This document shows positions 1 through 64,000 of a stretch of DNA of 64,000 bases, one piece after another. The position numbers and the translations under genes were made by a program. The stretch is from Christiangramia flava JLT2011 (GTDB taxonomy: Bacteria; Bacteroidota; Bacteroidia; Flavobacteriales; Flavobacteriaceae): assembly GCF_001951155.1 (NCBI RefSeq), contig NZ_CP016359.1, forward strand, positions 3,000,001 through 3,064,000, read 5' to 3'. The notes below the pieces were generated by a model, which was given only the letters and a program-made list of their open reading frames with translations, had not been told where the DNA came from and did no database searches. Numbering within the stretch: position 1 is the first letter of the stretch; every line of letters begins with the position of its first letter.

Positions 1-362
1 GCATAATCCGGATGCAGTTCTATATCAAGCAATCCACCCTGTCCGCGATCATAAACTTCCGGAGCACCCTGTATGCTGGTTTTTTTACCATCTTTAAACA
101 GAATGATCTCCCCTTTTTTCTCAGTGATTAGCATGCTCCCATCAGGAAGAAAGGCCATTCCCCAGGGAATATCCAAACCGTCCACCACGATTTCTGCGGA
201 ATAATCACTATTGCTTTCTGCCGGAATAGGATCTGGAACCGGTGTGGAAGTGGTATCTGCCGTATTCTGCTCTTCCGAAACCTGTGCGGAAGCGTCAGTC
301 TTTACCTGGTCGTTACAGGATAAGAGTGTGATGGCAGATAATGCGAGTAAAGTTCTTTTCAT
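1..362 (-). CDS. PQQ-type glucose/sorbosone dehydrogenase-like lipoprotein, N-terminal part
   Basis: The reading frame is open from the ATG at 362 down to the window edge, so only about 120 residues are seen. It starts with a lipoprotein signal (MKRTLLALSAITLLSC) with Cys near residue 16. A Thr/Ser/Pro-rich linker follows, then the start of a beta-propeller: VDGLDIPWGMAFLPDGSML and later GGLLDIELHPDY. This phrasing is typical of the GSDH family (soluble PQQ glucose dehydrogenase/sorbosone dehydrogenase), which oxidises sugars in the periplasm or at the outer membrane. The family call is good, but the substrate cannot be read from this fragment. It is transcribed away from the tRNA and belongs to the host chromosome rather than to the mobile array. 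Confidence 0.75.
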   Translation of the reverse strand, partial: MKRTLLALSAITLLSCNDQVKTDASAQVSEEQNTADTTSTPVPDPIPAESNSDYSAEIVVDGLDIPWGMAFLPDGSMLITEKKGEIILFKDGKKTSIQGAPEVYDRGQGGLLDIELHPDY

Positions 363-421
363 AGATCAGAGCAATTTTTAAAATTCTGAAGAAACTAAGA
401 TATAAAAAAATCAATCTTTTT

Positions 422-451
422 ATTGCCGTGGCCGAATAATTATTATATTTG
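422..451 (+). promoter_or_regulatory. Putative promoter of tRNA-Pro(UGG)
   Basis: TATATTTG at 444-451 matches the Bacteroidota -7 box TAnnTTTG and lies about 20 bases before the tRNA 5' end. A TTG at 422-424 sits at a fair distance for the -33 element. The call rests on motif and position only. Confidence 0.45.
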
Positions 452-470
452 CCGCCCGATAATTCGGTAT

Positions 471-545
471 CGGGGTGTAGCGTAGCCCGGTTATCGCGCC
501 TGCTTTGGGAGCAGGAGGCCGCAGGTTCGAATCCTGCCACCCCGA
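471..545 (+). tRNA. tRNA-Pro (anticodon UGG)
   Basis: The acceptor stem CGGGGTG pairs with CACCCCG, followed by discriminator A545. The anticodon stem CCTGC/GCAGG encloses loop TTTGGGA (anticodon TGG), and the T arm contains GGTTCGAATCC. Bases 546-548 happen to read CCA. Those bases belong to the inserted element E1, because the original chromosomal continuation after the last repeat at 50430 reads CTT. The gene is the integration target for the three elements that follow, and it stays intact because each element restores its 3' end. Confidence 0.96.
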
Positions 546-546
546 C
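531..546 (+). repeat. att copy 1 (attL, inside tRNA-Pro 3' end)
   Basis: ATCCTGCCACCCCGAC is the 3' end of the tRNA. The same block recurs at 46198-46213 and 50415-50430, and in a one-base variant form at 3981-3995. The strictly shared core is CTGCCACCCCGAC. These are the recombined attachment sites that delimit the three elements. Confidence 0.9.
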
Positions 547-569
547 CAAGACCATAATTAAATGGCATC

Positions 570-612
570 AAAACCTTGTTAATCGTATGATTTTCAAGGT
601 TTTGCTGTTTTA
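570..612 (+). terminator. Terminator downstream of tRNA-Pro, supplied by E1
   Basis: AAAACCTTG (570-578) pairs with CAAGGTTTT (595-603), with a T-rich tail. Each of the other three att copies is followed at a similar distance by an analogous hairpin with a GTTTTT tail, so the terminator appears to travel with each element. Confidence 0.8.
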
Positions 613-648
613 GGGCATTCATAGAATTTGGTGTTAAATCATTTAAAA

Positions 649-680
649 TGAGTCCGATTCGGTGACCTATTCGGTGACCT
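649..680 (+). repeat. E1 left subterminal repeats (candidate integrase arm sites)
   Basis: TGAGTCCGATTCGGTGACCT at 649-668 is followed directly by a second ATTCGGTGACCT (669-680). The same 20-mer with one change (TGAGTCCAATTCGGTGACCT) is at 3903-3922 near the right end. Paired, element-specific repeats just inside the ends are what arm-type binding sites of lambda-like/IntDOT-like integrases look like. Confidence 0.6.
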
Positions 681-710
681 CAAATTGTAGGGTAATCTGC
701 CCGAAGTATT

Positions 711-760
711 GATTTGACTTTCGTTTTCACGCATTTTGTTTAACCTTGAAAACGAATCTT
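711..760 (+). promoter_or_regulatory. Conserved GATTTGACTTTCGT motif and dyad upstream of E1 integrase
   Basis: GATTTGACTTTCGT (711-724) also occurs at 4196, 17688 and 46378, and minus its last base at 42128-42140 on the other strand. Here it opens a perfect 8-base dyad, TCGTTTTC (721-728)/GAAAACGA (748-755), ending five bases before the ATG at 761. The dyad separation (19 nt) equals that before the E3 integrase. It is a promoter/operator or 5' leader hairpin for integrase expression. Confidence 0.55.
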
Positions 761-1966
761 ATGAGAAATTCGGTGACCTTTGGGATAGTCTTTCTTCCCA
801 AAACCAGTAAATCCAAAAATGGACAGGCTCCTCTTTATGCAAGAATTACCCTTAATGGAGAGCGAGTAGAACTTAGTTTGCAACGCAGGATCTCCCTGAA
901 TCTCTGGGATGAGCGCAAAAGCAGATTGAAAGGTAGTAGTATGGAAAGCCAACAGGTAAACCGATCTTTAGATCGTACCTATAACCAGCTTTATGAATGC
1001 TTCCGCCAATTACACGATTCGAACCTATTAATATCTGCCCAAGGAATTAAAGCCAGATATTTAGGTAAAGATGACTCTTTTAAAAAGCTATCGGAATTAT
1101 TAAACTATCATACTGAGAATATGAAAGATGTTCTGAAGTATGGAACGATGAAGAATTATTATACGACAGAGCGGTATCTATATAAGTTTCTAAAAACACA
1201 TTTTAAGACCGATGATATTTTTTTGAAACAAATCAATTACCAGTTCATTACAGATTTCGAGCATTTCCTTCGAAACTATAAGCCCAAAAGGAACCGAAAA
1301 TCTTTAACGAATAACGGTACTATGAAACACCTGGAGCGGTTGAAGAAACTGCTTAACCTGGCTCAAAAACTGGAATGGGTAGATAAAGATCCCTTTGCTA
1401 AATTTCAATTGAAGTTTAAAAAGTCAGAACGAGACTTTTTAAACGAAGAAGAACTGCAAAAGTTAATAGAACATCGATTCGATAGAATTTCTCATCAGCA
1501 AACAAGAGATGTTTTTGTCTTCTCTTGTTATACTGGTTTATCTTGGATAGATGTAAAAAATCTAAAGCCAGAAAATATTGTAATTGGGATAGATGGACGG
1601 AAATGGATTTTTACTGCAAGGGAAAAAACAGAGCAACCGGTGAAGATTCCAATTCTTCCTAAAGCGATGGAGATCATTGAGAAATACCAACAACAATCGG
1701 ATTGCTCAGGATTTGCTTTACCAGTATATTCTAATCAGAAAACGAATAAGTATTTAAAAGAGATAGCTATTAATCTTAAAATAAATAAGAAGCTAACTTT
1801 TCATGTTGCCAGGCATACCTTCGCAACCACAAATACTCTTTCTAAAGGAATACCAATAGAGTCAGTTTCAAAACTATTAGGACATTCAAAACTTTCAACT
1901 ACTCAAATTTATGCTCGGGTTTTGGAGAGTAAATTAAGTACCGATATGGAAAAACTGATGAATTAA
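761..1966 (+). CDS. E1 integrase, IntDOT-like tyrosine recombinase
   Basis: Site-specific recombinase that inserts and excises E1 at tRNA-Pro. N-terminal arm-binding domain (about residues 1-90), SAM-like core-binding domain (about 100-215), catalytic domain after that. Visible catalytic residues, counting from ATG 761, are H348 and R351 (HVARHTF), H375 (LLGHS) and nucleophile Y384 (TQIYARV). The first catalytic Arg position (TGL-R in most of the family) is Ser261 (TGLSWIDV), the substitution known from IntDOT of CTnDOT. A TTG start at 746 is possible, but that codon lies in the regulatory dyad. The ATG at 761 aligns with the starts of the two sister integrases at 4249 and 46428. Confidence 0.93.
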   Translation: MRNSVTFGIVFLPKTSKSKNGQAPLYARITLNGERVELSLQRRISLNLWDERKSRLKGSSMESQQVNRSLDRTYNQLYECFRQLHDSNLLISAQGIKARYLGKDDSFKKLSELLNYHTENMKDVLKYGTMKNYYTTERYLYKFLKTHFKTDDIFLKQINYQFITDFEHFLRNYKPKRNRKSLTNNGTMKHLERLKKLLNLAQKLEWVDKDPFAKFQLKFKKSERDFLNEEELQKLIEHRFDRISHQQTRDVFVFSCYTGLSWIDVKNLKPENIVIGIDGRKWIFTAREKTEQPVKIPILPKAMEIIEKYQQQSDCSGFALPVYSNQKTNKYLKEIAINLKINKKLTFHVARHTFATTNTLSKGIPIESVSKLLGHSKLSTTQIYARVLESKLSTDMEKLMN

Positions 1967-2045
1967 ATCTTATTTCGAAAATAGAGCTATTTTGAAAGTA
2001 AATAGTTTCCTCTTAAAAAATTTCCTGATTTGAATTACATTTCTC

Positions 2046-2186
2046 TTACAGAAAATAAAGAAGTAAAATTAGGATAATCAGCGCTAGAACTAGAATTATT
2101 AGATAGGATCTATTTAAATTTTTTTTATACTCTTTGTAGATTTTATCAAACTCCTCATCCTTTTTCGCTAAATTTTTCACTTTCAA
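2046..2186 (-). CDS. Tiny tail-anchored membrane protein (46 aa)
   Basis: On the minus strand a TTG (2186) or GTG (2180) start opens a frame with a charged first half (KKDEEFDKIYKEYKK) and one hydrophobic C-terminal helix (YLIILVLALIILILLLYFL), then stop. The amphipathic-then-hydrophobic layout looks coding, and E3 has a comparable small membrane ORF converging on its integrase (47634-47750). There is no ATG and no recognised family. It may be the end of a decayed longer gene, since the frame is closed by a stop just upstream. Confidence 0.3.
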   Translation of the reverse strand: MKVKNLAKKDEEFDKIYKEYKKNLNRSYLIILVLALIILILLLYFL

Positions 2187-2366
2187 TAATTTTAATCTTG
2201 AGGTATTATCCTCGCTGTTAATATTTTAAAGGGGATGAAAGATAAAATAATAAAATTAATTCCCCAGGGTATCAGGCATATACTCATTGAAATCGTTTGA
2301 TTTACAAACCACATATAATGGTAACAAGCTAGCTGCAAATTCTTGATCAGAAGCCATTTACTTTTT

Positions 2367-2477
2367 TTATCTGGTGCAGCTATCTTTTGTATTTGTGTTT
2401 GATTTGATAAGTTTCGAAGCTGGTGATCCATTTACTTCTTTTAGAGCTGTATGCATTACCTTTTGATGTGTTTTCAT
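2367..2477 (-). CDS. Small ORF directly after foldback structure (36 aa, uncertain)
   Basis: The ATG at 2477 lies four bases after the foldback arm on the minus strand. The peptide starts MKTHQKVMHTALKEVNG and is basic and hydrophilic. E2 has a 135-residue gene, and E3 a 28-codon ORF, in the equivalent place after their own foldbacks. An overlapping frame (2192-2431) competes. Coding potential is weak. Confidence 0.2.
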   Translation of the reverse strand: MKTHQKVMHTALKEVNGSPASKLIKSNTNTKDSCTR

Positions 2478-2573
2478 AATCAGAATTTGAAATTAGATAC
2501 GGTATTATAAAAAGCAAGGCGGCTTTATGCAGACCGCTAATTTCAAATTCTGTAATTGTAAATCAAAAGGTAA
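2456..2573. other. Foldback structure S of E1
   Basis: Two nested perfect inverted repeats are present: outer TTACCTTTTGAT (2456-2467)/ATCAAAAGGTAA (2562-2573) and inner CAGAATTTGAAATTAG (2481-2496)/CTAATTTCAAATTCTG (2537-2552). The loop carries TTATAAAAAGCAAGG and then GGCTTTATGCAGACC. Similar loop words occur at 45752-45816 (E2) and 50119-50201 (E3) between arms of unrelated sequence. No protein explains it. It may be an RNA leader, a single-strand DNA origin or a protein-binding cruciform. Confidence 0.6.
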
Positions 2574-2676
2574 GGCTCGGAAAGTAAATTTTCGCGAAAT
2601 CAAATCGCTTCTCACAGTAGAGAGTTAGTAATGAAAACGAATCAAGCGGACGCTAGTCAAAAATCAATTTTTGGCT

Positions 2677-2708
2677 TGGGTTCAAGATAATTTGAGCGCG
2701 CCTCTTTA
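2677..2708 (+). repeat. Non-coding repeat shared with E2 (copy R1)
   Basis: The segment beginning TTGGGTTCAAGATAATTTG and ending GCCTCTTT resembles two E2 segments at 43978-44010 and 44200-44233. Similarity continues downstream (TATAGCGGAAAATGG against TGTAGCGGTAAAGTG). It lies in a stretch of E1 without convincing genes. Confidence 0.5.
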
Positions 2709-2881
2709 ATCGTTTGGAGTATAGCGGAAAATGGTTAAAGTGGTAAGCAACCAAGGCTTAATTTTCATTTTTTAGTAAAAAACATATCATTTTTACTGGG
2801 CTGAGAGCATTTTTTACTAAAACTTCTTCTCAAAATTTTCAGTAATTCTATAATTTAAAATCAAATGGTGTCAATTCGAGT

Positions 2882-2950
2882 CAAATTAAGGAGGGAATAA
2901 TCCATAACATCGCGCAGCGTGTTATCCTCTTGCTATTCCCCCTTAATTTG
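2882..2950. other. Candidate origin of transfer of E1
   Basis: Long inverted repeat arms, CAAATTAAGGAGGGAATA (2882-2899) and TATTCCCCCTTAATTTG (2934-2950), enclose a small hairpin CGCGCAGCG and GTGTTATCCTCTTGCT. The block 2905-2934 matches 41979-42009 of E2, which lies just upstream of E2's mobilisation genes. The match and the inverted-repeat architecture point to a relaxase recognition and nick region, though the nick itself is not located. Confidence 0.55.
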
Positions 2951-2971
2951 CTTCGAAAAGCGGTTTGGATT

Positions 2972-3178
2972 TTAATATTTGTAATATCCTTTTTTTTCAA
3001 GGAAAAATATTATGCCAAATGAAATAAGAGATAATCCCAAAAAAAGGAAGAAGGAATATATATACTGACCGAAATTGAAATAATCGATTAAAACAAAAAG
3101 ATCTATCACTGATATCGCTAGAATTAATGCTAGACAAAAAGTGAGGGAGTATAATCCAAATAATTTTATGCTTTTCAT
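2972..3178 (-). CDS. Small two-helix membrane protein
   Basis: 68 residues from the ATG at 3178 (MKSIKLFGLYSL). A longer frame reaches 3250, but its extra residues look non-native. Two hydrophobic segments, about residues 5-28 and 38-58, are separated by a short DYFNFGQ loop. The C-terminus is basic (EKKGYYKY). No family is recognised. It may be a cargo protein of the minimal element E1 or an inner-membrane orphan. Confidence 0.45.
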   Translation of the reverse strand: MKSIKLFGLYSLTFCLALILAISVIDLFVLIDYFNFGQYIYSFFLFLGLSLISFGIIFFLEKKGYYKY

Positions 3179-3263
3179 ATTATATAATTTTAACAGCGTG
3201 TCGCGATTCCTGCATGCGCGACCAAACAACATGCTGTACTTATTCCACAAGAATCATAAGATG

Positions 3264-3503
3264 CTAGTTAATCCATTGCTCTTGTACATCCCGGATGTAC
3301 AAATTATCTACCGCTTTAGACATATAGACACCTAAGTGAGATTTATAAAGTTCCAATAATTTCCCATCAATACCGTTGAATATTTGGAGTATTTCAAAAT
3401 TTTTCTGATTTCCAATACTTAATTTAAAAAAAATTCTGGATAAACCTTCTGGAGCCAGTTGATTTTTGGATTTATGGAAAAAATATTCAAGGAAAGAATC
3501 CAT
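3264..3503 (-). CDS. Hypothetical protein (79 aa), uncertain
   Basis: ATG-initiated frame (MDSFLEYFFHKSKNQLAPEG) of normal composition with no recognised domain. It overlaps an open frame on the opposite strand (3428-3736) whose translation looks at least as protein-like, so at most one of the two is likely to be real. No clear ribosome site is visible, as expected in Bacteroidota. Confidence 0.3.
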   Translation of the reverse strand: MDSFLEYFFHKSKNQLAPEGLSRIFFKLSIGNQKNFEILQIFNGIDGKLLELYKSHLGVYMSKAVDNLYIRDVQEQWIN

Positions 3504-3736
3504 TTATAATAAGTAAAAGCACCTATGCCATAGGCCCTGATTCAAATGTTATATGTTTGGATCCAAATTTGCATCTTCCCGAGGCAATACAAGCATGGTT
3601 TAAGAATAAAAACGAATTTGTTTTCCACTTCAACCAGTTTTGCAGGATTAATAACTTATATTTTCAATTCACTATTAATGGAGATAATATAATCACAATC
3701 ATGGAAGAAACAACTAATCATATGAACGAATATTAA
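3428..3736 (+). pseudogene. Possible 3' remnant of a truncated gene
   Basis: A frame open from just after the TAA at 3425, with no plausible start codon, gives about 100 residues. It includes AIGPDSNVICLDPNLHLPEA and ends in TNHMNEY. The composition (balanced polar and hydrophobic, one Cys) looks like the C-terminal part of a real soluble protein. No family is recognised. It may be debris of former cargo of E1. Confidence 0.3.
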
Positions 3737-3902
3737 AAGCTCGTTTAAATAGAAACTACTGTCATTTACTGAAATAGGTTTACTTAAATTTAAACAACTT
3801 AGTCACCTATCAGATCGAACAATAAAATCAAGACTGCCGAAAAAATTGGTATATTTATAAAGCGTGATTTGGATTAATACAGATCAATAAAATTTGAAAT
3901 TT

Positions 3903-3922
3903 TGAGTCCAATTCGGTGACCT
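3903..3922 (+). repeat. E1 right subterminal repeat (candidate arm site)
   Basis: TGAGTCCAATTCGGTGACCT matches 649-668 at 19 of 20 bases. It lies about 60 bases inside att copy 2 and confirms that 3995 is the right end of E1. Confidence 0.6.
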
Positions 3923-3980
3923 TTCAAAGCTTAAAATTTGAAAATCCACTGATAGCAAGGCATATAGAGATAGGTGCGCG

Positions 3981-3995
3981 TTCTGCCACCCCGAC
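3981..3995 (+). repeat. att copy 2 (E1/E2 junction)
   Basis: TTCTGCCACCCCGAC repeats the tRNA 3' end with one change (TTCTGCC for TCCTGCC). It carries no other tRNA sequence. Confidence 0.85.
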
Positions 3996-4018
3996 TAATT
4001 ATAGTATCAATCTATAAT

Positions 4019-4060
4019 AAAAACCTGTTAATCGTATGATTTACAGGTTTTTCTGTTTTT
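4019..4060 (+). terminator. tRNA-type terminator carried by E2 left end
   Basis: AAAACCTGT pairs with ACAGGTTTT followed by TTCTGTTTTT. It has the same position relative to att, and nearly the same loop (TAATCGTATGATTT), as the E1 terminator at 570-612. Confidence 0.75.
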
Positions 4061-4097
4061 AAGAATATCATAAGAATTGATATGTTTTGATTAAAAA

Positions 4098-4117
4098 CGT
4101 CAACAAATCGGATAACA
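4098..4117 (+). repeat. E2 left subterminal repeat (candidate arm site)
   Basis: CGTCAACAAATCGGATAACA, with a 19/20 partner at 46120-46139 near the right end of E2. Confidence 0.6.
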
Positions 4118-4195
4118 AATTAAAATTTCAAAAAGTGTTGACCAGATTTATGACCAAAGGGCTGTTAATCAATAAATAAATGTATCTTTATAAGT

Positions 4196-4248
4196 GATTT
4201 GACTTTCGTCTGATAACAACGAATTATTGTTAACTAAAAGACGAAATA
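4196..4248 (+). promoter_or_regulatory. GATTTGACTTTCGT motif and nested dyad upstream of E2 integrase
   Basis: After the motif (4196-4209) come two nested dyads: TTTCGTC (4204-4210)/GACGAAA (4240-4246) and TAACAA (4214-4219)/TTGTTA (4227-4232). The outer half-sites are 29 nt apart, ten more than the 19 nt seen at the other two integrases. The right half ends two bases before the ATG. Confidence 0.55.
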
Positions 4249-5514
4249 ATGAAAACATCTTCCACCTTCAGTATTTTGTTCTGGGCAGACTTCTCCAGGG
4301 CAAAAAATGACCAAGCATCAATTTACGCAAGAATTACGGTAAATGGTAAACGGGCTACCATCAGTTTAAAACGAAAAGTTTTAGTGTCTGATTGGGATGT
4401 CCATAAAAACAGAGCTCGGGGAACAAGCCAAAAATCAAGAATCCTTAATAGCTATTTGGATGAAACTTACAATCATCTGTTTAAATGTTATCGCGATTTA
4501 ATGAATGAGCATAAATTGATTACCGCACAGGTAGTTAAGGCTCGATACTTCGGTAATGACGAAAATAATCGCTCCATTACAGATATTATCAATTACCATA
4601 ATGAAGATATGGTAAACAAATTAAAGTGGGGAACACAAAAAAATTATTACACTACACAGAGTTATATCTCCAAATTTTTATCGAAATCCTATAAGACCAC
4701 AGACCTTTATTTACGGGAACTTGATTATCACTTTATCATAAAGTTTGAGAAATATCTCCGGGACTACATACCAGAAGACCATCAAAAGCCAATGGGCAAC
4801 AATACCGTAATGAAGCATATCGAGCGTTTTAGAAAGATGATAAATTTATCATTTAAATTGGGTTGGATTCAACGAGACCCGTTTATCAATTTCAAATCTA
4901 AATTCATTAAAAACGAAAGGGGCTTTTTAAATCTCGAAGAGCTTCAAGAGATAGAAAATAAACAATTTAGCATTCCGAGATTGGAATTGGTAAAGGATTT
5001 ATTTGTTTTTAGTTGCTATACCAGTTTAAGTTATATCGATGTCATCCATTTAACTACGGATAATATCTGTATTGGAATTGATGGTGAACTTTGGATTTAT
5101 TACAAACGAGAAAAGACGACAAAGCCCATACGAATACCTTTGTTGCCAAAGGCGATGCAAATTGTTGAAAAATACAAGAGCAATCGTAAATCAATATCAC
5201 AAGGAAGTATATTTCCTAAAATCTCAAATCAAAAACTAAATTCTTATTTAAAGGAAATTGCCGATGTCTGCGGTATTAAAAAGAACCTCACTTTCCACAT
5301 TGCTCGACATACATTTGCTACAACGGTTACATTAAGTAATGGGATGCCCATTGAGACAGTTTCAAAACTATTGGGTCACTCCCGAATATCTACAACCCAA
5401 ATTTATGCCAAGGTTATTGAACGTAAAGTGAGTGATGATATGCAAAAATTAAGGGCCCAATTCAATGAGATAGAAAATGAATCTATCTCAAAAGTAGCAT
5501 CTCAAAATTCATAA
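4249..5514 (+). CDS. E2 integrase, IntDOT-like tyrosine recombinase
   Basis: 421 residues with the same three-domain layout as the E1 and E3 integrases. The catalytic set is visible as HIARHTF (H-x-x-R), LLGHS and TQIYAKV (Tyr nucleophile). The first Arg position is again Ser (TSLSYIDV), as in IntDOT. A 20-residue C-terminal extension (NEIENESISKV) is unique to this copy. The ATG follows the regulatory dyad directly. It should catalyse integration and excision of the whole 42-kb element at the tRNA-Pro core. The ORF6N gene follows 20 bases downstream and may be cotranscribed. Confidence 0.95.
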   Translation: MKTSSTFSILFWADFSRAKNDQASIYARITVNGKRATISLKRKVLVSDWDVHKNRARGTSQKSRILNSYLDETYNHLFKCYRDLMNEHKLITAQVVKARYFGNDENNRSITDIINYHNEDMVNKLKWGTQKNYYTTQSYISKFLSKSYKTTDLYLRELDYHFIIKFEKYLRDYIPEDHQKPMGNNTVMKHIERFRKMINLSFKLGWIQRDPFINFKSKFIKNERGFLNLEELQEIENKQFSIPRLELVKDLFVFSCYTSLSYIDVIHLTTDNICIGIDGELWIYYKREKTTKPIRIPLLPKAMQIVEKYKSNRKSISQGSIFPKISNQKLNSYLKEIADVCGIKKNLTFHIARHTFATTVTLSNGMPIETVSKLLGHSRISTTQIYAKVIERKVSDDMQKLRAQFNEIENESISKVASQNS

Positions 5515-5534
5515 TACCCTTAAATAAAAATACA

Positions 5535-6056
5535 ATGGAACTATCAACAATAAAAACTAAAATTCATAACATTCAGGGAAACAAAGTAATTCTTGATTTT
5601 GACCTCGCCGAACTTTATGAAGTAGAAACCAGAGTGCTAAAACAAGCCGTTAGGCGTAACCTAAAACGCTTTCCAGATGATTTTATGTTTCAGCTTTCAA
5701 AGGAAGTGTGGAAAGAGGTTATCACAAATTGTGATAAGCTTCCAGAGAATATCAAATTTAGCCCGACTACTCCTTTTGCCTTCACTGAACAAGGTGTGGC
5801 AATGCTTTCCAGCGTACTTAACAGCGACAAGGCGATTGACGTAAACATATCCATTATGAGAGCTTTTGTAGCTTTACGGGAACATCTTACGGATTATGGG
5901 AATCTAAAGGTGCGTATTGCCCAACTCGAAAAGGAGATGGACTTAAAATTTAAGGATATTCACGAAGCATTAAACTATCTTCTTCAAAAGGACAAAGTAC
6001 AGACTGGACAACAAAACAGAAGTCGAATTGGATATAAGACGGGTAGGGAAAAATAA
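5535..6056 (+). CDS. ORF6N domain protein
   Basis: 173 residues. The N-terminal ORF6N domain (about 5-120) has the family phrases DFDLAELYEVETRVLKQAV, RRNLKRFP and FAFTEQGVAMLSSVL, followed by a coiled-coil-like C-terminal third. ORF6N/KilA-N-type proteins are phage- and element-borne putative DNA-binding proteins of unclear role, often beside integrases. Only 20 bases separate it from the integrase, suggesting one transcript and a possible part in regulating integration or defence. Confidence 0.85.
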   Translation: MELSTIKTKIHNIQGNKVILDFDLAELYEVETRVLKQAVRRNLKRFPDDFMFQLSKEVWKEVITNCDKLPENIKFSPTTPFAFTEQGVAMLSSVLNSDKAIDVNISIMRAFVALREHLTDYGNLKVRIAQLEKEMDLKFKDIHEALNYLLQKDKVQTGQQNRSRIGYKTGREK

Positions 6057-6136
6057 ACCCACAAACTGAATATTTTATTATAAGCCTACCTATTTTTTGT
6101 GATTGGTGTGACGACTGTAGTTGTTAATCAATGGCT

Positions 6137-7588
6137 TTATTTAAGCAAGGTCTTTAAGTTTTCAAAACTTGTCTTAATAGTTTTGTCATTCATAAGTCTT
6201 GAAGGATTTCCTTTAAAATCTTCTATTTTTTGAATTAGGTCATTTACTGGTGGTGATGTAATACTAGGCTTAACTATATTCAATAGTTCTTTGAATTTTC
6301 GCTGGCACAAACTGAACTGTAGTCGACTTGAAATCTTTGTGTCACTAAATGAGAGCGCTGCTATGTTTGCTTGATGAGCGTCTAAATTTGATAAAATATC
6401 CTCGTAAATAGTATTCGCACCTGTAGCAACTCCATTTCCATTTGTTAAAAAAACTTCAACGATTGCCATAACAAATCTTTTATTAATAGCTTTTGGTACT
6501 TTCAAGGGTTCTCCTACTATTCTTTTAAGTTGTCTAGCGAAAGATGGTTCATTATAGAAATTATTGAAATTTCTATGTGCACTTAGTAAATTTTCAATAG
6601 CTGTCTCTATTTCAATTGCTCTTAAGTCATCTGGAATATAGCTTTCTGCATCAACCACTTGCAAAAACTGACGTGCAAGTTTTTTTTCAGTCTGACTATT
6701 GCTTGCTACAAAATTCGCATATTTAAGTCCAAATGTCTGTTTGTTGTCTTCATCAACCCGCCCCCAAATAAAAGGTAATAGCTTATTTATGTTCTGATGG
6801 GTTTGACTATCTGTATCAGGTTTTACATAAATTCCAAAAAAACCCGAAGCTAGATTGTCAATTTGTTCTTGTGTTAATTCTGTTGTGAATACTGAAATTT
6901 CTTGAGCATCTTTGTCAGAAATACTCGTATTTTTAACACCAACTAGCAGTTGTTTAATCTGAATTGTAATGTCTGAAATAGGTAGGGTAATTACTTCTTT
7001 GACACAAGTTTCCAACCAAGAAACTAACTGTAGACCTGTAATTTCATTTTGATTGGGGTGAGCTGCACTTGCCCAATTTCGCATATAGTTAATATATTCC
7101 AAATGTTTAAATCCTAAATCAGAGATTAAGCCAATTTCTTTTGCTCCCTTTATTAAGTCATAATCGTCAACCTTGGTTAGGTCACTTTCATCTTTTAGCT
7201 TTTTTCTTCTATCTACATTTGTTACAGCATTATCGTAGAAGTATTCTATATCATATTGAATGACTCTTTTACGAATTTGTAAAATTGTCTCATCCCATAA
7301 ATAATTCAATGCAGCATCAAAAAGTCCTGAAGCAACTCCCGCGATAAATTTAGAGAGATAGATAGACTTCTCCTTTTCAGCATATCCCACCTGGTCTAAA
7401 ACGGTGTCAACGTTTTTAAAAACATTTGTTCTTTCTGGAATACCCACAAATATTCCTTCTGTTGGTAAATTATGTGTTGCAAGAAAATTTTGAAGTCCGT
7501 TTTCAAAGTCTCTTAATTGTACGTCATAAGAAACGGTTTTTATTTCCGTACTTACTTTTACTATTTCGGGTTTGTTTTCTTCTTTCAT
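6137..7588 (-). CDS. Large protein with HEPN-like RNase motif, putative defence cargo
   Basis: 483 residues, not assignable to a named family. Residues about 90-210 are helical and contain YMRNWASAAHPNQNEI. The R-N-x5-H signature in a helix-rich setting matches the active-site motif (R-x4-6-H) of HEPN ribonuclease domains, common in abortive-infection and toxin systems. The rest is helix-rich without visible catalytic motifs, and there is no signal peptide or membrane segment. It sits alone between integrase/ORF6N and the tra operon, transcribed on the minus strand, in a slot typical for accessory genes. A DUF4145-like non-catalytic HEPN is an alternative. Confidence 0.55.
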   Translation of the reverse strand: MKEENKPEIVKVSTEIKTVSYDVQLRDFENGLQNFLATHNLPTEGIFVGIPERTNVFKNVDTVLDQVGYAEKEKSIYLSKFIAGVASGLFDAALNYLWDETILQIRKRVIQYDIEYFYDNAVTNVDRRKKLKDESDLTKVDDYDLIKGAKEIGLISDLGFKHLEYINYMRNWASAAHPNQNEITGLQLVSWLETCVKEVITLPISDITIQIKQLLVGVKNTSISDKDAQEISVFTTELTQEQIDNLASGFFGIYVKPDTDSQTHQNINKLLPFIWGRVDEDNKQTFGLKYANFVASNSQTEKKLARQFLQVVDAESYIPDDLRAIEIETAIENLLSAHRNFNNFYNEPSFARQLKRIVGEPLKVPKAINKRFVMAIVEVFLTNGNGVATGANTIYEDILSNLDAHQANIAALSFSDTKISSRLQFSLCQRKFKELLNIVKPSITSPPVNDLIQKIEDFKGNPSRLMNDKTIKTSFENLKTLLK

Positions 7589-7647
7589 ATCTTTTTAGCT
7601 CGTGTCTAATTTGTTACATCTGTAACAAAGATACTTTTTTCATCACA

Positions 7648-7672
7648 AAAAAATGAGGTGATAACACCTCTT
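7648..7672 (-). terminator. Terminator of the tra operon
   Basis: GAGGTG (7655-7660)/CACCTC (7665-7670) hairpin directly after the traN stop. On the minus strand it is followed by ATTTTTTTG. Confidence 0.7.
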
Positions 7673-8471
7673 AAATTTTAGTTTCCAAAACTACCTTCCT
7701 GCTCCCTTTCAATTCCTGCAACTCCAGCATCAACTTTTCATTATTGCCTAAAACAACCTTTGGAATTACATAAACAAAGCGTTGGCTTTTGCTATCTGTA
7801 ATGGAATATGGCATTTTGTGTTTGTAAATCACTTCTTGTTGCAATCTTTGATAAGAGGATTTTCGTTTGTTGTTTCCATTGGTTATATATACGTTGAGAT
7901 AGTCTATTTCAAAATCGATTCCAGATTTGTTTTTGACCTCGATAACTAAGTATACTTCTGAAGCATCGTATGCCATTTTTTGTAGTTGTAGCTTAATCCC
8001 TTTTTTTCGTTTTGTTTCTATATGCTCGAAGTTGGTCTTTAAAAGGTATTCGCTGAGTTTTTGAAAATGCGTTATCCTATTGGCGTATTCGTTCAATGGT
8101 TTAACTTCTTGCTTCTCCTTAATCTTTTTCGGAAGCTCACTACCAATGCTTTCATTTTCATTGATAAAATAATTCAGTTCTGGAAGTTTTTCAGAATACT
8201 TCAGAATATAGGAATACACCTTGCCGTCACTTGTGACGGTCAATAGATTGCTTTCAGTGCCTGGCTTTGCCTGTAACAAACCAAAATACTGCTCTTTTTC
8301 CCGATTGTAAGTAAATACAAAATGGGATGCTCCGGTAATGCCCTGTCGTATTGGGTCGGGAAAAAATAGGGCAACGTTCTTCTTATCGTTGGCGTAAATG
8401 GTGTCAAGTGGTTTTTGTGCTTGTATTGATATTGAACAAATTAGCAGCAGTAATGTGATGTATGTTTTCAT
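7671..8471 (-). CDS. traN: Conjugative transposon protein TraN (VirB9-like)
   Basis: 266 residues with a cleavable signal peptide (MKTYITLLLLICSISIQAQ). It matches the DUF4138/TraN family of Bacteroidota elements in length and phrases such as NVALFFPDPIRQGITGA and HFVFTYNREK. The periplasmic/outer-membrane protein forms part of the transfer-channel core, analogous to VirB9. It is the last gene of the tra operon, with 12 bases between traM and traN, and a terminator follows. TraO, which normally comes next, is not found here. Confidence 0.88.
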   Translation of the reverse strand: MKTYITLLLLICSISIQAQKPLDTIYANDKKNVALFFPDPIRQGITGASHFVFTYNREKEQYFGLLQAKPGTESNLLTVTSDGKVYSYILKYSEKLPELNYFINENESIGSELPKKIKEKQEVKPLNEYANRITHFQKLSEYLLKTNFEHIETKRKKGIKLQLQKMAYDASEVYLVIEVKNKSGIDFEIDYLNVYITNGNNKRKSSYQRLQQEVIYKHKMPYSITDSKSQRFVYVIPKVVLGNNEKLMLELQELKGSRKVVLETKI

Positions 8472-8483
8472 AGTGATATATAT

Positions 8484-9458
8484 TTAATTGCCCATTAGAG
8501 GTTTTCCTTGGTATTTGGTTTTGGGAAGTCTTAGGATAAGCTTATAGTTATCGGTAATCGTAATCTTTACATTTCTGCGATTACGTTGGAATATTCTTTT
8601 GAACCCGCTTATTTGCGGTACTCCCGTAATATTAATGTCGTCTACCATATCTCCAACGATTTCATTGGTAACTTCAGCTCTAAAACTGTTTTCAATATAA
8701 ATGCCTTCGCTACCATCCTGAAAATCATAGGCTTTCAATTTTACTGGTTGATGATTGATATTCTCAATGTCTATGATTGTACGATTGGGTTTAAAATTGA
8801 CAAATCCATAAACAGGCGTATTCTTGGAATAGCGTTGTCCATAAATGTTAGCATCTTTTATCAACCGCATTTGTAATCGATAATTGGTTTTCACGGTCTG
8901 TGTGCCATCTACCCGTACATAGATGAAATCATCGATATTTTTTGAATTCAAATCATCATTTTCAATGGGATGCGAGGCAAAAAAAAGTTGATGCTCCAAA
9001 GCACGTTCTTTGGCTTCAATATTCGTTTCTTTTTCTTCAATAGCATCCGTTGTGTCTTTTTCCTTCTCATCAGGGGGTTTTGGTGGGTAGTATCTTGGAT
9101 TGATATTTTCAAACGTTCTATCTGAATATCGAATCTGCCCTTGTTGGTAAATGCTATCTACCATCTGCATTTTTTTCTTGTCCAATAAATCAGGGTCATA
9201 TACGCCTGTGGAATCCAACAGCCGTTCATCATAAATACTTGGTGCGTTGGTTTCCCTAACTTCCTTTAAGTCGTTTAGGGCATCCAATTTGGAATCGTAT
9301 TCCTTTTGGTCGTCTTCCAGTTCCGGTACAGGAATCTGGTTGTTCTCAATGGTCGGTTTTTCGTCCTCGTCCAATACAAGCATTGCATAGCCACCTATAA
9401 AAAGCAGGATGCATACCAACACGATGGCAAAGACTATTTTATTTTTTTCTACTTTCAT
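8484..9458 (-). CDS. traM: Conjugative transposon protein TraM (VirB10-like)
   Basis: 324 residues: a short cytoplasmic start, one membrane helix (about 8-30, IVFAIVLVCILLFIGGYAML), a proline/acid-rich periplasmic linker with a charged coiled-coil-like stretch (KEKDTTDAIEEKETNIEAKE), then a C-terminal domain (about 180-324). This is the bitopic layout of TraM/VirB10, which links inner and outer membrane parts of the channel. The start overlaps the end of traK by 20 bases, so the two are likely translationally coupled. Confidence 0.88.
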   Translation of the reverse strand: MKVEKNKIVFAIVLVCILLFIGGYAMLVLDEDEKPTIENNQIPVPELEDDQKEYDSKLDALNDLKEVRETNAPSIYDERLLDSTGVYDPDLLDKKKMQMVDSIYQQGQIRYSDRTFENINPRYYPPKPPDEKEKDTTDAIEEKETNIEAKERALEHQLFFASHPIENDDLNSKNIDDFIYVRVDGTQTVKTNYRLQMRLIKDANIYGQRYSKNTPVYGFVNFKPNRTIIDIENINHQPVKLKAYDFQDGSEGIYIENSFRAEVTNEIVGDMVDDINITGVPQISGFKRIFQRNRRNVKITITDNYKLILRLPKTKYQGKPLMGN

Positions 9459-10065
9459 AATTTTCTAATTTTTGTAATGTGCTTTCAAAAAAGTTGGTAA
9501 TTAGCAGTCCGTGGGTATTGTTTGGAAAGTTTCTATCTACGTGAATCAAATTTCCAGTAGTGGTCAACTCATAAGTATCTGTGATAGTACCTCTATTGAT
9601 TTCAAAAATGGTTTTCGTTTCAAACTTGTAGGGTTCGTTTTGAATATCAACTTTTGATTCGATATTCAATACCTTTTGAACCAACGAATACTGCAACAAA
9701 CGGTTATAGACTCCATCGGCCTTTTTCTGTCGATACAGAGCATCTACAGAACTATTGCCCAACCACAAGGCTTTCTCCAAGTTCTTTTCGTAATTGCTGG
9801 CATCAATGTTATAGAAATAGGTGTGAAACAACTCCAATTGTGCCAAGACTTCTACTTTTAAATTTTCTTGTTGAGATACCAGCTTCAAGGGAATAACACT
9901 TCCGTCCGAATTGACTACAAAAGCATTATTAACCGTTTCTTTATGCAGCTTTATGACCATCAATACAGAAATAATGCACGTTAGCACAGCTCCAATAACG
10001 ACGGTCAATACTATAAAGCGATTGAGCTTTAAGATGTTGTAAATATTCTTATATGGTGTTTTCAT
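9439..10065 (-). CDS. traK: Conjugative transposon protein TraK (VirB8-like)
   Basis: 208 residues with an N-terminal membrane anchor (about 17-38, FIVLTVVIGAVLTCIISVLMV) and a soluble periplasmic domain, the VirB8 arrangement. Phrases such as VNSDGSVIPL and ELFHTYFYNIDASNYEKNLEKALWL are typical of TraK of Bacteroides/Flavobacterium elements. An assembly scaffold of the channel in the inner membrane. It lies 44 bases after traJ in the same operon. Confidence 0.88.
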   Translation of the reverse strand: MKTPYKNIYNILKLNRFIVLTVVIGAVLTCIISVLMVIKLHKETVNNAFVVNSDGSVIPLKLVSQQENLKVEVLAQLELFHTYFYNIDASNYEKNLEKALWLGNSSVDALYRQKKADGVYNRLLQYSLVQKVLNIESKVDIQNEPYKFETKTIFEINRGTITDTYELTTTGNLIHVDRNFPNNTHGLLITNFFESTLQKLENYESRKK

Positions 10066-10109
10066 TTTTTTCTATGATTGATAATTGGCAAATGTGCTTT
10101 AAGCACTTA

Positions 10110-10949
10110 TCAGCCTGTAAAGAGTTTAAAAGTGAACGAGGTCGCTCGTTTATATAATTTGAATTTTAGCAATACAATAAATCCGATAGACCCTAACTGT
10201 AAAAGCGGTGCGAAAAAATTGCTTCCCCAATCCGTACCAAATAAGTCGCTCCAGAAATTGGTGTTGATTTCGGTGTAAAGATTATTCACGAAAACATTGA
10301 CCAGAAAGAAGGCTGGCACTAACATATAAACACCTGCATACAACTTGAAAAAATTGTATGCCAACGACCTAAATTTTTCAAAAACAGCCAAACTGATGAC
10401 CAATGGAAAAAAAGCTTGCATTATGCCCAACAAAAAGAATCTCTCTGCAAGGAACAAGGGGTAAATGAACAAATCCAAAAGCCAGAGAAATATTCCGGCA
10501 ATAAAGGATAGTATTTTTAAGCCGTATAAAGGTGTAACTAACGCTTCATAAAGCATTGCCATTGCTTTTTTGGCGGCATCCCAAGCACTTACATCCTGTT
10601 CGATGTCAATATCTTGCATTTGTAAAGGAAGAAGTGCGGGTGCCGTGTCCCGATATTGGTTTTCGATAGCCACCAATATAGTGTCGAAAACGCCCAATAC
10701 CTGTGTGGAAAAAATGACCAAAATCACTATTGCAAAGTTTTTTGCCAGTTCCGCAGGGGTCAAACCCCAAGTATAGCCTTCATTGTTAGCAACGCCTTCA
10801 TTGTACTTTTTTAGGATGTTGATGAGAAAGAACAATATGGCCAAGGTCTTCATTCCGGCAATAGTATATTGCGAGAAATCACTATTTTTTATCGTTTGAA
10901 AAATAGTGTCCACATATTCTAATCCTATGCCTAAAAAAATACCTGACAT
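10110..10949 (-). CDS. traJ: Conjugative transposon protein TraJ (VirB6-like)
   Basis: 279 residues, polytopic, with about six hydrophobic helices (for example TLAILFFLINIL, FAIVILVIFSTQVLGV, ILSFIAGIFLWLLDLFIYPLFLA). TraJ of CTnDOT-like elements is the VirB6-type inner-membrane channel component. The stop of traI and the start of traJ share base 10949, so translational coupling is likely. Confidence 0.88.
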   Translation of the reverse strand: MSGIFLGIGLEYVDTIFQTIKNSDFSQYTIAGMKTLAILFFLINILKKYNEGVANNEGYTWGLTPAELAKNFAIVILVIFSTQVLGVFDTILVAIENQYRDTAPALLPLQMQDIDIEQDVSAWDAAKKAMAMLYEALVTPLYGLKILSFIAGIFLWLLDLFIYPLFLAERFFLLGIMQAFFPLVISLAVFEKFRSLAYNFFKLYAGVYMLVPAFFLVNVFVNNLYTEINTNFWSDLFGTDWGSNFFAPLLQLGSIGFIVLLKFKLYKRATSFTFKLFTG

Positions 10950-11530
10950 TAGTAATCGGTTTCTCGGTTATTGATTTTGTGCTGCATTTCTCTAAATTGA
11001 ATAATCTCTCGATAGCGTCTGGTTTTTGCCTCAATTTCCGCTACCATTTCCTTGGATTCCAGTTCTTTTTCTTTGAGGACTTCGGCACGTTCGGCATCGG
11101 TCATTTTCAGATTGTCGCTGGACAGTATTTGGTCGATATATTCCATACCAGCCATAGAGTTTTGAAGGATGGCATCAAAGGAATCTGAAATGCGGGTAAC
11201 TTCGCCAGGCTTGATAAAAGGGGAATTGAGGATTTCCCTCAAATCATCCTGTACAACATCATACAATCGTTGGTTGTTTCTTGCCAGTTCCCTGACTGCT
11301 TGAAGTTGCTTGATGACGTTGTTTACCTTATCGATATTTTCCTTTTGTGTTTTAAGGAATTTTACCGTTTTCATTAAATTGGCAGTCTGTTTACCGGATT
11401 CCAATAATGATTTTACAAAAGAGATAAAGTTTGTGTTGTCATACACAGGCATCCCCTGGCCCGAAGCCTTACTTCCAATTAGCACTACAAATAGTGCGGA
11501 TAACATTAGATTTCTGATAGTGTGTCTCAT
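10949..11530 (-). CDS. traI: Conjugative transposon protein TraI (DUF4141)
   Basis: 193 residues with a signal peptide (MRHTIRNLMLSALFVVLIGSKASG) and a mostly helical, charged mature part (NIDKVNNVIKQLQAVRELARNNQ, later RAEVLKEKELESKEMVAEIEAK). It matches the DUF4141/TraI family, a periplasmic helical protein comparable in placement to VirB5. It lies between the VirB4-like traG and the VirB6-like traJ, the usual order. Confidence 0.85.
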   Translation of the reverse strand: MRHTIRNLMLSALFVVLIGSKASGQGMPVYDNTNFISFVKSLLESGKQTANLMKTVKFLKTQKENIDKVNNVIKQLQAVRELARNNQRLYDVVQDDLREILNSPFIKPGEVTRISDSFDAILQNSMAGMEYIDQILSSDNLKMTDAERAEVLKEKELESKEMVAEIEAKTRRYREIIQFREMQHKINNRETDY

Positions 11531-11541
11531 AATTTTTATTT

Positions 11542-13944
11542 TTAAGAATTAATAAATATTTTAATGGCTTTCTCCATATCTTGATGTTTTTCAAAAAGCT
11601 TCATAATGTCTTCGCTTTCTTTGCCATCCGTGAGGTAAGCAGCAAAGACTTCGGGCGGTACTTCCAATCGGAAAATGTTGCTTTCCTTTCCTATTTTGAT
11701 GAACATTTCGGTATATTTTCGTGTTCCTGTAAGGTTGTTACGAATGGATTTTAACTGGTTTAAATCGTGACTGGACAGGTTGAGCCTGTTTTTTAATTCG
11801 GTATAGCCTTTTTCATTACGAAGGCTGTAAATTACTTGGGTGTTTTCAAGAATGCTTGCCGATGTAGAATTGTTGGGTAATTGGTTGATGGATTGCAGAA
11901 TGATACCAATTGCGCCATTCTGTTTTCGAATCGCTTGGTAGTAGAATTCCACACTTTCCAGTACATTTCCGAATTTGAGTTGTTTGGCAAACTCGTCGAA
12001 TAGGATGATTCCCCTTTCGGCTTTATTTCTCCAAATGGTTCTTTGAATGGCAGATTTAATCAGCTTCAACATTACGGAAAGGATTTCCTTGTTGTCCTTA
12101 ACTTCATCGAGTTCAAAAACGATTAATCTTTTATCTTCAATTTTATAGGTCTGGTCTTCACTCACGTTGAACAAAAAGCTATACAAACCATCATCTACAT
12201 ATTCTGAAAGGATGTGTAAAAAATCATAGATGTTGAAATGTTGCTCTTGAATATGCAACTCCTTTAAGAGAGTGTCCTTTTTAGCATCGACGAACTGGTA
12301 CAGGTTTTCAAGGGAATGTGTACTATCTACATTCTGTAGATAGTAATATCGAAGCACTTTTTTGACTGCAACTTCTTCAGCTTTTGTAGTTTCCTTTCCT
12401 GAAGCTAAAAGTTCCAAAAGGAAGATTGCCAAATCTTCCAATCGCTCTGGTGTCAAATCATTGACATCAGAAATATAGAATGGATTGATACCCAAATTTT
12501 TTCCCTGTTCATAGCGAAGGATGATATGGTCGTTTGGATAGAGCTTGGCGAATTTTGAATATGAACCACCTAAATCAATAATGACCAGTCGGACGCCGAC
12601 CTCGAAGTACTGCCGTAGAATATTGTTTGCCAAAAAGGATTTTCCTTCTCCCGTAGGTGCAAAAATGGCAAAATTTCGAGCCTTGATGCGTTTCTTCTTT
12701 TCATCCCACACATCCTTTAATACCGGAATGTTATGTTGCCTATCATTAAAGATGACACCTTTGGCATCCGATTGATAATTGGTATTGTTGATATACAGGC
12801 AAAGAGCGTGTTTTAAATCGGTTACGTATAAATCCTCATTAGAAAAATTGGAAGTAAAACAGCAATATGAGTTTAAGAAATATTGCTTGCGTTCTTCGCC
12901 TTTTGGATAATAAGGCACTATATCCAATTCTTTGAACTCGGTTTTTATCTTTGAAGCAATTCTTTCTAATTGTGCTTCATCTTTATCCCAGAATATAATA
13001 TTTAGATGACCCCTAATAATTCTTGAACTATCGTCCTCATTGATTTTGGTAACAATGTCTTCAATCTTCTTTAAGATGACTTTGTTCTGTGTTCCAAAAT
13101 TGGAACTCTTTTTGAGTTCTTCAATTTTCTTGTCCAACAGCTTTCGCCATTTGTGCTTATCATCCAAATAAATGATTTGGTTGACAATATGATTTTCATT
13201 GAGATTCAACCCTAATCCGTCAATAAATCCTTGGTGGAATACAAAGTCGTCCGAAGTAAATTTATCATTGGTCTTGCTACTCTGAATCACATCGCCATAA
13301 CACAATTCGCTATTGATGGCCAGCACATCAAAATGATGGTCGCCAATTTCAATATTCGCTTTTTTCAATTGAATGTCGGTATCAAATCCTTCGTTGAATC
13401 CATTAAAATAAGCATTGGTCAATGACAGGACTTTATCGATACCCAAAGGCATCAATGACACTTTCCGGCTGTTATTTACAAAGGAAACGGCATCGTTAAC
13501 AGAAGCAATAAATTCCTGAACGTTATGGTCCATTTGCTTATGAATGCCCTTTTCGACCTTGCGGAATGGGTTGGTAAACTTCGGTGCGTTCAAAGCTTTA
13601 TTGTGCGGAAGTATAAAGAATAGGTAAGAAGAGTGTTTAATGTATTCCCGACCTTTAAAATAATCGTGTGTGGCACGTTGCAAAAAGCTTTTGTTCGGAA
13701 GTTCTTCCGCCAAATATTCAGCTTTCTGATAGATGTCCTGTTTGTGGATAACCGTGGCAATAGGCAATGATTTAAACGCTTGAAACCACGAACCGTGAAT
13801 ATCCTCAAAATCTTTTTCCGCGAGGGAATAGATTTCAGGATTGTCCACTTGATAGCCCAATACCACATTGCCGTTATTAGCGAACAGGATATGGTCTTGA
13901 ATATCCAAAATAGGATGATATGCTGATAGGTTAATTTTCTTCAT
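11542..13944 (-). CDS. traG: Conjugation ATPase TraG (VirB4 family)
   Basis: 800 residues, the full length of the family. Walker A is PTGEGKSFLANN at about residues 430-440 and Walker B is GIILFDEFAKQL at about 645. Later phrases AIRKQNGAIGIILQSINQLP and LENTQVIYSLRN are typical of VirB4/TraG of Bacteroidota. It powers substrate passage and pilus assembly at the inner membrane. The N-terminal 250 residues form the usual VirB4 N-domain. It is the signature gene of a MPF type B transfer system. Confidence 0.95.
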   Translation of the reverse strand: MKKINLSAYHPILDIQDHILFANNGNVVLGYQVDNPEIYSLAEKDFEDIHGSWFQAFKSLPIATVIHKQDIYQKAEYLAEELPNKSFLQRATHDYFKGREYIKHSSYLFFILPHNKALNAPKFTNPFRKVEKGIHKQMDHNVQEFIASVNDAVSFVNNSRKVSLMPLGIDKVLSLTNAYFNGFNEGFDTDIQLKKANIEIGDHHFDVLAINSELCYGDVIQSSKTNDKFTSDDFVFHQGFIDGLGLNLNENHIVNQIIYLDDKHKWRKLLDKKIEELKKSSNFGTQNKVILKKIEDIVTKINEDDSSRIIRGHLNIIFWDKDEAQLERIASKIKTEFKELDIVPYYPKGEERKQYFLNSYCCFTSNFSNEDLYVTDLKHALCLYINNTNYQSDAKGVIFNDRQHNIPVLKDVWDEKKKRIKARNFAIFAPTGEGKSFLANNILRQYFEVGVRLVIIDLGGSYSKFAKLYPNDHIILRYEQGKNLGINPFYISDVNDLTPERLEDLAIFLLELLASGKETTKAEEVAVKKVLRYYYLQNVDSTHSLENLYQFVDAKKDTLLKELHIQEQHFNIYDFLHILSEYVDDGLYSFLFNVSEDQTYKIEDKRLIVFELDEVKDNKEILSVMLKLIKSAIQRTIWRNKAERGIILFDEFAKQLKFGNVLESVEFYYQAIRKQNGAIGIILQSINQLPNNSTSASILENTQVIYSLRNEKGYTELKNRLNLSSHDLNQLKSIRNNLTGTRKYTEMFIKIGKESNIFRLEVPPEVFAAYLTDGKESEDIMKLFEKHQDMEKAIKIFINS

Positions 13945-13967
13945 ATTGGTTATTAGTTAAATGCCCA

Positions 13968-14252
13968 TTATGGGCCTTCATAGTACAGACGACTTCCTTT
14001 TTTGTTACTAATTGTTTGTGGGAATACCTTTTTGATGTGCATCAATGCAGGGTTTTTGGTAATGTGAGTCAATACGATATACAATACACCGTTCAATAGA
14101 AATACTGAAATGATAACAGTAAAGCTGAACGAAAAGATGATGAACAGCAATGAACTGATAACAACGGTCATCATTAAAGCGAACAATGATATGGGCAGAC
14201 CCATTATCACGGCTCGCTTGCGTATGTTTTTATAGACCTCGAATCGTTTCAT
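13968..14252 (-). CDS. traF: Conjugative transposon protein TraF (DUF4133, VirB3-like)
   Basis: 94 residues with the DUF4133 phrases FEVYKNIRKRAVIMGLP and two adjacent hydrophobic helices (about 18-60). This is the VirB3 layout: a short inner-membrane protein placed directly before the VirB4 ATPase. Its start overlaps the stop of traE by one base. Confidence 0.9.
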   Translation of the reverse strand: MKRFEVYKNIRKRAVIMGLPISLFALMMTVVISSLLFIIFSFSFTVIISVFLLNGVLYIVLTHITKNPALMHIKKVFPQTISNKKGSRLYYEGP

Positions 14253-14545
14253 TACACTACGATGCTAATGAGATACGTAAAGATGCCCACTACTGCTCCC
14301 GCAATCAATACAAAGACCAATACTCGGGTAATGCCTTTTTTTAAATCGGCATTTTCGCCAAAGAAATGTCCGGCATTGAATAGGAAGCCAATTAAAAAAA
14401 TAACACCCAGAATAATGGGGAAAATGGTTCGAATAGTATCAGAAACATCGTTTACGGAATCTTCGATACCACCGATTTGTGCAAAGGTTGTACTTGAAAT
14501 AAGCAATGATAAGATGGTTACATAATGTGATTTTTTCATAATCAA
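14252..14545 (-). CDS. traE: Conjugative transposon protein TraE (DUF4134, VirB2-like)
   Basis: 97 residues: signal-like N-terminus (SHYVTILSLLISSTTFAQIGG) and two hydrophobic helices after a short acidic stretch (GIEDSVNDVSDTI). It fits TraE/DUF4134, the pilin-like VirB2 counterpart. It is the first gene of the minus-strand tra operon. The divergent promoter region at 14546-14693 holds TTTGATATCAA-type palindromes. Confidence 0.88.
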   Translation of the reverse strand: MIMKKSHYVTILSLLISSTTFAQIGGIEDSVNDVSDTIRTIFPIILGVIFLIGFLFNAGHFFGENADLKKGITRVLVFVLIAGAVVGIFTYLISIVV

Positions 14546-14693
14546 AGTGATTTAGATTTTACGTCAATTTTGATATTTGAAAAATAGTGTATATTACGAC
14601 ACAAATAACTGATAATCAGCAAATTGTGAATAAAATAAGTTTTGATATCAATTGTTTTTATTTGATGCGAATTGGTATCAAATTTTATGAAAA
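14546..14693. promoter_or_regulatory. Divergent promoter region of tra operon and amidase
   Basis: AT-rich 148-base gap between oppositely oriented genes. It contains TTTGATAT (14573-14580 region), the palindrome TTGATATCAA (14642-14651) and TTGGTATCAAA (14672-14682). TTGGTATCAAA recurs at 36821-36831 before the AraC-type gene, and its reverse form TTTTGATACCAA lies at 42242-42253 near the mob region. A shared regulator is plausible but unproven. Confidence 0.4.
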
Positions 14694-14705
14694 TTGAAAA
14701 GTGCT

Positions 14706-15365
14706 ATGTTGATAACTCTAAAATTTTGGAAGTGGGTAACGCCCAAAAACGTCAGTTTTGTGATTTTGATGCTACAATTCTGTGTGATTTTCGGTCAACA
14801 AAAAGTCATTATCATCGACCCTGGACACGGTGGAAAAGATACTGGTGCAATCGGTACAAATAGTATTCAAGAAAAGGATGTATCGTTAAGTATTGCCAAA
14901 GAGATTATAAGGCTAAATGAAACCCTCTTAAATAACGAGTTTGATATGTATTCGACCAGATATAAGGACACTTTAATTTCCTTAACTGATAGAAGTCGAT
15001 TGGCTGAAAGCTTAAAGGCTGATGTGTTTGTATCGTTACATTGCAATGCCTCTAATACATCGGCAAAAGGAATGGACGTTTACGTGCATAATACCAACGA
15101 CGAAGAAGTATTTATAAAGAAATCTATCGGAATGGGATTGTCCATTTTGGAAGAAAGCACTCTGAAATTGGGCTTTAAAAAACGAGCAGTTCGATTCGCA
15201 AATTTTCAAGTGCTACGTGAAAATATCGAAATTCGCCCTGCTATACTCATCGAAATGGGCTTTATTTCGAGCACCGATGAAGCGGACTATTTTTTAAAGC
15301 TTAAAAATATAAGAGCAATGGCCTTGGCTATTTTAATGGGATTGTATAACTATTTAAATATTTAA
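14706..15365 (+). CDS. N-acetylmuramoyl-L-alanine amidase (Amidase_3)
   Basis: A zinc amidase that cleaves the stem peptide from peptidoglycan. Visible family motifs are IIIDPGHGGKDTGAIG (zinc His), QEKDVSLSIAKEI (zinc Glu), VSLHCNAS (zinc His) and ILIEMGFISS (catalytic Glu). An N-terminal hydrophobic stretch (FVILMLQFCVIFG) acts as signal or anchor. The start is either TTG 14694 or ATG 14706; ATG is preferred. Placed divergently from traE, it probably opens the cell wall for the transfer channel, the job done by lytic transglycosylase VirB1 elsewhere. At about 220 residues it is a bare catalytic domain. Confidence 0.9.
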   Translation: MLITLKFWKWVTPKNVSFVILMLQFCVIFGQQKVIIIDPGHGGKDTGAIGTNSIQEKDVSLSIAKEIIRLNETLLNNEFDMYSTRYKDTLISLTDRSRLAESLKADVFVSLHCNASNTSAKGMDVYVHNTNDEEVFIKKSIGMGLSILEESTLKLGFKKRAVRFANFQVLRENIEIRPAILIEMGFISSTDEADYFLKLKNIRAMALAILMGLYNYLNI

Positions 15366-15367
15366 TT

Positions 15368-15469
15368 ATGAAGGAAATATTTATGGAAATTGTAAAGAGT
15401 TTGAGGGAAGTAATTTTCTCTTTTTTTAGGGAAGTTGTTATTGTTTTTAAATCATTCGCTAAAAAATAA
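15368..15469 (+). CDS. Small amphipathic peptide ORF (33 aa)
   Basis: The ATG at 15368 begins two bases after the amidase stop and encodes MKEIFMEIVKSLREVIFSFF and a hydrophobic/basic tail ending KSFAKK. Tight spacing to the upstream gene suggests cotranscription. The peptide could be membrane-active. No family is recognised, and it may be fortuitous. Confidence 0.3.
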   Translation: MKEIFMEIVKSLREVIFSFFREVVIVFKSFAKK

Positions 15470-15561
15470 CCAATGTCTTTTTGTATGTAAGACTTAAATT
15501 TTTTCAAGTATTTTTCGTAAATTAATGTCCTAATTACGTCAATAAATGGCAAGTTAAAAAA

Positions 15562-15987
15562 ATGAGAGCAATTGCAATTTTCTTTTTAAATGTCCTTCAA
15601 AATACTTTGGGGATGGCCTTTGGTTGGTTGTTTAAACCAAAAACCAAACAAAATTCTTGCAAGGCTTTATCTGATGTAGAAAAAGTAAAATACCTTGAAA
15701 AAAGAAGACAATACAAAGGCTATAAAAAACAATGGCTATATTATAGATGCAGGGAAGAAGGTTTATTGGAAACCTATCACAAATTGTTCGATACTGAAGT
15801 TGAGGGACAAGATTCTGGAACGAAATTTAGTTTCGGTAAATATAGAGGGGAATATGTTGAAGCTATTTGGGAATTTGATAAAAAGTATGTCAATTGGCTT
15901 TCCCAACAAGATTGGTTGGCTCAATATTTGGATGAAAGCGATATGATTCACGAATTGCTTCATTTAGAGGAAGAAAACCAAAACTAG
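15562..15987 (+). CDS. Hypothetical protein with exonuclease-X C-terminal-like domain
   Basis: 141 residues. N-terminal hydrophobic segment (about 1-23), a basic Tyr/Lys-rich middle (EKRRQYKGYKKQWLYYRCRE), then KFSFGKYRGEYVEAIWEFDKKYVNWLSQQ. That last phrase strongly resembles the small domain found at the C-terminus of exodeoxyribonuclease X-type proteins (FGKYKG...DPxYxxWL). No nuclease core is present. It lies between the amidase and the converging ATPase gene of E2. Function unknown, possibly DNA-associated at the membrane. Confidence 0.6.
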   Translation: MRAIAIFFLNVLQNTLGMAFGWLFKPKTKQNSCKALSDVEKVKYLEKRRQYKGYKKQWLYYRCREEGLLETYHKLFDTEVEGQDSGTKFSFGKYRGEYVEAIWEFDKKYVNWLSQQDWLAQYLDESDMIHELLHLEEENQN

Positions 15988-15989
15988 AT

Positions 15990-16652
15990 TTAATCTCTTT
16001 TATCACGACTACTCTTATCGAAAGCAACCAAATTAAATAATTGTCGCATTCTTGAACGAACCCTATTCCCGTAACGTTCCTCCAATTCTTTGGCATTAAG
16101 GTTTGTAGTCGCGTGGGTCTTAATTTTGTGGCTTAAAAATAAATCATAGCGAGAAAGTATGATTTCGCCCATTACATTACAGTCCTTACCAAAATGCCTT
16201 CCGGTTGGTTCTACGCCCAAATCATCAAAACAATAAAATCTCTTATCGCCATAATTTTCAATAATGGTGTAGCCAATATTGTTAAATGCAAAGGCAATGT
16301 TTCGTGTGGGTATAACCTCATACGATTTCTGATGTGGCACAATATGACGTAACAATTTCATTAAACTGGTTTTTCCGCAACCAACGGGACCAGAAAGTAA
16401 AATGCCTTTATTTATGTCGATATTCAATTTTTTGCAATTAGCTTCATCCTTGATGTAAAAATTACAGAGTTTGTAAACAATATCGCGGTCTTCCTCAAAA
16501 ATTTTAAATTTTTTGCCAAATAACAGTTTTCCTTTGGCATTGAGGTAAATGAGCATTTTATCAAAATCATAAAGCATTTGATTGTCTTTCAGTTCTCCCA
16601 ATGAATATTGAACGCTACCCTCGATAATGATATGTGGTTTGTGGGGATTCAT
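15990..16652 (-). CDS. DnaC/IstB-like AAA+ ATPase
   Basis: 220 residues. Walker A GPVGCGKTSLMKLL at about residues 92-105, Walker B FYCFDDLG at about 140-147, then a sensor region with THATTNLNAKELEERYGNRV typical of DnaC/IstB helicase loaders. With the upstream gene, whose stop codon it overlaps (ATGA), it forms a likely replication pair for the excised circular form of E2, loading helicase at the element's origin. Similar pairs are common in Bacteroidota elements. A role as transposition helper is less likely because no transposase is nearby. Confidence 0.8.
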   Translation of the reverse strand: MNPHKPHIIIEGSVQYSLGELKDNQMLYDFDKMLIYLNAKGKLLFGKKFKIFEEDRDIVYKLCNFYIKDEANCKKLNIDINKGILLSGPVGCGKTSLMKLLRHIVPHQKSYEVIPTRNIAFAFNNIGYTIIENYGDKRFYCFDDLGVEPTGRHFGKDCNVMGEIILSRYDLFLSHKIKTHATTNLNAKELEERYGNRVRSRMRQLFNLVAFDKSSRDKRD

Positions 16653-17335
16653 AAGGGTTCATTGTAGTTTTTGTTGGAACTTGTCTTTAGGTTGTCCGTA
16701 TTTTGGCTAACTGCGACCATTGTTTTTTCTTCTTTTATCTCGTCCGCTTTTAACATCCAGTTGCGAGCTGTGGCGTGCCAATCGACAATTTTTGTTTTTC
16801 CACCTACTTTCCAACCGATACCTTGGTAGTGGTTGTAAAACTTTTTTGCTTCCAATTCTGGCCAATTTTCCTTTTCAAAAAAATCAATGACTTCATTTTC
16901 ATTTTTTGGCTGGTCAAGTTTAGTATCATTTGTATTGTTTTTTCCTGTTTGTATATGTTTGTTTATAGATACCACCGCTTGTCCATTGCTTGTCCCGATA
17001 TTGGTAGGGTTTTGGTACAGAGCTTGTCCATCACTTGTCCCAAAATTGAACATCTTGATTCGGCTACCTTTAAACGGATTGTGTGAGGGTTCGTACAATA
17101 GGTATTTCCAATGGTGCAGTTCTTTGATGCAACGATGGTAAGTTGTTTTTGACCCAATCTTGGAAAACCGCATCGCTTCTTCTCGGTTGATATAGAATTC
17201 CATTGGAAAGTGATAGTTATTCCACAACTGGAATAATGCCACGTATAAACTGATGTGCGTGGGATTTAAACGACCGTCTTTTGAGAATTGTAAGAATACG
17301 GCGTTCAAGTGCTTGATGTAATTGACCTGCTCCAA
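16649..17335 (-). CDS. Replication-organiser-like protein with winged-helix N-domain
   Basis: 228 residues. N-terminal helical domain HISLYVALFQLWNNYHFP and FSKIGSKTTYHRCIKELHHWKYLLYEP reads as a winged helix-turn-helix. It is followed by a polar linker with two near-repeats (GTSDGQA and GTSNGQA) and a C-terminal domain (YNHYQGIGWKVGGKTKIVDWHATARNWM) typical of DnaD/phage replisome organisers. It overlaps the ATPase gene and probably recruits it to an origin. Confidence 0.7.
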   Translation of the reverse strand: MEQVNYIKHLNAVFLQFSKDGRLNPTHISLYVALFQLWNNYHFPMEFYINREEAMRFSKIGSKTTYHRCIKELHHWKYLLYEPSHNPFKGSRIKMFNFGTSDGQALYQNPTNIGTSNGQAVVSINKHIQTGKNNTNDTKLDQPKNENEVIDFFEKENWPELEAKKFYNHYQGIGWKVGGKTKIVDWHATARNWMLKADEIKEEKTMVAVSQNTDNLKTSSNKNYNEPL

Positions 17336-17342
17336 AACGATT

Positions 17343-17621
17343 TTAAAATTTGTTATGAATTTTGTTATTTTCCATTACGCTCATTATTTCTTCATAATCG
17401 TAATAGAGTACACCGCCAACTTTGGTGTAGGGTAATGTGCCATTGATTCTTAAATTCTGTAAAGTGCCGGAAGAGATTCCCAAAAGTTTTTTTATTTCAG
17501 GGGATTTTAACCACCTTTTGGTAATACGGCCAGATTGGCTGTTGAGTAGTTCCTTGATATCATCGAGCAGTTCCAGTTTGAACTCTCGAAGGTCGTCTGT
17601 GGTAATAATACTTGTAGGCAT
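17343..17621 (-). CDS. Helix-turn-helix protein, excisionase-like
   Basis: 92 residues. C-terminal HTH_17/MerR-like fold: SPEIKKLLGISSGTLQNLRINGTLPYTKVGGVLYYDYEEI, with a charged helical N-terminus. Small proteins of this type in CTnDOT-like elements act as excision factors or regulators. It lies 7 bases before the replication pair. Its upstream region carries one copy of the integrase-associated motif (17688-17701) and a TAGAACG/CGTTCTA dyad (17624-17630 and 17699-17705). Confidence 0.8.
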   Translation of the reverse strand: MPTSIITTDDLREFKLELLDDIKELLNSQSGRITKRWLKSPEIKKLLGISSGTLQNLRINGTLPYTKVGGVLYYDYEEIMSVMENNKIHNKF

Positions 17622-17897
17622 AATAGAACGGATTAGAAGAAAGGGACTACCGTTTTGCTTTCATCTAAAATGATAGCCCCTGACCTGATTTGACTTTCGT
17701 TCTACAAAATTGGGGTAGTTTGATGGATTTTATTCACAAGTTATGGCTACTTGGGTGTTTTTTTTCTCTCATTTTCAATGTAATACAATAGTGGGTTTTG
17801 GTACTTTCCAAAAAAAATACCCTATCTAAAAACCACCAAATAAAATAAGATTTTCCTCAAAATGAGAAACACCCAAGTTGAACCATCTTGGGTGTTT
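17622..17897. promoter_or_regulatory. Regulatory gap between HTH gene and rteC
   Basis: Contains the GATTTGACTTTCGT motif (17688-17701). It also contains ACTTGGGTGTTTTTTTTCTCTCATTTT near 17749-17776 as two halves: its first part, ACTTGGGTGTTT, and its second, CTCATTTT, both reappear inverted at 17858-17880. The rteC terminator hairpin AACACCCAAG (17868-17877)/CTTGGGTGTT (17887-17896) lies at the right edge. No ORF is credible here. Confidence 0.5.
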
Positions 17898-18749
17898 TTA
17901 TTTTACGTTATCAGTATCATCCATCCTTTTGGTCAACTGCTTTTTCAGTATATCCAAAAATTTGGTTCTGCCATTTTTACGCATCCGTATTTCCAGAAAG
18001 GCTCTGTAATAATCGCCCAAGTCTACTTTAAATGTTTTTTCAACAAAATAGGCAATATCTTTAATGTCAACAGTACCATTGTTGATGACATCTGTACTGT
18101 GCAAAGCGTAAATCAGTTCTATTAAATATATTTTATGGGCTGTCCAAGTAATTTTGGTTTTCCTTTGTAACAATCTTAAATTTGTATAATTGTTTGTATT
18201 CTCCAATTTATCAATTTCCCGTTTTAACTGTACAATCAAAAGGTCGTAGGCTAAAATTGTGGCCACGGTGCTATCGTGGCTTGTTGCAAATTCTTCATCT
18301 ACAAAAAAATGAAATGAATCTGGGAATAACCGAATATCTGCCTTACCTCTTAAAAAATATTGTTCATCAAATACAGTAGCTTCCCTACGGTAATAATGGT
18401 AAAAATCGAGATTGTCGTTAAAGTAGGTTTGAAGTTTTTCAATATTACTGTTCAAATATTTTACTTGAGATTTATTACTTCCCCTTGGTCTTTTGCTTTC
18501 AATGTTAAATAGTTTAACGTAATAAATGAGTTTACTGTAAATTTTTGGTTTAGTACATTTAAAAAAAAGTATTTCCTCTAACTTGGTTTCAAATTCATAA
18601 TCGATAATGATACTTCTAATTGTTTTAAGGGTTTGTTTTGAAAGTTTAATCCCTTTTTCGGCTTTCACTAATATATCTTCTTCTTCTATTTCAAGAATAT
18701 CAAGGTCATTGTCTAATTCTTTTAATATGTATTCGTAATCTGTCGCCAT
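17898..18749 (-). CDS. rteC: RteC family regulator of element excision
   Basis: 283 residues. The C-terminal two thirds match RteC (FYHYYRREATVFDEQYFLRG, KADIRLFPDSFHFFVDEEF, STVATILAYDLLIVQLKREI). In CTnDOT, RteC binds upstream of the excision genes and activates them. Here no RteA/RteB pair is next to it, and the only two-component system in the element belongs to the metal operon. The gene stands alone with its own terminator. Confidence 0.88.
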   Translation of the reverse strand: MATDYEYILKELDNDLDILEIEEEDILVKAEKGIKLSKQTLKTIRSIIIDYEFETKLEEILFFKCTKPKIYSKLIYYVKLFNIESKRPRGSNKSQVKYLNSNIEKLQTYFNDNLDFYHYYRREATVFDEQYFLRGKADIRLFPDSFHFFVDEEFATSHDSTVATILAYDLLIVQLKREIDKLENTNNYTNLRLLQRKTKITWTAHKIYLIELIYALHSTDVINNGTVDIKDIAYFVEKTFKVDLGDYYRAFLEIRMRKNGRTKFLDILKKQLTKRMDDTDNVK

Positions 18750-18879
18750 TCTTGCACTGGTTAAAAAGCTTTAATCTATAACATTCGTTACATTATAGTA
18801 ATTGTACATTTCGGGACCGAATTAAGCAAACAGAAAAAGAAATGTGAGATATACATAAAAGTTTTGGAAGTATCATTTT

Positions 18880-19476
18880 TCATTGTAATCGTATCAATTG
18901 TTTTATTTTATCTAAATTTTCCTGTTTCCCATTTTCCAAAATCTCTCTGCCATATGTGGTCTTGAATCTGTGCTCTTCCAAAAAATTAATGTTAAGCATT
19001 TGCCATTCATCATCTGTCATAGTTATATCATTAAACAGTTCCCATTCTTTTCGTAAGAGCATATTCTTGTATAAAAAATTAGTTGTTCCCAAGTGGAACA
19101 AATCGGCATCACAAAGCACTTCGGCATAAATATCATTTGGATTTTGGGGCATCTTTGTAGCTTCTATACAAGAGCATACCATCTCAATTTCTGCTTTAGT
19201 ACAATTTGCCTTCTCCATATACTGTGCGGCAAACCTTTTGCTTACTTCTTCGTGCCCTTTATAAATTTCCGAATAGCCAGTATCGTGAAAACAAGCTGCA
19301 ATAGCTACAATTCCTGCTTCTTTTGGCTGCACTCCTATCGCATCAGAAATCAAGAATACATTATCAATTACCTCTTGGGTATGGACAAGATTGTGAAAAG
19401 GCATATGCTTGAATTTATCATTTTGAAGTATGTCTGAACAATACATCGCAATACTTTTAATTGTCAAGGCTGTCAT
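18880..19476 (-). CDS. HD-domain phosphohydrolase
   Basis: 198 residues. Metal ligands of the HD superfamily are visible as HNLVHTQEV (His), ACFHDTGY (His-Asp), a following GHEE, and CDADLFHLG (Asp). It resembles bacterial predicted metal-dependent HD hydrolases of about 200 residues. The substrate is unknown (nucleotides are usual). It overlaps the upstream membrane-protein gene by 20 bases and is the last gene of the metal cargo's minus-strand run. Confidence 0.8.
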   Translation of the reverse strand: MTALTIKSIAMYCSDILQNDKFKHMPFHNLVHTQEVIDNVFLISDAIGVQPKEAGIVAIAACFHDTGYSEIYKGHEEVSKRFAAQYMEKANCTKAEIEMVCSCIEATKMPQNPNDIYAEVLCDADLFHLGTTNFLYKNMLLRKEWELFNDITMTDDEWQMLNINFLEEHRFKTTYGREILENGKQENLDKIKQLIRLQ

Positions 19477-19945
19477 GGTTCGAATCTAATTTAATAATAC
19501 TGGTGTCGTTCCTAATTTCTATATGGGTTATTTCTCCACCACTTGTGCCAACATATTTAGAAATAACAACACAGCCAATAGATAATAGCAGAACCAGAGC
19601 ATAACAGTATTTGACGAATACGAATTTTTTGAATTGAAAAAATAGGGTCAATAGCGATGCACTGCCCAGAATCAACATCATTGTAAAAAAAATGTCCGCT
19701 AATTCTTCGTGCTTATGTATAAGAGTCTCGCTAATTCCAGGTAGATTCTTTACTATGTTTTCGGCCCCTCCACCAGTATAATAGGCTGCAATAGCCATTA
19801 AGGTGCTAAAAATGAAAATACCCAACGCCGTTGTCTTTACTTGAGAGCTTTTTATAATATAACCTGACAGTAATACCAAAAAACCAATCAACACTCCTAC
19901 AATGGGCATATGATTTATTACTAAATGAAAATGTGCGTCGTTCAT
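19457..19945 (-). CDS. Four-helix membrane protein, DUF2231-like
   Basis: 162 residues. Starts MNDAHFHLVINHMPIVGVLIG, with His residues before the first helix, then three or four further helices (ALGIFIFSTLMAIAAYY, FFTMMLILGSASLLTLFF, YALVLLLSIGCVVISKYVG). The HxH...NHxP start recalls DUF2231-type haem or redox membrane proteins, but the identity is not certain. It sits between the VIT-type transporter and the HD protein in one operon. Confidence 0.55.
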   Translation of the reverse strand: MNDAHFHLVINHMPIVGVLIGFLVLLSGYIIKSSQVKTTALGIFIFSTLMAIAAYYTGGGAENIVKNLPGISETLIHKHEELADIFFTMMLILGSASLLTLFFQFKKFVFVKYCYALVLLLSIGCVVISKYVGTSGGEITHIEIRNDTSIIKLDSNHDSLDN

Positions 19946-19959
19946 AATTTTATTTTTGT

Positions 19960-20676
19960 TTAAGAAACATTCACATTAAACAAGTATCCAACTAATGCGG
20001 TTAGACCCATTGCGACAGTTCCCCAAAATGTGATGCGAACAATTGCTTTTGCTATACTTGAACCTCCAGTTTTAGCTGCTAATGCTCCTAAAATAATAAG
20101 GAAAAACAAAGCAAAACCGTAAATAGAATATTCCATACTGTTTAATGGAAGAAAGAGTGTTACTAAAAATGGAAGTAATCCTCCAATAGTAAATGATGCT
20201 CCTGAAGCAAGAGCAGCTTGGATAGGTTTAGCTTGACTAATTTCATTTATACCTAATTCGTCTCTGATATGTGCGCCTAAGGCATCGTGCTCTGTTAATT
20301 CTTTAGCGACAATTAATGAAGTTGTTTTTTTCAACCCTCTTTTTTCAAAAATTTCAGCTAATCGCTGTAATTCGATGTCTGGCATATCATTCAGTTCCTG
20401 CTGTTCACGCTCAATGTCAGCTTTTTCGACATCTGTTTGTGAACTTACCGAAACATATTCTCCTGCTGCCATGGATAAAGCACCGGCAACCAGTCCTGCC
20501 AAGGTTGCCAAAATAATAGGTTCTCGTGTGGCACTTGCAGCAGCAACACCTATTGCAAGACTTGCTGTAGATAAAATGCCATCATTAGCTCCAAGTACCG
20601 CTGCTCTTAACCAATTACTTCTGTGAATGTAATGGTTGTCTAAATAATTGTCTTTTTCTTCTGTTTTTTGTTTCAT
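19960..20676 (-). CDS. VIT1/CCC1 family iron/manganese transporter
   Basis: 238 residues. Family phrases are RSNWLRAAVLGANDGILSTASLAIG, AGALSMAAGEYVSVSSQTDVEKADIERE (N-terminal CCC1 motif and cytosolic metal-binding loop), and five hydrophobic helices. VIT/CCC1 proteins move Fe2+/Mn2+ across membranes. The stop of the adaptor gene lies one base upstream, so it is part of the efflux operon. Confidence 0.9.
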   Translation of the reverse strand: MKQKTEEKDNYLDNHYIHRSNWLRAAVLGANDGILSTASLAIGVAAASATREPIILATLAGLVAGALSMAAGEYVSVSSQTDVEKADIEREQQELNDMPDIELQRLAEIFEKRGLKKTTSLIVAKELTEHDALGAHIRDELGINEISQAKPIQAALASGASFTIGGLLPFLVTLFLPLNSMEYSIYGFALFFLIILGALAAKTGGSSIAKAIVRITFWGTVAMGLTALVGYLFNVNVS

Positions 20677-20677
20677 C

Positions 20678-21844
20678 TTACTCGGTTATTAAGTTATAGA
20701 CACCTTTAGTTAAGAATTCTGTATTCGCGTCAAAATCATCGGCATTTACTATTTGTATGAAACCATTATTGGTAGCTCCAATTTTAACCAATACCTTTTT
20801 AAAGGTCGTGTCGTTTTCTTTAACTAAAACAAAATAATCATTATCAATATTAGCAACAGCTTCAACTGGTAATGCCGGATATTCCGTTGTTGTGGTCAAA
20901 ATTTCTCCTTCGATATACATTCCTGGGGCAAATAACTTTGTGTCACTTTCATTAACCAAATCGCCGTGAACATTTACCGTTCTGTCTTGATTATTAATTG
21001 CCTTATTTACTAAATGCACTTTTCCTTTGTACACATTACTCATATCGTTTTGCAATCGCACATTGATGGGTTGTCCTTCTTTCACCATTGGAAGGTCTTT
21101 TTCAAAAATCTTCAACTCAATATGTAAATTATCTGTATTGGTAACCGTAATGGCTACATCAGAAGGATTTAAATACATTCCTTTAGTAGCATAGATGGTC
21201 GTTGCATAACCCGATAAAGGCGAAGGTACGCTGATGACCGAACGAATATTTTCACCAGACAAGGTATTTGGATTAATATTCATTAAGCTCAATTTCTTTT
21301 TCAGCGATTGGTATTGCGCCAAGGTTACAGTATATTCCGATTCTGCTTTTAGGAAGTTCTTTTTGGATGTCACATTATCTGCCATCAACTCTTTTTGACG
21401 TTCATAGTCCGACTTTAAATAATTCAAGCGTCCTTTGGCTTCTAAAAAATCTTGTTGCGCTTGTACATATTCAGGATTTTCAATGGTAAATAAGGTCTGA
21501 CCTTTTTTTACTGCATCTCCAAGAAGCAAGCTGATATCCTTTACATATCCAGCAAAATAAGCACTTACATCGGCTTGATTTTCTGGCGGAACGGCAAACA
21601 TACCATTGGCTTTTACTATGGTATTAAATGGTTGCGTTGTTATTTTTCCAACTTCCATATTACCCGATGTAAACTGGGTTTTTGTTAGCGTAATTACATC
21701 TGGATTTTCGATTTCTACAGATGAATCTTCATCGGCAACTGTAGATTTTTCTTTTGAATTACAAGAGGCTAAAACCATTATTGCGAACAATAAAAGCCCC
21801 TTGCCGTATATAGAACTCGATAATTTGTTACTTATATTTTTCAT
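20678..21844 (-). CDS. RND efflux periplasmic adaptor (CusB/CzcB family lipoprotein)
   Basis: 388 residues. Lipoprotein signal ending in LASC at about residue 28, then barrel-sandwich and alpha-hairpin (YVQAQQDFLEAKGRLNYLKSDYERQKEL) and a membrane-proximal domain (APGMYIEGEILTTTTEYPALPVEA). It bridges the RND pump and the TolC part encoded in the preceding gene. It begins two bases after that gene. Confidence 0.92.
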   Translation of the reverse strand: MKNISNKLSSSIYGKGLLLFAIMVLASCNSKEKSTVADEDSSVEIENPDVITLTKTQFTSGNMEVGKITTQPFNTIVKANGMFAVPPENQADVSAYFAGYVKDISLLLGDAVKKGQTLFTIENPEYVQAQQDFLEAKGRLNYLKSDYERQKELMADNVTSKKNFLKAESEYTVTLAQYQSLKKKLSLMNINPNTLSGENIRSVISVPSPLSGYATTIYATKGMYLNPSDVAITVTNTDNLHIELKIFEKDLPMVKEGQPINVRLQNDMSNVYKGKVHLVNKAINNQDRTVNVHGDLVNESDTKLFAPGMYIEGEILTTTTEYPALPVEAVANIDNDYFVLVKENDTTFKKVLVKIGATNNGFIQIVNADDFDANTEFLTKGVYNLITE

Positions 21845-21846
21845 TA

Positions 21847-24800
21847 TTAATTGGTTAAATAGTTTAACTCTAAAACGGTATTGTTATACTGCATTAGATT
21901 TTGTAAATAGTTGATTTCGATATTTTTTGCACTCTCCAAAAGCTGTACATATTGCAAGAAATCTATCTCGCCACTTTGAAATGCTTTTGAAGCGGTTGTT
22001 GTTAATTCTTTAGAAAGCGCTCGTCCTGTATTTTCATAATAATCGACAGTTTCTTGGTATTTTTTTAAATCAGAATGTAAACCATCATATTTTGATTGTA
22101 GTTGTATTTTATAATTCTCAAATTCGTTGGCTACAATCATTGTTTCCGTTTTTGCTGCATTGATTTTGGACTTGTTTGCACCAAACCATAGTGGTACAGC
22201 TAAACCCACCTGAAATCCGTTATAATTTCTCGCGTTTACACCATTGTTTGTTCCTTGAAATACAGATAAATTTATATCTGGCAACAGTTTTTGCCGTTCT
22301 AAAGAAAGTGAGGATGCTGCTAATTTTTCTGCTGAATCATAATACAACATCCCGGGATGCTCTGTGATATTCAGTGCTTTTAATGTAAGTCTTGGTAATT
22401 CATCTTCAGCAACCGTAATTAAGGAATCACTTTGTACCCATTGATTGAGCATTGTGTACGCTTTTGAAACATTCTCTCGTGCTTGTGCAAGTGCAATGGC
22501 TATTTCTTTTTGTTTGGTTTCTGCCGTTAGCTTTTCCAATAGATTGGTTTCGCCAACCTCATATCTTTTTGTGGCGGCTTTGGCAAATTGACCATACAAA
22601 CTATCGAGATAGGTATATTGTTTCACCAGACTATTGCTGTAAACCACTTCATAATAGGCTTTATAAACTTCTTTGGTCAAGGCTCTTTCATTAAGTTTAA
22701 ATTGCTGTGTGGTCAAAGCCACTTTTTGTTTTTCAACTTTGCGTTGCGCACCATAAATTGTTGGAAATTGAAGTGATTGACTCACACCAAAAACTCTTAA
22801 AGGCAAGCCATTCTCCGCAATATTGTTTTGGTCATAGCTATAGTACACCTGTGTTTTATCCAAATTAAAAGCACTGCCTACCAATTGTTCTGACTGATTG
22901 ACTTTTTTAGCTGATGCCTGAAGGGAATTGTTATTTTCCATAGCCAATTGCACCACTTGTTCAGCACTCATAGGTTGCTGCTGTGCTTGACCAAAAAATG
23001 GCAAAAAGAACAAAAGCACTATACTCAACGCTTTTAAGTTCACTTTGGTTTTCTTTTTAGGATGATGCCCTTTTCTATCAAATATGGCATATAAGATAGG
23101 CAGTACTACCAGCGTTAGAGCAGTGGCAGTTATTAAGCCACCTACCACCACAGTGGCTAGTGGTCGTTGCACTTCGGCACCAGCAGATGTTGAAATTGCC
23201 ATAGGTAAAAACCCTAAAGCTGCTGCTGCTGCTGTCAGTAATACTGGGCGTAATCTATTCTTAGTTCCCATTAATATTCGCTTATTGATATTGTTAACAC
23301 CGTGTGCTTTTAACTCCTTAAATTCTTCAATCAGTACAATACCGTTTAGTACTGCAATACCGAAAAGGGCTATAAAACCAACACCTGCCGAAATACTGAA
23401 CGGTAAATCCCGAATGTAAAGTAACATGACGCCACCAATGGCGGATAATGGGATGGCACTGTAAATCATCAAGGCTTCCTTTACAGAATCGAAAGCGAAG
23501 TATAGCAAGATAAAAATCAGTATTAACGCAATTGGTACAGCTACTTTTAATCGTGCCGTTGCTGTTCTTAAATTTTCGAATTGTCCGCCGTAGCTTATAG
23601 AATATCCTGTTGGTATCTTAACCTCTCTTTCAATGATGGCTTGCACATCTCTTACCACCGATTCTAAATCCCTGTTCCTCACATTTACACCTACCACGAT
23701 GCGTCGTTTGGTATTATCCCTAGAGATTTTTGCAGGCCCTTTGGTATAGGATATGGTGGCAAATTCACTCAATGGCAATTTTGTGCCATTAGGTAATGAC
23801 ACCGAAGCTGTTTCTATATTTTGGATGTCTTTTCTATGGGTATCGTCAAAGCGAAGCACTAAATCGAACTGCTTTTCCCCCTCAAACACATTTCCCGCCG
23901 GCATTCCTGCAAATCCCATTGTAACAACCTTATTTAGATCCTCGATATTCAATCCATATTTAGCGATTTTCTGACGGTTGTACTTTACAGACATTTGTGG
24001 CAGACCTGCCGTTTTTTCTACAGAAATATCTGCAGCTCCTTCCACATTTTGAATCGCCTTTTCTATCTCTAGTGCTTTTCTGTAGAGTACATCTAAATCT
24101 TCACCAAAAACCTTTATGGCCAAATCTGCTCTTACTCCTGTAATCAATTCATTAAATCGCATTTCAATAGGCTGGGTAAATTCAAAATCCACACCTGCAA
24201 TTTCGTTGGATAAGGCTTCTTTAAATTTATCTGCCAATTCGTCTTTAGACTCGGCAGATGTCCATTCGCCTTTAGGTTTCAATTTTATAATCACATCACT
24301 TTCTTCCATAGACATTGGGTCTGTTGGCACTTCGGCAGCACCAATTCTACTTACCACCTGTTCAACTTCAGGGAATTGCTTTAGTATTTTTTCTATTTTG
24401 GTAGTAGCTTCAATTGTCTTACTTAAAGACATTCCTGTTTTTAAAACTGGTTGAATCACAAAATCACCTTCATCTAAGGTTGGCACAAATTCACCACCCA
24501 TTCTGGTAAATAGAAAACCTGTGAAGATTAGCAAGCCCACAGCCATTGCTAATACTAATTTCTTTTTGCGCAAAGCCCTGGTAATAATTGGTTGGTATTT
24601 ATTTCCTAAAAAGGAAATCAATCTTGACGATATGGTTTTCTTTTCTGTGTTTGATGGTTTTATGAACATTGAAGCCATTACAGGAATGTAAGTAAAGCAA
24701 AGTACCATAGCCCCAATAAGTGCGAAGCAGAATACCAATGCCATTGGGCGAAACATTTTTCCTTCTACATTTACCAAAGACAGAATCGGTATGAAAACGA

Positions 24801-26184
24801 TGATGATGATTAATTGCCCAAACACCGCAGAATTCATCATTTTTGAAGCACCTTGGTAGGTGATATCATCAATCAGTCCTTGCCTTTCTCCTTTAGGAAG
24901 TGCTAATAATTTGGCACGCTGGCTAGTGATTTTAAAGGCGATAAATTCTACGATGATGACCGCTCCGTCGATGATAATACCAAAGTCGATAGCTCCCAAA
25001 CTCATTAAGTTAGCATCCACTCCAAAAATGTACATTAGCGAAAGTGCAAACAATAAACACAACGGAATAACCGAAGCTACAACCAAACCAGAACGTAAAT
25101 TTCCTAAAAGTAATACCACTACAAAGATTACGATGAGACATCCTAAAATGAGGTTTTCGGCAATGGTAGATGTTGTTTTGGCTATAAGCTCGCTACGTTC
25201 TAAAAATGGGTTGATTGAAATTCCAGTCGGTAACGACGCTTGAATTTCTGCTACACGCTCTTTGACAGCTTCAATAACCGCATTTGAATTGGCATCTTTA
25301 AGCATCATTACTTGCCCGAGTACTTTTTCGCCTTCTCCATTTCCTGTAATTGCTCCAAAACGATTGGCGTGACCAAATCCTACATTGGCAACATCTCTAA
25401 CATATACAGGCACTTGGCCTTTACTCGTTACAACAATATCTTCTATGTCTTTTACTGAGGTTACTAAACCTTCTCCTCTTATAAAATAACTTTCATTAAT
25501 CTTTTCGATATAACCACCTCCAGCAACACTGTTGTTTTTTTCGAGAGCGGTAAACACATCAAAAATTGAAACATCCATAGCACGAAGTCGCTCAGGGTTT
25601 ACAGCAACTTCATAGGTTTTTAAGTAGCCGCCCCAAGTATTTACTTCAACAACTCCTGGGATTCCGGAAAGCTGACGTTTTACAACCCAATCTTGAATGG
25701 TACGCACATCTGATAGTGAATATTGGTCTTTATATTTGGCATCAACGTCGATTACATATTGATAAATTTCTCCAAGACCTGTAGAGACTGGCCCCATAAA
25801 CGGCTTACCAAAGCCTGCCGGAATTTTTTCTTCAGCACTTTTTATTTTCTCTGCTATAAGTTGTCGTGGTAAATAGGTGCCCATTTCATCATCAAACACC
25901 ACGGTAACAACCGATAGCCCGAATTTTGAAACCGAACGGATTTCCTTCACTCCAGGCAAATTTGCCATTTCCAGTTCTACGGGATAGGTCAAGAATTTCT
26001 CAACATCTTCGGTAGCTAAATTTCTGGAAGTTGTAATAACCTGTACTTGGTTGTTGGTTACATCGGGAACTGCTCCAATAGGGATATTTGATAGGGAATA
26101 AAAGCCAAATCCCACGATTCCGGCAGTAAATAATAGTACAATAAGTTTGTGATGAATACTGTACTGGATAATGCGTTCTAACAT
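21847..26184 (-). CDS. CzcA/CusA heavy-metal RND pump fused to TolC-like outer-membrane factor
   Basis: 1445 residues. Residues 1-1030 form a complete RND pump starting MLERIIQYSIHHKLIVLLF. The transmembrane signature is DFGIIIDGAVIIVEF at 400-414. The DFG...DG form is linked in the HME-RND literature with divalent cations rather than Cu+/Ag+ (which have A-x-G...DA). From about 1030 an internal signal-like stretch (ALSIVLLFFLPFFGQA) leads into a TolC/CzcC domain (SAEQVVQLAMENNNSLQASA). Such fusions are known in Bacteroidota. Whether the chain is cleaved after export is unknown. It is the first gene of the operon, with an operator box at 26251-26268 upstream. Confidence 0.92.
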   Translation of the reverse strand: MLERIIQYSIHHKLIVLLFTAGIVGFGFYSLSNIPIGAVPDVTNNQVQVITTSRNLATEDVEKFLTYPVELEMANLPGVKEIRSVSKFGLSVVTVVFDDEMGTYLPRQLIAEKIKSAEEKIPAGFGKPFMGPVSTGLGEIYQYVIDVDAKYKDQYSLSDVRTIQDWVVKRQLSGIPGVVEVNTWGGYLKTYEVAVNPERLRAMDVSIFDVFTALEKNNSVAGGGYIEKINESYFIRGEGLVTSVKDIEDIVVTSKGQVPVYVRDVANVGFGHANRFGAITGNGEGEKVLGQVMMLKDANSNAVIEAVKERVAEIQASLPTGISINPFLERSELIAKTTSTIAENLILGCLIVIFVVVLLLGNLRSGLVVASVIPLCLLFALSLMYIFGVDANLMSLGAIDFGIIIDGAVIIVEFIAFKITSQRAKLLALPKGERQGLIDDITYQGASKMMNSAVFGQLIIIIVFIPILSLVNVEGKMFRPMALVFCFALIGAMVLCFTYIPVMASMFIKPSNTEKKTISSRLISFLGNKYQPIITRALRKKKLVLAMAVGLLIFTGFLFTRMGGEFVPTLDEGDFVIQPVLKTGMSLSKTIEATTKIEKILKQFPEVEQVVSRIGAAEVPTDPMSMEESDVIIKLKPKGEWTSAESKDELADKFKEALSNEIAGVDFEFTQPIEMRFNELITGVRADLAIKVFGEDLDVLYRKALEIEKAIQNVEGAADISVEKTAGLPQMSVKYNRQKIAKYGLNIEDLNKVVTMGFAGMPAGNVFEGEKQFDLVLRFDDTHRKDIQNIETASVSLPNGTKLPLSEFATISYTKGPAKISRDNTKRRIVVGVNVRNRDLESVVRDVQAIIEREVKIPTGYSISYGGQFENLRTATARLKVAVPIALILIFILLYFAFDSVKEALMIYSAIPLSAIGGVMLLYIRDLPFSISAGVGFIALFGIAVLNGIVLIEEFKELKAHGVNNINKRILMGTKNRLRPVLLTAAAAALGFLPMAISTSAGAEVQRPLATVVVGGLITATALTLVVLPILYAIFDRKGHHPKKKTKVNLKALSIVLLFFLPFFGQAQQQPMSAEQVVQLAMENNNSLQASAKKVNQSEQLVGSAFNLDKTQVYYSYDQNNIAENGLPLRVFGVSQSLQFPTIYGAQRKVEKQKVALTTQQFKLNERALTKEVYKAYYEVVYSNSLVKQYTYLDSLYGQFAKAATKRYEVGETNLLEKLTAETKQKEIAIALAQARENVSKAYTMLNQWVQSDSLITVAEDELPRLTLKALNITEHPGMLYYDSAEKLAASSLSLERQKLLPDINLSVFQGTNNGVNARNYNGFQVGLAVPLWFGANKSKINAAKTETMIVANEFENYKIQLQSKYDGLHSDLKKYQETVDYYENTGRALSKELTTTASKAFQSGEIDFLQYVQLLESAKNIEINYLQNLMQYNNTVLELNYLTN

Positions 26185-26250
26185 TTTTTGGTGGTTTATT
26201 AAGAATAATGGTCAAATGTAGCAGTACTACCTAAATGGATTCTAAATGGT

Positions 26251-26268
26251 TTCTTAAGATTGGCTTAA
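26251..26268 (-). promoter_or_regulatory. Operator box 1 of the metal-responsive regulator
   Basis: TTCTTAAGATTGGCTTAA, 67 bases upstream of the pump start. Related boxes are at 26459-26476, 26613-26632 and 28709-28726 (before the response-regulator gene). This is a direct-repeat layout (CTTAA-n6-CTTAA) as expected for an OmpR-type response regulator dimer. Confidence 0.65.
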
Positions 26269-26290
26269 GAATTTTTATTCTCAAAAAAAC

Positions 26291-26325
26291 AAAGGCCTTG
26301 AGAGTTCTCAAGACCTTTGCAGCTA
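26291..26325 (-). terminator. Terminator T2 between tandem metal boxes
   Basis: AAAGGCCTTGAG (26291-26302)/CTCAAGACCTTT (26307-26318). Read on the minus strand it is followed by GTTTTTTTGAG. It is too close to the pump promoter to terminate the kinase operon efficiently by itself, and T1 precedes it. Confidence 0.65.
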
Positions 26326-26458
26326 TTAACCAATAAACACCAACCAAAAATTCAAAGGTTAATGGGGGAATCTATTTTTCCTTTTTCAATAGTAATGTTC
26401 AATTGTTTCTAATACAGTTATAAATGTAGCGATGTAGTTTAAAGATTACCTGAAAATT
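26319..26458 (-). ncRNA. Candidate small transcript between box 2 and terminator T2
   Basis: On the minus strand, box 2 (26459-26476) is followed by about 140 bases without a credible ORF, ending in the T2 hairpin. The arrangement box, spacer, hairpin mirrors the unit just upstream (box 3 to T1). It may be a metal-induced small RNA or a duplicated promoter/terminator module. No transcript evidence is available from sequence alone. Confidence 0.3.
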
Positions 26459-26476
26459 TTCTTAAGATTGGCTTAA
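26459..26476 (-). promoter_or_regulatory. Operator box 2
   Basis: TTCTTAAGATTGGCTTAA, identical to box 1. It lies between terminators T1 and T2. Confidence 0.6.
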
Positions 26477-26500
26477 TTGTTTTAAGAGATATAAAAACCA

Positions 26501-26530
26501 AAGCCTTGAGAAATCTCAAGGCTTTTACTA
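26501..26530 (-). terminator. Terminator T1 of the two-component operon
   Basis: AAGCCTTGAG (26501-26510)/CTCAAGGCTT (26515-26524), a perfect 10-base hairpin. On the minus strand it is followed by TGGTTTTTA. It is the first terminator after the kinase stop at 26628. Confidence 0.7.
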
Positions 26531-26612
26531 ACCAACCAAAACTATCAATCAAAACTATTTTAATCAATTGTTATACAAAGCTATTGTAGCCATCTAATAA
26601 TTTTCTTTGCTT

Positions 26613-26632
26613 ATTCTTAAAATTGGCTTAAA
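26613..26632 (-). promoter_or_regulatory. Operator box 3, overlapping the kinase stop codon
   Basis: TTCTTAAAATTGGCTTAAAA, one base off boxes 1 and 2 in the shared 18-mer. It overlaps the 3' end of the sensor kinase gene. Confidence 0.5.
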
Positions 26633-28001
26633 AGATAATAGTGAAAGTTGTCCCTTGCCCAAAGTCGCTTGCTACTTCAATCTTAGCATTAATAGCATCT
26701 GCAGCCTTTTTTGCTATAGAAAGCCCCAAACCATTACCTGCAATATTTTTATGATTGAGCGCATCAGACCTGAAGAAATTATTGAACACATTATCCAAAT
26801 CTTCTTTTTTGATACCGATGCCTTCATCTCGAACTTTGCAGATTATGTTAGCATCTAATAGGGTTATTAAAATATAGATATTAGTAGCATCTTTGGCATA
26901 TTTTACGGCATTACTAATAATATTTTCCAATATTAAATTGCTAAAATATTGAGGTACTAAAGTTTCATTTTCAATTTCATTTTTAAAATTTATTGAAAGC
27001 TTCTTTTCTGATAGTTGCTTTTTGTGTCTTGAAAGGATTTCATCAATGACGGTTGCCAGAGGCACCGAAGTTTCATCAGCAGCTTTTGAACTTGTATCCA
27101 GTCTTGCCAACAATAACAATTGCTCTAATGTCGCAGTCATTCGGTCTATTTCTGTAAGACTGAATTTGATTTTCTCTTCATATTCACCTCGTTCCCTTGG
27201 CTTGCGAACCAACACCTCTAATGTGCCTTTTAAAGTTGCCAAAGGTGTACGTAATTCGTGCGAAGCGTCTGACGTAAACTGACGCTCTCTTTCCATTGCA
27301 TTTTCGATACGTTGTAACAAATCATTAATTCCGGAAGACAAATCAAAAAGTTCATCTTTATTTTGGGGCAATGCAACGCGCTCGTTTAAGTTGTTCCGTG
27401 TAATTCTTTTGGTTGTTTTGGTTACGTTTTTAACAGGTATGATACTTCTTCCTGCAATATATTTTGATATAAAATAGAGACTCGCTAAAAGAAGTAAATA
27501 CACTAACAGCAAAATATTTCTTAGATTAAGCAGTACCATTTGTGACGCTTCTAAAGACATTGCAGCTACTATAAAACCTTTTATTTTTCCATTTTCCTCT
27601 ATGGGTAATTGAACTTGTCTAATGGGTTTGTTATTTAAAATTTCATTGTAATGTCCACCATAGTTAGATTGTGGATGAAATTCGAGCTCGTTTTCTTTAA
27701 GGTTTGGCGATTTATCCATAAAGGTCCCATTCTTATCCAATACTTGGATAAAAACAGGATTTACCTGAACTTCTCTATGTTCTTTTTCTTCCCACTCTTT
27801 TTTGTTTTTTATTTTGATGCTATCTCCAACGACTTTCATTTCTCCGGTATGCTTTTCCGCTTCAAAAGAAAGGTCGTGGTCTATATTTTGATACACCACA
27901 CCTTTGACCACAAAATAGACAGCTGTAAATGCCACAGCCATAATGATTGCCGTGGCAATCATATAATGTAATGCTATTCTGTTCTTAAAACTTAAACTCA
28001 T
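26628..28001 (-). CDS. Metal-responsive sensor histidine kinase (CusS-like)
   Basis: 457 residues. TM1 about 11-33 and TM2 about 163-183 enclose a periplasmic sensor region with several His/Glu clusters (EKHTGEMK, EWEEKEHREVQ). HAMP follows, then the phosphoacceptor SDASHELRTPLATLKG, and an ATPase domain with NIISNAVKYA (N box) and DEGIGI/GNGLGLSIAKK (G boxes). Its start overlaps the response-regulator stop by four bases. Located directly before the RND operon on the same strand, it is the likely metal sensor for it. Confidence 0.92.
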   Translation of the reverse strand: MSLSFKNRIALHYMIATAIIMAVAFTAVYFVVKGVVYQNIDHDLSFEAEKHTGEMKVVGDSIKIKNKKEWEEKEHREVQVNPVFIQVLDKNGTFMDKSPNLKENELEFHPQSNYGGHYNEILNNKPIRQVQLPIEENGKIKGFIVAAMSLEASQMVLLNLRNILLLVYLLLLASLYFISKYIAGRSIIPVKNVTKTTKRITRNNLNERVALPQNKDELFDLSSGINDLLQRIENAMERERQFTSDASHELRTPLATLKGTLEVLVRKPRERGEYEEKIKFSLTEIDRMTATLEQLLLLARLDTSSKAADETSVPLATVIDEILSRHKKQLSEKKLSINFKNEIENETLVPQYFSNLILENIISNAVKYAKDATNIYILITLLDANIICKVRDEGIGIKKEDLDNVFNNFFRSDALNHKNIAGNGLGLSIAKKAADAINAKIEVASDFGQGTTFTIIF

Positions 28002-28666
28002 ATTTCCTTTGCAATATAACCCACACCTCTAACCGTCTGAATGTAATTCTCATCTTTTCCTAACTTCAGTTTCTTACGAAGTGCATTGATAAATACATCA
28101 ATAACACCTGTATTATAATCGAAATGGATATCCCAGACACTTTCTATAATCCGAGACCTTCTGCACACCATTCCCTTATTGCGTATCAAATGTTCCAATA
28201 ATGCAAATTCTTTTTGCGTTAAGCTTATTTCTTCATCACCTTTAAACACTTGATAGGTTGAAGTATTTAAAGTAATAGTACCAATTTTAAAAATGGAATG
28301 TTCCCCTGTTTTGGGGCGTAGTTGCACCTTGATGCGTTCTAATAGTTCTTCAAAATGAAACGGCTTTTTTATGTAGTCATTAGCGCCAGATTGAAGACCA
28401 AAAATGGTTTCATCAAGAGTGTCTTTGGCTGTTAAAAAAATAACGGGTGTTTCTTGGAACTCCTTTCTGAATTGGCGACAGATTTCGATACCGCTAATAC
28501 CTGGTACCATCCAATCCAGTAATAAAAGGTCGTATTCTCCAGTAAGTGCCAGTTCAAGACCTTTTTTGCCTTCTTCGGCTATATCCACAGCATAGGATTC
28601 TTCCTCAAGGCCTTGTTTGAGGAAGTTAAAGATACCTGGTTCGTCTTCTACTATTAAAATTCTCAT
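27998..28666 (-). CDS. OmpR-family response regulator (CusR-like)
   Basis: 222 residues. Receiver with acidic pocket EDE, phosphoacceptor Asp in YDLLLLDWMVPG, Thr/Lys in FLTAKD and DYIKKPF. The C-terminal winged helix (ISLTQKEFALLEHLIRNKG...VDVFINALRKKL) is the OmpR/CusR type. Box 4, 43 bases upstream of its start, suggests autoregulation; boxes 1-3 are its likely other targets. The element's excision regulators RteA/B are different proteins and are not seen. Confidence 0.93.
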   Translation of the reverse strand: MRILIVEDEPGIFNFLKQGLEEESYAVDIAEEGKKGLELALTGEYDLLLLDWMVPGISGIEICRQFRKEFQETPVIFLTAKDTLDETIFGLQSGANDYIKKPFHFEELLERIKVQLRPKTGEHSIFKIGTITLNTSTYQVFKGDEEISLTQKEFALLEHLIRNKGMVCRRSRIIESVWDIHFDYNTGVIDVFINALRKKLKLGKDENYIQTVRGVGYIAKEI

Positions 28667-28708
28667 TGCGCAAAAGTTACAATTTATTATTAAAGAAGTA
28701 TTATACCT

Positions 28709-28726
28709 TTCTTAAGAATTGCTTAA
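28709..28726 (-). promoter_or_regulatory. Operator box 4 before the response-regulator gene
   Basis: TTCTTAAGAATTGCTTAA, with GGTATAATAC directly after it on the minus strand. Shares CTTAAG-n4-GCTTAA with boxes 1 and 2. Confidence 0.6.
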
Positions 28727-28913
28727 AATTTAATAAAAAAATAGATTTGATGGGGCACTATTGTGCTTCGTCAGTTCTTTATAATAAGACCTGAAACTTA
28801 TCTTCAGATAACAATACATTAAAATTAAAATAGTGGAGTTATAATCTTACAAACCCACATAGATTGTTGACTAACAACATACCGTCTTCTTTCTTGTGTG
28901 AGATTATTTTGCC

Positions 28914-29823
28914 TTACATTATATAGAATTTTTCTGGTTTAAATGGTTCTGGTATTGTTTCATCTTCTATAAGTTCCTTTAAATTTATTTCAATAGTTCT
29001 AGCTATGGATGTTACAGCTGTGTCGGTTGGTTGGTTTTCAAAAGGATCTTGTATTTGATACGCTATTTTTTCTAAAAGAAAAAAAGGAATTGCAATCGCA
29101 ATTAATAATGGTATATGTATAAAGTCATGAAATTCAGACAATGAATTAGACATGGACAAGGAAAGTAAAATCAAAAACAGATAAATGAATAATCTTAAAG
29201 TTAACCTATACGTTTTTGGGAAAAACGTATTTTTTATACGCTCCGATCGCCCCATAGAAGTACAAAGCCTTTGCATTGTACTTTCTATCTGAATCTCGTG
29301 AAACTCACTAATCATTTCTTTTTTACGCAATTTTTTTAGATCATCGTAATGCAAGTCTAACAACATCACTGGTATATTGCTTTTATCGTTCACAAGAATA
29401 TACTCTTCTTCTGATATAAACTCTTTCGAGTATTTCATTACCTCTTGTCTGCGTAGATTTTGACCAAGTGCATAACACCATGAAATTTGACGATATGCCA
29501 TTTTGTTCAGAATGATTTTTCCAGCCTCATTATCTGCTTGAATAAACGTTTTAAGCTGCATAACTAGAGACCTGGAATCATTCACAATGGCACCCCATAT
29601 TTTTTCTAGCTTCCCACCACCTATCATATGACTGGCTCAATTTAAATGAGAGAATCAAAGAAATTGATGTGCCAAAAAAAGCACTAAAAGAAATGGGTAG
29701 TTTAAAGTCTATAAAATTGGAAGAAATTAAATGTATGACGGTTGCAAATGCTGAAATTATCAAAATATCAACAATAATCATTTTAAAGGGATAGTAAAGT
29801 GGTATTCTTTTATTTATAATCAT
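28914..29823 (-). pseudogene. Bestrophin-family channel gene, split by a frameshift
   Basis: Two frames together make one bestrophin-like (UPF0187) protein. The first, from ATG 29823, ends in SYDRWWEARK before shifting. The second continues KIWGAIVNDSRSLVMQLKTF to the stop at 28914. The break is at a run of six T on the plus strand (29600-29605; six A in the mRNA). Removing one base restores about 300 residues with the usual WWEARKxWGxxVNxSR signature. Bestrophins are membrane anion channels. It may be a true pseudogene, a phase-variable homopolymer or a sequencing error. Confidence 0.8.
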
Positions 29824-30136
29824 GATTTTCTAAACTTGTTATACTGTTAGCTTTTAAAATTTATAAAAGAGGAGCAACCACAACTGACCTTTGTTTTTGC
29901 TCTCCATAGTTTCACACATATAGGTAAGTTCCAACCTTATTTTATGAGTAAAAACATAACCCAGTCCTACAGCGAGCCAATCACAATCAAATAGTATAAT
30001 TCCCCCGATATTAGGACAGTAAGTTAAGTTTAATTTTTAACCTTAAATTTACTGTGTCATGAGTAGAAGAACTAATAGAAATGGGATGCATCTGAATATT
30101 CAATTATACATAAGGAGAAACCTTGTTTCGTTAGGT
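29824..30136. other. Intergenic region, possible insertion-sequence debris
   Basis: Holds an imperfect inverted repeat (GGACAGTAAGTTAAG near 30013 against CCTTAAATTTACTGT near 30041) directly followed by a 28-codon frame MSRRTNRNGMHLNIQ. This resembles the end of an insertion sequence with the start of a transposase frame, but nothing more is preserved. Otherwise no feature is seen. Confidence 0.25.
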
Positions 30137-30592
30137 CTATTTTAAGCTGTCCTTTAATTTTGACATCCAATTAATTACCACCTTCTTCTCGGTTTTTGAA
30201 AAAGAGGCATCTCTATGGATTAAAGTATAAGAGAAGAGTGGCATGCCGTCACTTTCGATTTCACTAATAATGGACTTCAATTTGCTGTTTTTCTTTCTAT
30301 TAGAATATGTGCCCCATTCATTAAAATTAAGTTGTGATTTTCCTTCTACAACATGGCTTTCTAAAAACCAAGCTACAGGTTGCACTTTATTGTACCAAGG
30401 ATATGCAGTATTATTACTATGACAATTATAGCAGCTAACCTGCAACTTATTATTTATAGTTTTTGGTACGTTATTAACAGTCATAAAATCAGATTCAGGA
30501 ATTGTGTCACTTTGATTGCGCATTGTGGGCACAAATTGGATACCAACAAGTACAATTAATAGTACAAGAGCAATTTTTTTTAAAATTTTCAT
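30137..30592 (-). CDS. Haem-binding domain protein with CxxCH
   Basis: 151 residues. An N-terminal membrane or signal helix (IALVLLIVLVGIQFVP), then VSCYNCHSNNTAYPWYNKVQPVAWFLESHVVEGK, the haem-binding (DUF1083-like) signature with one CxxCH. A periplasmic c-type haem protein. It begins 24 bases after the permease gene, so the two may be cotranscribed. Function unknown; possibly electron transfer linked to the multicopper oxidase upstream. Confidence 0.82.
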   Translation of the reverse strand: MKILKKIALVLLIVLVGIQFVPTMRNQSDTIPESDFMTVNNVPKTINNKLQVSCYNCHSNNTAYPWYNKVQPVAWFLESHVVEGKSQLNFNEWGTYSNRKKNSKLKSIISEIESDGMPLFSYTLIHRDASFSKTEKKVVINWMSKLKDSLK

Positions 30593-30616
30593 TCGCCAAA
30601 TGGTTTATTAATAGAG

Positions 30617-31981
30617 TTAATTTTGTCTTTGGTTCTTTGTTTCCATTCCCATTTCCATATTACCTTCATCATCTGTATGCGACTTCATAAAAAGACGTTC
30701 CGCAGCAAATATTAAAATAATTCCGATTGCTGCAACTATAAGCACCACTGGGTCGTTGAGATATTTTAAATATAGAAAGGCAACGAGTACGGCTACATCC
30801 ATTATAATGGCTATTAACGGGATGATAGGTTGAAATTTCACGTCCTTTTTTAAGTGGCGGAAAAGCCCCCAATGAATGGCTATATCCATTATTAGGTAAA
30901 AAATAGCCCCTATAGAAGCAATTCTGGTTAAATCAAATAAGGCAGTCAGTATTATGGCAAGAGAGGCTGTAAATATGAGGGCAGGATTCTTAAAGTTTCC
31001 TAATCCTTTTAAGGAAGGCACTTGTTTCATATTGCTTAACATTCCCAATAAACGTGATGCTGAAAACATACTCGCTAAAACGCCTGAAAAGGTCGCTACA
31101 ATTGCGATGCCTATGGTAATCCATAAACCCCAATCTCCAAAGACAGGTTTTGCAGCTGCTGCCAAGGCATAATCTTTTGCCTTAATTATTTCAGGGATGC
31201 TTAATCCTCCTGCAACAGAAAGTGCCAATGCTACGTAAATAACAGTACAGATTAGAACAGAATACACAATAGATCGACCGATGTTTTTATGAGGGTCTTT
31301 TATGTCCCCACCTTGATTGGTTATTGTTGTAAATCCTTTATAGGCAAGTATTGATAAAGCCAATGCGGCTACAAAGCTGAACCCTCGTGGCAACGCTTCG
31401 TAATTATTAGGAATATAATTTCCAGTAATATCTGCAATCCCAGAAATTATTAGACCAGCAATAGCTAGCAACGCAATACCAGCAACCTTAATAATTGCTG
31501 TAAAAGTGGCGGTTGCTCCAATAACTTTATTGCCTAAAATATTTAATATATAGACAGTTACCAAAAGTAGAATGCCAAGAATGGATGCATAACCAGCAAA
31601 ACTTTCGGGAAATAGGCGAAGCGTGTAAGCTCCAAAAGTACCCGCCACTAAACTTTCTGAAACCACCATTGAAACATACATCAATAGGGAAAAGACACCT
31701 GTTGTCGTCCCTGGGCCATACGCTCTATTGAAGAACTTAACAACACCTCCAGAGGATGGAAAAGCGTTAGAGAACTTTACATAAGAATATGAACTGAACC
31801 CTACTACAATGGCACCAGCAATAAAGGCAATTGGGAATAAATCTCCAACCAACTCCGCTATTTGACCCATAAGTACAAATATTCCAGCACCAATCATAAC
31901 ACCGGTCCCTAGAGATATGGAACCGATTAGGGATAGTTTATTATCTTCTTTTATGGGATTCTCTTTTAAAGGTTTTTTCAT
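30617..31981 (-). CDS. APC-family amino acid permease
   Basis: 454 residues with about 12 hydrophobic helices. The start KLSLIGSISLGTGVMIGAGIFVLMGQIAE carries the APC GAGIF motif, and FNRAYGPGTTTGVF is also typical. It transports amino acids or amines across the inner membrane. Its place inside a metal-resistance island is unexplained. Confidence 0.9.
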   Translation of the reverse strand: MKKPLKENPIKEDNKLSLIGSISLGTGVMIGAGIFVLMGQIAELVGDLFPIAFIAGAIVVGFSSYSYVKFSNAFPSSGGVVKFFNRAYGPGTTTGVFSLLMYVSMVVSESLVAGTFGAYTLRLFPESFAGYASILGILLLVTVYILNILGNKVIGATATFTAIIKVAGIALLAIAGLIISGIADITGNYIPNNYEALPRGFSFVAALALSILAYKGFTTITNQGGDIKDPHKNIGRSIVYSVLICTVIYVALALSVAGGLSIPEIIKAKDYALAAAAKPVFGDWGLWITIGIAIVATFSGVLASMFSASRLLGMLSNMKQVPSLKGLGNFKNPALIFTASLAIILTALFDLTRIASIGAIFYLIMDIAIHWGLFRHLKKDVKFQPIIPLIAIIMDVAVLVAFLYLKYLNDPVVLIVAAIGIILIFAAERLFMKSHTDDEGNMEMGMETKNQRQN

Positions 31982-32108
31982 TGCGTTGATTTCTCAGGTT
32001 ATATTTTAAATATGTGTACTGGCAGTATTCTCTAAAATATTTACCAAAAAAGCTACGATTAGCAGTAACACTGCCAATTCTGTATAATTGCTAAGTACAT
32101 ACAATTTA

Positions 32109-34409
32109 TTAGAATCGAACAGTCAAACCAGCACCTCCTCCAAAACGACTATCGTAACTTGCCATTAAAGAAAAATCTCTAGATAAAAAATATTCTGCAC
32201 CAGCACTCCATAAGGACTCACCTTGAAAATTATTACCATTGGGCAAAGTATTTACCCACCCAAAATCAAAAGTATATTCATAGTACCCGAAAGCCGAAAA
32301 CTTTTTAAATAACATAATATTCCTCCCAATACCAATTCTAGGACGTAATTGACTATCTATTCTAGCATCTAGAGAAAATAGATATGGAGTTAAAAAACGG
32401 ATTCCTGCTACAGCAGTTGTGGTAAAACTATCATAGCTATCACGTGTTGCATTCTCTATATTAACACCACCAAAAACACTTAGATAGTCATAAAGGTATC
32501 TTTGATACGTAAATTCTGCTTCCATATTTTTGTTCCAACCAAACTCCGCACCCAAGTTAAATTGATTTCGAATATCCGAACTAACTAAGTTGATACGCCC
32601 TAAATTTGAAGCAGCATCAACAATTCCCCAAGTAAAAAATTGATCAGTATCAGCAACTGCAGTAGATGCTGGAAATTCCTTCATACGGGGATCTCTTGGT
32701 GTTCCATAACTTACAACACGAGCCATTCCTGCCTCAAGATGATATAATATATGACAATGAAAAAACCAATCGCCATATTCATTACCATAAAACTCTATGG
32801 TAATCTTAGACATTGGCGGTACATTTACCGTATGTTTTAGGGGGGAATACTCCCCATTCTCATTAATAACCCTAAAAAAGTGACCATGTAAGTGCATAGG
32901 ATGATGCATCATAGTAAGGTTATTAAATGTAATACGAGTTACTTGATCGCCTTCAATCTTAATTTTATCTGCCTCTGATAGTGGTATTCCGTTCATACTC
33001 CAGATATAACGTTGCATATTCCCAGTAAGATTGAGCAAAATTTCTTTAACAGGCACATCCTTATTATATGCGGTTTTATTGGGGGATTTTAAATAGTCAT
33101 AATTATATTCTGAAAAAGGATTCATCCCTTTCATGGAACTCATTTTTGGTTCTTTTTTCATGTCCATTTCACCTTTCTTCATATTCATGTTATCCATGTC
33201 GTCATTAGGTTTATTTACTTTGCTATCCATTGGCATCTTGCTCATTTCCTTCATAGCTTTGCCGTCCTTCATTCCCCAATTTGCTGCCATTTTATAAGGA
33301 TCATCAATGTTTGGCCTATATTTTAATGCTGGTGCTCCCATCCTCATTTTCATTTTCGCTATCTTTTGCATTAAGGCAATTTTATCTGGTTTTGGAACTT
33401 CTGGGGCTGGATAGATTTTTCCACTTCCAAGAAAGGTCGATGCTGTTCCTGAACCATCTTGGGACGTGATTTTGAATTCTATTTTTCCATCTTGTGGTAT
33501 TGTTACTATATAATCATAAGTTTCAGCAATACCTATGAAGGTCTTGTTATGCTTAACTGGCACTACATCTTTTCCATCTGCCGCTATCAAAATAGGGTCT
33601 TCACCACCAAAAGTTATCCAAAAAGAAGTAGAAGCCCCACCATCAATAACACGTAAACGTACTTTCTCTCCAGGTTTAAACTCTGGGTGTTCGGAGGTTT
33701 GCTCACCGTTAATTAAAAATGCTGGATAATAAATATCAGCTATATCAGCACTATTCATACGTTGTTTCCAAAATTTTAATTGGGCACCCAATGCTCCTCT
33801 GGCAATCACTTTATTTAGAGGCGTAGAAGTTCCTTTTCTTAAATTATACCATTCAGAGCCTCTTTTTAAATAACGCAGAACGGTTTTAGGTTTTTCGTTA
33901 GTCCAATCAGATAACATTACAACCAATTCTTTATCATAGTCTAATGTTTTTTCTTTGGGTTGTATAACTATAGACCCATAAACCCCACTTTGTTCTTGTA
34001 AACCAGTATGGGAATGATACCAATAAGTTCCATTTTGTTTAATAGAGAACTCATAGGTAAATGTTTCCCCTGGCTCAATAGGCGGAGTTGAGATATAAGG
34101 TACTCCATCATAGAAGTTTGGCAATAATAATCCGTGCCAGTGAATTGAGGTTTCCACATCCATATTGTTTTTGACATGGATTATGGCATATTCACCTTCA
34201 ATAAACTCTAGGGTAGGACCAGGTATTTGACCGTTAATTGTCATACCCATAACATCTTTTCCTGCTTTGTTTACAATCTTTTGATCGATGGTCAATGTAT
34301 ATTCATGTACAGGAAGATTTTCAACATTTCCTTCTACAGACATTTCATCGATTTGTGCTTGTCCAATAAGTCCTGCACATAGAAATAGTGTTAATAATAG
34401 TGTTCTCAT
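32109..34409 (-). CDS. Multicopper oxidase (CopA-like) fused to CopB-like outer-membrane barrel
   Basis: 766 residues. Signal peptide (MRTLLLTLFLCAGLIGQAQ). Cupredoxin domains carry the copper ligands HWHGLLLPN, WYHSHTGLQ, HPMHLHGHFF and WFFHCHILYHLEAGMARV. Between the second and third domain is a Met/Lys-rich stretch (about residues 355-440). After about residue 590 the chain becomes beta-strand-rich (FNLGAEFGWNKNMEAEFTYQ ... GLTVRF) and ends in Phe, like the CopB barrel. Periplasmic/outer-membrane Cu+ oxidation is the expected role. CopA and CopB are separate genes in proteobacteria. Confidence 0.9.
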   Translation of the reverse strand: MRTLLLTLFLCAGLIGQAQIDEMSVEGNVENLPVHEYTLTIDQKIVNKAGKDVMGMTINGQIPGPTLEFIEGEYAIIHVKNNMDVETSIHWHGLLLPNFYDGVPYISTPPIEPGETFTYEFSIKQNGTYWYHSHTGLQEQSGVYGSIVIQPKEKTLDYDKELVVMLSDWTNEKPKTVLRYLKRGSEWYNLRKGTSTPLNKVIARGALGAQLKFWKQRMNSADIADIYYPAFLINGEQTSEHPEFKPGEKVRLRVIDGGASTSFWITFGGEDPILIAADGKDVVPVKHNKTFIGIAETYDYIVTIPQDGKIEFKITSQDGSGTASTFLGSGKIYPAPEVPKPDKIALMQKIAKMKMRMGAPALKYRPNIDDPYKMAANWGMKDGKAMKEMSKMPMDSKVNKPNDDMDNMNMKKGEMDMKKEPKMSSMKGMNPFSEYNYDYLKSPNKTAYNKDVPVKEILLNLTGNMQRYIWSMNGIPLSEADKIKIEGDQVTRITFNNLTMMHHPMHLHGHFFRVINENGEYSPLKHTVNVPPMSKITIEFYGNEYGDWFFHCHILYHLEAGMARVVSYGTPRDPRMKEFPASTAVADTDQFFTWGIVDAASNLGRINLVSSDIRNQFNLGAEFGWNKNMEAEFTYQRYLYDYLSVFGGVNIENATRDSYDSFTTTAVAGIRFLTPYLFSLDARIDSQLRPRIGIGRNIMLFKKFSAFGYYEYTFDFGWVNTLPNGNNFQGESLWSAGAEYFLSRDFSLMASYDSRFGGGAGLTVRF

Positions 34410-34427
34410 AGTAAATAGTTTTAAAGT

Positions 34428-35273
34428 TTAATTAGTTGCTGAGTTTGTCGCCAAAGGCATTATTTTATTTATTTTTCGACCATTCAAGGGTTGTATATCA
34501 CGGTAATTGTTTATTGGCATAGAAATACTTAACATTTTTATTTGCTCTTCAGAAACACTAATGGGTTTTTCTAATACAAACCAATTAACCTTTTCTGTGC
34601 AAGGGGGTGTTGTTAATGAACCTCTATAGTTGTAAAGCGCACCAACAATACTTTCATTTAGTGCATAACTTAATTGTTGAGATTTGTTTACGGTCTTTGT
34701 TTCTCCTTGTTTTAAAGGAAGGAACTGTCCTAAAAACTCAAAAGTTTCGCTGGGATCACCTTGTTGTGCCATTATTGCAAATACCAGATATTCACCACTA
34801 TCCTTATCATAATGAACCATATGTAGCTCTAATGGGTAGCGAACTCCATTGATTGTATGCTCAGAAGGTGAATGAAAATGAAATTGTTTTAACAAATATT
34901 TTCCACCGTCATAGATCATAATGTTCTCATTAGAAGTGAAATTGTATTTAATTGTATGTCCATTATTTTTAACAGACTGAATATCCGTTGCATTTTCGTA
35001 ATGAAAATCAGAAGCCTTAATATCATTGGTAATTAGTTCTGAATTAATTGTATTTATGTTTATTGGTGATTGATATTGACCACCACAATCTGATTCCTTT
35101 TCTAGTTGAGTCCAGAATTCGGGTCCTGATTCACCTGAATAGCTCCACTGTTCGGTAGTTTTTTGTTTTGACAATTCTTCATCAGTGTTTTTACCTTTTT
35201 TGTTTTTACTGGAATTATTGCATGCGATTAAAAATAAACTTAGCAATATGGTGATAGATAGTAACTTATTCAT
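34428..35273 (-). CDS. Alpha-class carbonic anhydrase lipoprotein
   Basis: 281 residues. Lipoprotein signal (LLSLFLIAC, Cys at about 18), then WSYSGESGPEFW, CGGQYQSPININ, zinc ligands QFHFHSPSEH and ELHMVHYD, and YRGSLTTPPCTE. All key features of an active alpha-carbonic anhydrase are visible. It interconverts CO2 and bicarbonate in the periplasm. It lies 18 bases before the multicopper oxidase gene and overlaps the AlbA_2 gene, so it is part of one operon. Why it accompanies copper genes is unclear (zinc buffering or carbonate precipitation are guesses). Confidence 0.92.
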   Translation of the reverse strand: MNKLLSITILLSLFLIACNNSSKNKKGKNTDEELSKQKTTEQWSYSGESGPEFWTQLEKESDCGGQYQSPININTINSELITNDIKASDFHYENATDIQSVKNNGHTIKYNFTSNENIMIYDGGKYLLKQFHFHSPSEHTINGVRYPLELHMVHYDKDSGEYLVFAIMAQQGDPSETFEFLGQFLPLKQGETKTVNKSQQLSYALNESIVGALYNYRGSLTTPPCTEKVNWFVLEKPISVSEEQIKMLSISMPINNYRDIQPLNGRKINKIMPLATNSATN

Positions 35274-36105
35274 ATTTTCTAATTTTTAAATATTCAACGG
35301 TTTCCTTTACTGTGAGTGGGTTGGTTGAATTGCCGGTTCTTAAATAAAAGGTGGTTTTATTTGAAACGGACATGTAAACAGGTTCTTTAGAGCTGTTTAT
35401 GTGTATAACACATATAAATTCATCATTAATCTTAGGAAAATCAATATGGCACAAACTGCTAAATTCAGCACCAATATAAGTGGCTATTATCTCATAGATC
35501 TTACGCTCGTAACCATCTGGATTTTTATGCTTTAAAGTATTCATATCTTTTTGTAAACCAATAATATCCAAATTATCGGCCACACCAATAATTAGCTTAC
35601 CTCCTTGAGCATTCATAAAACCAACTATGGTCTTTGCAATTACCATCTCTAAATCCTTGTTCGTTGTTTTTTTTAGAAAATCATACCTTATTGATGCTTT
35701 AAATTCAACATAATTATTCTCACCGTTTTTAATGAGAATTAAAGCATCAGCATTTAAAATGCGGTGTTGCCTCTGGATAATGACCTTTTCATGGAGGATA
35801 TTAAACCAGTATAGACCTGATATTAAGCCGAAAATTATTCCAACAACAATAAATATATATGACATAGGAAGCATTTCAAAAGAAAATGTCTTTGACAAAA
35901 TACCTCCCATTGTACTTAATAATTCATTTAAAGTATATTTTTCTTGTGCGCATTCAAAACCATAGATAGCCATTGTTAAAGGGTGTAGGATGAAATAAAA
36001 AACAAGCAGTCCTAATAATATATGGCTTGATAATACTTTAACTATTTTGGTTTTTTTTAAAATCATAAAATTTTGGTAAAAGGGATAAAGGTATTCATAC
36101 GACAT
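35266..36105 (-). CDS. Membrane protein with AlbA_2/Schlafen domain
   Basis: 279 residues. Two membrane helices (about 26-46 and 83-105), then an AlbA_2 domain: ENNYVEFKASIRYD (the E-K motif), IVGFMNAQGGKLIIGVADN and SSKEPVYMSVSNKTTFYLRTGNSTNPL. AlbA_2 domains bind nucleic acids and in some proteins cleave RNA. Membrane-anchored forms occur in Bacteroidota next to metal or stress genes. The last bases overlap the carbonic anhydrase start. Confidence 0.82.
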   Translation of the reverse strand: MSYEYLYPFYQNFMILKKTKIVKVLSSHILLGLLVFYFILHPLTMAIYGFECAQEKYTLNELLSTMGGILSKTFSFEMLPMSYIFIVVGIIFGLISGLYWFNILHEKVIIQRQHRILNADALILIKNGENNYVEFKASIRYDFLKKTTNKDLEMVIAKTIVGFMNAQGGKLIIGVADNLDIIGLQKDMNTLKHKNPDGYERKIYEIIATYIGAEFSSLCHIDFPKINDEFICVIHINSSKEPVYMSVSNKTTFYLRTGNSTNPLTVKETVEYLKIRKYE

Positions 36106-36135
36106 TTTTAATATTTACTCTTTATCAAGAATTTT

Positions 36136-36699
36136 TTATCTTATTTTGTCTAGGGGTGTTCTTACTCCCATTTTTTCCTTATACATTTTCATGGTACAAC
36201 CAGTTTCATTCTTAAATTGACGTGATAAACCAGATAGATTACTATACCCTAGGAGATATGCTATTTGAGTAAAGTTTAATTTGCCCATTTCAATTAGTTC
36301 TTTTGTTCTTTCTATTTTTAATAAAAGAGCATAACGCTCAATAGTTTGTTTAAATACATTTGAAAAATTATCACTAATCACACTATACGTTTTAGGAATA
36401 TTAGAACTCAAGAAACTTGATAAATTAGTACTTAAATCTGAATTATATATATAATTTATTATCCATCTCTTTGTTTGCTCTCCAAGAATTTCTTCTTCAC
36501 TTACAATAATTTCAAATTCATTTCCTACAATTATTTGCTCGATAATTGAACGATTTATTTTTTTAGGGCTATAATTGATTACAACTTTACCTAATTGAAT
36601 ATCTACTACTTTGGCTCCTGTTGCACTAAACTCATTATTTAAAACTTTTAAACAACGGCTACAAATCCTCCCTTTTATTTTAAACTCTTGTGTTATCAT
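36136..36699 (-). CDS. AraC-family regulator with HMA-like CxxC N-terminus
   Basis: 187 residues. Residues 1-70 read EFKIKGRICSRCLKVLNNEF...VVDIQLGKVVINYSPKKI, a ferredoxin-like fold with a CxxC as in HMA metal-binding domains. The C-terminal 100 residues form an AraC HTH (FTQIAYLLGYSNLSGLSRQFKNETGCTMKMYKEKM). A metal-sensing transcription factor placed at the head of the multicopper oxidase operon is the natural reading. A decayed copy of its 3' end lies at about 38530-38640. Confidence 0.85.
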   Translation of the reverse strand: MITQEFKIKGRICSRCLKVLNNEFSATGAKVVDIQLGKVVINYSPKKINRSIIEQIIVGNEFEIIVSEEEILGEQTKRWIINYIYNSDLSTNLSSFLSSNIPKTYSVISDNFSNVFKQTIERYALLLKIERTKELIEMGKLNFTQIAYLLGYSNLSGLSRQFKNETGCTMKMYKEKMGVRTPLDKIR

Positions 36700-36974
36700 A
36701 TGTAACTGTTTTTTTTCTTTTTTTTCTTCAAACTCCTATCTACAATAATCTTCTTATCTGGAAAATATTATTTTCTAAATCTCTATAATATATGTTTGGC
36801 ATTGGCAGCTGCCGAATTATTTGGTATCAAATTTTTATCTCAAATTGAGATTTTGATATAAGCTATTCACTGTTTAAAAACGATTTAATAATTGTATCAG
36901 TGAATGTCTAAATACTTTAATTATCCTAACAGAAAATATCCATTGGATAATATAAGATTAACAGTAAAAAAAAA
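36700..36974. promoter_or_regulatory. Promoter gap upstream of the AraC-type gene
   Basis: A strong imperfect dyad: TTGGTATCAAA (36821-36831) with TTTTTATCTCAA opposite TTGAGA and TTTTGATATAA (36845-36861). The half-site TTGGTATCAAA is the same as at 14672 before the amidase. Otherwise AT-rich with no ORF. Confidence 0.4.
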
Positions 36975-37388
36975 TCAAATTAAATAAGTCTCGTCAATCT
37001 TGTAGATTTGTCTGACGACCAGTGGTGGAGCGTAATCTCTATATAAGGATTTTGTTTCCCTTAAACCTTCAAAAAGATTTATATAACTGTAAACAAATGA
37101 TGCAATAAATAATTGTTGATTTAAAGTGAGCGTGTAAGCTGATAATTGCAATTCATCTTGACCGTCAATACTTATTTGTACATCATTACAACAATCCTTT
37201 TTCGCAATTGAGCAACCCTCAATTGAAGGACCCTCCATTTCCATTCCACAAGTACCTACCTTTTCAAAAATTGCAGCATCAACCAAAGTATCACCGCAAT
37301 AATGCATATCAATAGTAAATGACATTGTAGAAAGAAGTACTACAATAGCTGTTAGAAAAGATGATATTTTGCGATATGACTGTTTCAT
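36975..37388 (-). CDS. HYC_CC_PP family protein
   Basis: 137 residues from the ATG at 37388 (MKQSYRKISSFLTAIVVLLS). A longer frame to 37451 adds an unlikely hydrophobic leader. Signal helix, then TIDMHYCGDTLVD, KKDCCNDVQ and RDYAPPLVV, the three motifs that name the HYC_CC_PP family of Bacteroidota. The Cys/His-rich secreted protein is often found with copper genes and may bind Cu or Zn. A decayed copy of its N-terminal half lies at about 38640-38800. Confidence 0.85.
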   Translation of the reverse strand: MKQSYRKISSFLTAIVVLLSTMSFTIDMHYCGDTLVDAAIFEKVGTCGMEMEGPSIEGCSIAKKDCCNDVQISIDGQDELQLSAYTLTLNQQLFIASFVYSYINLFEGLRETKSLYRDYAPPLVVRQIYKIDETYLI

Positions 37389-37439
37389 TAGAAATGCTAA
37401 AATACATAAAATCCAGTAATTTATGTTAAAAAATGTTAA

Positions 37440-37660
37440 AACAAAAATCATCTTAGTTTAAAAATCGATTTAACACCTCTATATGCATAATTGCAGCAAT
37501 GATAGGGCAATATGTAGATTCGTATTTGGGAAGGTTTACGATGGATGTAACAGCAGGATTATCTTAGTTGTTTATGATTAAGCGAACTTCATCTTTCGAT
37601 AAAGGGGTAAATATTTGTTGGAAGCTTATCTTTTTGAATGCATTGGCAAGCAATTAATTG
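37440..37660 (-). pseudogene. Fossil fragment of the coupling-protein gene
   Basis: From AAAAATCATCTTAGTTTAAA (37447) the sequence follows the 3' end of the coupling-protein gene (38829 onward). It then jumps to match 39397-39560 (GTGCATAATTGCAGC-GATGATAGG, CAGCAGGATTATC, GGCATTGGC) with many changes and stops. It is an internally deleted, decayed copy of the gene at 38832-40277. Confidence 0.75.
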
Positions 37661-37746
37661 CTGTATTTTTTTGTTTTATACAATTTAGCAGATAATTAAT
37701 TTTAAACCCAAAGTTTTTTTTAATTGCTTTTAATCAATTACAATGG

Positions 37747-38292
37747 CTATAATTTGAAGCCTAATCCAAGCCCAATAGTAGTAGTACTATAACCATCAAA
37801 TCGCTGGTCGTAAAAAAGTGTAGGCATCAAATAAAAGTCGGTACCAATCTCGTATTCGTATTCTAAGCCTATACGTGCCAAACCAAATGATTCATTTTGC
37901 TCCACCTCAATCCCTGGTCCCACAGTTAAAACTAAACTGTTGGATATATAGTAGAGTGCATCTAAAGTAAATACAAGCGGATATTTCCGCTCGATTTCTT
38001 CATTATTATTGCGGCGCACAATCACAAAATTGTCAGCCCTAATATCGCTATGTAGTCCAATACCCAATTTATGATTTAACCTATAACCTATGTTCAGCCC
38101 CCAAGAAGGAACAAAAAGTTGGTTGCCCTTCCCATTGCTGCCAATGTAAGTGTGACTTATAACGCCAGAGATGTGCCACCTTTTTTCAAATGATTCACTT
38201 TCATTTTGTGTACTTGTCTGATTCTGTTCTTGTGCTGTAACAGTGATGCTATATAGCAGCAATAGCAAAAAGTTAATTGAAATTTTAAACAT
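37747..38292 (-). CDS. Outer-membrane beta-barrel protein
   Basis: 181 residues. Signal peptide (ISINFLLLLLYSITVTAQ), short polar stretch, then alternating strands (WHISGVISHTYIG, LNIGYRLNHKLGIGLHSDI, LARIGLEYEYEIGTDF) ending in GLGLGFKL with terminal hydrophobics, as in small outer-membrane barrels of about eight strands. Role unknown. It sits exactly between the two halves of a duplication scar and so may be the last piece of cargo inserted. Confidence 0.75.
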   Translation of the reverse strand: MFKISINFLLLLLYSITVTAQEQNQTSTQNESESFEKRWHISGVISHTYIGSNGKGNQLFVPSWGLNIGYRLNHKLGIGLHSDIRADNFVIVRRNNNEEIERKYPLVFTLDALYYISNSLVLTVGPGIEVEQNESFGLARIGLEYEYEIGTDFYLMPTLFYDQRFDGYSTTTIGLGLGFKL

Positions 38293-38457
38293 ATTATAGA
38301 AGTTTTATATGGTATAGATTATTTAAGTTTCCCAAACGAGAGAAGCAATTGATTTTTTCAGGCCTGTAACACACTGAAATAATATGAACTGCTTTTATTT
38401 CCTCCAATTTTACATTATTTTTCGTTTTATTAAATCTTTGTTATAATCATTAAATTT

Positions 38458-38831
38458 TGGTAAATGGTAAAGGTATTTATACGACATTTTTACTATTTAT
38501 TCTTTTTCAAGATTTTTTTATCTTATTTTGTCTAAGGGTGTTCTTACTCCCTTTTTTCCTTATATTTATTCATTGTATCACCAGTTTCCTGATTGAATTG
38601 ACGTGATAACTCTGATAAATTATATACCCTAAGAATACCTATCTTTTCAAAAATTGCAGCATCAACCAAAGTATCACCACAATAATGCATATCAATAGTA
38701 AATTAAATTGTAGATAAATTACTATAACAGCTATTAAAAAAGAATGATATTTTGCGATATGGCTGTTTAATTTGAGGTGGAAAGATACATAAAACCTAAA
38801 TGGTTGATGTCAAAAAATGTTAAATCAAAAA
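38458..38831 (-). pseudogene. Decayed chimeric copy of AraC-gene end and HYC_CC_PP gene
   Basis: 38458-38635 is similar to 36071-36250 (junction of AlbA_2 gene and AraC gene, including TTATCTTATTTTGTCTA-GGGTGTTCTTACTCCC). At about 38640 it switches to similarity with 37257-37470 (HYC_CC_PP N-terminal half, TTTTCAAAAATTGCAGCATC). Stops and indels break every frame. It runs straight into the 3' end of the intact coupling-protein gene. Confidence 0.8.
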
Positions 38832-40277
38832 TCATTTTAGTTTAAAAACCGATTTAACTTCTCTATAAATTCGTTCAAAATTGAGCTTTAATTCATCAGT
38901 TGTGAAATGTTGATGAGGATTTGGTATTTCTCTTTGAATCGCTTGTAGTTTAAATTGAACTCTTTTATCCTCGCCATCAGCAAAAGTTATAAACTCGCCT
39001 TGTTTTAGACGGAAAAACACATCTGCCCTACGTTTAGAAACTTCTTTTTCGCCTGTGGTAATTCTCGTATCAAAATTTAGATTGTGCCCACGATTTATAC
39101 TTGTGGTTTCCATACGGACAATTTCAAAGAAACGCTCATAGTATTTTGCGGTATCAGGGTCATTGACCTTTCCGAAAAACTGATAGGAAAGATTGCTCAA
39201 AATAGCCTTACTCGCTTTGTCTCCATATAGCATATCATTCTGTATTTTATCCTGCATCACGTAAATTGTGGCAATATCATAGCTTCTTAAAGTTGCGGGA
39301 ATGCGGTGCATATTAAGTAGTTTTATGGTTGGGGCTTCTTCCATCATTAAAAATGACGACTGTTGACCTCTCACGCTCATTTGCTTGATGACTGTGTGCA
39401 TAATTGCAGCGATGATAGGCGAGTAAGCCGATTCATATTTGGGATGGTTCACGATGCAGATAACAGCAGGATTATCCTTGCTGTTAATATTCAATGGCAC
39501 TTCATCTTTTGACAAAGCCATAAACAACTGTTGTGAACCTATCTTTTTAAAGGCATTGGCCAATGTGCTTTTTACACCTGCCGTTTGCTTGTCAGAGTCC
39601 ATTCCGTTGATAAAAGCACTTGCCATACTTCGGGAAGTGATATTTGAGCTCACAAAAGCAACCAACTGTTTGGTAGCCATAGATTGAAAAATAGCAATCA
39701 AATGGGGCAGGGTGCAATATTGAGGATAGGACGTTTTTAGTTTCCAAATCATCCCACCCATCAAACCTTCTACAGCATCACTGAAGAATTTTGTGGTACT
39801 GTTTGTATTGGATTCGTTGAACTCCAAAAGGTTTTCAATAAGTACCTTGGATAATTCATTCACACTTTCCTCATTGGGTAAATATCTTGGGGCAATGGGG
39901 TTTACACGATAATGGATTTGGTCAAAAGCAATGGTATAGAATTTTACATCCTTTTCTTTAAATAATGGGTAGGCAATTTCGGTAAGTTCAAAATCTTTAT
40001 AATCGTGTATAATACCACAAAACTGGTGTTTGTTAAAATGTTGTAAAAAATTATAGATAACACTTTCCGTTTTACCGCTTCCCGCAGAGCCAATAATCGA
40101 TGCACCTCGCTTGATATTTTCGATTTTAAATTTTCCGCGTTGAAGTTTAAAGCGTACCTGATATTTCTTATCTCCGTTTATGGGTTCTTCCTGATGAAGA
40201 AACACATATAAAACTGTACTGACAAACAATACCGGAACAACAATAAAAAGGATGATATGTGGTATTGACATACTCAT
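38832..40277 (-). CDS. mobC: Type IV coupling protein (VirD4/TraG family; MobC of CTnDOT-like elements)
   Basis: 481 residues. One or two N-terminal membrane helices (IILFIVVPVLFVSTVLYVFL), Walker A GSAGSGKTESVIYNF near residue 65, Walker B SFLMMEEAPTIKL, and later IYVMQDKIQNDML and ILSNLSYQFFGKV. It links the relaxosome to the secretion channel. Its start overlaps the relaxase stop by four bases. The C-terminal end abuts the duplication scar. Confidence 0.9.
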   Translation of the reverse strand: MSMSIPHIILFIVVPVLFVSTVLYVFLHQEEPINGDKKYQVRFKLQRGKFKIENIKRGASIIGSAGSGKTESVIYNFLQHFNKHQFCGIIHDYKDFELTEIAYPLFKEKDVKFYTIAFDQIHYRVNPIAPRYLPNEESVNELSKVLIENLLEFNESNTNSTTKFFSDAVEGLMGGMIWKLKTSYPQYCTLPHLIAIFQSMATKQLVAFVSSNITSRSMASAFINGMDSDKQTAGVKSTLANAFKKIGSQQLFMALSKDEVPLNINSKDNPAVICIVNHPKYESAYSPIIAAIMHTVIKQMSVRGQQSSFLMMEEAPTIKLLNMHRIPATLRSYDIATIYVMQDKIQNDMLYGDKASKAILSNLSYQFFGKVNDPDTAKYYERFFEIVRMETTSINRGHNLNFDTRITTGEKEVSKRRADVFFRLKQGEFITFADGEDKRVQFKLQAIQREIPNPHQHFTTDELKLNFERIYREVKSVFKLK

Positions 40278-41302
40278 ATCCCAATAGAACCCGACTGTAT
40301 GGCTCGGTCGATTCCCTTTTTAAATTTGTTGATTATCTTCAATGCCAACTGTACTTTGTTTGTTGGAATATTCATTATGGGTACACCAGATTTGGCAAGT
40401 ATTTTATAGGCAGTTGCCTTTTCATTGGTTGGCATTCCCGAAAGAATTGAGAAATACAACTTTGGATTTTTCAGGAATGTTTTACGTGCCTTATAAGTTT
40501 CAACATAGTTTCTTTTGTACTGAAATAAAGAATCAAAAGTCTTTTCAGAAGCCTTAAAGAATTTGTCCCTGTCAAAACCACGTTTTACAGGTTTGCCATT
40601 AAAAACGGTTTCCGAAGCTTTGTATTTGCTTCCTGGGGATAAACTGTATTTATTGGACATATCCTTTCTGCTCACAATAATATGAATATGGCTTTGAGAG
40701 CCTCCTTTCGGCATTCCTCTAACAATACGTTTTCCATCTTGTTGATGTGGTGCTTCTTTTTCCAATCGGGACATCGTTTGATGTAATTTTCTGATGTTTC
40801 CTTCCAATTCGCCACTTTCAATTTTTCGGATATCGTTCTTAATTTGAAGTATCTTGGTGGCATAAGGTTGATTTTCCTGAATTTGTTTGTCCGTTCCCTT
40901 ATACGTTCGTTGATGCTCAATTTTGGCGTAGTATTTAATGTCATCTACGGTAACAGCTCGTCCGTTTATTTCACGATTGAAAGATTTAGCATACTCCTTC
41001 ATCAGTTCTCGGGTGTACTGTTTTAGTTCTTCGGAATGATTTTGCAACCGCTTCAATTCATAGGCACTCGGATTGACCGTAATGGAATAAAATTTAGGTT
41101 CGGTCTTTTTGAGTTTAGCGGTATTTCCGTCGATTTCTTTGACGACTTCCTTTCCTGATATTTCTTCGCCATATTGGTTAAAAAAATGTTCCATCTCATC
41201 AATGGATTTTCCTTCATTCTCTTTTTCGAGATACGCGACAAAATCGGAAACGCTCTGTGTAAAATTACCGTCCAATGTCTGTTTGGTTACCGTGATATAC
41301 AT
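40274..41302 (-). CDS. mobB: MobB-type relaxase (DUF5712 family)
   Basis: 342 residues from the ATG at 41302 (MYITVTKQTLDG), two bases after the upstream stop; a longer frame to 41335 overlaps the neighbour and is less likely. The C-terminal half contains the HUH motif GGSQSHIHIIVSRKD and DIKYYAKIEHQRTY. This family replaces classical relaxases in Bacteroidota elements: nicking at oriT and piloting the strand. The middle region is helical and charged. Confidence 0.85.
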   Translation of the reverse strand: MYITVTKQTLDGNFTQSVSDFVAYLEKENEGKSIDEMEHFFNQYGEEISGKEVVKEIDGNTAKLKKTEPKFYSITVNPSAYELKRLQNHSEELKQYTRELMKEYAKSFNREINGRAVTVDDIKYYAKIEHQRTYKGTDKQIQENQPYATKILQIKNDIRKIESGELEGNIRKLHQTMSRLEKEAPHQQDGKRIVRGMPKGGSQSHIHIIVSRKDMSNKYSLSPGSKYKASETVFNGKPVKRGFDRDKFFKASEKTFDSLFQYKRNYVETYKARKTFLKNPKLYFSILSGMPTNEKATAYKILAKSGVPIMNIPTNKVQLALKIINKFKKGIDRAIQSGSIGI

Positions 41303-41303
41303 T

Positions 41304-41852
41304 TTATATTTTTTGTTTAATGTTTTCAAATTCATCTTTGCTCAAATCCACTTTTAAATATCCTCCTCCAAAACTGCCTTTTACATAAGTGGTCTTACTG
41401 ATGATTTTTTCTAAATCATATTTTACCGAATGGAATTGTTGTTGAACTTCTTCGTATCGATTTCGGTAGTGGTTCAGTTCCTCGTTTTCCGTAATCAGTT
41501 CCTGTTGTTCAAATTCAAATATTTCTTCTTGTGGGGCTGCCTCATTTGGATTTTCTTGGAAAAGCAATTCCAACATTGCATTGGTGGGCTTGGTCTGGTT
41601 TTTTTCAATATCTCTAATAATGGCAACCAGAGCGTTGATGCGTTTTTTGAGGCTATTCTCCAAGGTCTGCATATTCGCACCCAAAGATTCATTTGGGGAT
41701 AGCTCGTTCAAATCAAAAAAGTTCATCATTGTTTCCAGCGCATCGGTGTGCGAACGTGAAATTCTTTTGGAAAATTTCCGAAAACGAGTTGCCACATTAG
41801 GTTTAATACTAATGGCAGAAAAACTGTATTTCTTTTGATGATTTGAACTCAT
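41304..41852 (-). CDS. BfmA/BtgA-type mobilisation accessory protein (MobA position)
   Basis: 182 residues. N-terminal ribbon-like start (KYSFSAISIKPNVATRFRKFSKRIS), which fits an oriT-binding accessory protein, followed by a long coiled coil (QELITENEELNHYRNRYEEVQQQFHSVKYDLEKII). It is the first gene of the mob operon; the relaxase follows at once. It should bind the oriT-like region immediately upstream. Confidence 0.8.
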   Translation of the reverse strand: MSSNHQKKYSFSAISIKPNVATRFRKFSKRISRSHTDALETMMNFFDLNELSPNESLGANMQTLENSLKKRINALVAIIRDIEKNQTKPTNAMLELLFQENPNEAAPQEEIFEFEQQELITENEELNHYRNRYEEVQQQFHSVKYDLEKIISKTTYVKGSFGGGYLKVDLSKDEFENIKQKI

Positions 41853-42341
41853 TTACTGTAAAAAATTGCCGTTTTATAGGGGGTTCAAAAGGATTTACTG
41901 TAAAACTTTATTATTCTTCTATCTTATATAAACAGTAATTATTTGAATATCAAATAACTACAACTAAAAACCAATCGTTAACACCGCCTTGGCGTGTTAC
42001 CCTCTTGCTTCTCCAAATTCGTCCCGCAGGGACAAAATTTTTCAAACAACCTGACTAAAAAGTCAGTTGCTTTTTTTCGGAATAGAAAATTCCGATATGT
42101 TTAATTTTTGGTGGGTATCATTATCGGCGAAAGTCAAATCAAAATGGGATAACGATACTTAAATTGATACTGCTTAACAGTCTTTTAAAGATATTCTATT
42201 TAGATATAATTCTGAAATACAGATTGTTTCCAATTGGTTTGTTTTGATACCAAAAAATAGGATTTTTATGAAAAAGTAAATTTAAGACGTCGAGTTTCAG
42301 AATAGTGGCTCTTAATATTGTGAAAAAATAAGACACAAAAA
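41853..42341. other. Candidate origin of transfer region of E2
   Basis: 489 non-coding bases upstream of the mob operon, rich in hairpins: AACACCGCC-TTGGCG-TGTTA (41981-41998), GTCCC-GCA-GGGAC, AACCTGACT-AAAA-AGTCAGTT, CGGAAT-AGAAA-ATTCCG. The block 41979-42009, ending GTGTTACCCTCTTGCT, matches E1 at 2905-2934. Also holds one inverted copy of the integrase-upstream motif (42128-42140) and TTTTGATACCAA (42242-42253). Confidence 0.6.
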
Positions 42342-42342
42342 A

Positions 42343-42371
42343 AGACCTCTGAAAGTTCAAAGGTCTAAATT
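42343..42371 (-). terminator. Terminator after the 65-residue gene
   Basis: AGACCT (42343-42348)/AGGTCT (42361-42366). Minus-strand tail TTTTTTTGTG. Confidence 0.7.
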
Positions 42372-42383
42372 CTTGTTTTCAAT

Positions 42384-42581
42384 TTAGATGTTAAAAACGT
42401 AGGTATATGTATATAGGTTTTTTATCGCTTCTTCGTCCAATATAGTGTCATAATCTATATGATGTTTATTGGCGTAGGCTTTTAGGTCATTCCCAAATCT
42501 GCTCTCTATTTCTTCTTTTGAAACGGAAAGCAGATGCTGTTGGGTTTCGTCATCGAGGTTGTTATAATTCAGATAAATCAT
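42384..42581 (-). CDS. Small conserved-looking element protein (65 aa)
   Basis: Acidic, Tyr/Asn-rich small protein (MIYLNYNNLDDETQQHLLSVSKEEIESRFG). It lies 11 bases downstream of the DUF6876 gene and is followed by a good terminator, so it is probably the last gene of an ssb-side operon. No domain recognised. The intact frame and operon position support it as real. Confidence 0.65.
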   Translation of the reverse strand: MIYLNYNNLDDETQQHLLSVSKEEIESRFGNDLKAYANKHHIDYDTILDEEAIKNLYTYTYVFNI

Positions 42582-42592
42582 AGCCTTTCATT

Positions 42593-42973
42593 TTAATATT
42601 CGCTTGTTAGCATCAGCGTATTATCCACAAAATATAAACGCAGTTCATCCAAAGGAAAATCCGTAAAGTTGTATCGATGTGTTTCTAATATATTACCATT
42701 TCCATCGCTGTAAATTATTTCAGCTTCATAGCCTGTATAATCCTGTTTTTCTTCCGATAGCCTTTTAAAATCTATTGTGATAAAATGACTTCGGTTCAAT
42801 AAACTTTTGGCAATTACAGAAACATCTGTGATGAGCCAAAAGCAGTCCGCTATATTGGCTAAATATTTCAATCCGTTTGTAAATCGCGTGCGTATCAATG
42901 GGATTTGATAGAACATTTCAGAACCGTGAAAATGTTGCAATCCTTCTTTTATTTCGTTAACTTGTGCTTTCAT
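42593..42973 (-). CDS. DUF6876 family protein
   Basis: 126 residues from the ATG at 42973 (MKAQVNEIKEGLQHFHGSEMFYQIP). Phrases YTDGVKYLA-like (FTNGLKYLANIADCFWLI) and HRYNFTDFPLDELRLYFVDNTLML are typical of DUF6876 proteins of Bacteroidota plasmids and elements. Soluble, function unknown. It lies in the ssb/DUF932 accessory block found near the mob end of such elements. Confidence 0.8.
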   Translation of the reverse strand: MKAQVNEIKEGLQHFHGSEMFYQIPLIRTRFTNGLKYLANIADCFWLITDVSVIAKSLLNRSHFITIDFKRLSEEKQDYTGYEAEIIYSDGNGNILETHRYNFTDFPLDELRLYFVDNTLMLTSEY

Positions 42974-43007
42974 TGTAATGTCTTTTTTAGAATTAATGAT
43001 GAAAAGA

Positions 43008-43050
43008 AGAGGGCACAAACTAATTGAAAACTGGTATTAGTGCCCTCTTT
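43008..43050 (-). terminator. Terminator after ssb
   Basis: AGAGGGCAC (43008-43016)/GTGCCCTCT (43040-43048), a strong 9-base stem just past the ssb stop. Overlaps the leader of the next gene. Confidence 0.7.
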
Positions 43051-43055
43051 ACTTT

Positions 43056-43391
43056 TTACTTACTACCTAATAATAGGATTTCATCGGCTACCACTTCGAT
43101 AACATAGCGTTGATTACCGTCTTTTGTAGTGTAGGTGCGTGTCTTTAGTTTTCCGACCACACCTATTTCTTTACCCTTATCGGCATACTTTTCGATAATG
43201 TCGGCAGTTTTGCCCCAAGCGACAACGGTGTGCCAATTGGTGTCCGTTTGCTTTTCGCCTTTACTGTCTTTGTAGTTTTCGTTAGTAGCCAATGACAATC
43301 GGGCTACTTTCTTACCACTTTCAAGGTTCGTAATGGTTGGCTCTTGTCCAACATTTCCAATTAACTGTACGTGATTTTTAATAGTACTCAT
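43056..43391 (-). CDS. ssb: Single-stranded DNA-binding protein
   Basis: 111 residues with the OB-fold phrases MSTIKNHVQLIGNVGQEPTI, RLSLATNENYKDSKGEKQTDTNWHTVVAWGKTADIIEKY and GVVGKLKTRTYTTKDGNQRY. It lacks the acidic C-terminal tail of housekeeping SSBs (ends LLLGSK), as is common in element-borne copies. It protects the transferred strand during conjugation. Confidence 0.93.
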   Translation of the reverse strand: MSTIKNHVQLIGNVGQEPTITNLESGKKVARLSLATNENYKDSKGEKQTDTNWHTVVAWGKTADIIEKYADKGKEIGVVGKLKTRTYTTKDGNQRYVIEVVADEILLLGSK

Positions 43392-44349
43392 AATACAAGG
43401 TTTTAAAAGATTAATATTTCCCTTTCATTTTAAACTGAATTAAATTTTAAGGGGTGTTTGTATGATTTCTTTCGTGCTCCGCACAATGGATGAAGTGGGT
43501 TTTGTCAAGACTTTTAGGGAACAAATCAGGTGTGTTTGCGACGTAGTAAAATCCTTGGATTTTCAAGGAAGTAGAAACCCTATTTTTCACTAAAACTTGT
43601 ATAGTCTTGACAAGTTCCATAATGGCATTAGCAATTCTTATAAAGTCATTTGTGGCGAGAGCGTACCGGCAGTTAAGCGAACAGAGCAAATGGGTTTATT
43701 TTAGAATTGGTTATGCCATACCTGTTTTTCGTTGTCCCGAAAAACAATAAAGGCTTCATCCATTATAAACCCCTTAAAATTTGTAAGGCAAAGGTTCGGT
43801 TTTTAAGAATTATCGAGCAAAGACCAAAGTAGGCTTTGCCGAGAATTCTGTTAAGAAAATCGAGGCTTTGAATTTCCGATGAGAAGCGGACTTGATTCAC
43901 GGTTTTGGCTCGGGAATGTAGCGCTCCAACCCAGCGCAGCGGGTAGGGGTAGCGGAATGGAAAGCCAAAAACGGGGATTGGGTCCAAGATTTTTTGTAGA
44001 GAGGCTCTTTGCCCGAAATGAAGCTTTTCGCGAAATGTAGCGGTAAAGTGCTGAACGGTTTATAAAACGTATTATTCTTTTGAAGTAGGATTTAAAGCGG
44101 ACATAACTTTAAAGATGTAGATTGAAATAGAGTTTGACCACTTCCCGAATTTTCTCGGGAATGAGTGGGCAAGTGGAATGGAAATCGGAATCTTTGAAGT
44201 TGTGTCCAAGACCTTTTTTGAGTGAAGCTCTTTTTCCGAAATGTAGAGCAACGAAATGTAGGGAAATGTGCTAAACGGAATAATATGGCAGAAGTATAAT
44301 TAAAAATCCAGTTTAGTTAGGTACTGGATAAACCTTTTACAATCTTTCC
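43392..44349. other. Long non-coding region with repeats
   Basis: Nearly 1 kb with higher GC than the rest of E2 and no convincing gene. It contains two diverged copies of a block of about 75 bases starting TTGGGTCCAAGATTTTTTG (43978) and TTGTGTCCAAGACCTTTTTT (44200) and ending AAGTGCTGAACGG and ATGTGCTAAACGG. E1 has a third copy at 2677. Other words repeat too (GAAGCGGAC, TTTTGGCTCGGG). It could be a structured RNA, a maintenance site or part of the replication origin. Confidence 0.5.
43447..43689 (-). CDS. Hypothetical ORF (80 aa), uncertain
   Basis: A frame starting MLCSLNCRYALATNDFIRIA with normal composition. No family is recognised, and it lies at the edge of the repeat-rich non-coding region. 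Kept only as a possibility. Confidence 0.25.
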   Translation of the reverse strand: MLCSLNCRYALATNDFIRIANAIMELVKTIQVLVKNRVSTSLKIQGFYYVANTPDLFPKSLDKTHFIHCAEHERNHTNTP

Positions 44350-45186
44350 TTAAACCATTGCGTATATTTCATCAAACAAGACCTTATCCAACTTTTCCTG
44401 TTGCGAAAAAGTCTTTTTCAAGGTATTGTGAAGCATCCAATTAAAGGCATTATATCCATCCCATAATGTGGGCGTTGTATGGTAATCGTGCCCTTCTTCT
44501 GCAATCATATCCAATAATTCCCTAGATTTCTTTGAAGGATTATCGTTTTTGTCGCTACATTCATATCGGAACAGTTTCGTTTTTTCCAATATCTCCTTTA
44601 CGAATGCTTTGGTGTCGATAAGTTCGATTTCTTCCATTTCCCTGAATTTTCTTGTGATTTCGTAGTATTCGTTATTCAGAAACTTCTCAAACAACAAATT
44701 CAGTTTTGGCATTATTAAATCCGTATTGTTCTTGCTGTGCTTTATTGAAAATGCTATTTCTGATTGAGCAACGTGCAAGCCATTGGTGCATACTTCTCTA
44801 TAAAACCCAAAATGCCCAGAAGTCTTTTCGCTTCCATCATAGGAATTTTTGAAACGCAACATCGGTAATATCTTATCCTGTTCATTCTTCAACGAAAACT
44901 GATTATCATCCTCGATTATAAAGTCGGTAATGAAAGACCTGTCATTTCTGTTAATCGTGCGTTTATGATATTTCAGATTGGCATCCAGCAATAGCTGTTC
45001 GGCTTTTTTGAAGAACAGTTCATTTGGAATATGGCCATAACTGTTCGAGACCACATTCACAATCTTTCCATTGGAAATAATGGCATTTTCAAGCCCTCTT
45101 CGAGATTCCATACCAGTAATGCTTTTTAACGATTTCATTTCATTTGAAACGAAAATTTCATCTTGTTGTAAACGATTTAAATACAT
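44350..45186 (-). CDS. DUF932 family protein
   Basis: 278 residues. Phrases IPNELFFKKAEQLLLDANLKY, FGFYREVCTNGLHVAQSE and WDGYNAFNWMLHNTL fit the DUF932/phage-plasmid-like family, widespread on plasmids and conjugative elements of Bacteroidota. Soluble, role unknown, possibly linked to element maintenance or DNA metabolism. It is transcribed separately from ssb, across the long non-coding region. Confidence 0.85.
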   Translation of the reverse strand: MYLNRLQQDEIFVSNEMKSLKSITGMESRRGLENAIISNGKIVNVVSNSYGHIPNELFFKKAEQLLLDANLKYHKRTINRNDRSFITDFIIEDDNQFSLKNEQDKILPMLRFKNSYDGSEKTSGHFGFYREVCTNGLHVAQSEIAFSIKHSKNNTDLIMPKLNLLFEKFLNNEYYEITRKFREMEEIELIDTKAFVKEILEKTKLFRYECSDKNDNPSKKSRELLDMIAEEGHDYHTTPTLWDGYNAFNWMLHNTLKKTFSQQEKLDKVLFDEIYAMV

Positions 45187-45231
45187 AATATTTGATTTTA
45201 GACCTGTCTGATGACAGATGATTAAAAAAAG

Positions 45232-45260
45232 AAAGCCTACTCTTGCAAGCAGGCTTTTAC
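45232..45260 (-). terminator. Terminator between the coiled-coil gene and DUF932 gene
   Basis: AAAGCCT (45232-45238)/AGGCTTT (45251-45257). On the minus strand followed by CTTTTTTTAATC. Confidence 0.75.
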
Positions 45261-45279
45261 ATTTGAAGACATTCGCTTT

Positions 45280-45687
45280 TTAAAGTTCAAATTGTACAAT
45301 CTGTTCTTCAATCTCTGATTTACGTTGTTCCAAAGTGGACTGTAAATGGGTAGTGACCAACTTTATTAAATTCGTATTGGTCGTCTTGAATTCCAGATTA
45401 CGTGAGTCCCTAATATGAAAGGAACTTGAATCATCCTGATTGTAATTAAACTTTGTAAGCTCGTTCAATGTTTCCGTCAACCGTTCACGTTGATTGGCCA
45501 AACCTCTCAATTTTTCAAACTTTTGAATTCTGTCATCCAAATTAATCTCTGGTTTTTTGGCTACCACGGGCTTTTCTGGTGTAACAGTTTTTCCGATAGC
45601 TTCCTCGGTCAACTTCTTTTGAACTTCCTTTTTAATGGTTGCATTTACTTTTTTTGCTGTTCCGTTTGATTTTACTTTTGTTTCCAT
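45280..45687 (-). CDS. Coiled-coil element protein (135 aa)
   Basis: Lys-rich N-terminus (METKVKSNGTAKKVNATIKK), a Pro/Val linker (TPEKPVVAKKPE), then a helical charged domain (DDRIQKFEKLRGLANQRERLTETLNEL). Resembles small helical proteins regularly found next to DUF932 genes in these elements; no function is known. The foldback structure at 45752-45816 lies 65 bases upstream of its start and may be its leader or promoter. Confidence 0.7.
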   Translation of the reverse strand: METKVKSNGTAKKVNATIKKEVQKKLTEEAIGKTVTPEKPVVAKKPEINLDDRIQKFEKLRGLANQRERLTETLNELTKFNYNQDDSSSFHIRDSRNLEFKTTNTNLIKLVTTHLQSTLEQRKSEIEEQIVQFEL

Positions 45688-45751
45688 AATTAAATGATTT
45701 TAGATTAAACAATATTTGAGCAAAACCCAAACGGAAGACAAAATTTTAGAG

Positions 45752-45816
45752 CGGAAAGGAAACGGAATATAAATAAGCGAGGGAAGAAGCGTTGGCTTTA
45801 TGCCGTCCCTTTTCCG
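45752..45816. other. Foldback structure S of E2
   Basis: Arms CGGAAAGGAAACGG (45752-45765) and CCGTCCCTTTTCCG (45803-45816) pair at 12 of 14 positions. The interior holds ATATAAATAAGCGAGG and GGCTTTATGCCG. Equivalent to 2481-2552 in E1 and 50119-50201 in E3, with unrelated arm sequence. Confidence 0.55.
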
Positions 45817-46119
45817 AAAAATATTTTGCGACGTTTATATTTCGGTAATATTGTATGAATACTCTCTACCTCAAATTTTCCTATGGAAATTAATTCCTTT
45901 TAAAACCAATTATGAAGTAGTTAATTACTCAATTTTAAGTACTTAAGGAATGATTGATAGAAGATTTATTGGTAATGGTGAGAAGGCATAATAGACCGGA
46001 ATTGTTACAGTATTAATACACTAAAATAAATGACTTTTTATGTTGGTTTGAAATAATACAAATGATATATTTGCACTATCAGAAAGTAAAGCAATTTACT
46101 ATAAGTTCATTTATAATAT

Positions 46120-46139
46120 CGTCAACAAATCGGCTAACA
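46120..46139 (+). repeat. E2 right subterminal repeat (candidate arm site)
   Basis: CGTCAACAAATCGGCTAACA, 19/20 identical to 4098-4117. Lies about 60 bases inside att copy 3. Confidence 0.6.
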
Positions 46140-46197
46140 GTTATGTCTCGGAATCTGTAACTGATTGATATATATAATATTATGGGGAAAGGGTATA

Positions 46198-46213
46198 ATC
46201 CTGCCACCCCGAC
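46198..46213 (+). repeat. att copy 3 (E2/E3 junction)
   Basis: ATCCTGCCACCCCGAC, identical to the tRNA 3' end. Confidence 0.88.
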
Positions 46214-46235
46214 GAACCACCTAATAAGTGGATAC

Positions 46236-46278
46236 AAAACACTGTTAATCTATTGATTTTCAGTGTTTTTTGTTTTTA
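46236..46278 (+). terminator. tRNA-type terminator carried by E3 left end
   Basis: AAAACACTG (46236-46244)/CAGTGTTTT (46261-46269) with TTTGTTTTT tail. Its stem is nearly that of the original chromosomal terminator at 50434-50475. Confidence 0.75.
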
Positions 46279-46313
46279 ATGATATCAGATAATATCATTT
46301 AAATACATAAGTC

Positions 46314-46332
46314 TGGTGAATCATTCGGTGAA
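46314..46332 (+). repeat. E3 left subterminal repeat (candidate arm site)
   Basis: TGGTGAATCATTCGGTGAA, itself containing the half-repeat GGTGAATCA. Identical copy at 50337-50355. Confidence 0.62.
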
Positions 46333-46377
46333 TCAATTATTACAGATAAATCCGTAACTTCCTAAGGCACTTTAGTT

Positions 46378-46427
46378 GATTTGACTTTCGTCTTTGCGAA
46401 CTGATTGTTTCATTAAAGACGCTTGAA
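46378..46427 (+). promoter_or_regulatory. GATTTGACTTTCGT motif and dyad upstream of E3 integrase
   Basis: Motif at 46378-46391, then dyad CGTCTTT (46389-46395)/AAAGACG (46415-46421), 19 nt apart as at the E1 integrase. The right half ends six bases before the ATG. Confidence 0.55.
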
Positions 46428-47645
46428 ATGCCTAATTACACTACCTTTTCCGTATTATTCTTTGTCCGAAAACATCATGATGAGACTAAGAAATTATTTA
46501 TCTACGCCCGGATTACTGTTGATGGAAAACGTTCCGAAATCAGTTTAAAAAGATCTATTCCGGTGAATCAATGGGACGCCTCAAAAGGACGCGCGAGAGG
46601 AACTTCTCCAAAATCCCGCATTTTAAACCAGTATCTGGACCAGGTTTACAATAAATTATTAGACTGTCATAAACAGTTGTCTTCTGAGAATAAAGTAATC
46701 TCCGCTCAGAGTATCAAAGCTCGTTTCTATGGGAAGGATGATCAGCAGAAAACCTTATTGGAGCTTATGGATTATCATAATTCTCACATGAAAAATGTGT
46801 TGAAGCCCGGAACTCTTAAAAACTATTATACAACTGAAACCTATTTAAAAGAGTTTTTAAATAAGCAAATGAGCTGCAATGATATTAACCTCAGACAGAT
46901 TAATTACCGGTTTGTAACCGACTTTGAACAGTTCTTACGCAAGTATTCTGCAAGGGTCTCCAGAAAGACTTGTGGCAATAATGGTACTATGAAGCATTTG
47001 GAACGTTTAAAAAAAATGCTCAATCTGGCCATTAAACTGGAATGGCTGATGAAAAATCCTTTTGACAAATTTAAATTCCGCTTTGAAAAGAATGAACGGC
47101 AGTATCTAACTAAGCGTGAGCTTCAAATATTAGAGACTACCGAGTTTACCAGAAGTAGTTTGCAAAAAGTTAAAGATATTTTTGTTTTCTCATGCTATAC
47201 GGGTCTTTCCTACGTAGATATTAAAGAGCTAACCATTCATCGGCTCGTAAAGGGAATTGACGGCAGTAATTGGATCTATACCAAACGAGAGAAAACAGAT
47301 GAAGCTGTGAAGGTACCATTACTCCCTCAGGCAGAACTTTTATTAAATAAATACAGGAATCAAATTACTTCCGATGATTATTTGTTTCCAGTATGTTCTA
47401 ATCAAAAGATCAATAAATATTTAAAGGAGATTATGCTGCAATTGAAAATAAAAAAGACCATAACCTTTCATTCTGCCAGGCATACTTTTGCCACCACGGT
47501 AACTTTATCTAATGGAGTGCCTATTGAAACTGTTTCCAAGCTATTAGGACATTCCAAATTATCCACTACCCAGATCTATGCCAGGGTGATTGATTCTAAA
47601 ATATCCAATGATATGGAATGTTTAAAAAAAAAATTAATGAATTGA
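46428..47645 (+). CDS. E3 integrase, IntDOT-like tyrosine recombinase
   Basis: 405 residues, clearly homologous along its whole length to the E1 and E2 integrases. Catalytic residues are seen in HSARHTF, LLGHS and TQIYARV; the first Arg is again replaced by Ser (TGLSYVDI). It should act on the same tRNA-Pro core but on its own arm sites, since the subterminal repeats of the three elements differ. The last codons abut a convergent small membrane ORF. Confidence 0.94.
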   Translation: MPNYTTFSVLFFVRKHHDETKKLFIYARITVDGKRSEISLKRSIPVNQWDASKGRARGTSPKSRILNQYLDQVYNKLLDCHKQLSSENKVISAQSIKARFYGKDDQQKTLLELMDYHNSHMKNVLKPGTLKNYYTTETYLKEFLNKQMSCNDINLRQINYRFVTDFEQFLRKYSARVSRKTCGNNGTMKHLERLKKMLNLAIKLEWLMKNPFDKFKFRFEKNERQYLTKRELQILETTEFTRSSLQKVKDIFVFSCYTGLSYVDIKELTIHRLVKGIDGSNWIYTKREKTDEAVKVPLLPQAELLLNKYRNQITSDDYLFPVCSNQKINKYLKEIMLQLKIKKTITFHSARHTFATTVTLSNGVPIETVSKLLGHSKLSTTQIYARVIDSKISNDMECLKKKLMN

Positions 47646-47750
47646 TGTTTGCCTTAGGTGAAGGTATATGAATAATCCAAATCCTATAAAAGCCATTAAT
47701 ATTCCAATTATAAGGATTAAATAAGGAACCACTTTTTTTGTTCTAGACAT
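47634..47750 (-). CDS. Tiny tail-anchored membrane protein (38 aa)
   Basis: The ATG at 47750 gives MSRTKKVVPYLILIIGILMA and a second half of one hydrophobic helix with a short polar tail. An extended frame to 47822 exists. It converges on and slightly overlaps the integrase 3' end. E1 carries a comparable tiny membrane ORF in the same place (2046-2186). No family recognised. Confidence 0.4.
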   Translation of the reverse strand: MSRTKKVVPYLILIIGILMAFIGFGLFIYLHLRQTSIH

Positions 47751-47846
47751 AGGATTGTTTGAAGTGGCAATTAAGTTCTTTCTTATTGGAACGATTGCCG
47801 TTTTTCCAATTAGTCTTAGCAATTTAAGATTAGCTTAATATATTTA

Positions 47847-47910
47847 AAGTGAACTAATTGCAAGATGTGTGCCTGTGGACACAATCTTGATTGCTCCCGA
47901 TGGTCGCAAT
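47847..47910 (-). repeat. REP-like palindromic repeat, copy 1
   Basis: Reads on the minus strand TTGCGACCATCGGGAGCAA followed by CAAGATTGT-n10-ACACATCTTG (47861-47889). Copy 2 in opposite orientation is at 49818-49875. GATTGCTnnnnnnGTCGCAATGA-type palindromes are common REP-like repeats in many bacteria. Confidence 0.6.
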
Positions 47911-48176
47911 GAAAAAGAGATATTTAAGTGTTAAACCAGTATCTGAACTAATCTATGAAATGGGTGCAAAATACTTTTCTCTCTTAAAAATAAAGTGGAG
48001 TATTAGTAATAATATATTATGGGAAAAATTGAAATTAAAAGAATCGGCAGGGATATTTCGCTAAAAGCAAAAAGTGGCACGTAATAGGGACTAGCCACAT
48101 ACGAGTAATGCAGGAAAATATAAATAGGTTAGTAAAAAAGAATGCACCATCAGCCGGTATTGATGAACAATAAATT

Positions 48177-48212
48177 AAAAGCACTGAACAATAATAGATT
48201 GTCAGTGCTTTT
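48177..48212 (-). terminator. Terminator after the lipoprotein pair
   Basis: AAAAGCACTGA (48177-48187)/TCAGTGCTTTT (48202-48212), 11-base stem usable on both strands. The gap 47823-48263 otherwise holds only the REP-like repeat and a 21-codon scrap at 48019 (MGKIEIKRIGRDISLKAKSG). Confidence 0.7.
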
Positions 48213-48263
48213 AATCTGAGAATACGTTGAATAATTTAGTATTGTATGATCACCAAAAATTAT

Positions 48264-48707
48264 CTAGTCACCTTCACTAAGCGAAAAGCTACCATCACCA
48301 TTGAAGGATTCTAAAGTAATGGTAACGGACCAAATTCCAGGGACACCTGTAGAAGTTGTTCCTGAAAAGCTATCAGGCTCAGAACCACCATCCAGTGATT
48401 TATCCAGAACCATAGTTCCGTTGGCATCTTTTACTATCATTCTAAATGTTCCCTGCGAAGTAGCCGTAATATCGGCATTATAATCTGCTGTATTTAAAGC
48501 ATTTCTCCATTGAAATGTTCTGGTTACACTCCCACCATTTCCTGTGAAATCACCATCAATATCACCATTGAAATCGCCAACATCTTCAAACAAAGCCTGA
48601 CCATTTACCCTGATAGTAGCATTGCTTGAATTATCATCATCACTACTACATCCAACTATTATTGTTACGAGGGAAAATATGAGAAGAATTTTTTTAGTAA
48701 GTTTCAT
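48264..48707 (-). CDS. Secreted lipoprotein, beta-rich
   Basis: 147 residues. Signal MKLTKKILLIFSLVTIIVGC, lipid Cys at 20, followed by the SSDDD stretch that marks surface-exported lipoproteins in Bacteroidota. The mature part is Gly/Asp/Thr-rich (NGDIDGDFTGNGGSVTRTF, TGVPGIWSVTITLESFNGDGSF) and reads as a small beta sandwich. No named family. It lies 17 bases after the PepSY-like lipoprotein gene, in the same operon. Confidence 0.8.
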   Translation of the reverse strand: MKLTKKILLIFSLVTIIVGCSSDDDNSSNATIRVNGQALFEDVGDFNGDIDGDFTGNGGSVTRTFQWRNALNTADYNADITATSQGTFRMIVKDANGTMVLDKSLDGGSEPDSFSGTTSTGVPGIWSVTITLESFNGDGSFSLSEGD

Positions 48708-48724
48708 TTATATAGATTTTTAAG

Positions 48725-49480
48725 TTAATCATTTTCATCTTCGCCTTGATCATCATCATCTTCTCCATTTCCATCTTCTGCGCTAACGAAATTTCCATCC
48801 TCATCGAATTCAAGCTCTATACCGTTGTCTAATGTTACTTCATAAGATCCATCATCTTCTATTTCTGCTTCAATAATGGTCTCTTCAGGATAGTTCGCAC
48901 TGATATAATCTTTAATTGCCTGAGGTAAATTATCTGGATGGATATCCGTGTCATCCTGGTCATCATCATCTTCATTCTCGTCATGAGCGATTCCAAGAAA
49001 ATTTCCATTGACATCAAAAATTAATTCGATGCCATTGTCCAATTCTATTTCATAATGCCCATTACTTTCCCTTTCAGCCTCGTCAATGCCAACCCCTGGA
49101 AAGTGCTCGTCTATGAAATCCAGTATGTTCTCGGGTAATTCGGATACCTCCAAATCTTCATCTCCAAAATCATCTTCTTCATCTCGGTCTTCACCTAAAA
49201 AATTACCTTGCGAATCAAATATTAACTCAGTATTGTCACTTAAGGTAATTTCAAAATTATTATTATCCTCAACTTCAGCTTCTATAATAGTCAGGCCAGG
49301 ATAGTTGTTGGTAATAAATTCCAGAATGCTCTGGGGTAGTGAAGAAGTTCTGACGTGAGCATCTGCTGTAAATGCAATAGCATTCAAATTATCTTCAGTG
49401 GCATTTTCCTCTTCGGAAGAACAAGCTGAAAGTAGAAGGAGCCCACATACAGTTAAAGTAAGTGTGGTTAAGTTTTTCAT
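48725..49480 (-). CDS. Acidic lipoprotein with three PepSY-like repeats
   Basis: 251 residues. Signal ends LLLLSAC, then SSEEE. Three repeats of about 55-60 residues share the pattern LP-x2-I-x2-FI-x3-(Y/F)PG-x-I-x-EAE-x-E-x(N/D/S)-x2-(F/Y)E(I/V)-x-L-(D/S)-(N)-G/T-x-EL-x-FD-x2-GNF. This is the PepSY-like/DUF2874 fold of secreted Bacteroidota proteins. Linkers are runs of Asp/Glu, including the C-terminus (GEDDDDQGEDEND), suggesting Ca2+ or metal binding. Cell-surface role unknown. Confidence 0.85.
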   Translation of the reverse strand: MKNLTTLTLTVCGLLLLSACSSEEENATEDNLNAIAFTADAHVRTSSLPQSILEFITNNYPGLTIIEAEVEDNNNFEITLSDNTELIFDSQGNFLGEDRDEEDDFGDEDLEVSELPENILDFIDEHFPGVGIDEAERESNGHYEIELDNGIELIFDVNGNFLGIAHDENEDDDDQDDTDIHPDNLPQAIKDYISANYPEETIIEAEIEDDGSYEVTLDNGIELEFDEDGNFVSAEDGNGEDDDDQGEDEND

Positions 49481-50118
49481 TTTTAAGTGTTTAGATTAGA
49501 GCAAATAATTTATTATTTCTATAAAGCAAATTAATAATAAATATTATCCCAAAAATAGAACTTTTTTTTAAAACACTAATTTTAATAGGAATAGGATCAG
49601 TATCATGAAGTTTTACCCTTTTTTTAAATATTCCTTATTAAAATAGCTTTAGAACGGTAGCAGATTTTAAAGCCGTTTGGTGGAGGTATGTAAAGAATGA
49701 AAAAGGGGAAATAACGCTTTTACCTGCATTTCCCCTCTTTTATTCCACTTGGGGGTGACCCTTTGTGGATTAAACTAATTAAAAGTTTACAGCGATTTTA
49801 AAGATACAAATAATTCTTTGCAACCTCCGGGCGCAAAGCAAGATTGTCATGACAATGACACATCTTGCTTTGTTGATTTTTTGAAGTTAATAATTTACTG
49901 GAAAGGCCGATGCGAATCCCCTGTATGAACCATTATTTTTAAATGGTTTACGTAAATCCCTGGTCTTACGGTTCATATTAAAATTTACTTTTTTTATCCT
50001 GAGCACTTTCCTTTTTTTAATCAGTTACAATTTTTGAAAACAGAAAACCTTTCAATTATTGAATTTAATTTACTTCTCTCAGAGCCTTCGCTACTACCTT
50101 TTTTCATGCCACCATATT
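49481..50118. other. Intergenic region of E3
   Basis: Contains a hairpin GGGGAAAT (49705-49712)/ATTTCCCC (49728-49735) with T tail, the second REP-like repeat (49818-49875), and a dyad ATGAACC (49924-49930)/GGTTCAT (49970-49976) enclosing AACCATT-n7-AATGGTT. A 28-codon ORF on the minus strand (50021-50107, MKKGSSEGSERSKL) follows the foldback structure. No confident gene. Confidence 0.4.
49818..49875 (+). repeat. REP-like palindromic repeat, copy 2
   Basis: TTTGCAACCTCCGGGCGCAAAG then GCAAGATTGT-n10-ACACATCTTGC (core 49840-49868). The outer 19 of 29 core bases are shared with copy 1 at the same spacing; the ten central bases differ. It flanks the lipoprotein pair in inverted orientation. Confidence 0.6.
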
Positions 50119-50201
50119 TAAGATTTAGAATTAGAAAAGGACTTATAAAAGGGCAAAGTATGAAGCCCGGTTTATGCAGTCCGGCTAACTTCTAAATCTT
50201 A
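50119..50201. other. Foldback structure S of E3
   Basis: Arms TAAGATTTAGAATTAG (50119-50134) and CTAACTTCTAAATCTTA (50185-50201) pair fully apart from one bulged base. Interior: TTATAAAAGGGCAAAG and a hairpin CCGG-TTTATGCAGT-CCGG. Equivalent to the structures in E1 and E2. Confidence 0.6.
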
Positions 50202-50336
50202 TCCATTTGCATTTACTAAAAAAGGGAGATGACGTTAAGAAAGAATAATATGGAGGAGAGTGTATTTTGTAGAAAATCATATCTTTACATCACAAAGACG
50301 ATCAAATAGTATGAACTCTCTTTGTTTTATGAAGTT

Positions 50337-50355
50337 TGGTGAATCATTCGGTGAA
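50337..50355 (+). repeat. E3 right subterminal repeat (candidate arm site)
   Basis: TGGTGAATCATTCGGTGAA, identical to 46314-46332. Confidence 0.62.
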
Positions 50356-50414
50356 ACATCAAAATAATTAACAGTGAAAGTATTGTGGTTAGGACGTTTA
50401 TTGGAAAATAAATT

Positions 50415-50430
50415 ATCCTGCCACCCCGAC
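50415..50430 (+). repeat. att copy 4 (right end of the array)
   Basis: ATCCTGCCACCCCGAC; the bases after it (TTCAAAA...) should be the original chromosomal continuation of the tRNA gene. Confidence 0.88.
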
Positions 50431-50433
50431 TTC

Positions 50434-50475
50434 AAAAAAACACTGATGATTTTCATCGGTGTTTTTTGTTTTTAG
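50434..50475 (+). terminator. Original chromosomal terminator of tRNA-Pro
   Basis: AAAAAACACTGATGA/TCATCGGTGTTTTTT with GTTTTT tail. Displaced 50 kb from the tRNA by the array. Confidence 0.8.
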
Positions 50476-50550
50476 AGACTTGTACTTCCTTCCGCCTCAG
50501 CGATAAGAAAATTTTTCTTTTTTTTGTAACCTGACCCTTTGATCTAAATT

Positions 50551-52587
50551 ATGAGTGCGACCGAAATATCGAGCCCCGAGTCTCCAAACCGTCTGGCCCA
50601 GGCAACAGCGTATTTCCTGAAGTTTTCCCTGTTATTTCTAATATTGCTTTTCATCAGCTCTGTTTTTGAAATAATCCTGGCTTCTTCAGATCATAACCTG
50701 AAATCAGGAATTTTGAGCCTGATAAAATGGGCCAGCCTGGAAAACCTGGCTTTCTGGTTGCGAATTGCGCTGCCAGCTTACCTCATTTTCAGTCTTGTTT
50801 ACCTGGTGTCCAGAAGTCTCGCATTCATTTTATCCAACCTCGCGATCATCCTTTTCTTCAGCATTCATTTGCTGTTGATCTATTATTACAACACGACGCT
50901 GGTGATGCTGGGGGGCGATATTTTTGGGTATTCATTGGCAGAAATCACTCAAACAGTAGGAGCCAGTGGAACCCTCGCCATTGTGCCGGTCATGATATTC
51001 CTGGTATTTATATCGCTGGTCATCGCTGGAATTTTATTTATTCGGAAAAGGATTTTCTTTCCGCCGGTGATTGGTTTACTGGTTCCGGTACTTTCCGCAG
51101 CCTATATTTTCGTGGGATGGGATGAAAATGTCCAACCGAAACTGGAAACCGATTTTGAGACGAAACTTGCCGAAAATAAATCGGAACACTTCTATAATGC
51201 TGCGTATCGGCATTTTGAGCCCGAGATTTATGAAACCGATATTTATGCCGAGAGCTATGTGAAAAATTACCTCGCGGGAGATGATGTGCTCGAACCGGTG
51301 GAGTATGTAGATGAATTCAATTATCCATTTCTGCGGAAGTCTACCGGCCATGACGTCCTGGGACCTTATTTTGAAACAAAGCAAAAAAAGCCAAATCTCG
51401 TATTTATTTTAGTGGAAGGTCTGGGCCGCGCGTTCACCAATAAGAATGCGGAACTGGGGAATTTTACGCCTTTCCTGGATGAACTTTCAGATAAAAGTTT
51501 GTACTGGCCAAATTTCCTGAGTGGGGGAGGACGTACATTTGCCGTATTGCCTTCCATTTTTGGTTCGCTGCCTTTCGGGAAGACCGGCTTTATGGAGCTG
51601 GATCAAATGCCTTCCGAATTATCGCTTTTCAATGTGCTTCAGAAGAATGATTACCAGACGGCTTTTTACTACGGAGGAAACTCCACTTTTGATAATATGA
51701 ATCGTTACCTGAAAGCGAATGAGGTCAATAGAATCCTGGATGAACCCACTTTCCCTGAGGCTTATCAAAAAATACCACCATCGGCCGGAGGCTTTACCTG
51801 GGGTTATGGCGATAAGGAACTATACCGATATTACCTGAACACGGTTGCAGATGATACGACTGCTGCACCTTATTTAAATGTGATCCTGACGGTTTCCACG
51901 CACGATCCTTTCAGCGTGAACGACCAGGATCGCTATAATGAGCGTTTTGAGCAGCGGCTGGAGGAGATCGGTTTCCGCGATGAGCTGAAGGAAGAATATT
52001 CAAAATATAAAAAGCAATATGCCAGTATCCTGTTCATGGACGATGCGATAAAAGAATTCTTTGAAACCTATTCCAAAAGGGCCGATTTCAATAATACTAT
52101 TTTCTTCATCACGGGCGATCACCGTATTCCAGAGATTCCCATGACTTCCAAGATTGACCGTTATCATGTGCCTTTGATGGTGTATTCACCTATGTTGAAA
52201 CGTACGGCCCAGATCGAGTCGATTTCTTCTCATTTTGATATTACCCCGAGCGTTCTTGCTTTTATGCATGAGCAATATGGCATTCAAACTCCTTCGGAAA
52301 ATGCCTTTGTAGGGCAAGGTTTGGATACGCTTAGGAACTTCAGAAATATTCATCCTATTGCCCTGAAGCAAACCAAAACCGATTTTCGGGATTTCGTTAT
52401 GGGGAATTATCACCTCAATGGCAATTCTTTATATGAAATTCAGCCTGATATGAAAGAGATTCCGGTAAATAATCCTGAAAAGAAAGCGGCACTTCAGAAC
52501 GCGTTTGACCAGTTCCGAAGAAAGAACGAACAGATCATTGAAGGAAAGAAACTGATTCCCGATTCGTTAAAAGTATACGGGTCTTAA
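50551..52587 (+). CDS. LtaS-like membrane sulfatase/phosphoglycerol transferase
   Basis: 678 residues. Five hydrophobic helices in the first 190 residues, then an alkaline-phosphatase-superfamily domain: LVFILVEGLGRAFT (first metal ligand), SGGGRTFAVLPSIFGSLPFG (Thr nucleophile), STHDPFSV and FFITGDHR (metal ligands). This is the LTA synthase/phosphoglycerol transferase layout with the catalytic domain outside the membrane. It probably decorates a surface glycan, fitting the exopolysaccharide genes next to it. Its stop overlaps the convergent neighbour by four bases. It is the first chromosomal gene after the array. Confidence 0.88.
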   Translation: MSATEISSPESPNRLAQATAYFLKFSLLFLILLFISSVFEIILASSDHNLKSGILSLIKWASLENLAFWLRIALPAYLIFSLVYLVSRSLAFILSNLAIILFFSIHLLLIYYYNTTLVMLGGDIFGYSLAEITQTVGASGTLAIVPVMIFLVFISLVIAGILFIRKRIFFPPVIGLLVPVLSAAYIFVGWDENVQPKLETDFETKLAENKSEHFYNAAYRHFEPEIYETDIYAESYVKNYLAGDDVLEPVEYVDEFNYPFLRKSTGHDVLGPYFETKQKKPNLVFILVEGLGRAFTNKNAELGNFTPFLDELSDKSLYWPNFLSGGGRTFAVLPSIFGSLPFGKTGFMELDQMPSELSLFNVLQKNDYQTAFYYGGNSTFDNMNRYLKANEVNRILDEPTFPEAYQKIPPSAGGFTWGYGDKELYRYYLNTVADDTTAAPYLNVILTVSTHDPFSVNDQDRYNERFEQRLEEIGFRDELKEEYSKYKKQYASILFMDDAIKEFFETYSKRADFNNTIFFITGDHRIPEIPMTSKIDRYHVPLMVYSPMLKRTAQIESISSHFDITPSVLAFMHEQYGIQTPSENAFVGQGLDTLRNFRNIHPIALKQTKTDFRDFVMGNYHLNGNSLYEIQPDMKEIPVNNPEKKAALQNAFDQFRRKNEQIIEGKKLIPDSLKVYGS

Positions 52588-53744
52588 TCTGGTAGTTCTT
52601 CAGAATATTCATCTAGAATCGTGGTGACCAGCGGGCGATAGAAATTCCAGAAGAACTTTTTGCGCTCCATCACATTGCGGGAATCATAAAAGAGCCCTTT
52701 CAAATATTCGATGCCTTTGAGGTAAGAACTGCTAAGGCTCACCGGGTTATCTGAAAAATCTCCCGAAAAGTAGTAGAACTGGTAATCCTGCCCCTTATGG
52801 CCGGTCACTGCCGGGAAATGTTTCGGGATATTGTAAGCCTGGATTTCTTTTAAACCTTCGGCAGTATAATCCAGTTCAAACCAACTGATCACTTCATTGT
52901 ATTGCGGGTCGGGCACGATCACGTCAAACCAGAAAGGGTAATTCATATCTTCCGGAAGGCCAAATTTTTGCTGATTTTCAGCAATGGTATTGATCACGGG
53001 AATAGCATTTTTAAGATGCTGCCCTTCTTCCAGGATCACCACTTCATCGTGGTCGTTCACGAAAGCCACGCCGGCATTCTTAAAAGGCCATTTATTCTGA
53101 TGGGCACGGCGATAATTGCTTACAAGCCATTTCGGGATTTCTTTATTCTCAACGATATCGAGATTTTCAAAATACCGCGCGGTCCAACCCGTCCATTTCA
53201 CATGGAATAATTGCTCGAAAGCCCTGCGGTTTCTGGCGGAAGTGGGAGAACCGAACGTATTGAATTCAGCAATCACCAGTTTGTGTCGTTCTTTTAGGTT
53301 TTCCAGCAGTTGCAGGTCTTTGTTGCTAAGACCGCCGTATAAAATGCCAGACCTGGCTGAAATATCACCTTCCTGGAACCATTCATTATTGTAAATTCCA
53401 TAGGTATCTGTAAAATAAGCCATATCGGCATCGAGGCTTAGTTGCTGAAGTTTGGAATCTGAAAAACGTTCCAGGCCTTTCAGGTTGTATTTTTCATTTT
53501 CCTGCGGAAAAAAACCGAAGTAATCTTCGCTTACATGATAGGGTTTTTGAGAAGTTTTTGTGAATTTTTCGTGGTTCAGAACCCAGTTCAGCGAAATGTG
53601 TTCCTGGCCTTTTTTGGTAAGAACCGTTTTATCAACAATGGCGATCACCAGTTTGGTATTGGGCGTAAAATACCAGGCCAGCCACATGAAAACCGGGATG
53701 AATAAGATGAAAAAGAAAAGATATAGCAGGATTTTCTTCTTCAT
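52584..53744 (-). CDS. Membrane-anchored protein of the exopolysaccharide locus, unknown function
   Basis: 386 residues. N-terminal signal anchor (ILLYLFFFILFIPVFMWLAWYF), then a large extracytoplasmic domain (KLVIAIVDKTVLTKKGQEHISLNWVLNHEKF, ADMAYFTDTYGIYNNEW, GSPTSARNRRAFEQLFHVKWTGWTARYFENL). No family is recognised with confidence; the strand-helix pattern with acidic residues would suit a hydrolase or deacetylase-like fold. It lies two bases after the YaiO-type gene in one operon. Confidence 0.7.
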   Translation of the reverse strand: MKKKILLYLFFFILFIPVFMWLAWYFTPNTKLVIAIVDKTVLTKKGQEHISLNWVLNHEKFTKTSQKPYHVSEDYFGFFPQENEKYNLKGLERFSDSKLQQLSLDADMAYFTDTYGIYNNEWFQEGDISARSGILYGGLSNKDLQLLENLKERHKLVIAEFNTFGSPTSARNRRAFEQLFHVKWTGWTARYFENLDIVENKEIPKWLVSNYRRAHQNKWPFKNAGVAFVNDHDEVVILEEGQHLKNAIPVINTIAENQQKFGLPEDMNYPFWFDVIVPDPQYNEVISWFELDYTAEGLKEIQAYNIPKHFPAVTGHKGQDYQFYYFSGDFSDNPVSLSSSYLKGIEYLKGLFYDSRNVMERKKFFWNFYRPLVTTILDEYSEELPD

Positions 53745-53746
53745 GT

Positions 53747-55024
53747 CTAGAACCTTTTTATATAACCAAGGCTTCCGGAGATCTGGTTGCCGCGCGTATT
53801 CTGCTGATATTCCTGGTTCTGTAAACTTCCCGAAATAAAGAAAATATTGGAATTTTTCACTGTAAAGCGGTAATCCAAAGTGACATTATGCGATTTCAGG
53901 TTGTAGGGATTTCCGTCGTTGTATAAAATGTTATTCGATTCATTATCTGGTGAAATTCCGGTGCCCAGACGCAGGCTCAGAAAATCATCAGCCCCGCCAA
54001 AATAATACCTGGTAGTTAACGAATAAGATTGTGAAACCCGGTCGTTAGATGGGGTTTGATACGTTCTTAAATTGAACCAGAAATTGCTCACATATTTACC
54101 TACTGAAGCCGTGTAGATCCAGGTATTGTCTCCGCCGAAATTCAACATCCTGAAACCTACTTCCCCTTCAAAGGAAGCCGGTAAATTCGCGTAAAGCGAG
54201 AAGCCAGCACGATAATCTGGAAAAATACTGCCAGAGATCATTACCCCACCACTCACGTAGGCGTAAAAAGTTTCAGAAATACTGGGGTATGCTTCCACGA
54301 TGAACTGCGAACCACTGTTGGTAAACCTGTTCCCGTAATTGAACCGACCTATGATCGTTCCAATTTTGGTAGCCCTGGAATAATCAATTCCGGCAAGGTG
54401 CCATGGGTCTTCAAATCGCTTGTCAAAATAAGTGTATTCGTAATCGATCCCAATTTCGTTATTGGCCGATACATTTTTTATGGATTGTAGCAGGGAACGG
54501 GCTTCTGTGAGCTTGGGATTGATCTTTAAAAGTTGGTTCACCGTGGTGTTTGCCTCCGGAAATCTTTTCAGGTCTTTCAGGACTTTGGCCTTCAGTAGCA
54601 GTAAATTTTGTGATTTTGGATGAACCTCCAGTCCGTTATTCACGATTTGCAGTGCTTTATCAGACTGGTCGTTCCAGTATTCCAGGCTCCCGTAGGCAAA
54701 ACTGCCATCTTCATGTCCCGGGTTTTTGGCGAGCACCTCTTCAAATTCCTGTCGTGCCAGTTCGGGTTGATCGCTCCAGGTGTAAAGTCGCCCGAGAAAA
54801 ATGCGAATATCCGTATAATCGGGGCTTTTTTCCAGCGCCAGCCTGGAGAGCCTGATCGCTTCCGGGTAATTATCATTATCGAAGGCCTCTGTACGGGCTT
54901 TCTGAAATAGTTCATCACTGGTCATTTCCTGCTGGGCATGGAGGCTGAAGCTCAGACAAAATACCAGCATGAGACAGATTGGGGAATGAAGGAAAGATCG
55001 CATAGTAGGTCTTACGTATTTCAA
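53747..55024 (-). CDS. YaiO-family outer-membrane protein with TPR front
   Basis: 425 residues. Signal peptide (HSPICLMLVFCLSFSLHAQ), TPR repeats to about residue 165 (EAIRLSRLALEKSPDYTDIRIFLGRLYTWSDQPELARQEFEEVL), then a beta barrel ending GSLGYIKRF. This TPR plus barrel layout belongs to exopolysaccharide export proteins (YaiO, PgaA-like). With the GT2 synthase across the divergent promoter it probably carries polymer through the outer membrane. Confidence 0.87.
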   Translation of the reverse strand: MKYVRPTMRSFLHSPICLMLVFCLSFSLHAQQEMTSDELFQKARTEAFDNDNYPEAIRLSRLALEKSPDYTDIRIFLGRLYTWSDQPELARQEFEEVLAKNPGHEDGSFAYGSLEYWNDQSDKALQIVNNGLEVHPKSQNLLLLKAKVLKDLKRFPEANTTVNQLLKINPKLTEARSLLQSIKNVSANNEIGIDYEYTYFDKRFEDPWHLAGIDYSRATKIGTIIGRFNYGNRFTNSGSQFIVEAYPSISETFYAYVSGGVMISGSIFPDYRAGFSLYANLPASFEGEVGFRMLNFGGDNTWIYTASVGKYVSNFWFNLRTYQTPSNDRVSQSYSLTTRYYFGGADDFLSLRLGTGISPDNESNNILYNDGNPYNLKSHNVTLDYRFTVKNSNIFFISGSLQNQEYQQNTRGNQISGSLGYIKRF

Positions 55025-55267
55025 ATGTTGATTCCTGAATTGCCTGCAATATAAGAGGTTTACAGAAAATGCTCCTCGTTGAAGAATAATTTATAAAGTT
55101 TTACGGTATAATTTTAAGATAAAACGTAAAATTGCCCGATTTTGAAAACCAAGTCTTGGGAATATTCGTACAATTTCTTCGGAAATACCTTCCGAAGAAG
55201 CTGTGAAACCGGTAAAAAGCTTGGTTTTCAGCATTAATTAGTATATTTCGAACGCAAAGTAACTGGA

Positions 55268-55621
55268 ATGAAGCAAGCCTTGGTGATCCAAGAAGATATC
55301 ATAATTCTGAAGATTCTGGAGCGACTGGTAAAGCTGAATAAGTTTGATTGTAAGGCGATACGCTCGCTGGATGATTTAACGATTGAAGACCAGCAGCAGA
55401 ATTTTGATGTGATCATTACAGATATCCTGTTCGAGGGAATTGCGCCGTTGGAGTTTGTGGTTCAGGTACAGGAAGTTATTTTGCACAAGAATCTTATCGT
55501 GGTGACCAATATGGGTCAGGATAAGATCAAAAAGGAGATATTCGCGTTAAGCGGTATTGCCGGTTTCTATGCCGTGCCCCTGGATTTAGACGAAATCGAA
55601 GCGATAATACAAACCTACTGA
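55268..55621 (+). CDS. Degenerate response-regulator receiver protein
   Basis: 117 residues, a stand-alone receiver fold. QEDIIILKILERLVKL gives one acidic residue of the pocket, and FDVIITDILFEG gives the phosphoacceptor Asp. The conserved Lys before the final Pro is missing (GFYAVPLD rather than xKP). There is no output domain. It overlaps the start of the HEAT-like gene (TGATG), so the two are coupled. It may act as an adaptor regulating polymer synthesis. Confidence 0.8.
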   Translation: MKQALVIQEDIIILKILERLVKLNKFDCKAIRSLDDLTIEDQQQNFDVIITDILFEGIAPLEFVVQVQEVILHKNLIVVTNMGQDKIKKEIFALSGIAGFYAVPLDLDEIEAIIQTY

Positions 55622-56670
55622 TGAATGGAGCACCATTACTTTATTTCATCCTAGCTACAGCAATCATTCTTGCGGGATACTGGATATCTATCGCGGTGAG
55701 CATTCTGTATCGTCGCAATAGAATGAAGCGCTACTTGATCATTGAGAGCACTTTTGCCAATATCGTGAGCCGCTACCTTTATAATGATCCCGAAGATCCT
55801 ATCACCCTGGTCCAGATACAGCGTACGCTTCGGAATGTGGGAATCAAACCTGGGAAAACCCGCAATATCCAGTTTCTTATTCAGTTAATGATCAGGACAC
55901 AGCGATATATTCTTGGGGAAAACTATAATAAGCTGAAAAAGCTTTATTCCCAGATCCCGCCCTACAAAGTTTCGATCAACAAAGTGTACAGCTGGAACTG
56001 GTACCGGAAGGCACGTGGTATCAGGGAAGTTTATGAAATGGACCAGTCGCAGTACCTGGACGAGGTCTTCAAATACCGAAACCACCGAAATCTTTATGTA
56101 AGGCGCGAAGCACAGATCGCGCTCGTGGTGTTCCTGGGATGGGAATCACTTCGGTTTTTACCTTATCTGAAGCGGAAGATCACCTTGTGGCAGCAGATCA
56201 AGATCGTTGAAAAACTCTATGACCTTTATCCAAAACCTGAACTGAAGTGGTTGCAACGGGCTTATAAAACCGACCGTTTGTTCGCCAAACAATTGCTCAT
56301 GCGCATCATCAGGAAATATCAGCTGCATTCAGAAACCGATTATATTTTGATGCACCTGGATGATACCGATTATGAAATTCGGGAAACCGCGATCTATTGT
56401 ATTCAGACCTTTGCCCTGCCAGATGAAAAGATCGAAAGAGTGAAAGAACTCTATGAGAAGATCCCGAATGCGACGCAACAGGGACAGCTGCTGGATTATA
56501 TTTATGAAAATTCAGAAATCGATCTGGATTTCTATCTCAAGCAATTGTATGGTGATAATGATGAACTGAAACTAAGCGTTGCTGAAATTCTTTGGAATAA
56601 CGGCTACAAAGAGAAAGTGCAGGAATTCTATTACCAGCAGTACCCAAAAACCGAAGCCCATGTGGAATAG
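55621..56670 (+). CDS. Membrane-anchored HEAT-repeat-like protein
   Basis: 349 residues. One N-terminal membrane helix (YFILATAIILAGYWISIAVSILY), a basic stretch, then helical repeats (YVRREAQIALVVFLGWESLRFL, DYEIRETAIYCIQTFALPDEKIERV, DNDELKLSVAEILWNNGYKE) of the HEAT/PBS type. Probably a cytoplasmic scaffold for the adjoining receiver protein and glycosyltransferase; the three genes overlap as one operon. Confidence 0.75.
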   Translation: MNGAPLLYFILATAIILAGYWISIAVSILYRRNRMKRYLIIESTFANIVSRYLYNDPEDPITLVQIQRTLRNVGIKPGKTRNIQFLIQLMIRTQRYILGENYNKLKKLYSQIPPYKVSINKVYSWNWYRKARGIREVYEMDQSQYLDEVFKYRNHRNLYVRREAQIALVVFLGWESLRFLPYLKRKITLWQQIKIVEKLYDLYPKPELKWLQRAYKTDRLFAKQLLMRIIRKYQLHSETDYILMHLDDTDYEIRETAIYCIQTFALPDEKIERVKELYEKIPNATQQGQLLDYIYENSEIDLDFYLKQLYGDNDELKLSVAEILWNNGYKEKVQEFYYQQYPKTEAHVE

Positions 56671-58141
56671 CGCGGAAAGTTTCTTCGGAAGTTATTTCAT
56701 CTACTGGATCAGTGTGTTCCTTTTCCTGAGCTATGGAGCCTCCTTGCTTACGCTTTATCTGCTGGGAATTCTACTGGCACGACGTTCGATCAAAAGAACC
56801 AAGCAGCGGTCAATCTTCCTGCAGTCTGACGATATTGTAAGTGCAACTGATATTCCTTCGGTGACCATTATCGCCCCAGCTTATAACGAAGGAAAGACCA
56901 TCGTGGAAAATGTGCGTTCGCTGCTTTCCATGCAGTATCCTTATTATGAATTACTTCTCGTAAACGATGGAAGTAAGGATGATTCACTTCAGCTGCTCAT
57001 CGACGAGTTCCAGTTGGAAAAACACGATGCCTCTTTCATAACGCAGCCTATTCCGACGGCTTCCGTAAACCATATTTATAGAAGTAAACTGAAGAAATTC
57101 ACACATTTAACAGTTATTGATAAAAATAACGGTGGAAAAGCTGACGCTATTAACGCCGGGGTCAACTTTGCTAATACCGAACTGGTGATCTTTACAGATG
57201 TGGATTGTATCATCGAGCAGGACGCGATCCTGAAAATGGTTCGCCCGTACTTGGAGGAAGACGACAAGGAGATCATCGCCTGTGGAGGCGGGATCGGGAT
57301 CGCCAATGATTCGGAAATTCGCAATGGGATACTTACAGAACTTAAATTACCAAATAACCTGATTCCGCTTACACAGGTCGTGGAGTACATCAGGGCTTTT
57401 TTGCTGGGACGAATGGCCTGGAGTGAGATCAACGGTCTCATGCTCGTTTCGGGCGCCTTTGGAATGTATCCCCGGAAAAGAGTGATCGAAGTAGGAGGTT
57501 TCAACCCAAATACAGTAGGGGAAGATTTGGAGCTGTGTATCAGGCTGCGGATGCATATGGAAGAAAAGAAAATACCGTATAAGGTAGTGTATCTTCCGGA
57601 AACCCTTTGCTGGACAGAGGGCCCGCCAGATGTAAAAGTTTTGACCTTACAGCGAGACCGGTGGGCGAGGGGACTTTGGGAAACCATCAGCCTGCATCGC
57701 CACTTGCTTTTCAACAGCAAATATCGCCAGATGGGCTGGCTATATTATCCCTACTGGGTCATTTTTGAATTTAGCGCGCCTATTGTGGAAACGATGGGTG
57801 TTCTTTGCCTGATTGCCTTTTCCTTGCTCGGTTGGGTAAACTGGCCAAATGCGATCCTGTTATTTTTGGCAGCTTACCTGGTAGGATGCCTGTTTTCAAC
57901 GATCGCGATTTTCATGTATGTGAAAAGTTTCAATCACTATCAGAAACCCAAACAAATCGTCCTGTTATTGCTGGCCGCCTATCTGGAACCATTTCTTTAT
58001 CATCCGGTGCTGGTCTTCGGTCAAATGAAGGGATATTATAAAAAATTCTTCGATATCAAGACCGGTTGGGGTAAGATGACGCGGAAAGGCTTTAAGGTCG
58101 CGGAAGACGTTACCCAGCAAATGCGTTCGAAAACCGGATAA
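56660..58141 (+). CDS. Processive GT2 glycosyltransferase, PgaC/IcaA-like
   Basis: 493 residues from ATG 56660, which overlaps the preceding stop (ATGTGGAATAG); the longer frame from 56579 is read inside that gene. N-terminal helix, GT-A domain with TIIAPAYNEGKTI, VNDGSKDDS, IFTDVDCIIE (DxD) and EDLELCIRLR, then QRDRWARG (QxxRW of processive synthases) and C-terminal membrane helices. It should polymerise a beta-linked exopolysaccharide and extrude it across the inner membrane. Confidence 0.92.
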   Translation: MWNSAESFFGSYFIYWISVFLFLSYGASLLTLYLLGILLARRSIKRTKQRSIFLQSDDIVSATDIPSVTIIAPAYNEGKTIVENVRSLLSMQYPYYELLLVNDGSKDDSLQLLIDEFQLEKHDASFITQPIPTASVNHIYRSKLKKFTHLTVIDKNNGGKADAINAGVNFANTELVIFTDVDCIIEQDAILKMVRPYLEEDDKEIIACGGGIGIANDSEIRNGILTELKLPNNLIPLTQVVEYIRAFLLGRMAWSEINGLMLVSGAFGMYPRKRVIEVGGFNPNTVGEDLELCIRLRMHMEEKKIPYKVVYLPETLCWTEGPPDVKVLTLQRDRWARGLWETISLHRHLLFNSKYRQMGWLYYPYWVIFEFSAPIVETMGVLCLIAFSLLGWVNWPNAILLFLAAYLVGCLFSTIAIFMYVKSFNHYQKPKQIVLLLLAAYLEPFLYHPVLVFGQMKGYYKKFFDIKTGWGKMTRKGFKVAEDVTQQMRSKTG

Positions 58142-58199
58142 AACGCTAATGCTTTTAGGGATCGCTCCAAATTCCCTAACTTTCTCTGAAAAACAGGTT

Positions 58200-59042
58200 A
58201 TGAAATTTCCAATTACTGATATTTCAGGAAAAATAGAACTTTCCAACGGACAAAAGATGCCTTATCTCGGCCTCGGGGTGTACAAAGCAAAGAGCGGTTC
58301 AGAAGTATATGACGCCGTTACATCCGCGCTGGAAAACGGTTACCGACTTATTGATACTGCGACCTTCTACGGAAACGAGGAAAGTGTGGGGAAAGCTATT
58401 AGAGAAAGCGGGATTTCCCGGGAGGAGATTTTCGTGACCACCAAACTCTGGATCGATGACCAGGGACCTAAAACCGCCGAAGCCTTCAATCGTTCTTTTG
58501 AAAAATTGGATATCGGGTATGTAGACCTGTACCTGATCCACTGGCCAGTTCCAGGAAAATACCTTGAAAGCTGGAAAGTATTGCAGGAGATCTATGACAA
58601 CGGAATGGCAAAAGCTATTGGTGCCAGCAATTGCATGATTCATCATTTGGAGAGTCTTCAAAAAGCAGGAATGAAACCGATGCTGGTTCAAAACGAATTT
58701 CATCCGCGGTTGATTCAGCTGGATATTTTGAATTACTGCCACGAGCAACATATTGTTTACCAGGCGTGGTCGCCACTCATGCGCGGCCAGCTTCTCGATC
58801 ATGATATCTTAAAGGAGATAGGGCAAAAATATGGGAAATCGGTAGCCCAGGTTCTGATCAGGTGGGACTTGCAGAAAGGGGTTTGCAGTATTCCGAAAAG
58901 TGTACACGCCGCAAGAATCAGGGAAAATGCAGAAATTTTTGATTTTGAACTCACTTCAGAAGAAATTCAGCAGATCGATAATCTGGACCGTAACAAAAGA
59001 ACCGGCGCCCATCCAGATCATTTCATGGAACATTTTAACTAA
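58200..59042 (+). CDS. Aldo/keto reductase
   Basis: 280 residues from ATG 58200 (MKFPITDISGKIELSNGQKMPYLGLG); the frame from 58149 adds non-conserved residues. The catalytic tetrad is visible as DTATFYGNE (Asp, Tyr), VTTKLW (Lys) and LIHWPVPG (His). The NADPH site is SIPKSVHAARIREN. Cytosolic reduction of aldehydes or ketones. It lies 59 bases after the synthase gene and may be read through from it, but shows no functional link. Confidence 0.93.
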   Translation: MKFPITDISGKIELSNGQKMPYLGLGVYKAKSGSEVYDAVTSALENGYRLIDTATFYGNEESVGKAIRESGISREEIFVTTKLWIDDQGPKTAEAFNRSFEKLDIGYVDLYLIHWPVPGKYLESWKVLQEIYDNGMAKAIGASNCMIHHLESLQKAGMKPMLVQNEFHPRLIQLDILNYCHEQHIVYQAWSPLMRGQLLDHDILKEIGQKYGKSVAQVLIRWDLQKGVCSIPKSVHAARIRENAEIFDFELTSEEIQQIDNLDRNKRTGAHPDHFMEHFN

Positions 59043-59105
59043 AAATACTTCTGCTGTCTTTCTTTGAAATTTGGAATAAAGCTGTTTAATTTGCAATTCG
59101 AAAAT

Positions 59106-59179
59106 CGGGATGTGGCGCAGTCTGGTAGCGTATACGCATGGGGTGCGTGGGGTCGCTGGTTCGAATCCAGTCATCCCGA
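59106..59179 (+). tRNA. tRNA-Pro (anticodon GGG)
   Basis: The acceptor CGGGATG/CATCCCG with discriminator A, D stem GCGC, anticodon stem TACGC/GCGTG around loop ATGGGGT (anticodon GGG), and T arm GCTGG-TTCGAAT-CCAGT are all visible. No integrated element follows it within the next kilobases. Confidence 0.95.
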
Positions 59180-59207
59180 CTTTTAAATTTCATTTTGAAA
59201 TAACCTA

Positions 59208-59246
59208 GAGGGTAATTATGTGTTTGTCATGTAGTTACCCTTTTTT
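59208..59246 (+). terminator. Terminator after tRNA-Pro(GGG)
   Basis: GAGGGTAATTA and TAGTTACCCTTTTTTT form a stem with one mismatch and a T7 tail. The remainder to 59790 is AT-rich and shows no gene. Confidence 0.7.
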
Positions 59247-59792
59247 TAATAGGTTCATTCCCTTTCTGATTAATTCATAAAACCTGTCAGTTACAACTGA
59301 AAACAAAAAGCTTCTGCGAATATTCACCTGCTAATTAATTAAAACTTTTTCTTCAGTTGGATCGATAAAAACATAAAAACCTGTTTAAAGTGACGTTCAT
59401 TTTAAGCAATCGTTGGAAGTTATATTGCCTAGTCTCATACTTTCCGCTATTTCAGAAGTACAATGAACCGAAAGATGTTTCATCTTTTAACTAAGAAGGA
59501 ATTTTCCCGAAAAAATGTCAGTTTTTATGAAGGTCAAAAAATTCAAACTCCTGTTCATTATGACTCATGCATTCATATTCTAAGCGATGCTGAGCTTTTT
59601 TGTTAGTAATTATTAATTATTACCGCTTGCTTTCAAATCACTTGTTTTAATGAAAACCTGCCTGCTGGCAATTCTTTCCATTAGCAGACAATGTTGTCCT
59701 TAGCATTAATAAAAAATTTCTGAACCCCTCCTGCAAAGTCTGACTGGTAGAAATAGGAATCTCCATTCCAATAGAGTGAAAGAGTGTTTATT

Positions 59793-60656
59793 TTAGAAAC
59801 CAAGCCGAACTTTTTCTTTAAGAAACCTAATCGTTAGAATGTCTCTTTCAGTTTGGGATACATAGTCTCCTTCGTATTCTGACGTCCAATCCTCATCGGG
59901 CAGCGTTCGTAGAAGTGTAGGGTAGGTTGTTTTTTCATTCCCTAACAAAGAATCAATGCGTTTGTATAAGGAAATTGCCTGATACCGGTATTCATTAGAA
60001 ACAGAAGCCATATTCCTCAATTTTAAATTATAGAGGAAAACTCTATTCTTAAAAAAAGGATCGTTTAGCAAATCGCCGGCGTTTTTCTGTGGATCTTTCC
60101 ATAATGCCGTTCTATATTCGGTGGAGTCCAGCCTAAAAGCATCGGTAATAGTTCGCATAACTTCTTCTTTAATACTTTCGTTGTAGTCATCAATGGTGTT
60201 TTTGGTCTCCACAAAAATGGAATCTAAAAAAGGGAGAAGAACTTTATAACGCTCTGGCATCACTTTAGTATTCTGCATGATCCGGTTATAACTTCCTGTT
60301 TTATAACTAAAGGAAACATACTGTGTAAAGAAGAAGCCGCGGTTAGGATCATCCATAAGTTCGTCTATGGTTAGGGAGTCATTCAGAACATCTTTAGCCA
60401 AACTCATATTTTTGATATACAGATCATTGATGCGTTTAGCATCTTTTATATCGGTCACCAGTTCTTTTTGCAATTGGCGTAGAATAGCCTGGGTATTTTT
60501 ATCTTCTTTATAATCCTGATAGGTACTGTTGATTCCCAGCGCAATCAAAATTCCTATGACTACCAGAATGATCTCACCAATGGCATAGATTAAATAGCGA
60601 GTGAATCTGCTTTCACGAAGCAGCCGCTGCCGAATATTTCTAAAGAATTTGATCAT
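59793..60656 (-). CDS. DUF6090 family membrane protein, paralogue 1
   Basis: 287 residues. Starts MIKFFRNIRQRLLRESRFTR and continues YLIYAIGEIILVVIGILIALGIN, the DUF6090 signature: basic amphipathic start, one membrane helix, then a helical charged domain. Function unknown; in Flavobacteria these occur in small paralogous clusters. It overlaps paralogue 2 by four bases (same operon). Confidence 0.88.
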   Translation of the reverse strand: MIKFFRNIRQRLLRESRFTRYLIYAIGEIILVVIGILIALGINSTYQDYKEDKNTQAILRQLQKELVTDIKDAKRINDLYIKNMSLAKDVLNDSLTIDELMDDPNRGFFFTQYVSFSYKTGSYNRIMQNTKVMPERYKVLLPFLDSIFVETKNTIDDYNESIKEEVMRTITDAFRLDSTEYRTALWKDPQKNAGDLLNDPFFKNRVFLYNLKLRNMASVSNEYRYQAISLYKRIDSLLGNEKTTYPTLLRTLPDEDWTSEYEGDYVSQTERDILTIRFLKEKVRLGF

Positions 60657-61411
60657 TCCTCCTGGTATTTTGAGAGTTCACCGTTAATTTCCCTTAAGAT
60701 TTCTTCGGTTTTATTTAAAAGAATGATGGCTTGATTTACAGTGAAACCGATGTAAATCATTTCTTTGACAAGCACATTTTGAAAATTCCGATCTTGTATT
60801 AATTCGTCAAAATCAGAAGTGATAAAACTCAGGGATGTATCGAGTTGAAAGTTTCTTCTATACAGTTCTGCAAGGGAAATATGCTTTTCTAGAATGGGAC
60901 GGTGTTCATTTAGAACTAAATCAAAGGTCTCTTTTTCATTCTTCTTAAAAACTGAAATATAGGATGGATAGGCGGTTAGATGCTTTTTAAGACTATCTTT
61001 TGTAATGAGTTGGAGATTTTCAGAGCTCAGCAAAACATTGAGTCCACTTTCAATAATTTCGGTATTATAAAACCCGGAAATAGATAAAAAATCCTTGATA
61101 GAATCATTCATCAACTGGTTGGTATTTCCCAGGAAAGTCAATTGTGATTCCAGTCGATGTTCGATTTTCGGATAGCTATTTAAAGCTTTTTGGAGATTCT
61201 TTTGGTTCGTTTGGAAATCTTCCTGTAATGCAGAAAGCAGCTTGATTTCTTTGATTTTTTCCTTTCGATCCTCGTTCCAGTTATTGATCTGTAGCGCGAT
61301 CAAAATCCCGATCACCACCAAAATGATTTCGCCTATTGCATAAACTATATAACGTGTGAAACGGTTCTCACGTACTAATTTTTCGCGGATATGTCGGAAT
61401 AGTTTAGCCAC
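60653..61411 (-). CDS. DUF6090 family membrane protein, paralogue 2
   Basis: 252 residues with the same front end (HIREKLVRENRFTRYIVYAIGEIILVVIGILIALQINNWNEDRKEK) and a coiled-coil-like body. First gene of the minus-strand pair. The 460-base gap to the divergent paralogue 3 carries a perfect palindrome (61581-61600) that could regulate both directions. Confidence 0.88.
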   Translation of the reverse strand: MAKLFRHIREKLVRENRFTRYIVYAIGEIILVVIGILIALQINNWNEDRKEKIKEIKLLSALQEDFQTNQKNLQKALNSYPKIEHRLESQLTFLGNTNQLMNDSIKDFLSISGFYNTEIIESGLNVLLSSENLQLITKDSLKKHLTAYPSYISVFKKNEKETFDLVLNEHRPILEKHISLAELYRRNFQLDTSLSFITSDFDELIQDRNFQNVLVKEMIYIGFTVNQAIILLNKTEEILREINGELSKYQEE

Positions 61412-61580
61412 CTGCCTGAAAATACTAAATAACTGAAAATTAGTGTACTATATCGTGTGAAAAATAAACCGATCTACAGCAATCCGACGAAAGCTTATAA
61501 TTTGAAGTTAATCAGTAGAAATTAATGTAAACCGAATTATAAGTTGACTGAAAAGCCTGATGAATTACAGGTTATTATAA

Positions 61581-61600
61581 CATGTCAAAGTATTGACATG
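61581..61600. promoter_or_regulatory. Perfect palindrome in the divergent DUF6090 promoter region
   Basis: CATGTCAA-AGTA-TTGACATG: 8-base half sites, 4-base spacer. It lies 170 bases from one gene and 270 from the other, with no T tract, so it looks like an operator rather than a terminator. The rest of 61412-61870 shows nothing else. Confidence 0.45.
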
Positions 61601-61870
61601 CTGTCCAACGGTTGAGAATGTCAACCAAATATTACAAATTACGAAACTGCTTTTTTAAACCGAACAACTTTCTATTCCAGTTTAGCTTTGACGATATTCG
61701 TAGATTTTTAGTCATAATTCTTTCAATACTTTTCCAGCACTTACCTAAACAGTAACTGTTACTCTATTAAAATTTTGAACATTTTTGTAGTAGTAAGTCT
61801 CTCAATGACAGTATTTTGTATTTTAGAAGGCAATATCCCTTACTTCCCTACAATTTTTAATTGTATGTAA

Positions 61871-62635
61871 ATGATACACTTCTTTCGCCGTTATCGGCAA
61901 AGTTTGTTTAAAGGTAACCGTTTCACCCGCTACCTGGTCTATGCTTTGGGGGAAATTGTGCTGGTGGTGATTGGGATTATGATCGCTATCCAGTTAAATG
62001 AATGGAACGCCAATCGGAAGCTTCAAAATGAGAATTATTTATATATCCGGAAAATGATTGGGGACCTTAAGGCCACACAATCACGCCTGGACTTACTGCT
62101 CCACCAAAACGATCCCGTATGGCCAAGTTTTAAGCAGGCCGTAAAAAATGCCGACACGCTTCTTAAACTAAGTTATGCCGGGTTTTCGGAAGAGGATATT
62201 GATTTCATCGGTAAAACAACAGCTTTTCAGGGCGGTTCCATGCTGAATATTACTGATAACACCTATCAGGAATTAATGGGCACAGGAAAACTCTATACGT
62301 TAGGATCAGATTCTCTCGTTGCTTCTATAGTTCGATATTACACCATTTGTGAACGGGAGGAAATCTATAATATCAGCAACCGTGATTTGCTGTGGCATGG
62401 GCTTCAGGTTTCTGAAAAAGGCTTCGGAAAGATGAAAATGGATTATGAATTAGCCACTAATTTTGAGCTGTCAGATTATCCATTTTATTTCGATCCGAAA
62501 TCTGAAGAATACCATAATTACCAGATAACCTTGAGATATTTATTATTAGGCCAGCGTATCAATATGTCAAAAATTGAAATGTTGATCAGAGAAACTGAAA
62601 CCCTCCAGCTCCAATTAAAGCATGCCTTGCCCTAG
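61871..62635 (+). CDS. DUF6090 family membrane protein, paralogue 3
   Basis: 254 residues: MIHFFRRYRQSLFKGNRFTR, YLVYALGEIVLVVIGIMIAIQLNEWNANRK, then a helical domain. Oriented opposite to the other two paralogues. No function is known. Confidence 0.88.
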   Translation: MIHFFRRYRQSLFKGNRFTRYLVYALGEIVLVVIGIMIAIQLNEWNANRKLQNENYLYIRKMIGDLKATQSRLDLLLHQNDPVWPSFKQAVKNADTLLKLSYAGFSEEDIDFIGKTTAFQGGSMLNITDNTYQELMGTGKLYTLGSDSLVASIVRYYTICEREEIYNISNRDLLWHGLQVSEKGFGKMKMDYELATNFELSDYPFYFDPKSEEYHNYQITLRYLLLGQRINMSKIEMLIRETETLQLQLKHALP

Positions 62636-62932
62636 TTGATGATTGCTGGATATGAGTGCGCCAATTTGTAATAACTGTGGAAGTTTTCTTGGCGAGCAGG
62701 TTTTAATTATGTCTTATACTGAATTATCAAAAATTTACTTACCAGGGGGCATTTGCTTGTCATTAAGATTAAATGTTAGATTTGAAAAGTTTAAAGATTT
62801 TCTAACAAACTGAAACGTTTTTTAAAGTTAATACACTGCATCCCTTTTGCGTCAAAATTTCTTTCGATAAAACTGTTAAATGAAACTTAAAATAGTATTT
62901 TCACACTATTCTCGAAACCTTAAAAAAATTCT

Positions 62933-64000
62933 ATGATTAAAAATCAACTTAAGATTGGTCTTATGAGCCTGCTGTTGGTAGGTTTGACCATTTCATGTGA
63001 AAAGAGCGAAGAAGTTTCTACAATGGAACCCGTGAATTCGAATTCCAATTCTTCATCAAAAATTCAGCTAGAGGATTTATCCCTCAGCGATCAGAGTAAA
63101 GGGGCTTTACCAGAAACTTCTGAGAACTTGGGCGATCTTTTTCGAAATGCCGTTACTCCCAGCGAGTGTGGTCCAACTGAATTAGCTCAAGTTCAATCAA
63201 AATACATTAATGCTATTAGAGAAGAACCACTAGCATTGGCATATAATAGGCTCTATTCTAATTTAAACCTTTATTTTAGTTATTTCCTGGATGATTCTGA
63301 GCAGTATTTTGGAGAAAATGGAGATTATACCCAATTGATGCAAAAACGACAACGTGAATTGGCTGAGTTTTGGTCCATGCCAGTAACAATCAAAGTGCAG
63401 GGACAGCATACGGCCAATTTAGATAACCGTGATAATGTAGCTGCCGTCTTCTACAATTTCTATGGATACAGAACAGAAGATGGCGAATTAATACCGCTAA
63501 CTATCGATCAGGCTTATCAACAGGCAGATCTTATTATGAGTCTAAACGAAGCCTCTCCCAACTTACCTGAAAATCCCTATTTCGCAACAGAAGGTTTTGC
63601 CTCTTCTAATCGTACGATCGTGATTGGTGACGGGCTACCTTCCTGGTTGGCTGAAACCGGGATCGATGAAGGAATCGTATGGACAGGTATTCTGGCTCAT
63701 GAATGGGCTCATGAAATTCAATTTTTGAATAATTCAGTATGGTATCCAACTGGGGCTGCTGATAATGCTCCGGAAGCTACCAGATATACCGAATTGGAGG
63801 CCGACTTTTTCGCATCTTATTTTATGACCCATAAGCGTGGTGCGACTTATAACTGGAAGAGAGTCATAGACTTTTACGATCTGTTCTTTCAGATTGGTGA
63901 TTGTAGCTTTACCAACCAGGGCCATCATGGTACGCCACTTCAAAGAATGGCAGCCGCCAGAGCGGGTTATGAGCTTGCTTCAGAAATGCAGAAGCAAGGG
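62933..64000 (+). CDS. Zinc-metalloprotease-like lipoprotein, 5' part
   Basis: 356 codons are seen and the frame is still open at the window end. Lipoprotein signal (KIGLMSLLLVGLTISC, Cys at about 20), a Ser/Asn linker, then a helical region and the metal site ILAHEWAHEIQF (HExxH) with a third ligand probably in YTELEADFFASYF. That E-x-E/D arrangement recalls neutral zinc metallopeptidases (gluzincin type). Cell-surface or periplasmic proteolysis is likely; the substrate is unknown. Confidence 0.75.
   Translation, partial: MIKNQLKIGLMSLLLVGLTISCEKSEEVSTMEPVNSNSNSSSKIQLEDLSLSDQSKGALPETSENLGDLFRNAVTPSECGPTELAQVQSKYINAIREEPLALAYNRLYSNLNLYFSYFLDDSEQYFGENGDYTQLMQKRQRELAEFWSMPVTIKVQGQHTANLDNRDNVAAVFYNFYGYRTEDGELIPLTIDQAYQQADLIMSLNEASPNLPENPYFATEGFASSNRTIVIGDGLPSWLAETGIDEGIVWTGILAHEWAHEIQFLNNSVWYPTGAADNAPEATRYTELEADFFASYFMTHKRGATYNWKRVIDFYDLFFQIGDCSFTNQGHHGTPLQRMAAARAGYELASEMQKQG

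Follow-up and report, generated by a model that had tools for sequence, protein, structure and literature searches.

Frpo/ssi elements are single-stranded-DNA promoters of enterobacterial plasmids and were reportedly described by Masai and Arai in 1997. On F, ColIb-P9 and their relatives they are leading-region hairpins that are read as promoters in the folded transferred strand, with ssb among the downstream genes and several copies in each leading region (PMC9849209, PMC11541004). A Frpo survey from 2024 nowhere uses the word stem "bacteroid" in its main text. According to the section of PMC4595007 drawn on here, almost no knowledge existed as of 2015, for any ICE, of the way in which its DNA turns double-stranded after transfer. 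The foldbacks described below resemble Frpo/ssi promoters in the position, mode of reading, downstream ssb and multiplicity that we propose for them, and we put at roughly two in three the probability that they act, in Frpo-like fashion, as a single-stranded-DNA promoter and primer on the conjugatively transferred strand (here the + strand). Now that a hairpin family has been defined, and a box, an oriT and an ssb downstream are predicted for it, the question of second-strand synthesis would become testable in a large marine and soil bacterial group.

The window, a 64,000-nucleotide stretch of the Christiangramia flava JLT2011 genome, holds three tandem elements marked out by the tRNA-Pro 3' end (530-546, + strand), which is the left boundary of element 1, and by repeat copies or cores of it at 3983-3996, 46197-46213 and 50415-50430. 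Each element has a tyrosine recombinase gene on the + strand (746-1966 in element 1, 4249-5514 in the ICE, 46428-47645 in element 3) and, as the original prediction had held, one foldback. All three foldbacks were confirmed where they had been placed (E1, 2481-2552; E2, 45752-45816; E3, 50119-50201), although the true hairpins are longer. With their conserved outer stems E1 covers 2454-2577 and E3 50094-50226, and the widest pairing in alignment takes E2 to 45707-45853, all on the + strand. A minus-strand ORF had been noted beside each; this holds for E2, whose directly downstream gene p135 (45280-45687, minus strand) has relatives in other elements, but E1 and E3 have only very short ORFs without gene support here. 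Beyond p135, which had no match in Pfam or NCBIfam searches, the minus strand carries a DUF932 gene (44350-45186), ssb for a single-stranded-DNA-binding protein (43056-43391; TIGR00621) and a DUF6876 gene (42593-43018). An inverted repeat was also noticed near this ssb, at 43700-43769. The same strand also encodes a BfmA/BtgA family mobilization protein (41304-41852; NF041200), a MobB family relaxase (DUF5712; 40274-41335; NF041495) and a coupling-protein-like ATPase (38832-40277).

The foldbacks belong to a large hairpin family, with E1 (covariance model R1, 108.8 bits) and E3 (R2, 96.0 bits) as members of what we call FB1, and E2 as a representative of a sister family. The three had been treated as one set with completely different arms, but the arms of E1 and E3 align within one family, and E2, matched by neither covariance model, forms a separate sub-family. 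A pattern derived from the words common to these same three foldbacks has exactly 3 matches in the 4.0-Mb genome, all in the window and on one strand; a covariance model finds at least 6 further copies elsewhere in the genome when the best 8 candidates per genome are scored. With the same scoring, R1 matched 80 of 397 genomes within the window's own family and R2 matched 4 of 395 across the phylum, the window's own genome included, so FB1 seems to be concentrated in that family. The 136 hits entered for scoring gave 120 distinct copies, mostly in mobile elements of Flavobacteriaceae, and 110 of these had the flank of at least 600 nt that made them scorable. Their gene contexts support the predicted linkage to mobile elements. 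A strict E2-type pattern matched 3 of 388 genomes; among relatives located through neighbour genes, the foldback precedes p135 in 3 of 5 rows and DUF932 in 6 of 9.

Rfam recognized only two tRNAs in the window at gathering score, and 10 foldback loci had no match up to E 1. The original prediction that no named family fits thus stands for Rfam, but a functional precedent exists in the Frpo/ssi promoters. A search for sequence relation to these, with 570 bases around one member (L091) against 72,556 plasmid records, had no match at E 1e-5.

Folded as RNA, the + strands of E1, E2 and E3 reach z scores of −5.79, −2.35 and −5.33 against 200 shuffles, while E2 folds weakly as single-stranded DNA (z −1.38, with 17 of 200 shuffles equal or better). 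The A5 alignment was reduced from 78 matches to 53 by removing 18 opposite-strand shadows or partials and 7 same-place repeats, and to 51 rows by removing 2 identical hairpins. In the covariation analysis, 93.0% of cells are paired, compared with 39-53% in a slid-partner control, and two-sided changes occur in 27 of 36 pairs, which 0 of 500 shuffles reach. The claim of a selected structure with compensatory changes is borne out by this covariation, and the covariance model, proposed along with it, recovered further homologues with such changes. The better-pairing strand is the + strand, a moderate preference: it folds better than the minus strand in 45 of 51 rows with DNA energies, where the difference is modest (mean −22.3 versus −20.4), and in 50 of 51 with RNA energies. 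G-T exceeds A-C by only 54:35 in the pairs that both strands yield, and a structure derived from the minus strand shows no excess (54:54).

Strong covariation, together with the better folding of the + strand with RNA energies, could also indicate a structured RNA, either a minus-strand leader of the ssb operon or a + strand small RNA for mobilization. For the latter there is a counterpart in Salmonella genomic island 1 (SGI1), where, in the portion of PMC9299015 cited here, an essential small RNA is encoded beside oriT. The structured leader that had been suggested fits the position upstream of minus-strand genes, but it is the opposite strand that, by its moderate preference, pairs better; in the minus strand, which has the poorer fold, the tip's invariant T-G pair would turn into an A-C mismatch. 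A + strand RNA would leave the promoter-like box described below unexplained, and a non-systematic look identified no promoter for one. With the lack of an Rfam match added, we consider a structured RNA unlikely. The sgm-sRNA of SGI1 resembles the foldback as a structured element near the oriT of a mobilizable island, but it is a transcribed RNA in that portion of the article, whereas the strand, box and gene order of the foldback point to single-stranded DNA.

The strand is marked by a second conserved feature. An inverted repeat followed by TCTTGCT lies within 3 kb of 77 of the 120 copies, on the same strand as the hairpin in 77 and on the opposite strand in 0, and in all 18 ICE contexts inspected by eye it lies in the gap next to the mobilization operon. 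This block is probably oriT, and in the window its putative copies are found on the + strand in element 1 (2906-2934) and in the ICE (41980-42009, with the mobilization operon to one side and the ssb side to the other). Its orientation suggests that + is the transferred strand, on which the covarying hairpin would then lie. Co-occurrence with the block in ICEs and small elements would also be compatible with the foldback itself serving as oriT or belonging to the site that the relaxase recognizes. We regard this as very improbable, as the foldback lies up to ~2 kb from the block, on either side of it, and away from the mobilization operon, where the inverted repeat and TCTTGCT make the more oriT-like candidate. 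Least credible of all is the recombination cruciform of the original prediction, bound by an integrase or excision factor: E2 and E3 do lie within ~0.5 kb of right att copies, but no clustered-family integrase occurs within 3 kb on either side in 18 ssb-type contexts, and a cruciform in double-stranded DNA would leave the strand shared with the oriT-like block (77/77) unexplained.

In ICEs the hairpin sits directly before a minus-strand ssb, which starts no more than 700 nt to its left in 70 of 110 scorable copies; ssb was found in no other placement within 1.5 kb in these 110, and 40 are without it. In a set retrieved with nothing but the words of the tip, 47 of 66 show this order. No FB1 precedes the ssb of the window itself, and R2 with filters off gave no further FB1 near it (best other match E 0.11).

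In the 3' arm, ssb-type copies carry a flavobacterial −7-like box, exact in 54 of 74 and loose in another 19, against a background of 3.3% for the exact box in random 33-nt windows. The spacing from tip to box is 25 nt in 51 of 62 exact cases, and an exact box occurs in 0 of 51 when the other side of the loop is read as its complement. The box points toward ssb only when the + strand folds, and away from those genes in double-stranded DNA. The sister family has it as well: after a near-identical row (L051) was left out of 9, each of the 8 aligned E2-type copies has TATTTTGC, CATTTTGC or TATTTTAC in its 3' arm, with TATTTTGC at 45822-45829 (+) in E2 conforming to TAnnTTGY, a variant that has been assigned to what is probably an alternative sigma factor (PMC9723704). 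No −33 element was recognized at normal spacing. A TAHHTTTG box between hairpin and ssb occurs in 0 of 74 copies, near the chance expectation of 3% each, so an ordinary ssb promoter may yet lie elsewhere. Copies with an oriT-like block and without ssb, to which E1 and E3 belong, are different: the exact box is absent from all 30 (27 none, 3 loose), and the promoter part of our proposal thus fails for them. In E3, TCCATTTG in the 3' internal loop (50202-50209, +) is one mismatch from TAnnTTTG. The right loop, at 0.96 bits, is not conserved beyond the level of the arms (0.98-0.99 bits); the hairpin tip is invariant, more conserved than the box, and is without an explained partner.

The promoter and primer that we propose draws on the fold, covariation, box, gene order and strand common with the oriT-like block, all observed in the sequence, and its oriT, nicking, transcription and priming are predictions. 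The MobB relaxase would nick at the inverted repeat and TCTTGCT block, and the + strand would enter the recipient 5' end first. There the foldback would fold to present a double-stranded stem and the invariant tip; most ssb-type copies would also present the −7-like box (TATTTTGC) in the internal loop of the 3' arm. The arms would serve as the promoter spacer, and pairing would therefore be kept while sequence is free. Host RNA polymerase could initiate at the foldback and read through the 5' arm into the adjoining flank, so that in ICEs transcripts of ssb and of RadC or DUF6876, and at an E2-type copy those of p135/DUF932, would be made before the second strand exists. This RNA may also prime second-strand synthesis. 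In double-stranded DNA the promoter would be off, because the same box then points away from the ssb-side genes. Where a small element lacks such a gene, as those of E1 and E3 do, the foldback would be mainly a primer site (sso); these copies, mostly without box, may only prime.

The "replication or single-strand origin" of the original prediction comes close to this proposal. In its pure form, the foldback would only prime the second strand, by RNA polymerase, DnaG or a primosome, and ssb would have its own promoter. Tip, arms and outer stem are retained in copies that have no downstream gene at all, most of which do without the box, and E1, at 330-430 nt ahead of its oriT-like block, is close to the strand's 3' end, both as such an origin would have it. 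An orientation-specific sso is known in ICEBs1, and the sso of pBAA1 still functioned with another sequence of the same structure, as given in the cited section of PMC4595007. A priming-only role nevertheless leaves the box and its constant spacing in ssb-type copies, and the fixed position before ssb, unexplained, and we think it improbable, if the strongest of the alternatives. Like the sso of rolling-circle plasmids and ICEBs1 in that section, to which we liken it by description and not by sequence, the foldback is structured and strand-specific, lies on the predicted transferred strand, and may let structure outweigh sequence; unlike them, it is linked in ICEs to ssb with a promoter-like box.

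The single-stranded-DNA promoter and primer we favor would also differ from Frpo/ssi, since FB1 has a Bacteroidota-type −7 box and not −35/−10, combines an invariant tip with free arms, and is retained even where a small element has no gene downstream. Opinion is evenly poised on the general statement that Bacteroidota conjugative elements have single-stranded-DNA promoters of their own, with a −7 box on one arm, sequence-free arms as spacer and a direction toward ssb only once the transferred strand has folded, and that small mobilizable elements keep the hairpin without the exact box as a second-strand start. A single fold would in that case set the order in which the DNA enters, is expressed early and becomes double-stranded. 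The hairpin family could help to identify the transferred strand, leading regions with possible anti-defence genes, and small mobilizable elements.

A protein-coding role for the hairpin was considered and judged unlikely: one copy, read by eye, has an uninterrupted frame on the minus strand, but arm lengths vary by 1-2 bases among relatives. To the left of the hairpin, the motif ATTTACTT..CCTTTT is repeated. By eye, its reading frames differ among E1-type copies; in ssb-type copies it lies inside a small ORF (MGSKSK...) that is present in 54 of 74 and in 50 stays open across 35 codons or more.

The three foldback hairpins E1 (2454-2577), E2 (45707-45853) and E3 (50094-50226), all on the plus strand, were found as the original prediction described them, each more stable than its shuffles (E2 by the smallest margin), and each of three tandem elements indeed carries exactly one. 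Tandem integration is indicated by four occurrences of the tRNA-Pro 3' end (ATCCTGCCACCCCGAC) or of its core, at 530-546, 3983-3996, 46197-46213 and 50415-50430, in a host genome that is a single contig of 4.0 Mb. Every element has at its left end a tyrosine recombinase (746-1966, 4249-5514 and 46428-47645), which we take to be IntDOT-like, the domains being compatible. The middle element is an ICE. It encodes a TraG ATPase of the conjugative-transposon type (11542-13944) and a coupling-protein-like product, and for mobilization it has a MobB family relaxase and a BfmA/BtgA protein; the two outer elements are small, and reading of their ORF lists revealed no relaxase. Among the ICE cargo genes at 26628-34409 are those for a histidine kinase, an amino-acid permease and a multicopper oxidase.

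A whole-genome search with the words shared by the three hairpins matched E1, E2 and E3 only, which is weak evidence since the pattern was built from these three. The same pattern had matches in 23/299 family genomes, many of these matches being plainly unrelated and others having complementary arms of different sequence. The proposed covariance-model search was run with R1, a model built from ten copies of FB1, the hairpin family that includes E1 and E3. It matched 80/397 family genomes at E 0.001, and with copies per genome taken from the best eight scored, C. flava has at least eight, six of them outside the window.

In A5, an alignment of 51 copies, FB1 is a hairpin of ~130 nt with an outer stem, an unequal internal loop, a 12-bp variable arm, a short stem and an invariant tip, TATAA...TTATGC. 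Paired cells amount to 93.0%, as against 39-53% for slid partners. The covarying pairs that had been anticipated are present: both sides have changed in 27/36 pairs, and 0/500 shuffles equalled the real alignment on any of five measures, although these copies are kin (effective number 13.1 at 75% identity), so that shuffle counts are not probabilities. The plus strand is more stable in 45/51 copies with DNA energies (mean -22.3 vs -20.4) and in 50/51 with RNA energies. The ratio of G-T to A-C cells is 127:35 in the plus-derived structure, 54:35 for pairs common to both strands' structures and 54:54 in the minus-derived structure. Judged from sequence, the plus strand is favoured as the folding strand, but not proven.

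With the hairpin on the plus strand, the ICE genes, all on the minus strand, run from the coupling protein through the relaxase to a BfmA-like gene; after a gap of 357-824 nt come RadC or DUF6876 and then ssb, followed by a leader and the hairpin. Among 53 copies, 33 had ssb at this position, its match beginning 148-389 nt to the left. A further set of 79 stretches (74 distinct) from named records, retrieved by tip words alone and sharing species with the first set, came from Christiangramia, Zunongwangia, Salegentibacter, Aequorivita, Maribacter and other genera, as well as Membranihabitans and metagenome-assembled genomes. Here ssb begins 197-286 nt left of the tip in 47/66 stretches with enough flank, and is placed otherwise in 0/66. 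Over all 120 distinct copies, ssb occupies the fixed position in 70 of 110 scorable ones, none of which has it elsewhere within 1.5 kb. No FB1 copy was found upstream of the window ICE's own ssb. A small basic ORF (MGSKSK...KENAxDIISKS) lies between hairpin and ssb in 54/74 ssb-type copies (for example at locus L091), with an open frame of 35 codons or more in 50 of the 74.

The gap beside the mobilization operon contains, in 18 contexts, a conserved block in which an inverted repeat like AACATCGC-GCGTGTTA is followed by CCTCTTGCT, in most cases preceded by a direct-repeat pair. By its form, this block is a putative oriT. Its strict form was found within 3 kb to the left of 65 copies and to the right of 12, on the same strand as the hairpin in all 77, and was not found in the flanking DNA covered for 43. 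In an oriT the inverted repeat usually precedes the nick; if this order is valid here, the plus strand would be transferred, entering rightwards, and the ssb operon would thus be a leading region pointing back to oriT, as the leading-region operon of the F plasmid does. The pair TTTTTTAGTAAAA / TTTTTTACTAAAA precedes the oriT-like block at ~2768-2822 and has counterparts in ICE gaps, such as ATTTGTCGCAAAT. A long palindrome, CAAAGCAAGAT...ATCTTGCTTTG, at 49834-49872, where E3-type relatives carry the oriT-like block, also occurs at loci L080 and L177 and is a candidate variant oriT or terminator.

We propose that the hairpin is Frpo-like in mode of action, a single-stranded-DNA promoter/primer; the one member compared with plasmid sequences matched none of them. 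In many ssb-type copies the internal loop has TATTTTGC on its right side, and among those in A5 an exact TAnnTTGY occurs in 17/31 and TAnnTTTG in 1/31. In Flavobacterium psychrophilum, TAnnTTTG is the main box and TAnnTTGY a second mapped motif (SM5); the authors attributed SM4-6 to probable alternative sigma factors (PMC9723704). A box of either kind was exact in 54, loose in 19 and missing in 1 of the 74 ssb-type copies, against exact boxes in 3.3% of random 33-nt windows. Where a copy of any type has an exact box, its distance from the tip is 25 nt in 51/62. Conservation is 0.96 bits on the right side of the loop, above the 0.42 bits of the left but no higher than in the arms (0.98-0.99). 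An exact box occurs in the complement of the left side in 0/51 copies, so the double-stranded form has no such box pointing at ssb there. Between hairpin and ssb, the ssb strand had TAHHTTTG in 0/74 copies; since chance would give it in only ~3% each, ssb may still have an ordinary promoter elsewhere. No -33 element was found at normal spacing; in F. johnsoniae this element is weak (PMC6847099).

The proposed Frpo-like function would differ between element types, because copies with the oriT-like block and without ssb lack the exact box (0/30; 27 none, 3 loose) and because E1 lies 330-430 nt ahead of its oriT-like block, close to where the presumed transferred strand has its 3' end. A promoter at this position would have no leading gene to serve, but the location would suit a primer site. 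ICE hairpins may therefore act as promoter plus primer and small-element hairpins mainly as primer, the latter being the weaker half of the proposal. A literature search, partly judged by title and confined to papers outside subscription, found no Frpo or single-stranded-DNA promoter in Bacteroidota, and the word stem 'bacteroid' is absent from the main text of a 2024 leading-region survey. Another class of hairpin, whose 3' loop has TTTTAAAnCTTTGTG or a similar sequence, occurs at 12 loci (L101, L114, L116, L125-L127, L132, L139, L140, L158, L162 and L171), with ssb in 0/12 and the oriT-like block 357-449 nt to the left in 10/12.

E2, matched by neither R1 nor a second FB1 model, R2, belongs to a sister family whose members lie upstream of p135 (3/5 rows) or DUF932 (6/9 rows), and in the window upstream of both. 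At least six of these loci also bear FB1 (L050, L051, L087, L113, L123 and L148), and such a two-hairpin leading region resembles that of the F plasmid with its Frpo1 and Frpo2 (PMC9849209). Eight aligned copies have the tip GGCTTTATGCCG or a near form and a 3' arm with TATTTTGC (3), CATTTTGC (1) or TATTTTAC (4); a manual count gave 18 G-T cells vs 1 A-C.

The direct repeat ATTTACTTnnTT..GC..TTnCCTTTT lies to the left of FB1 (~2356-2388 and 2430-2472) and is shared by copies of the E1, E3 and ssb types. Another family of foldbacks, FB2 (43886-43989, 44097-44211 and 2646-2686), has one base marked by GCGGACT and the other by GTGTCCAAGA or a close variant, with variable arms in between, and lies to the right of FB1 in many relatives, at times in tandem.
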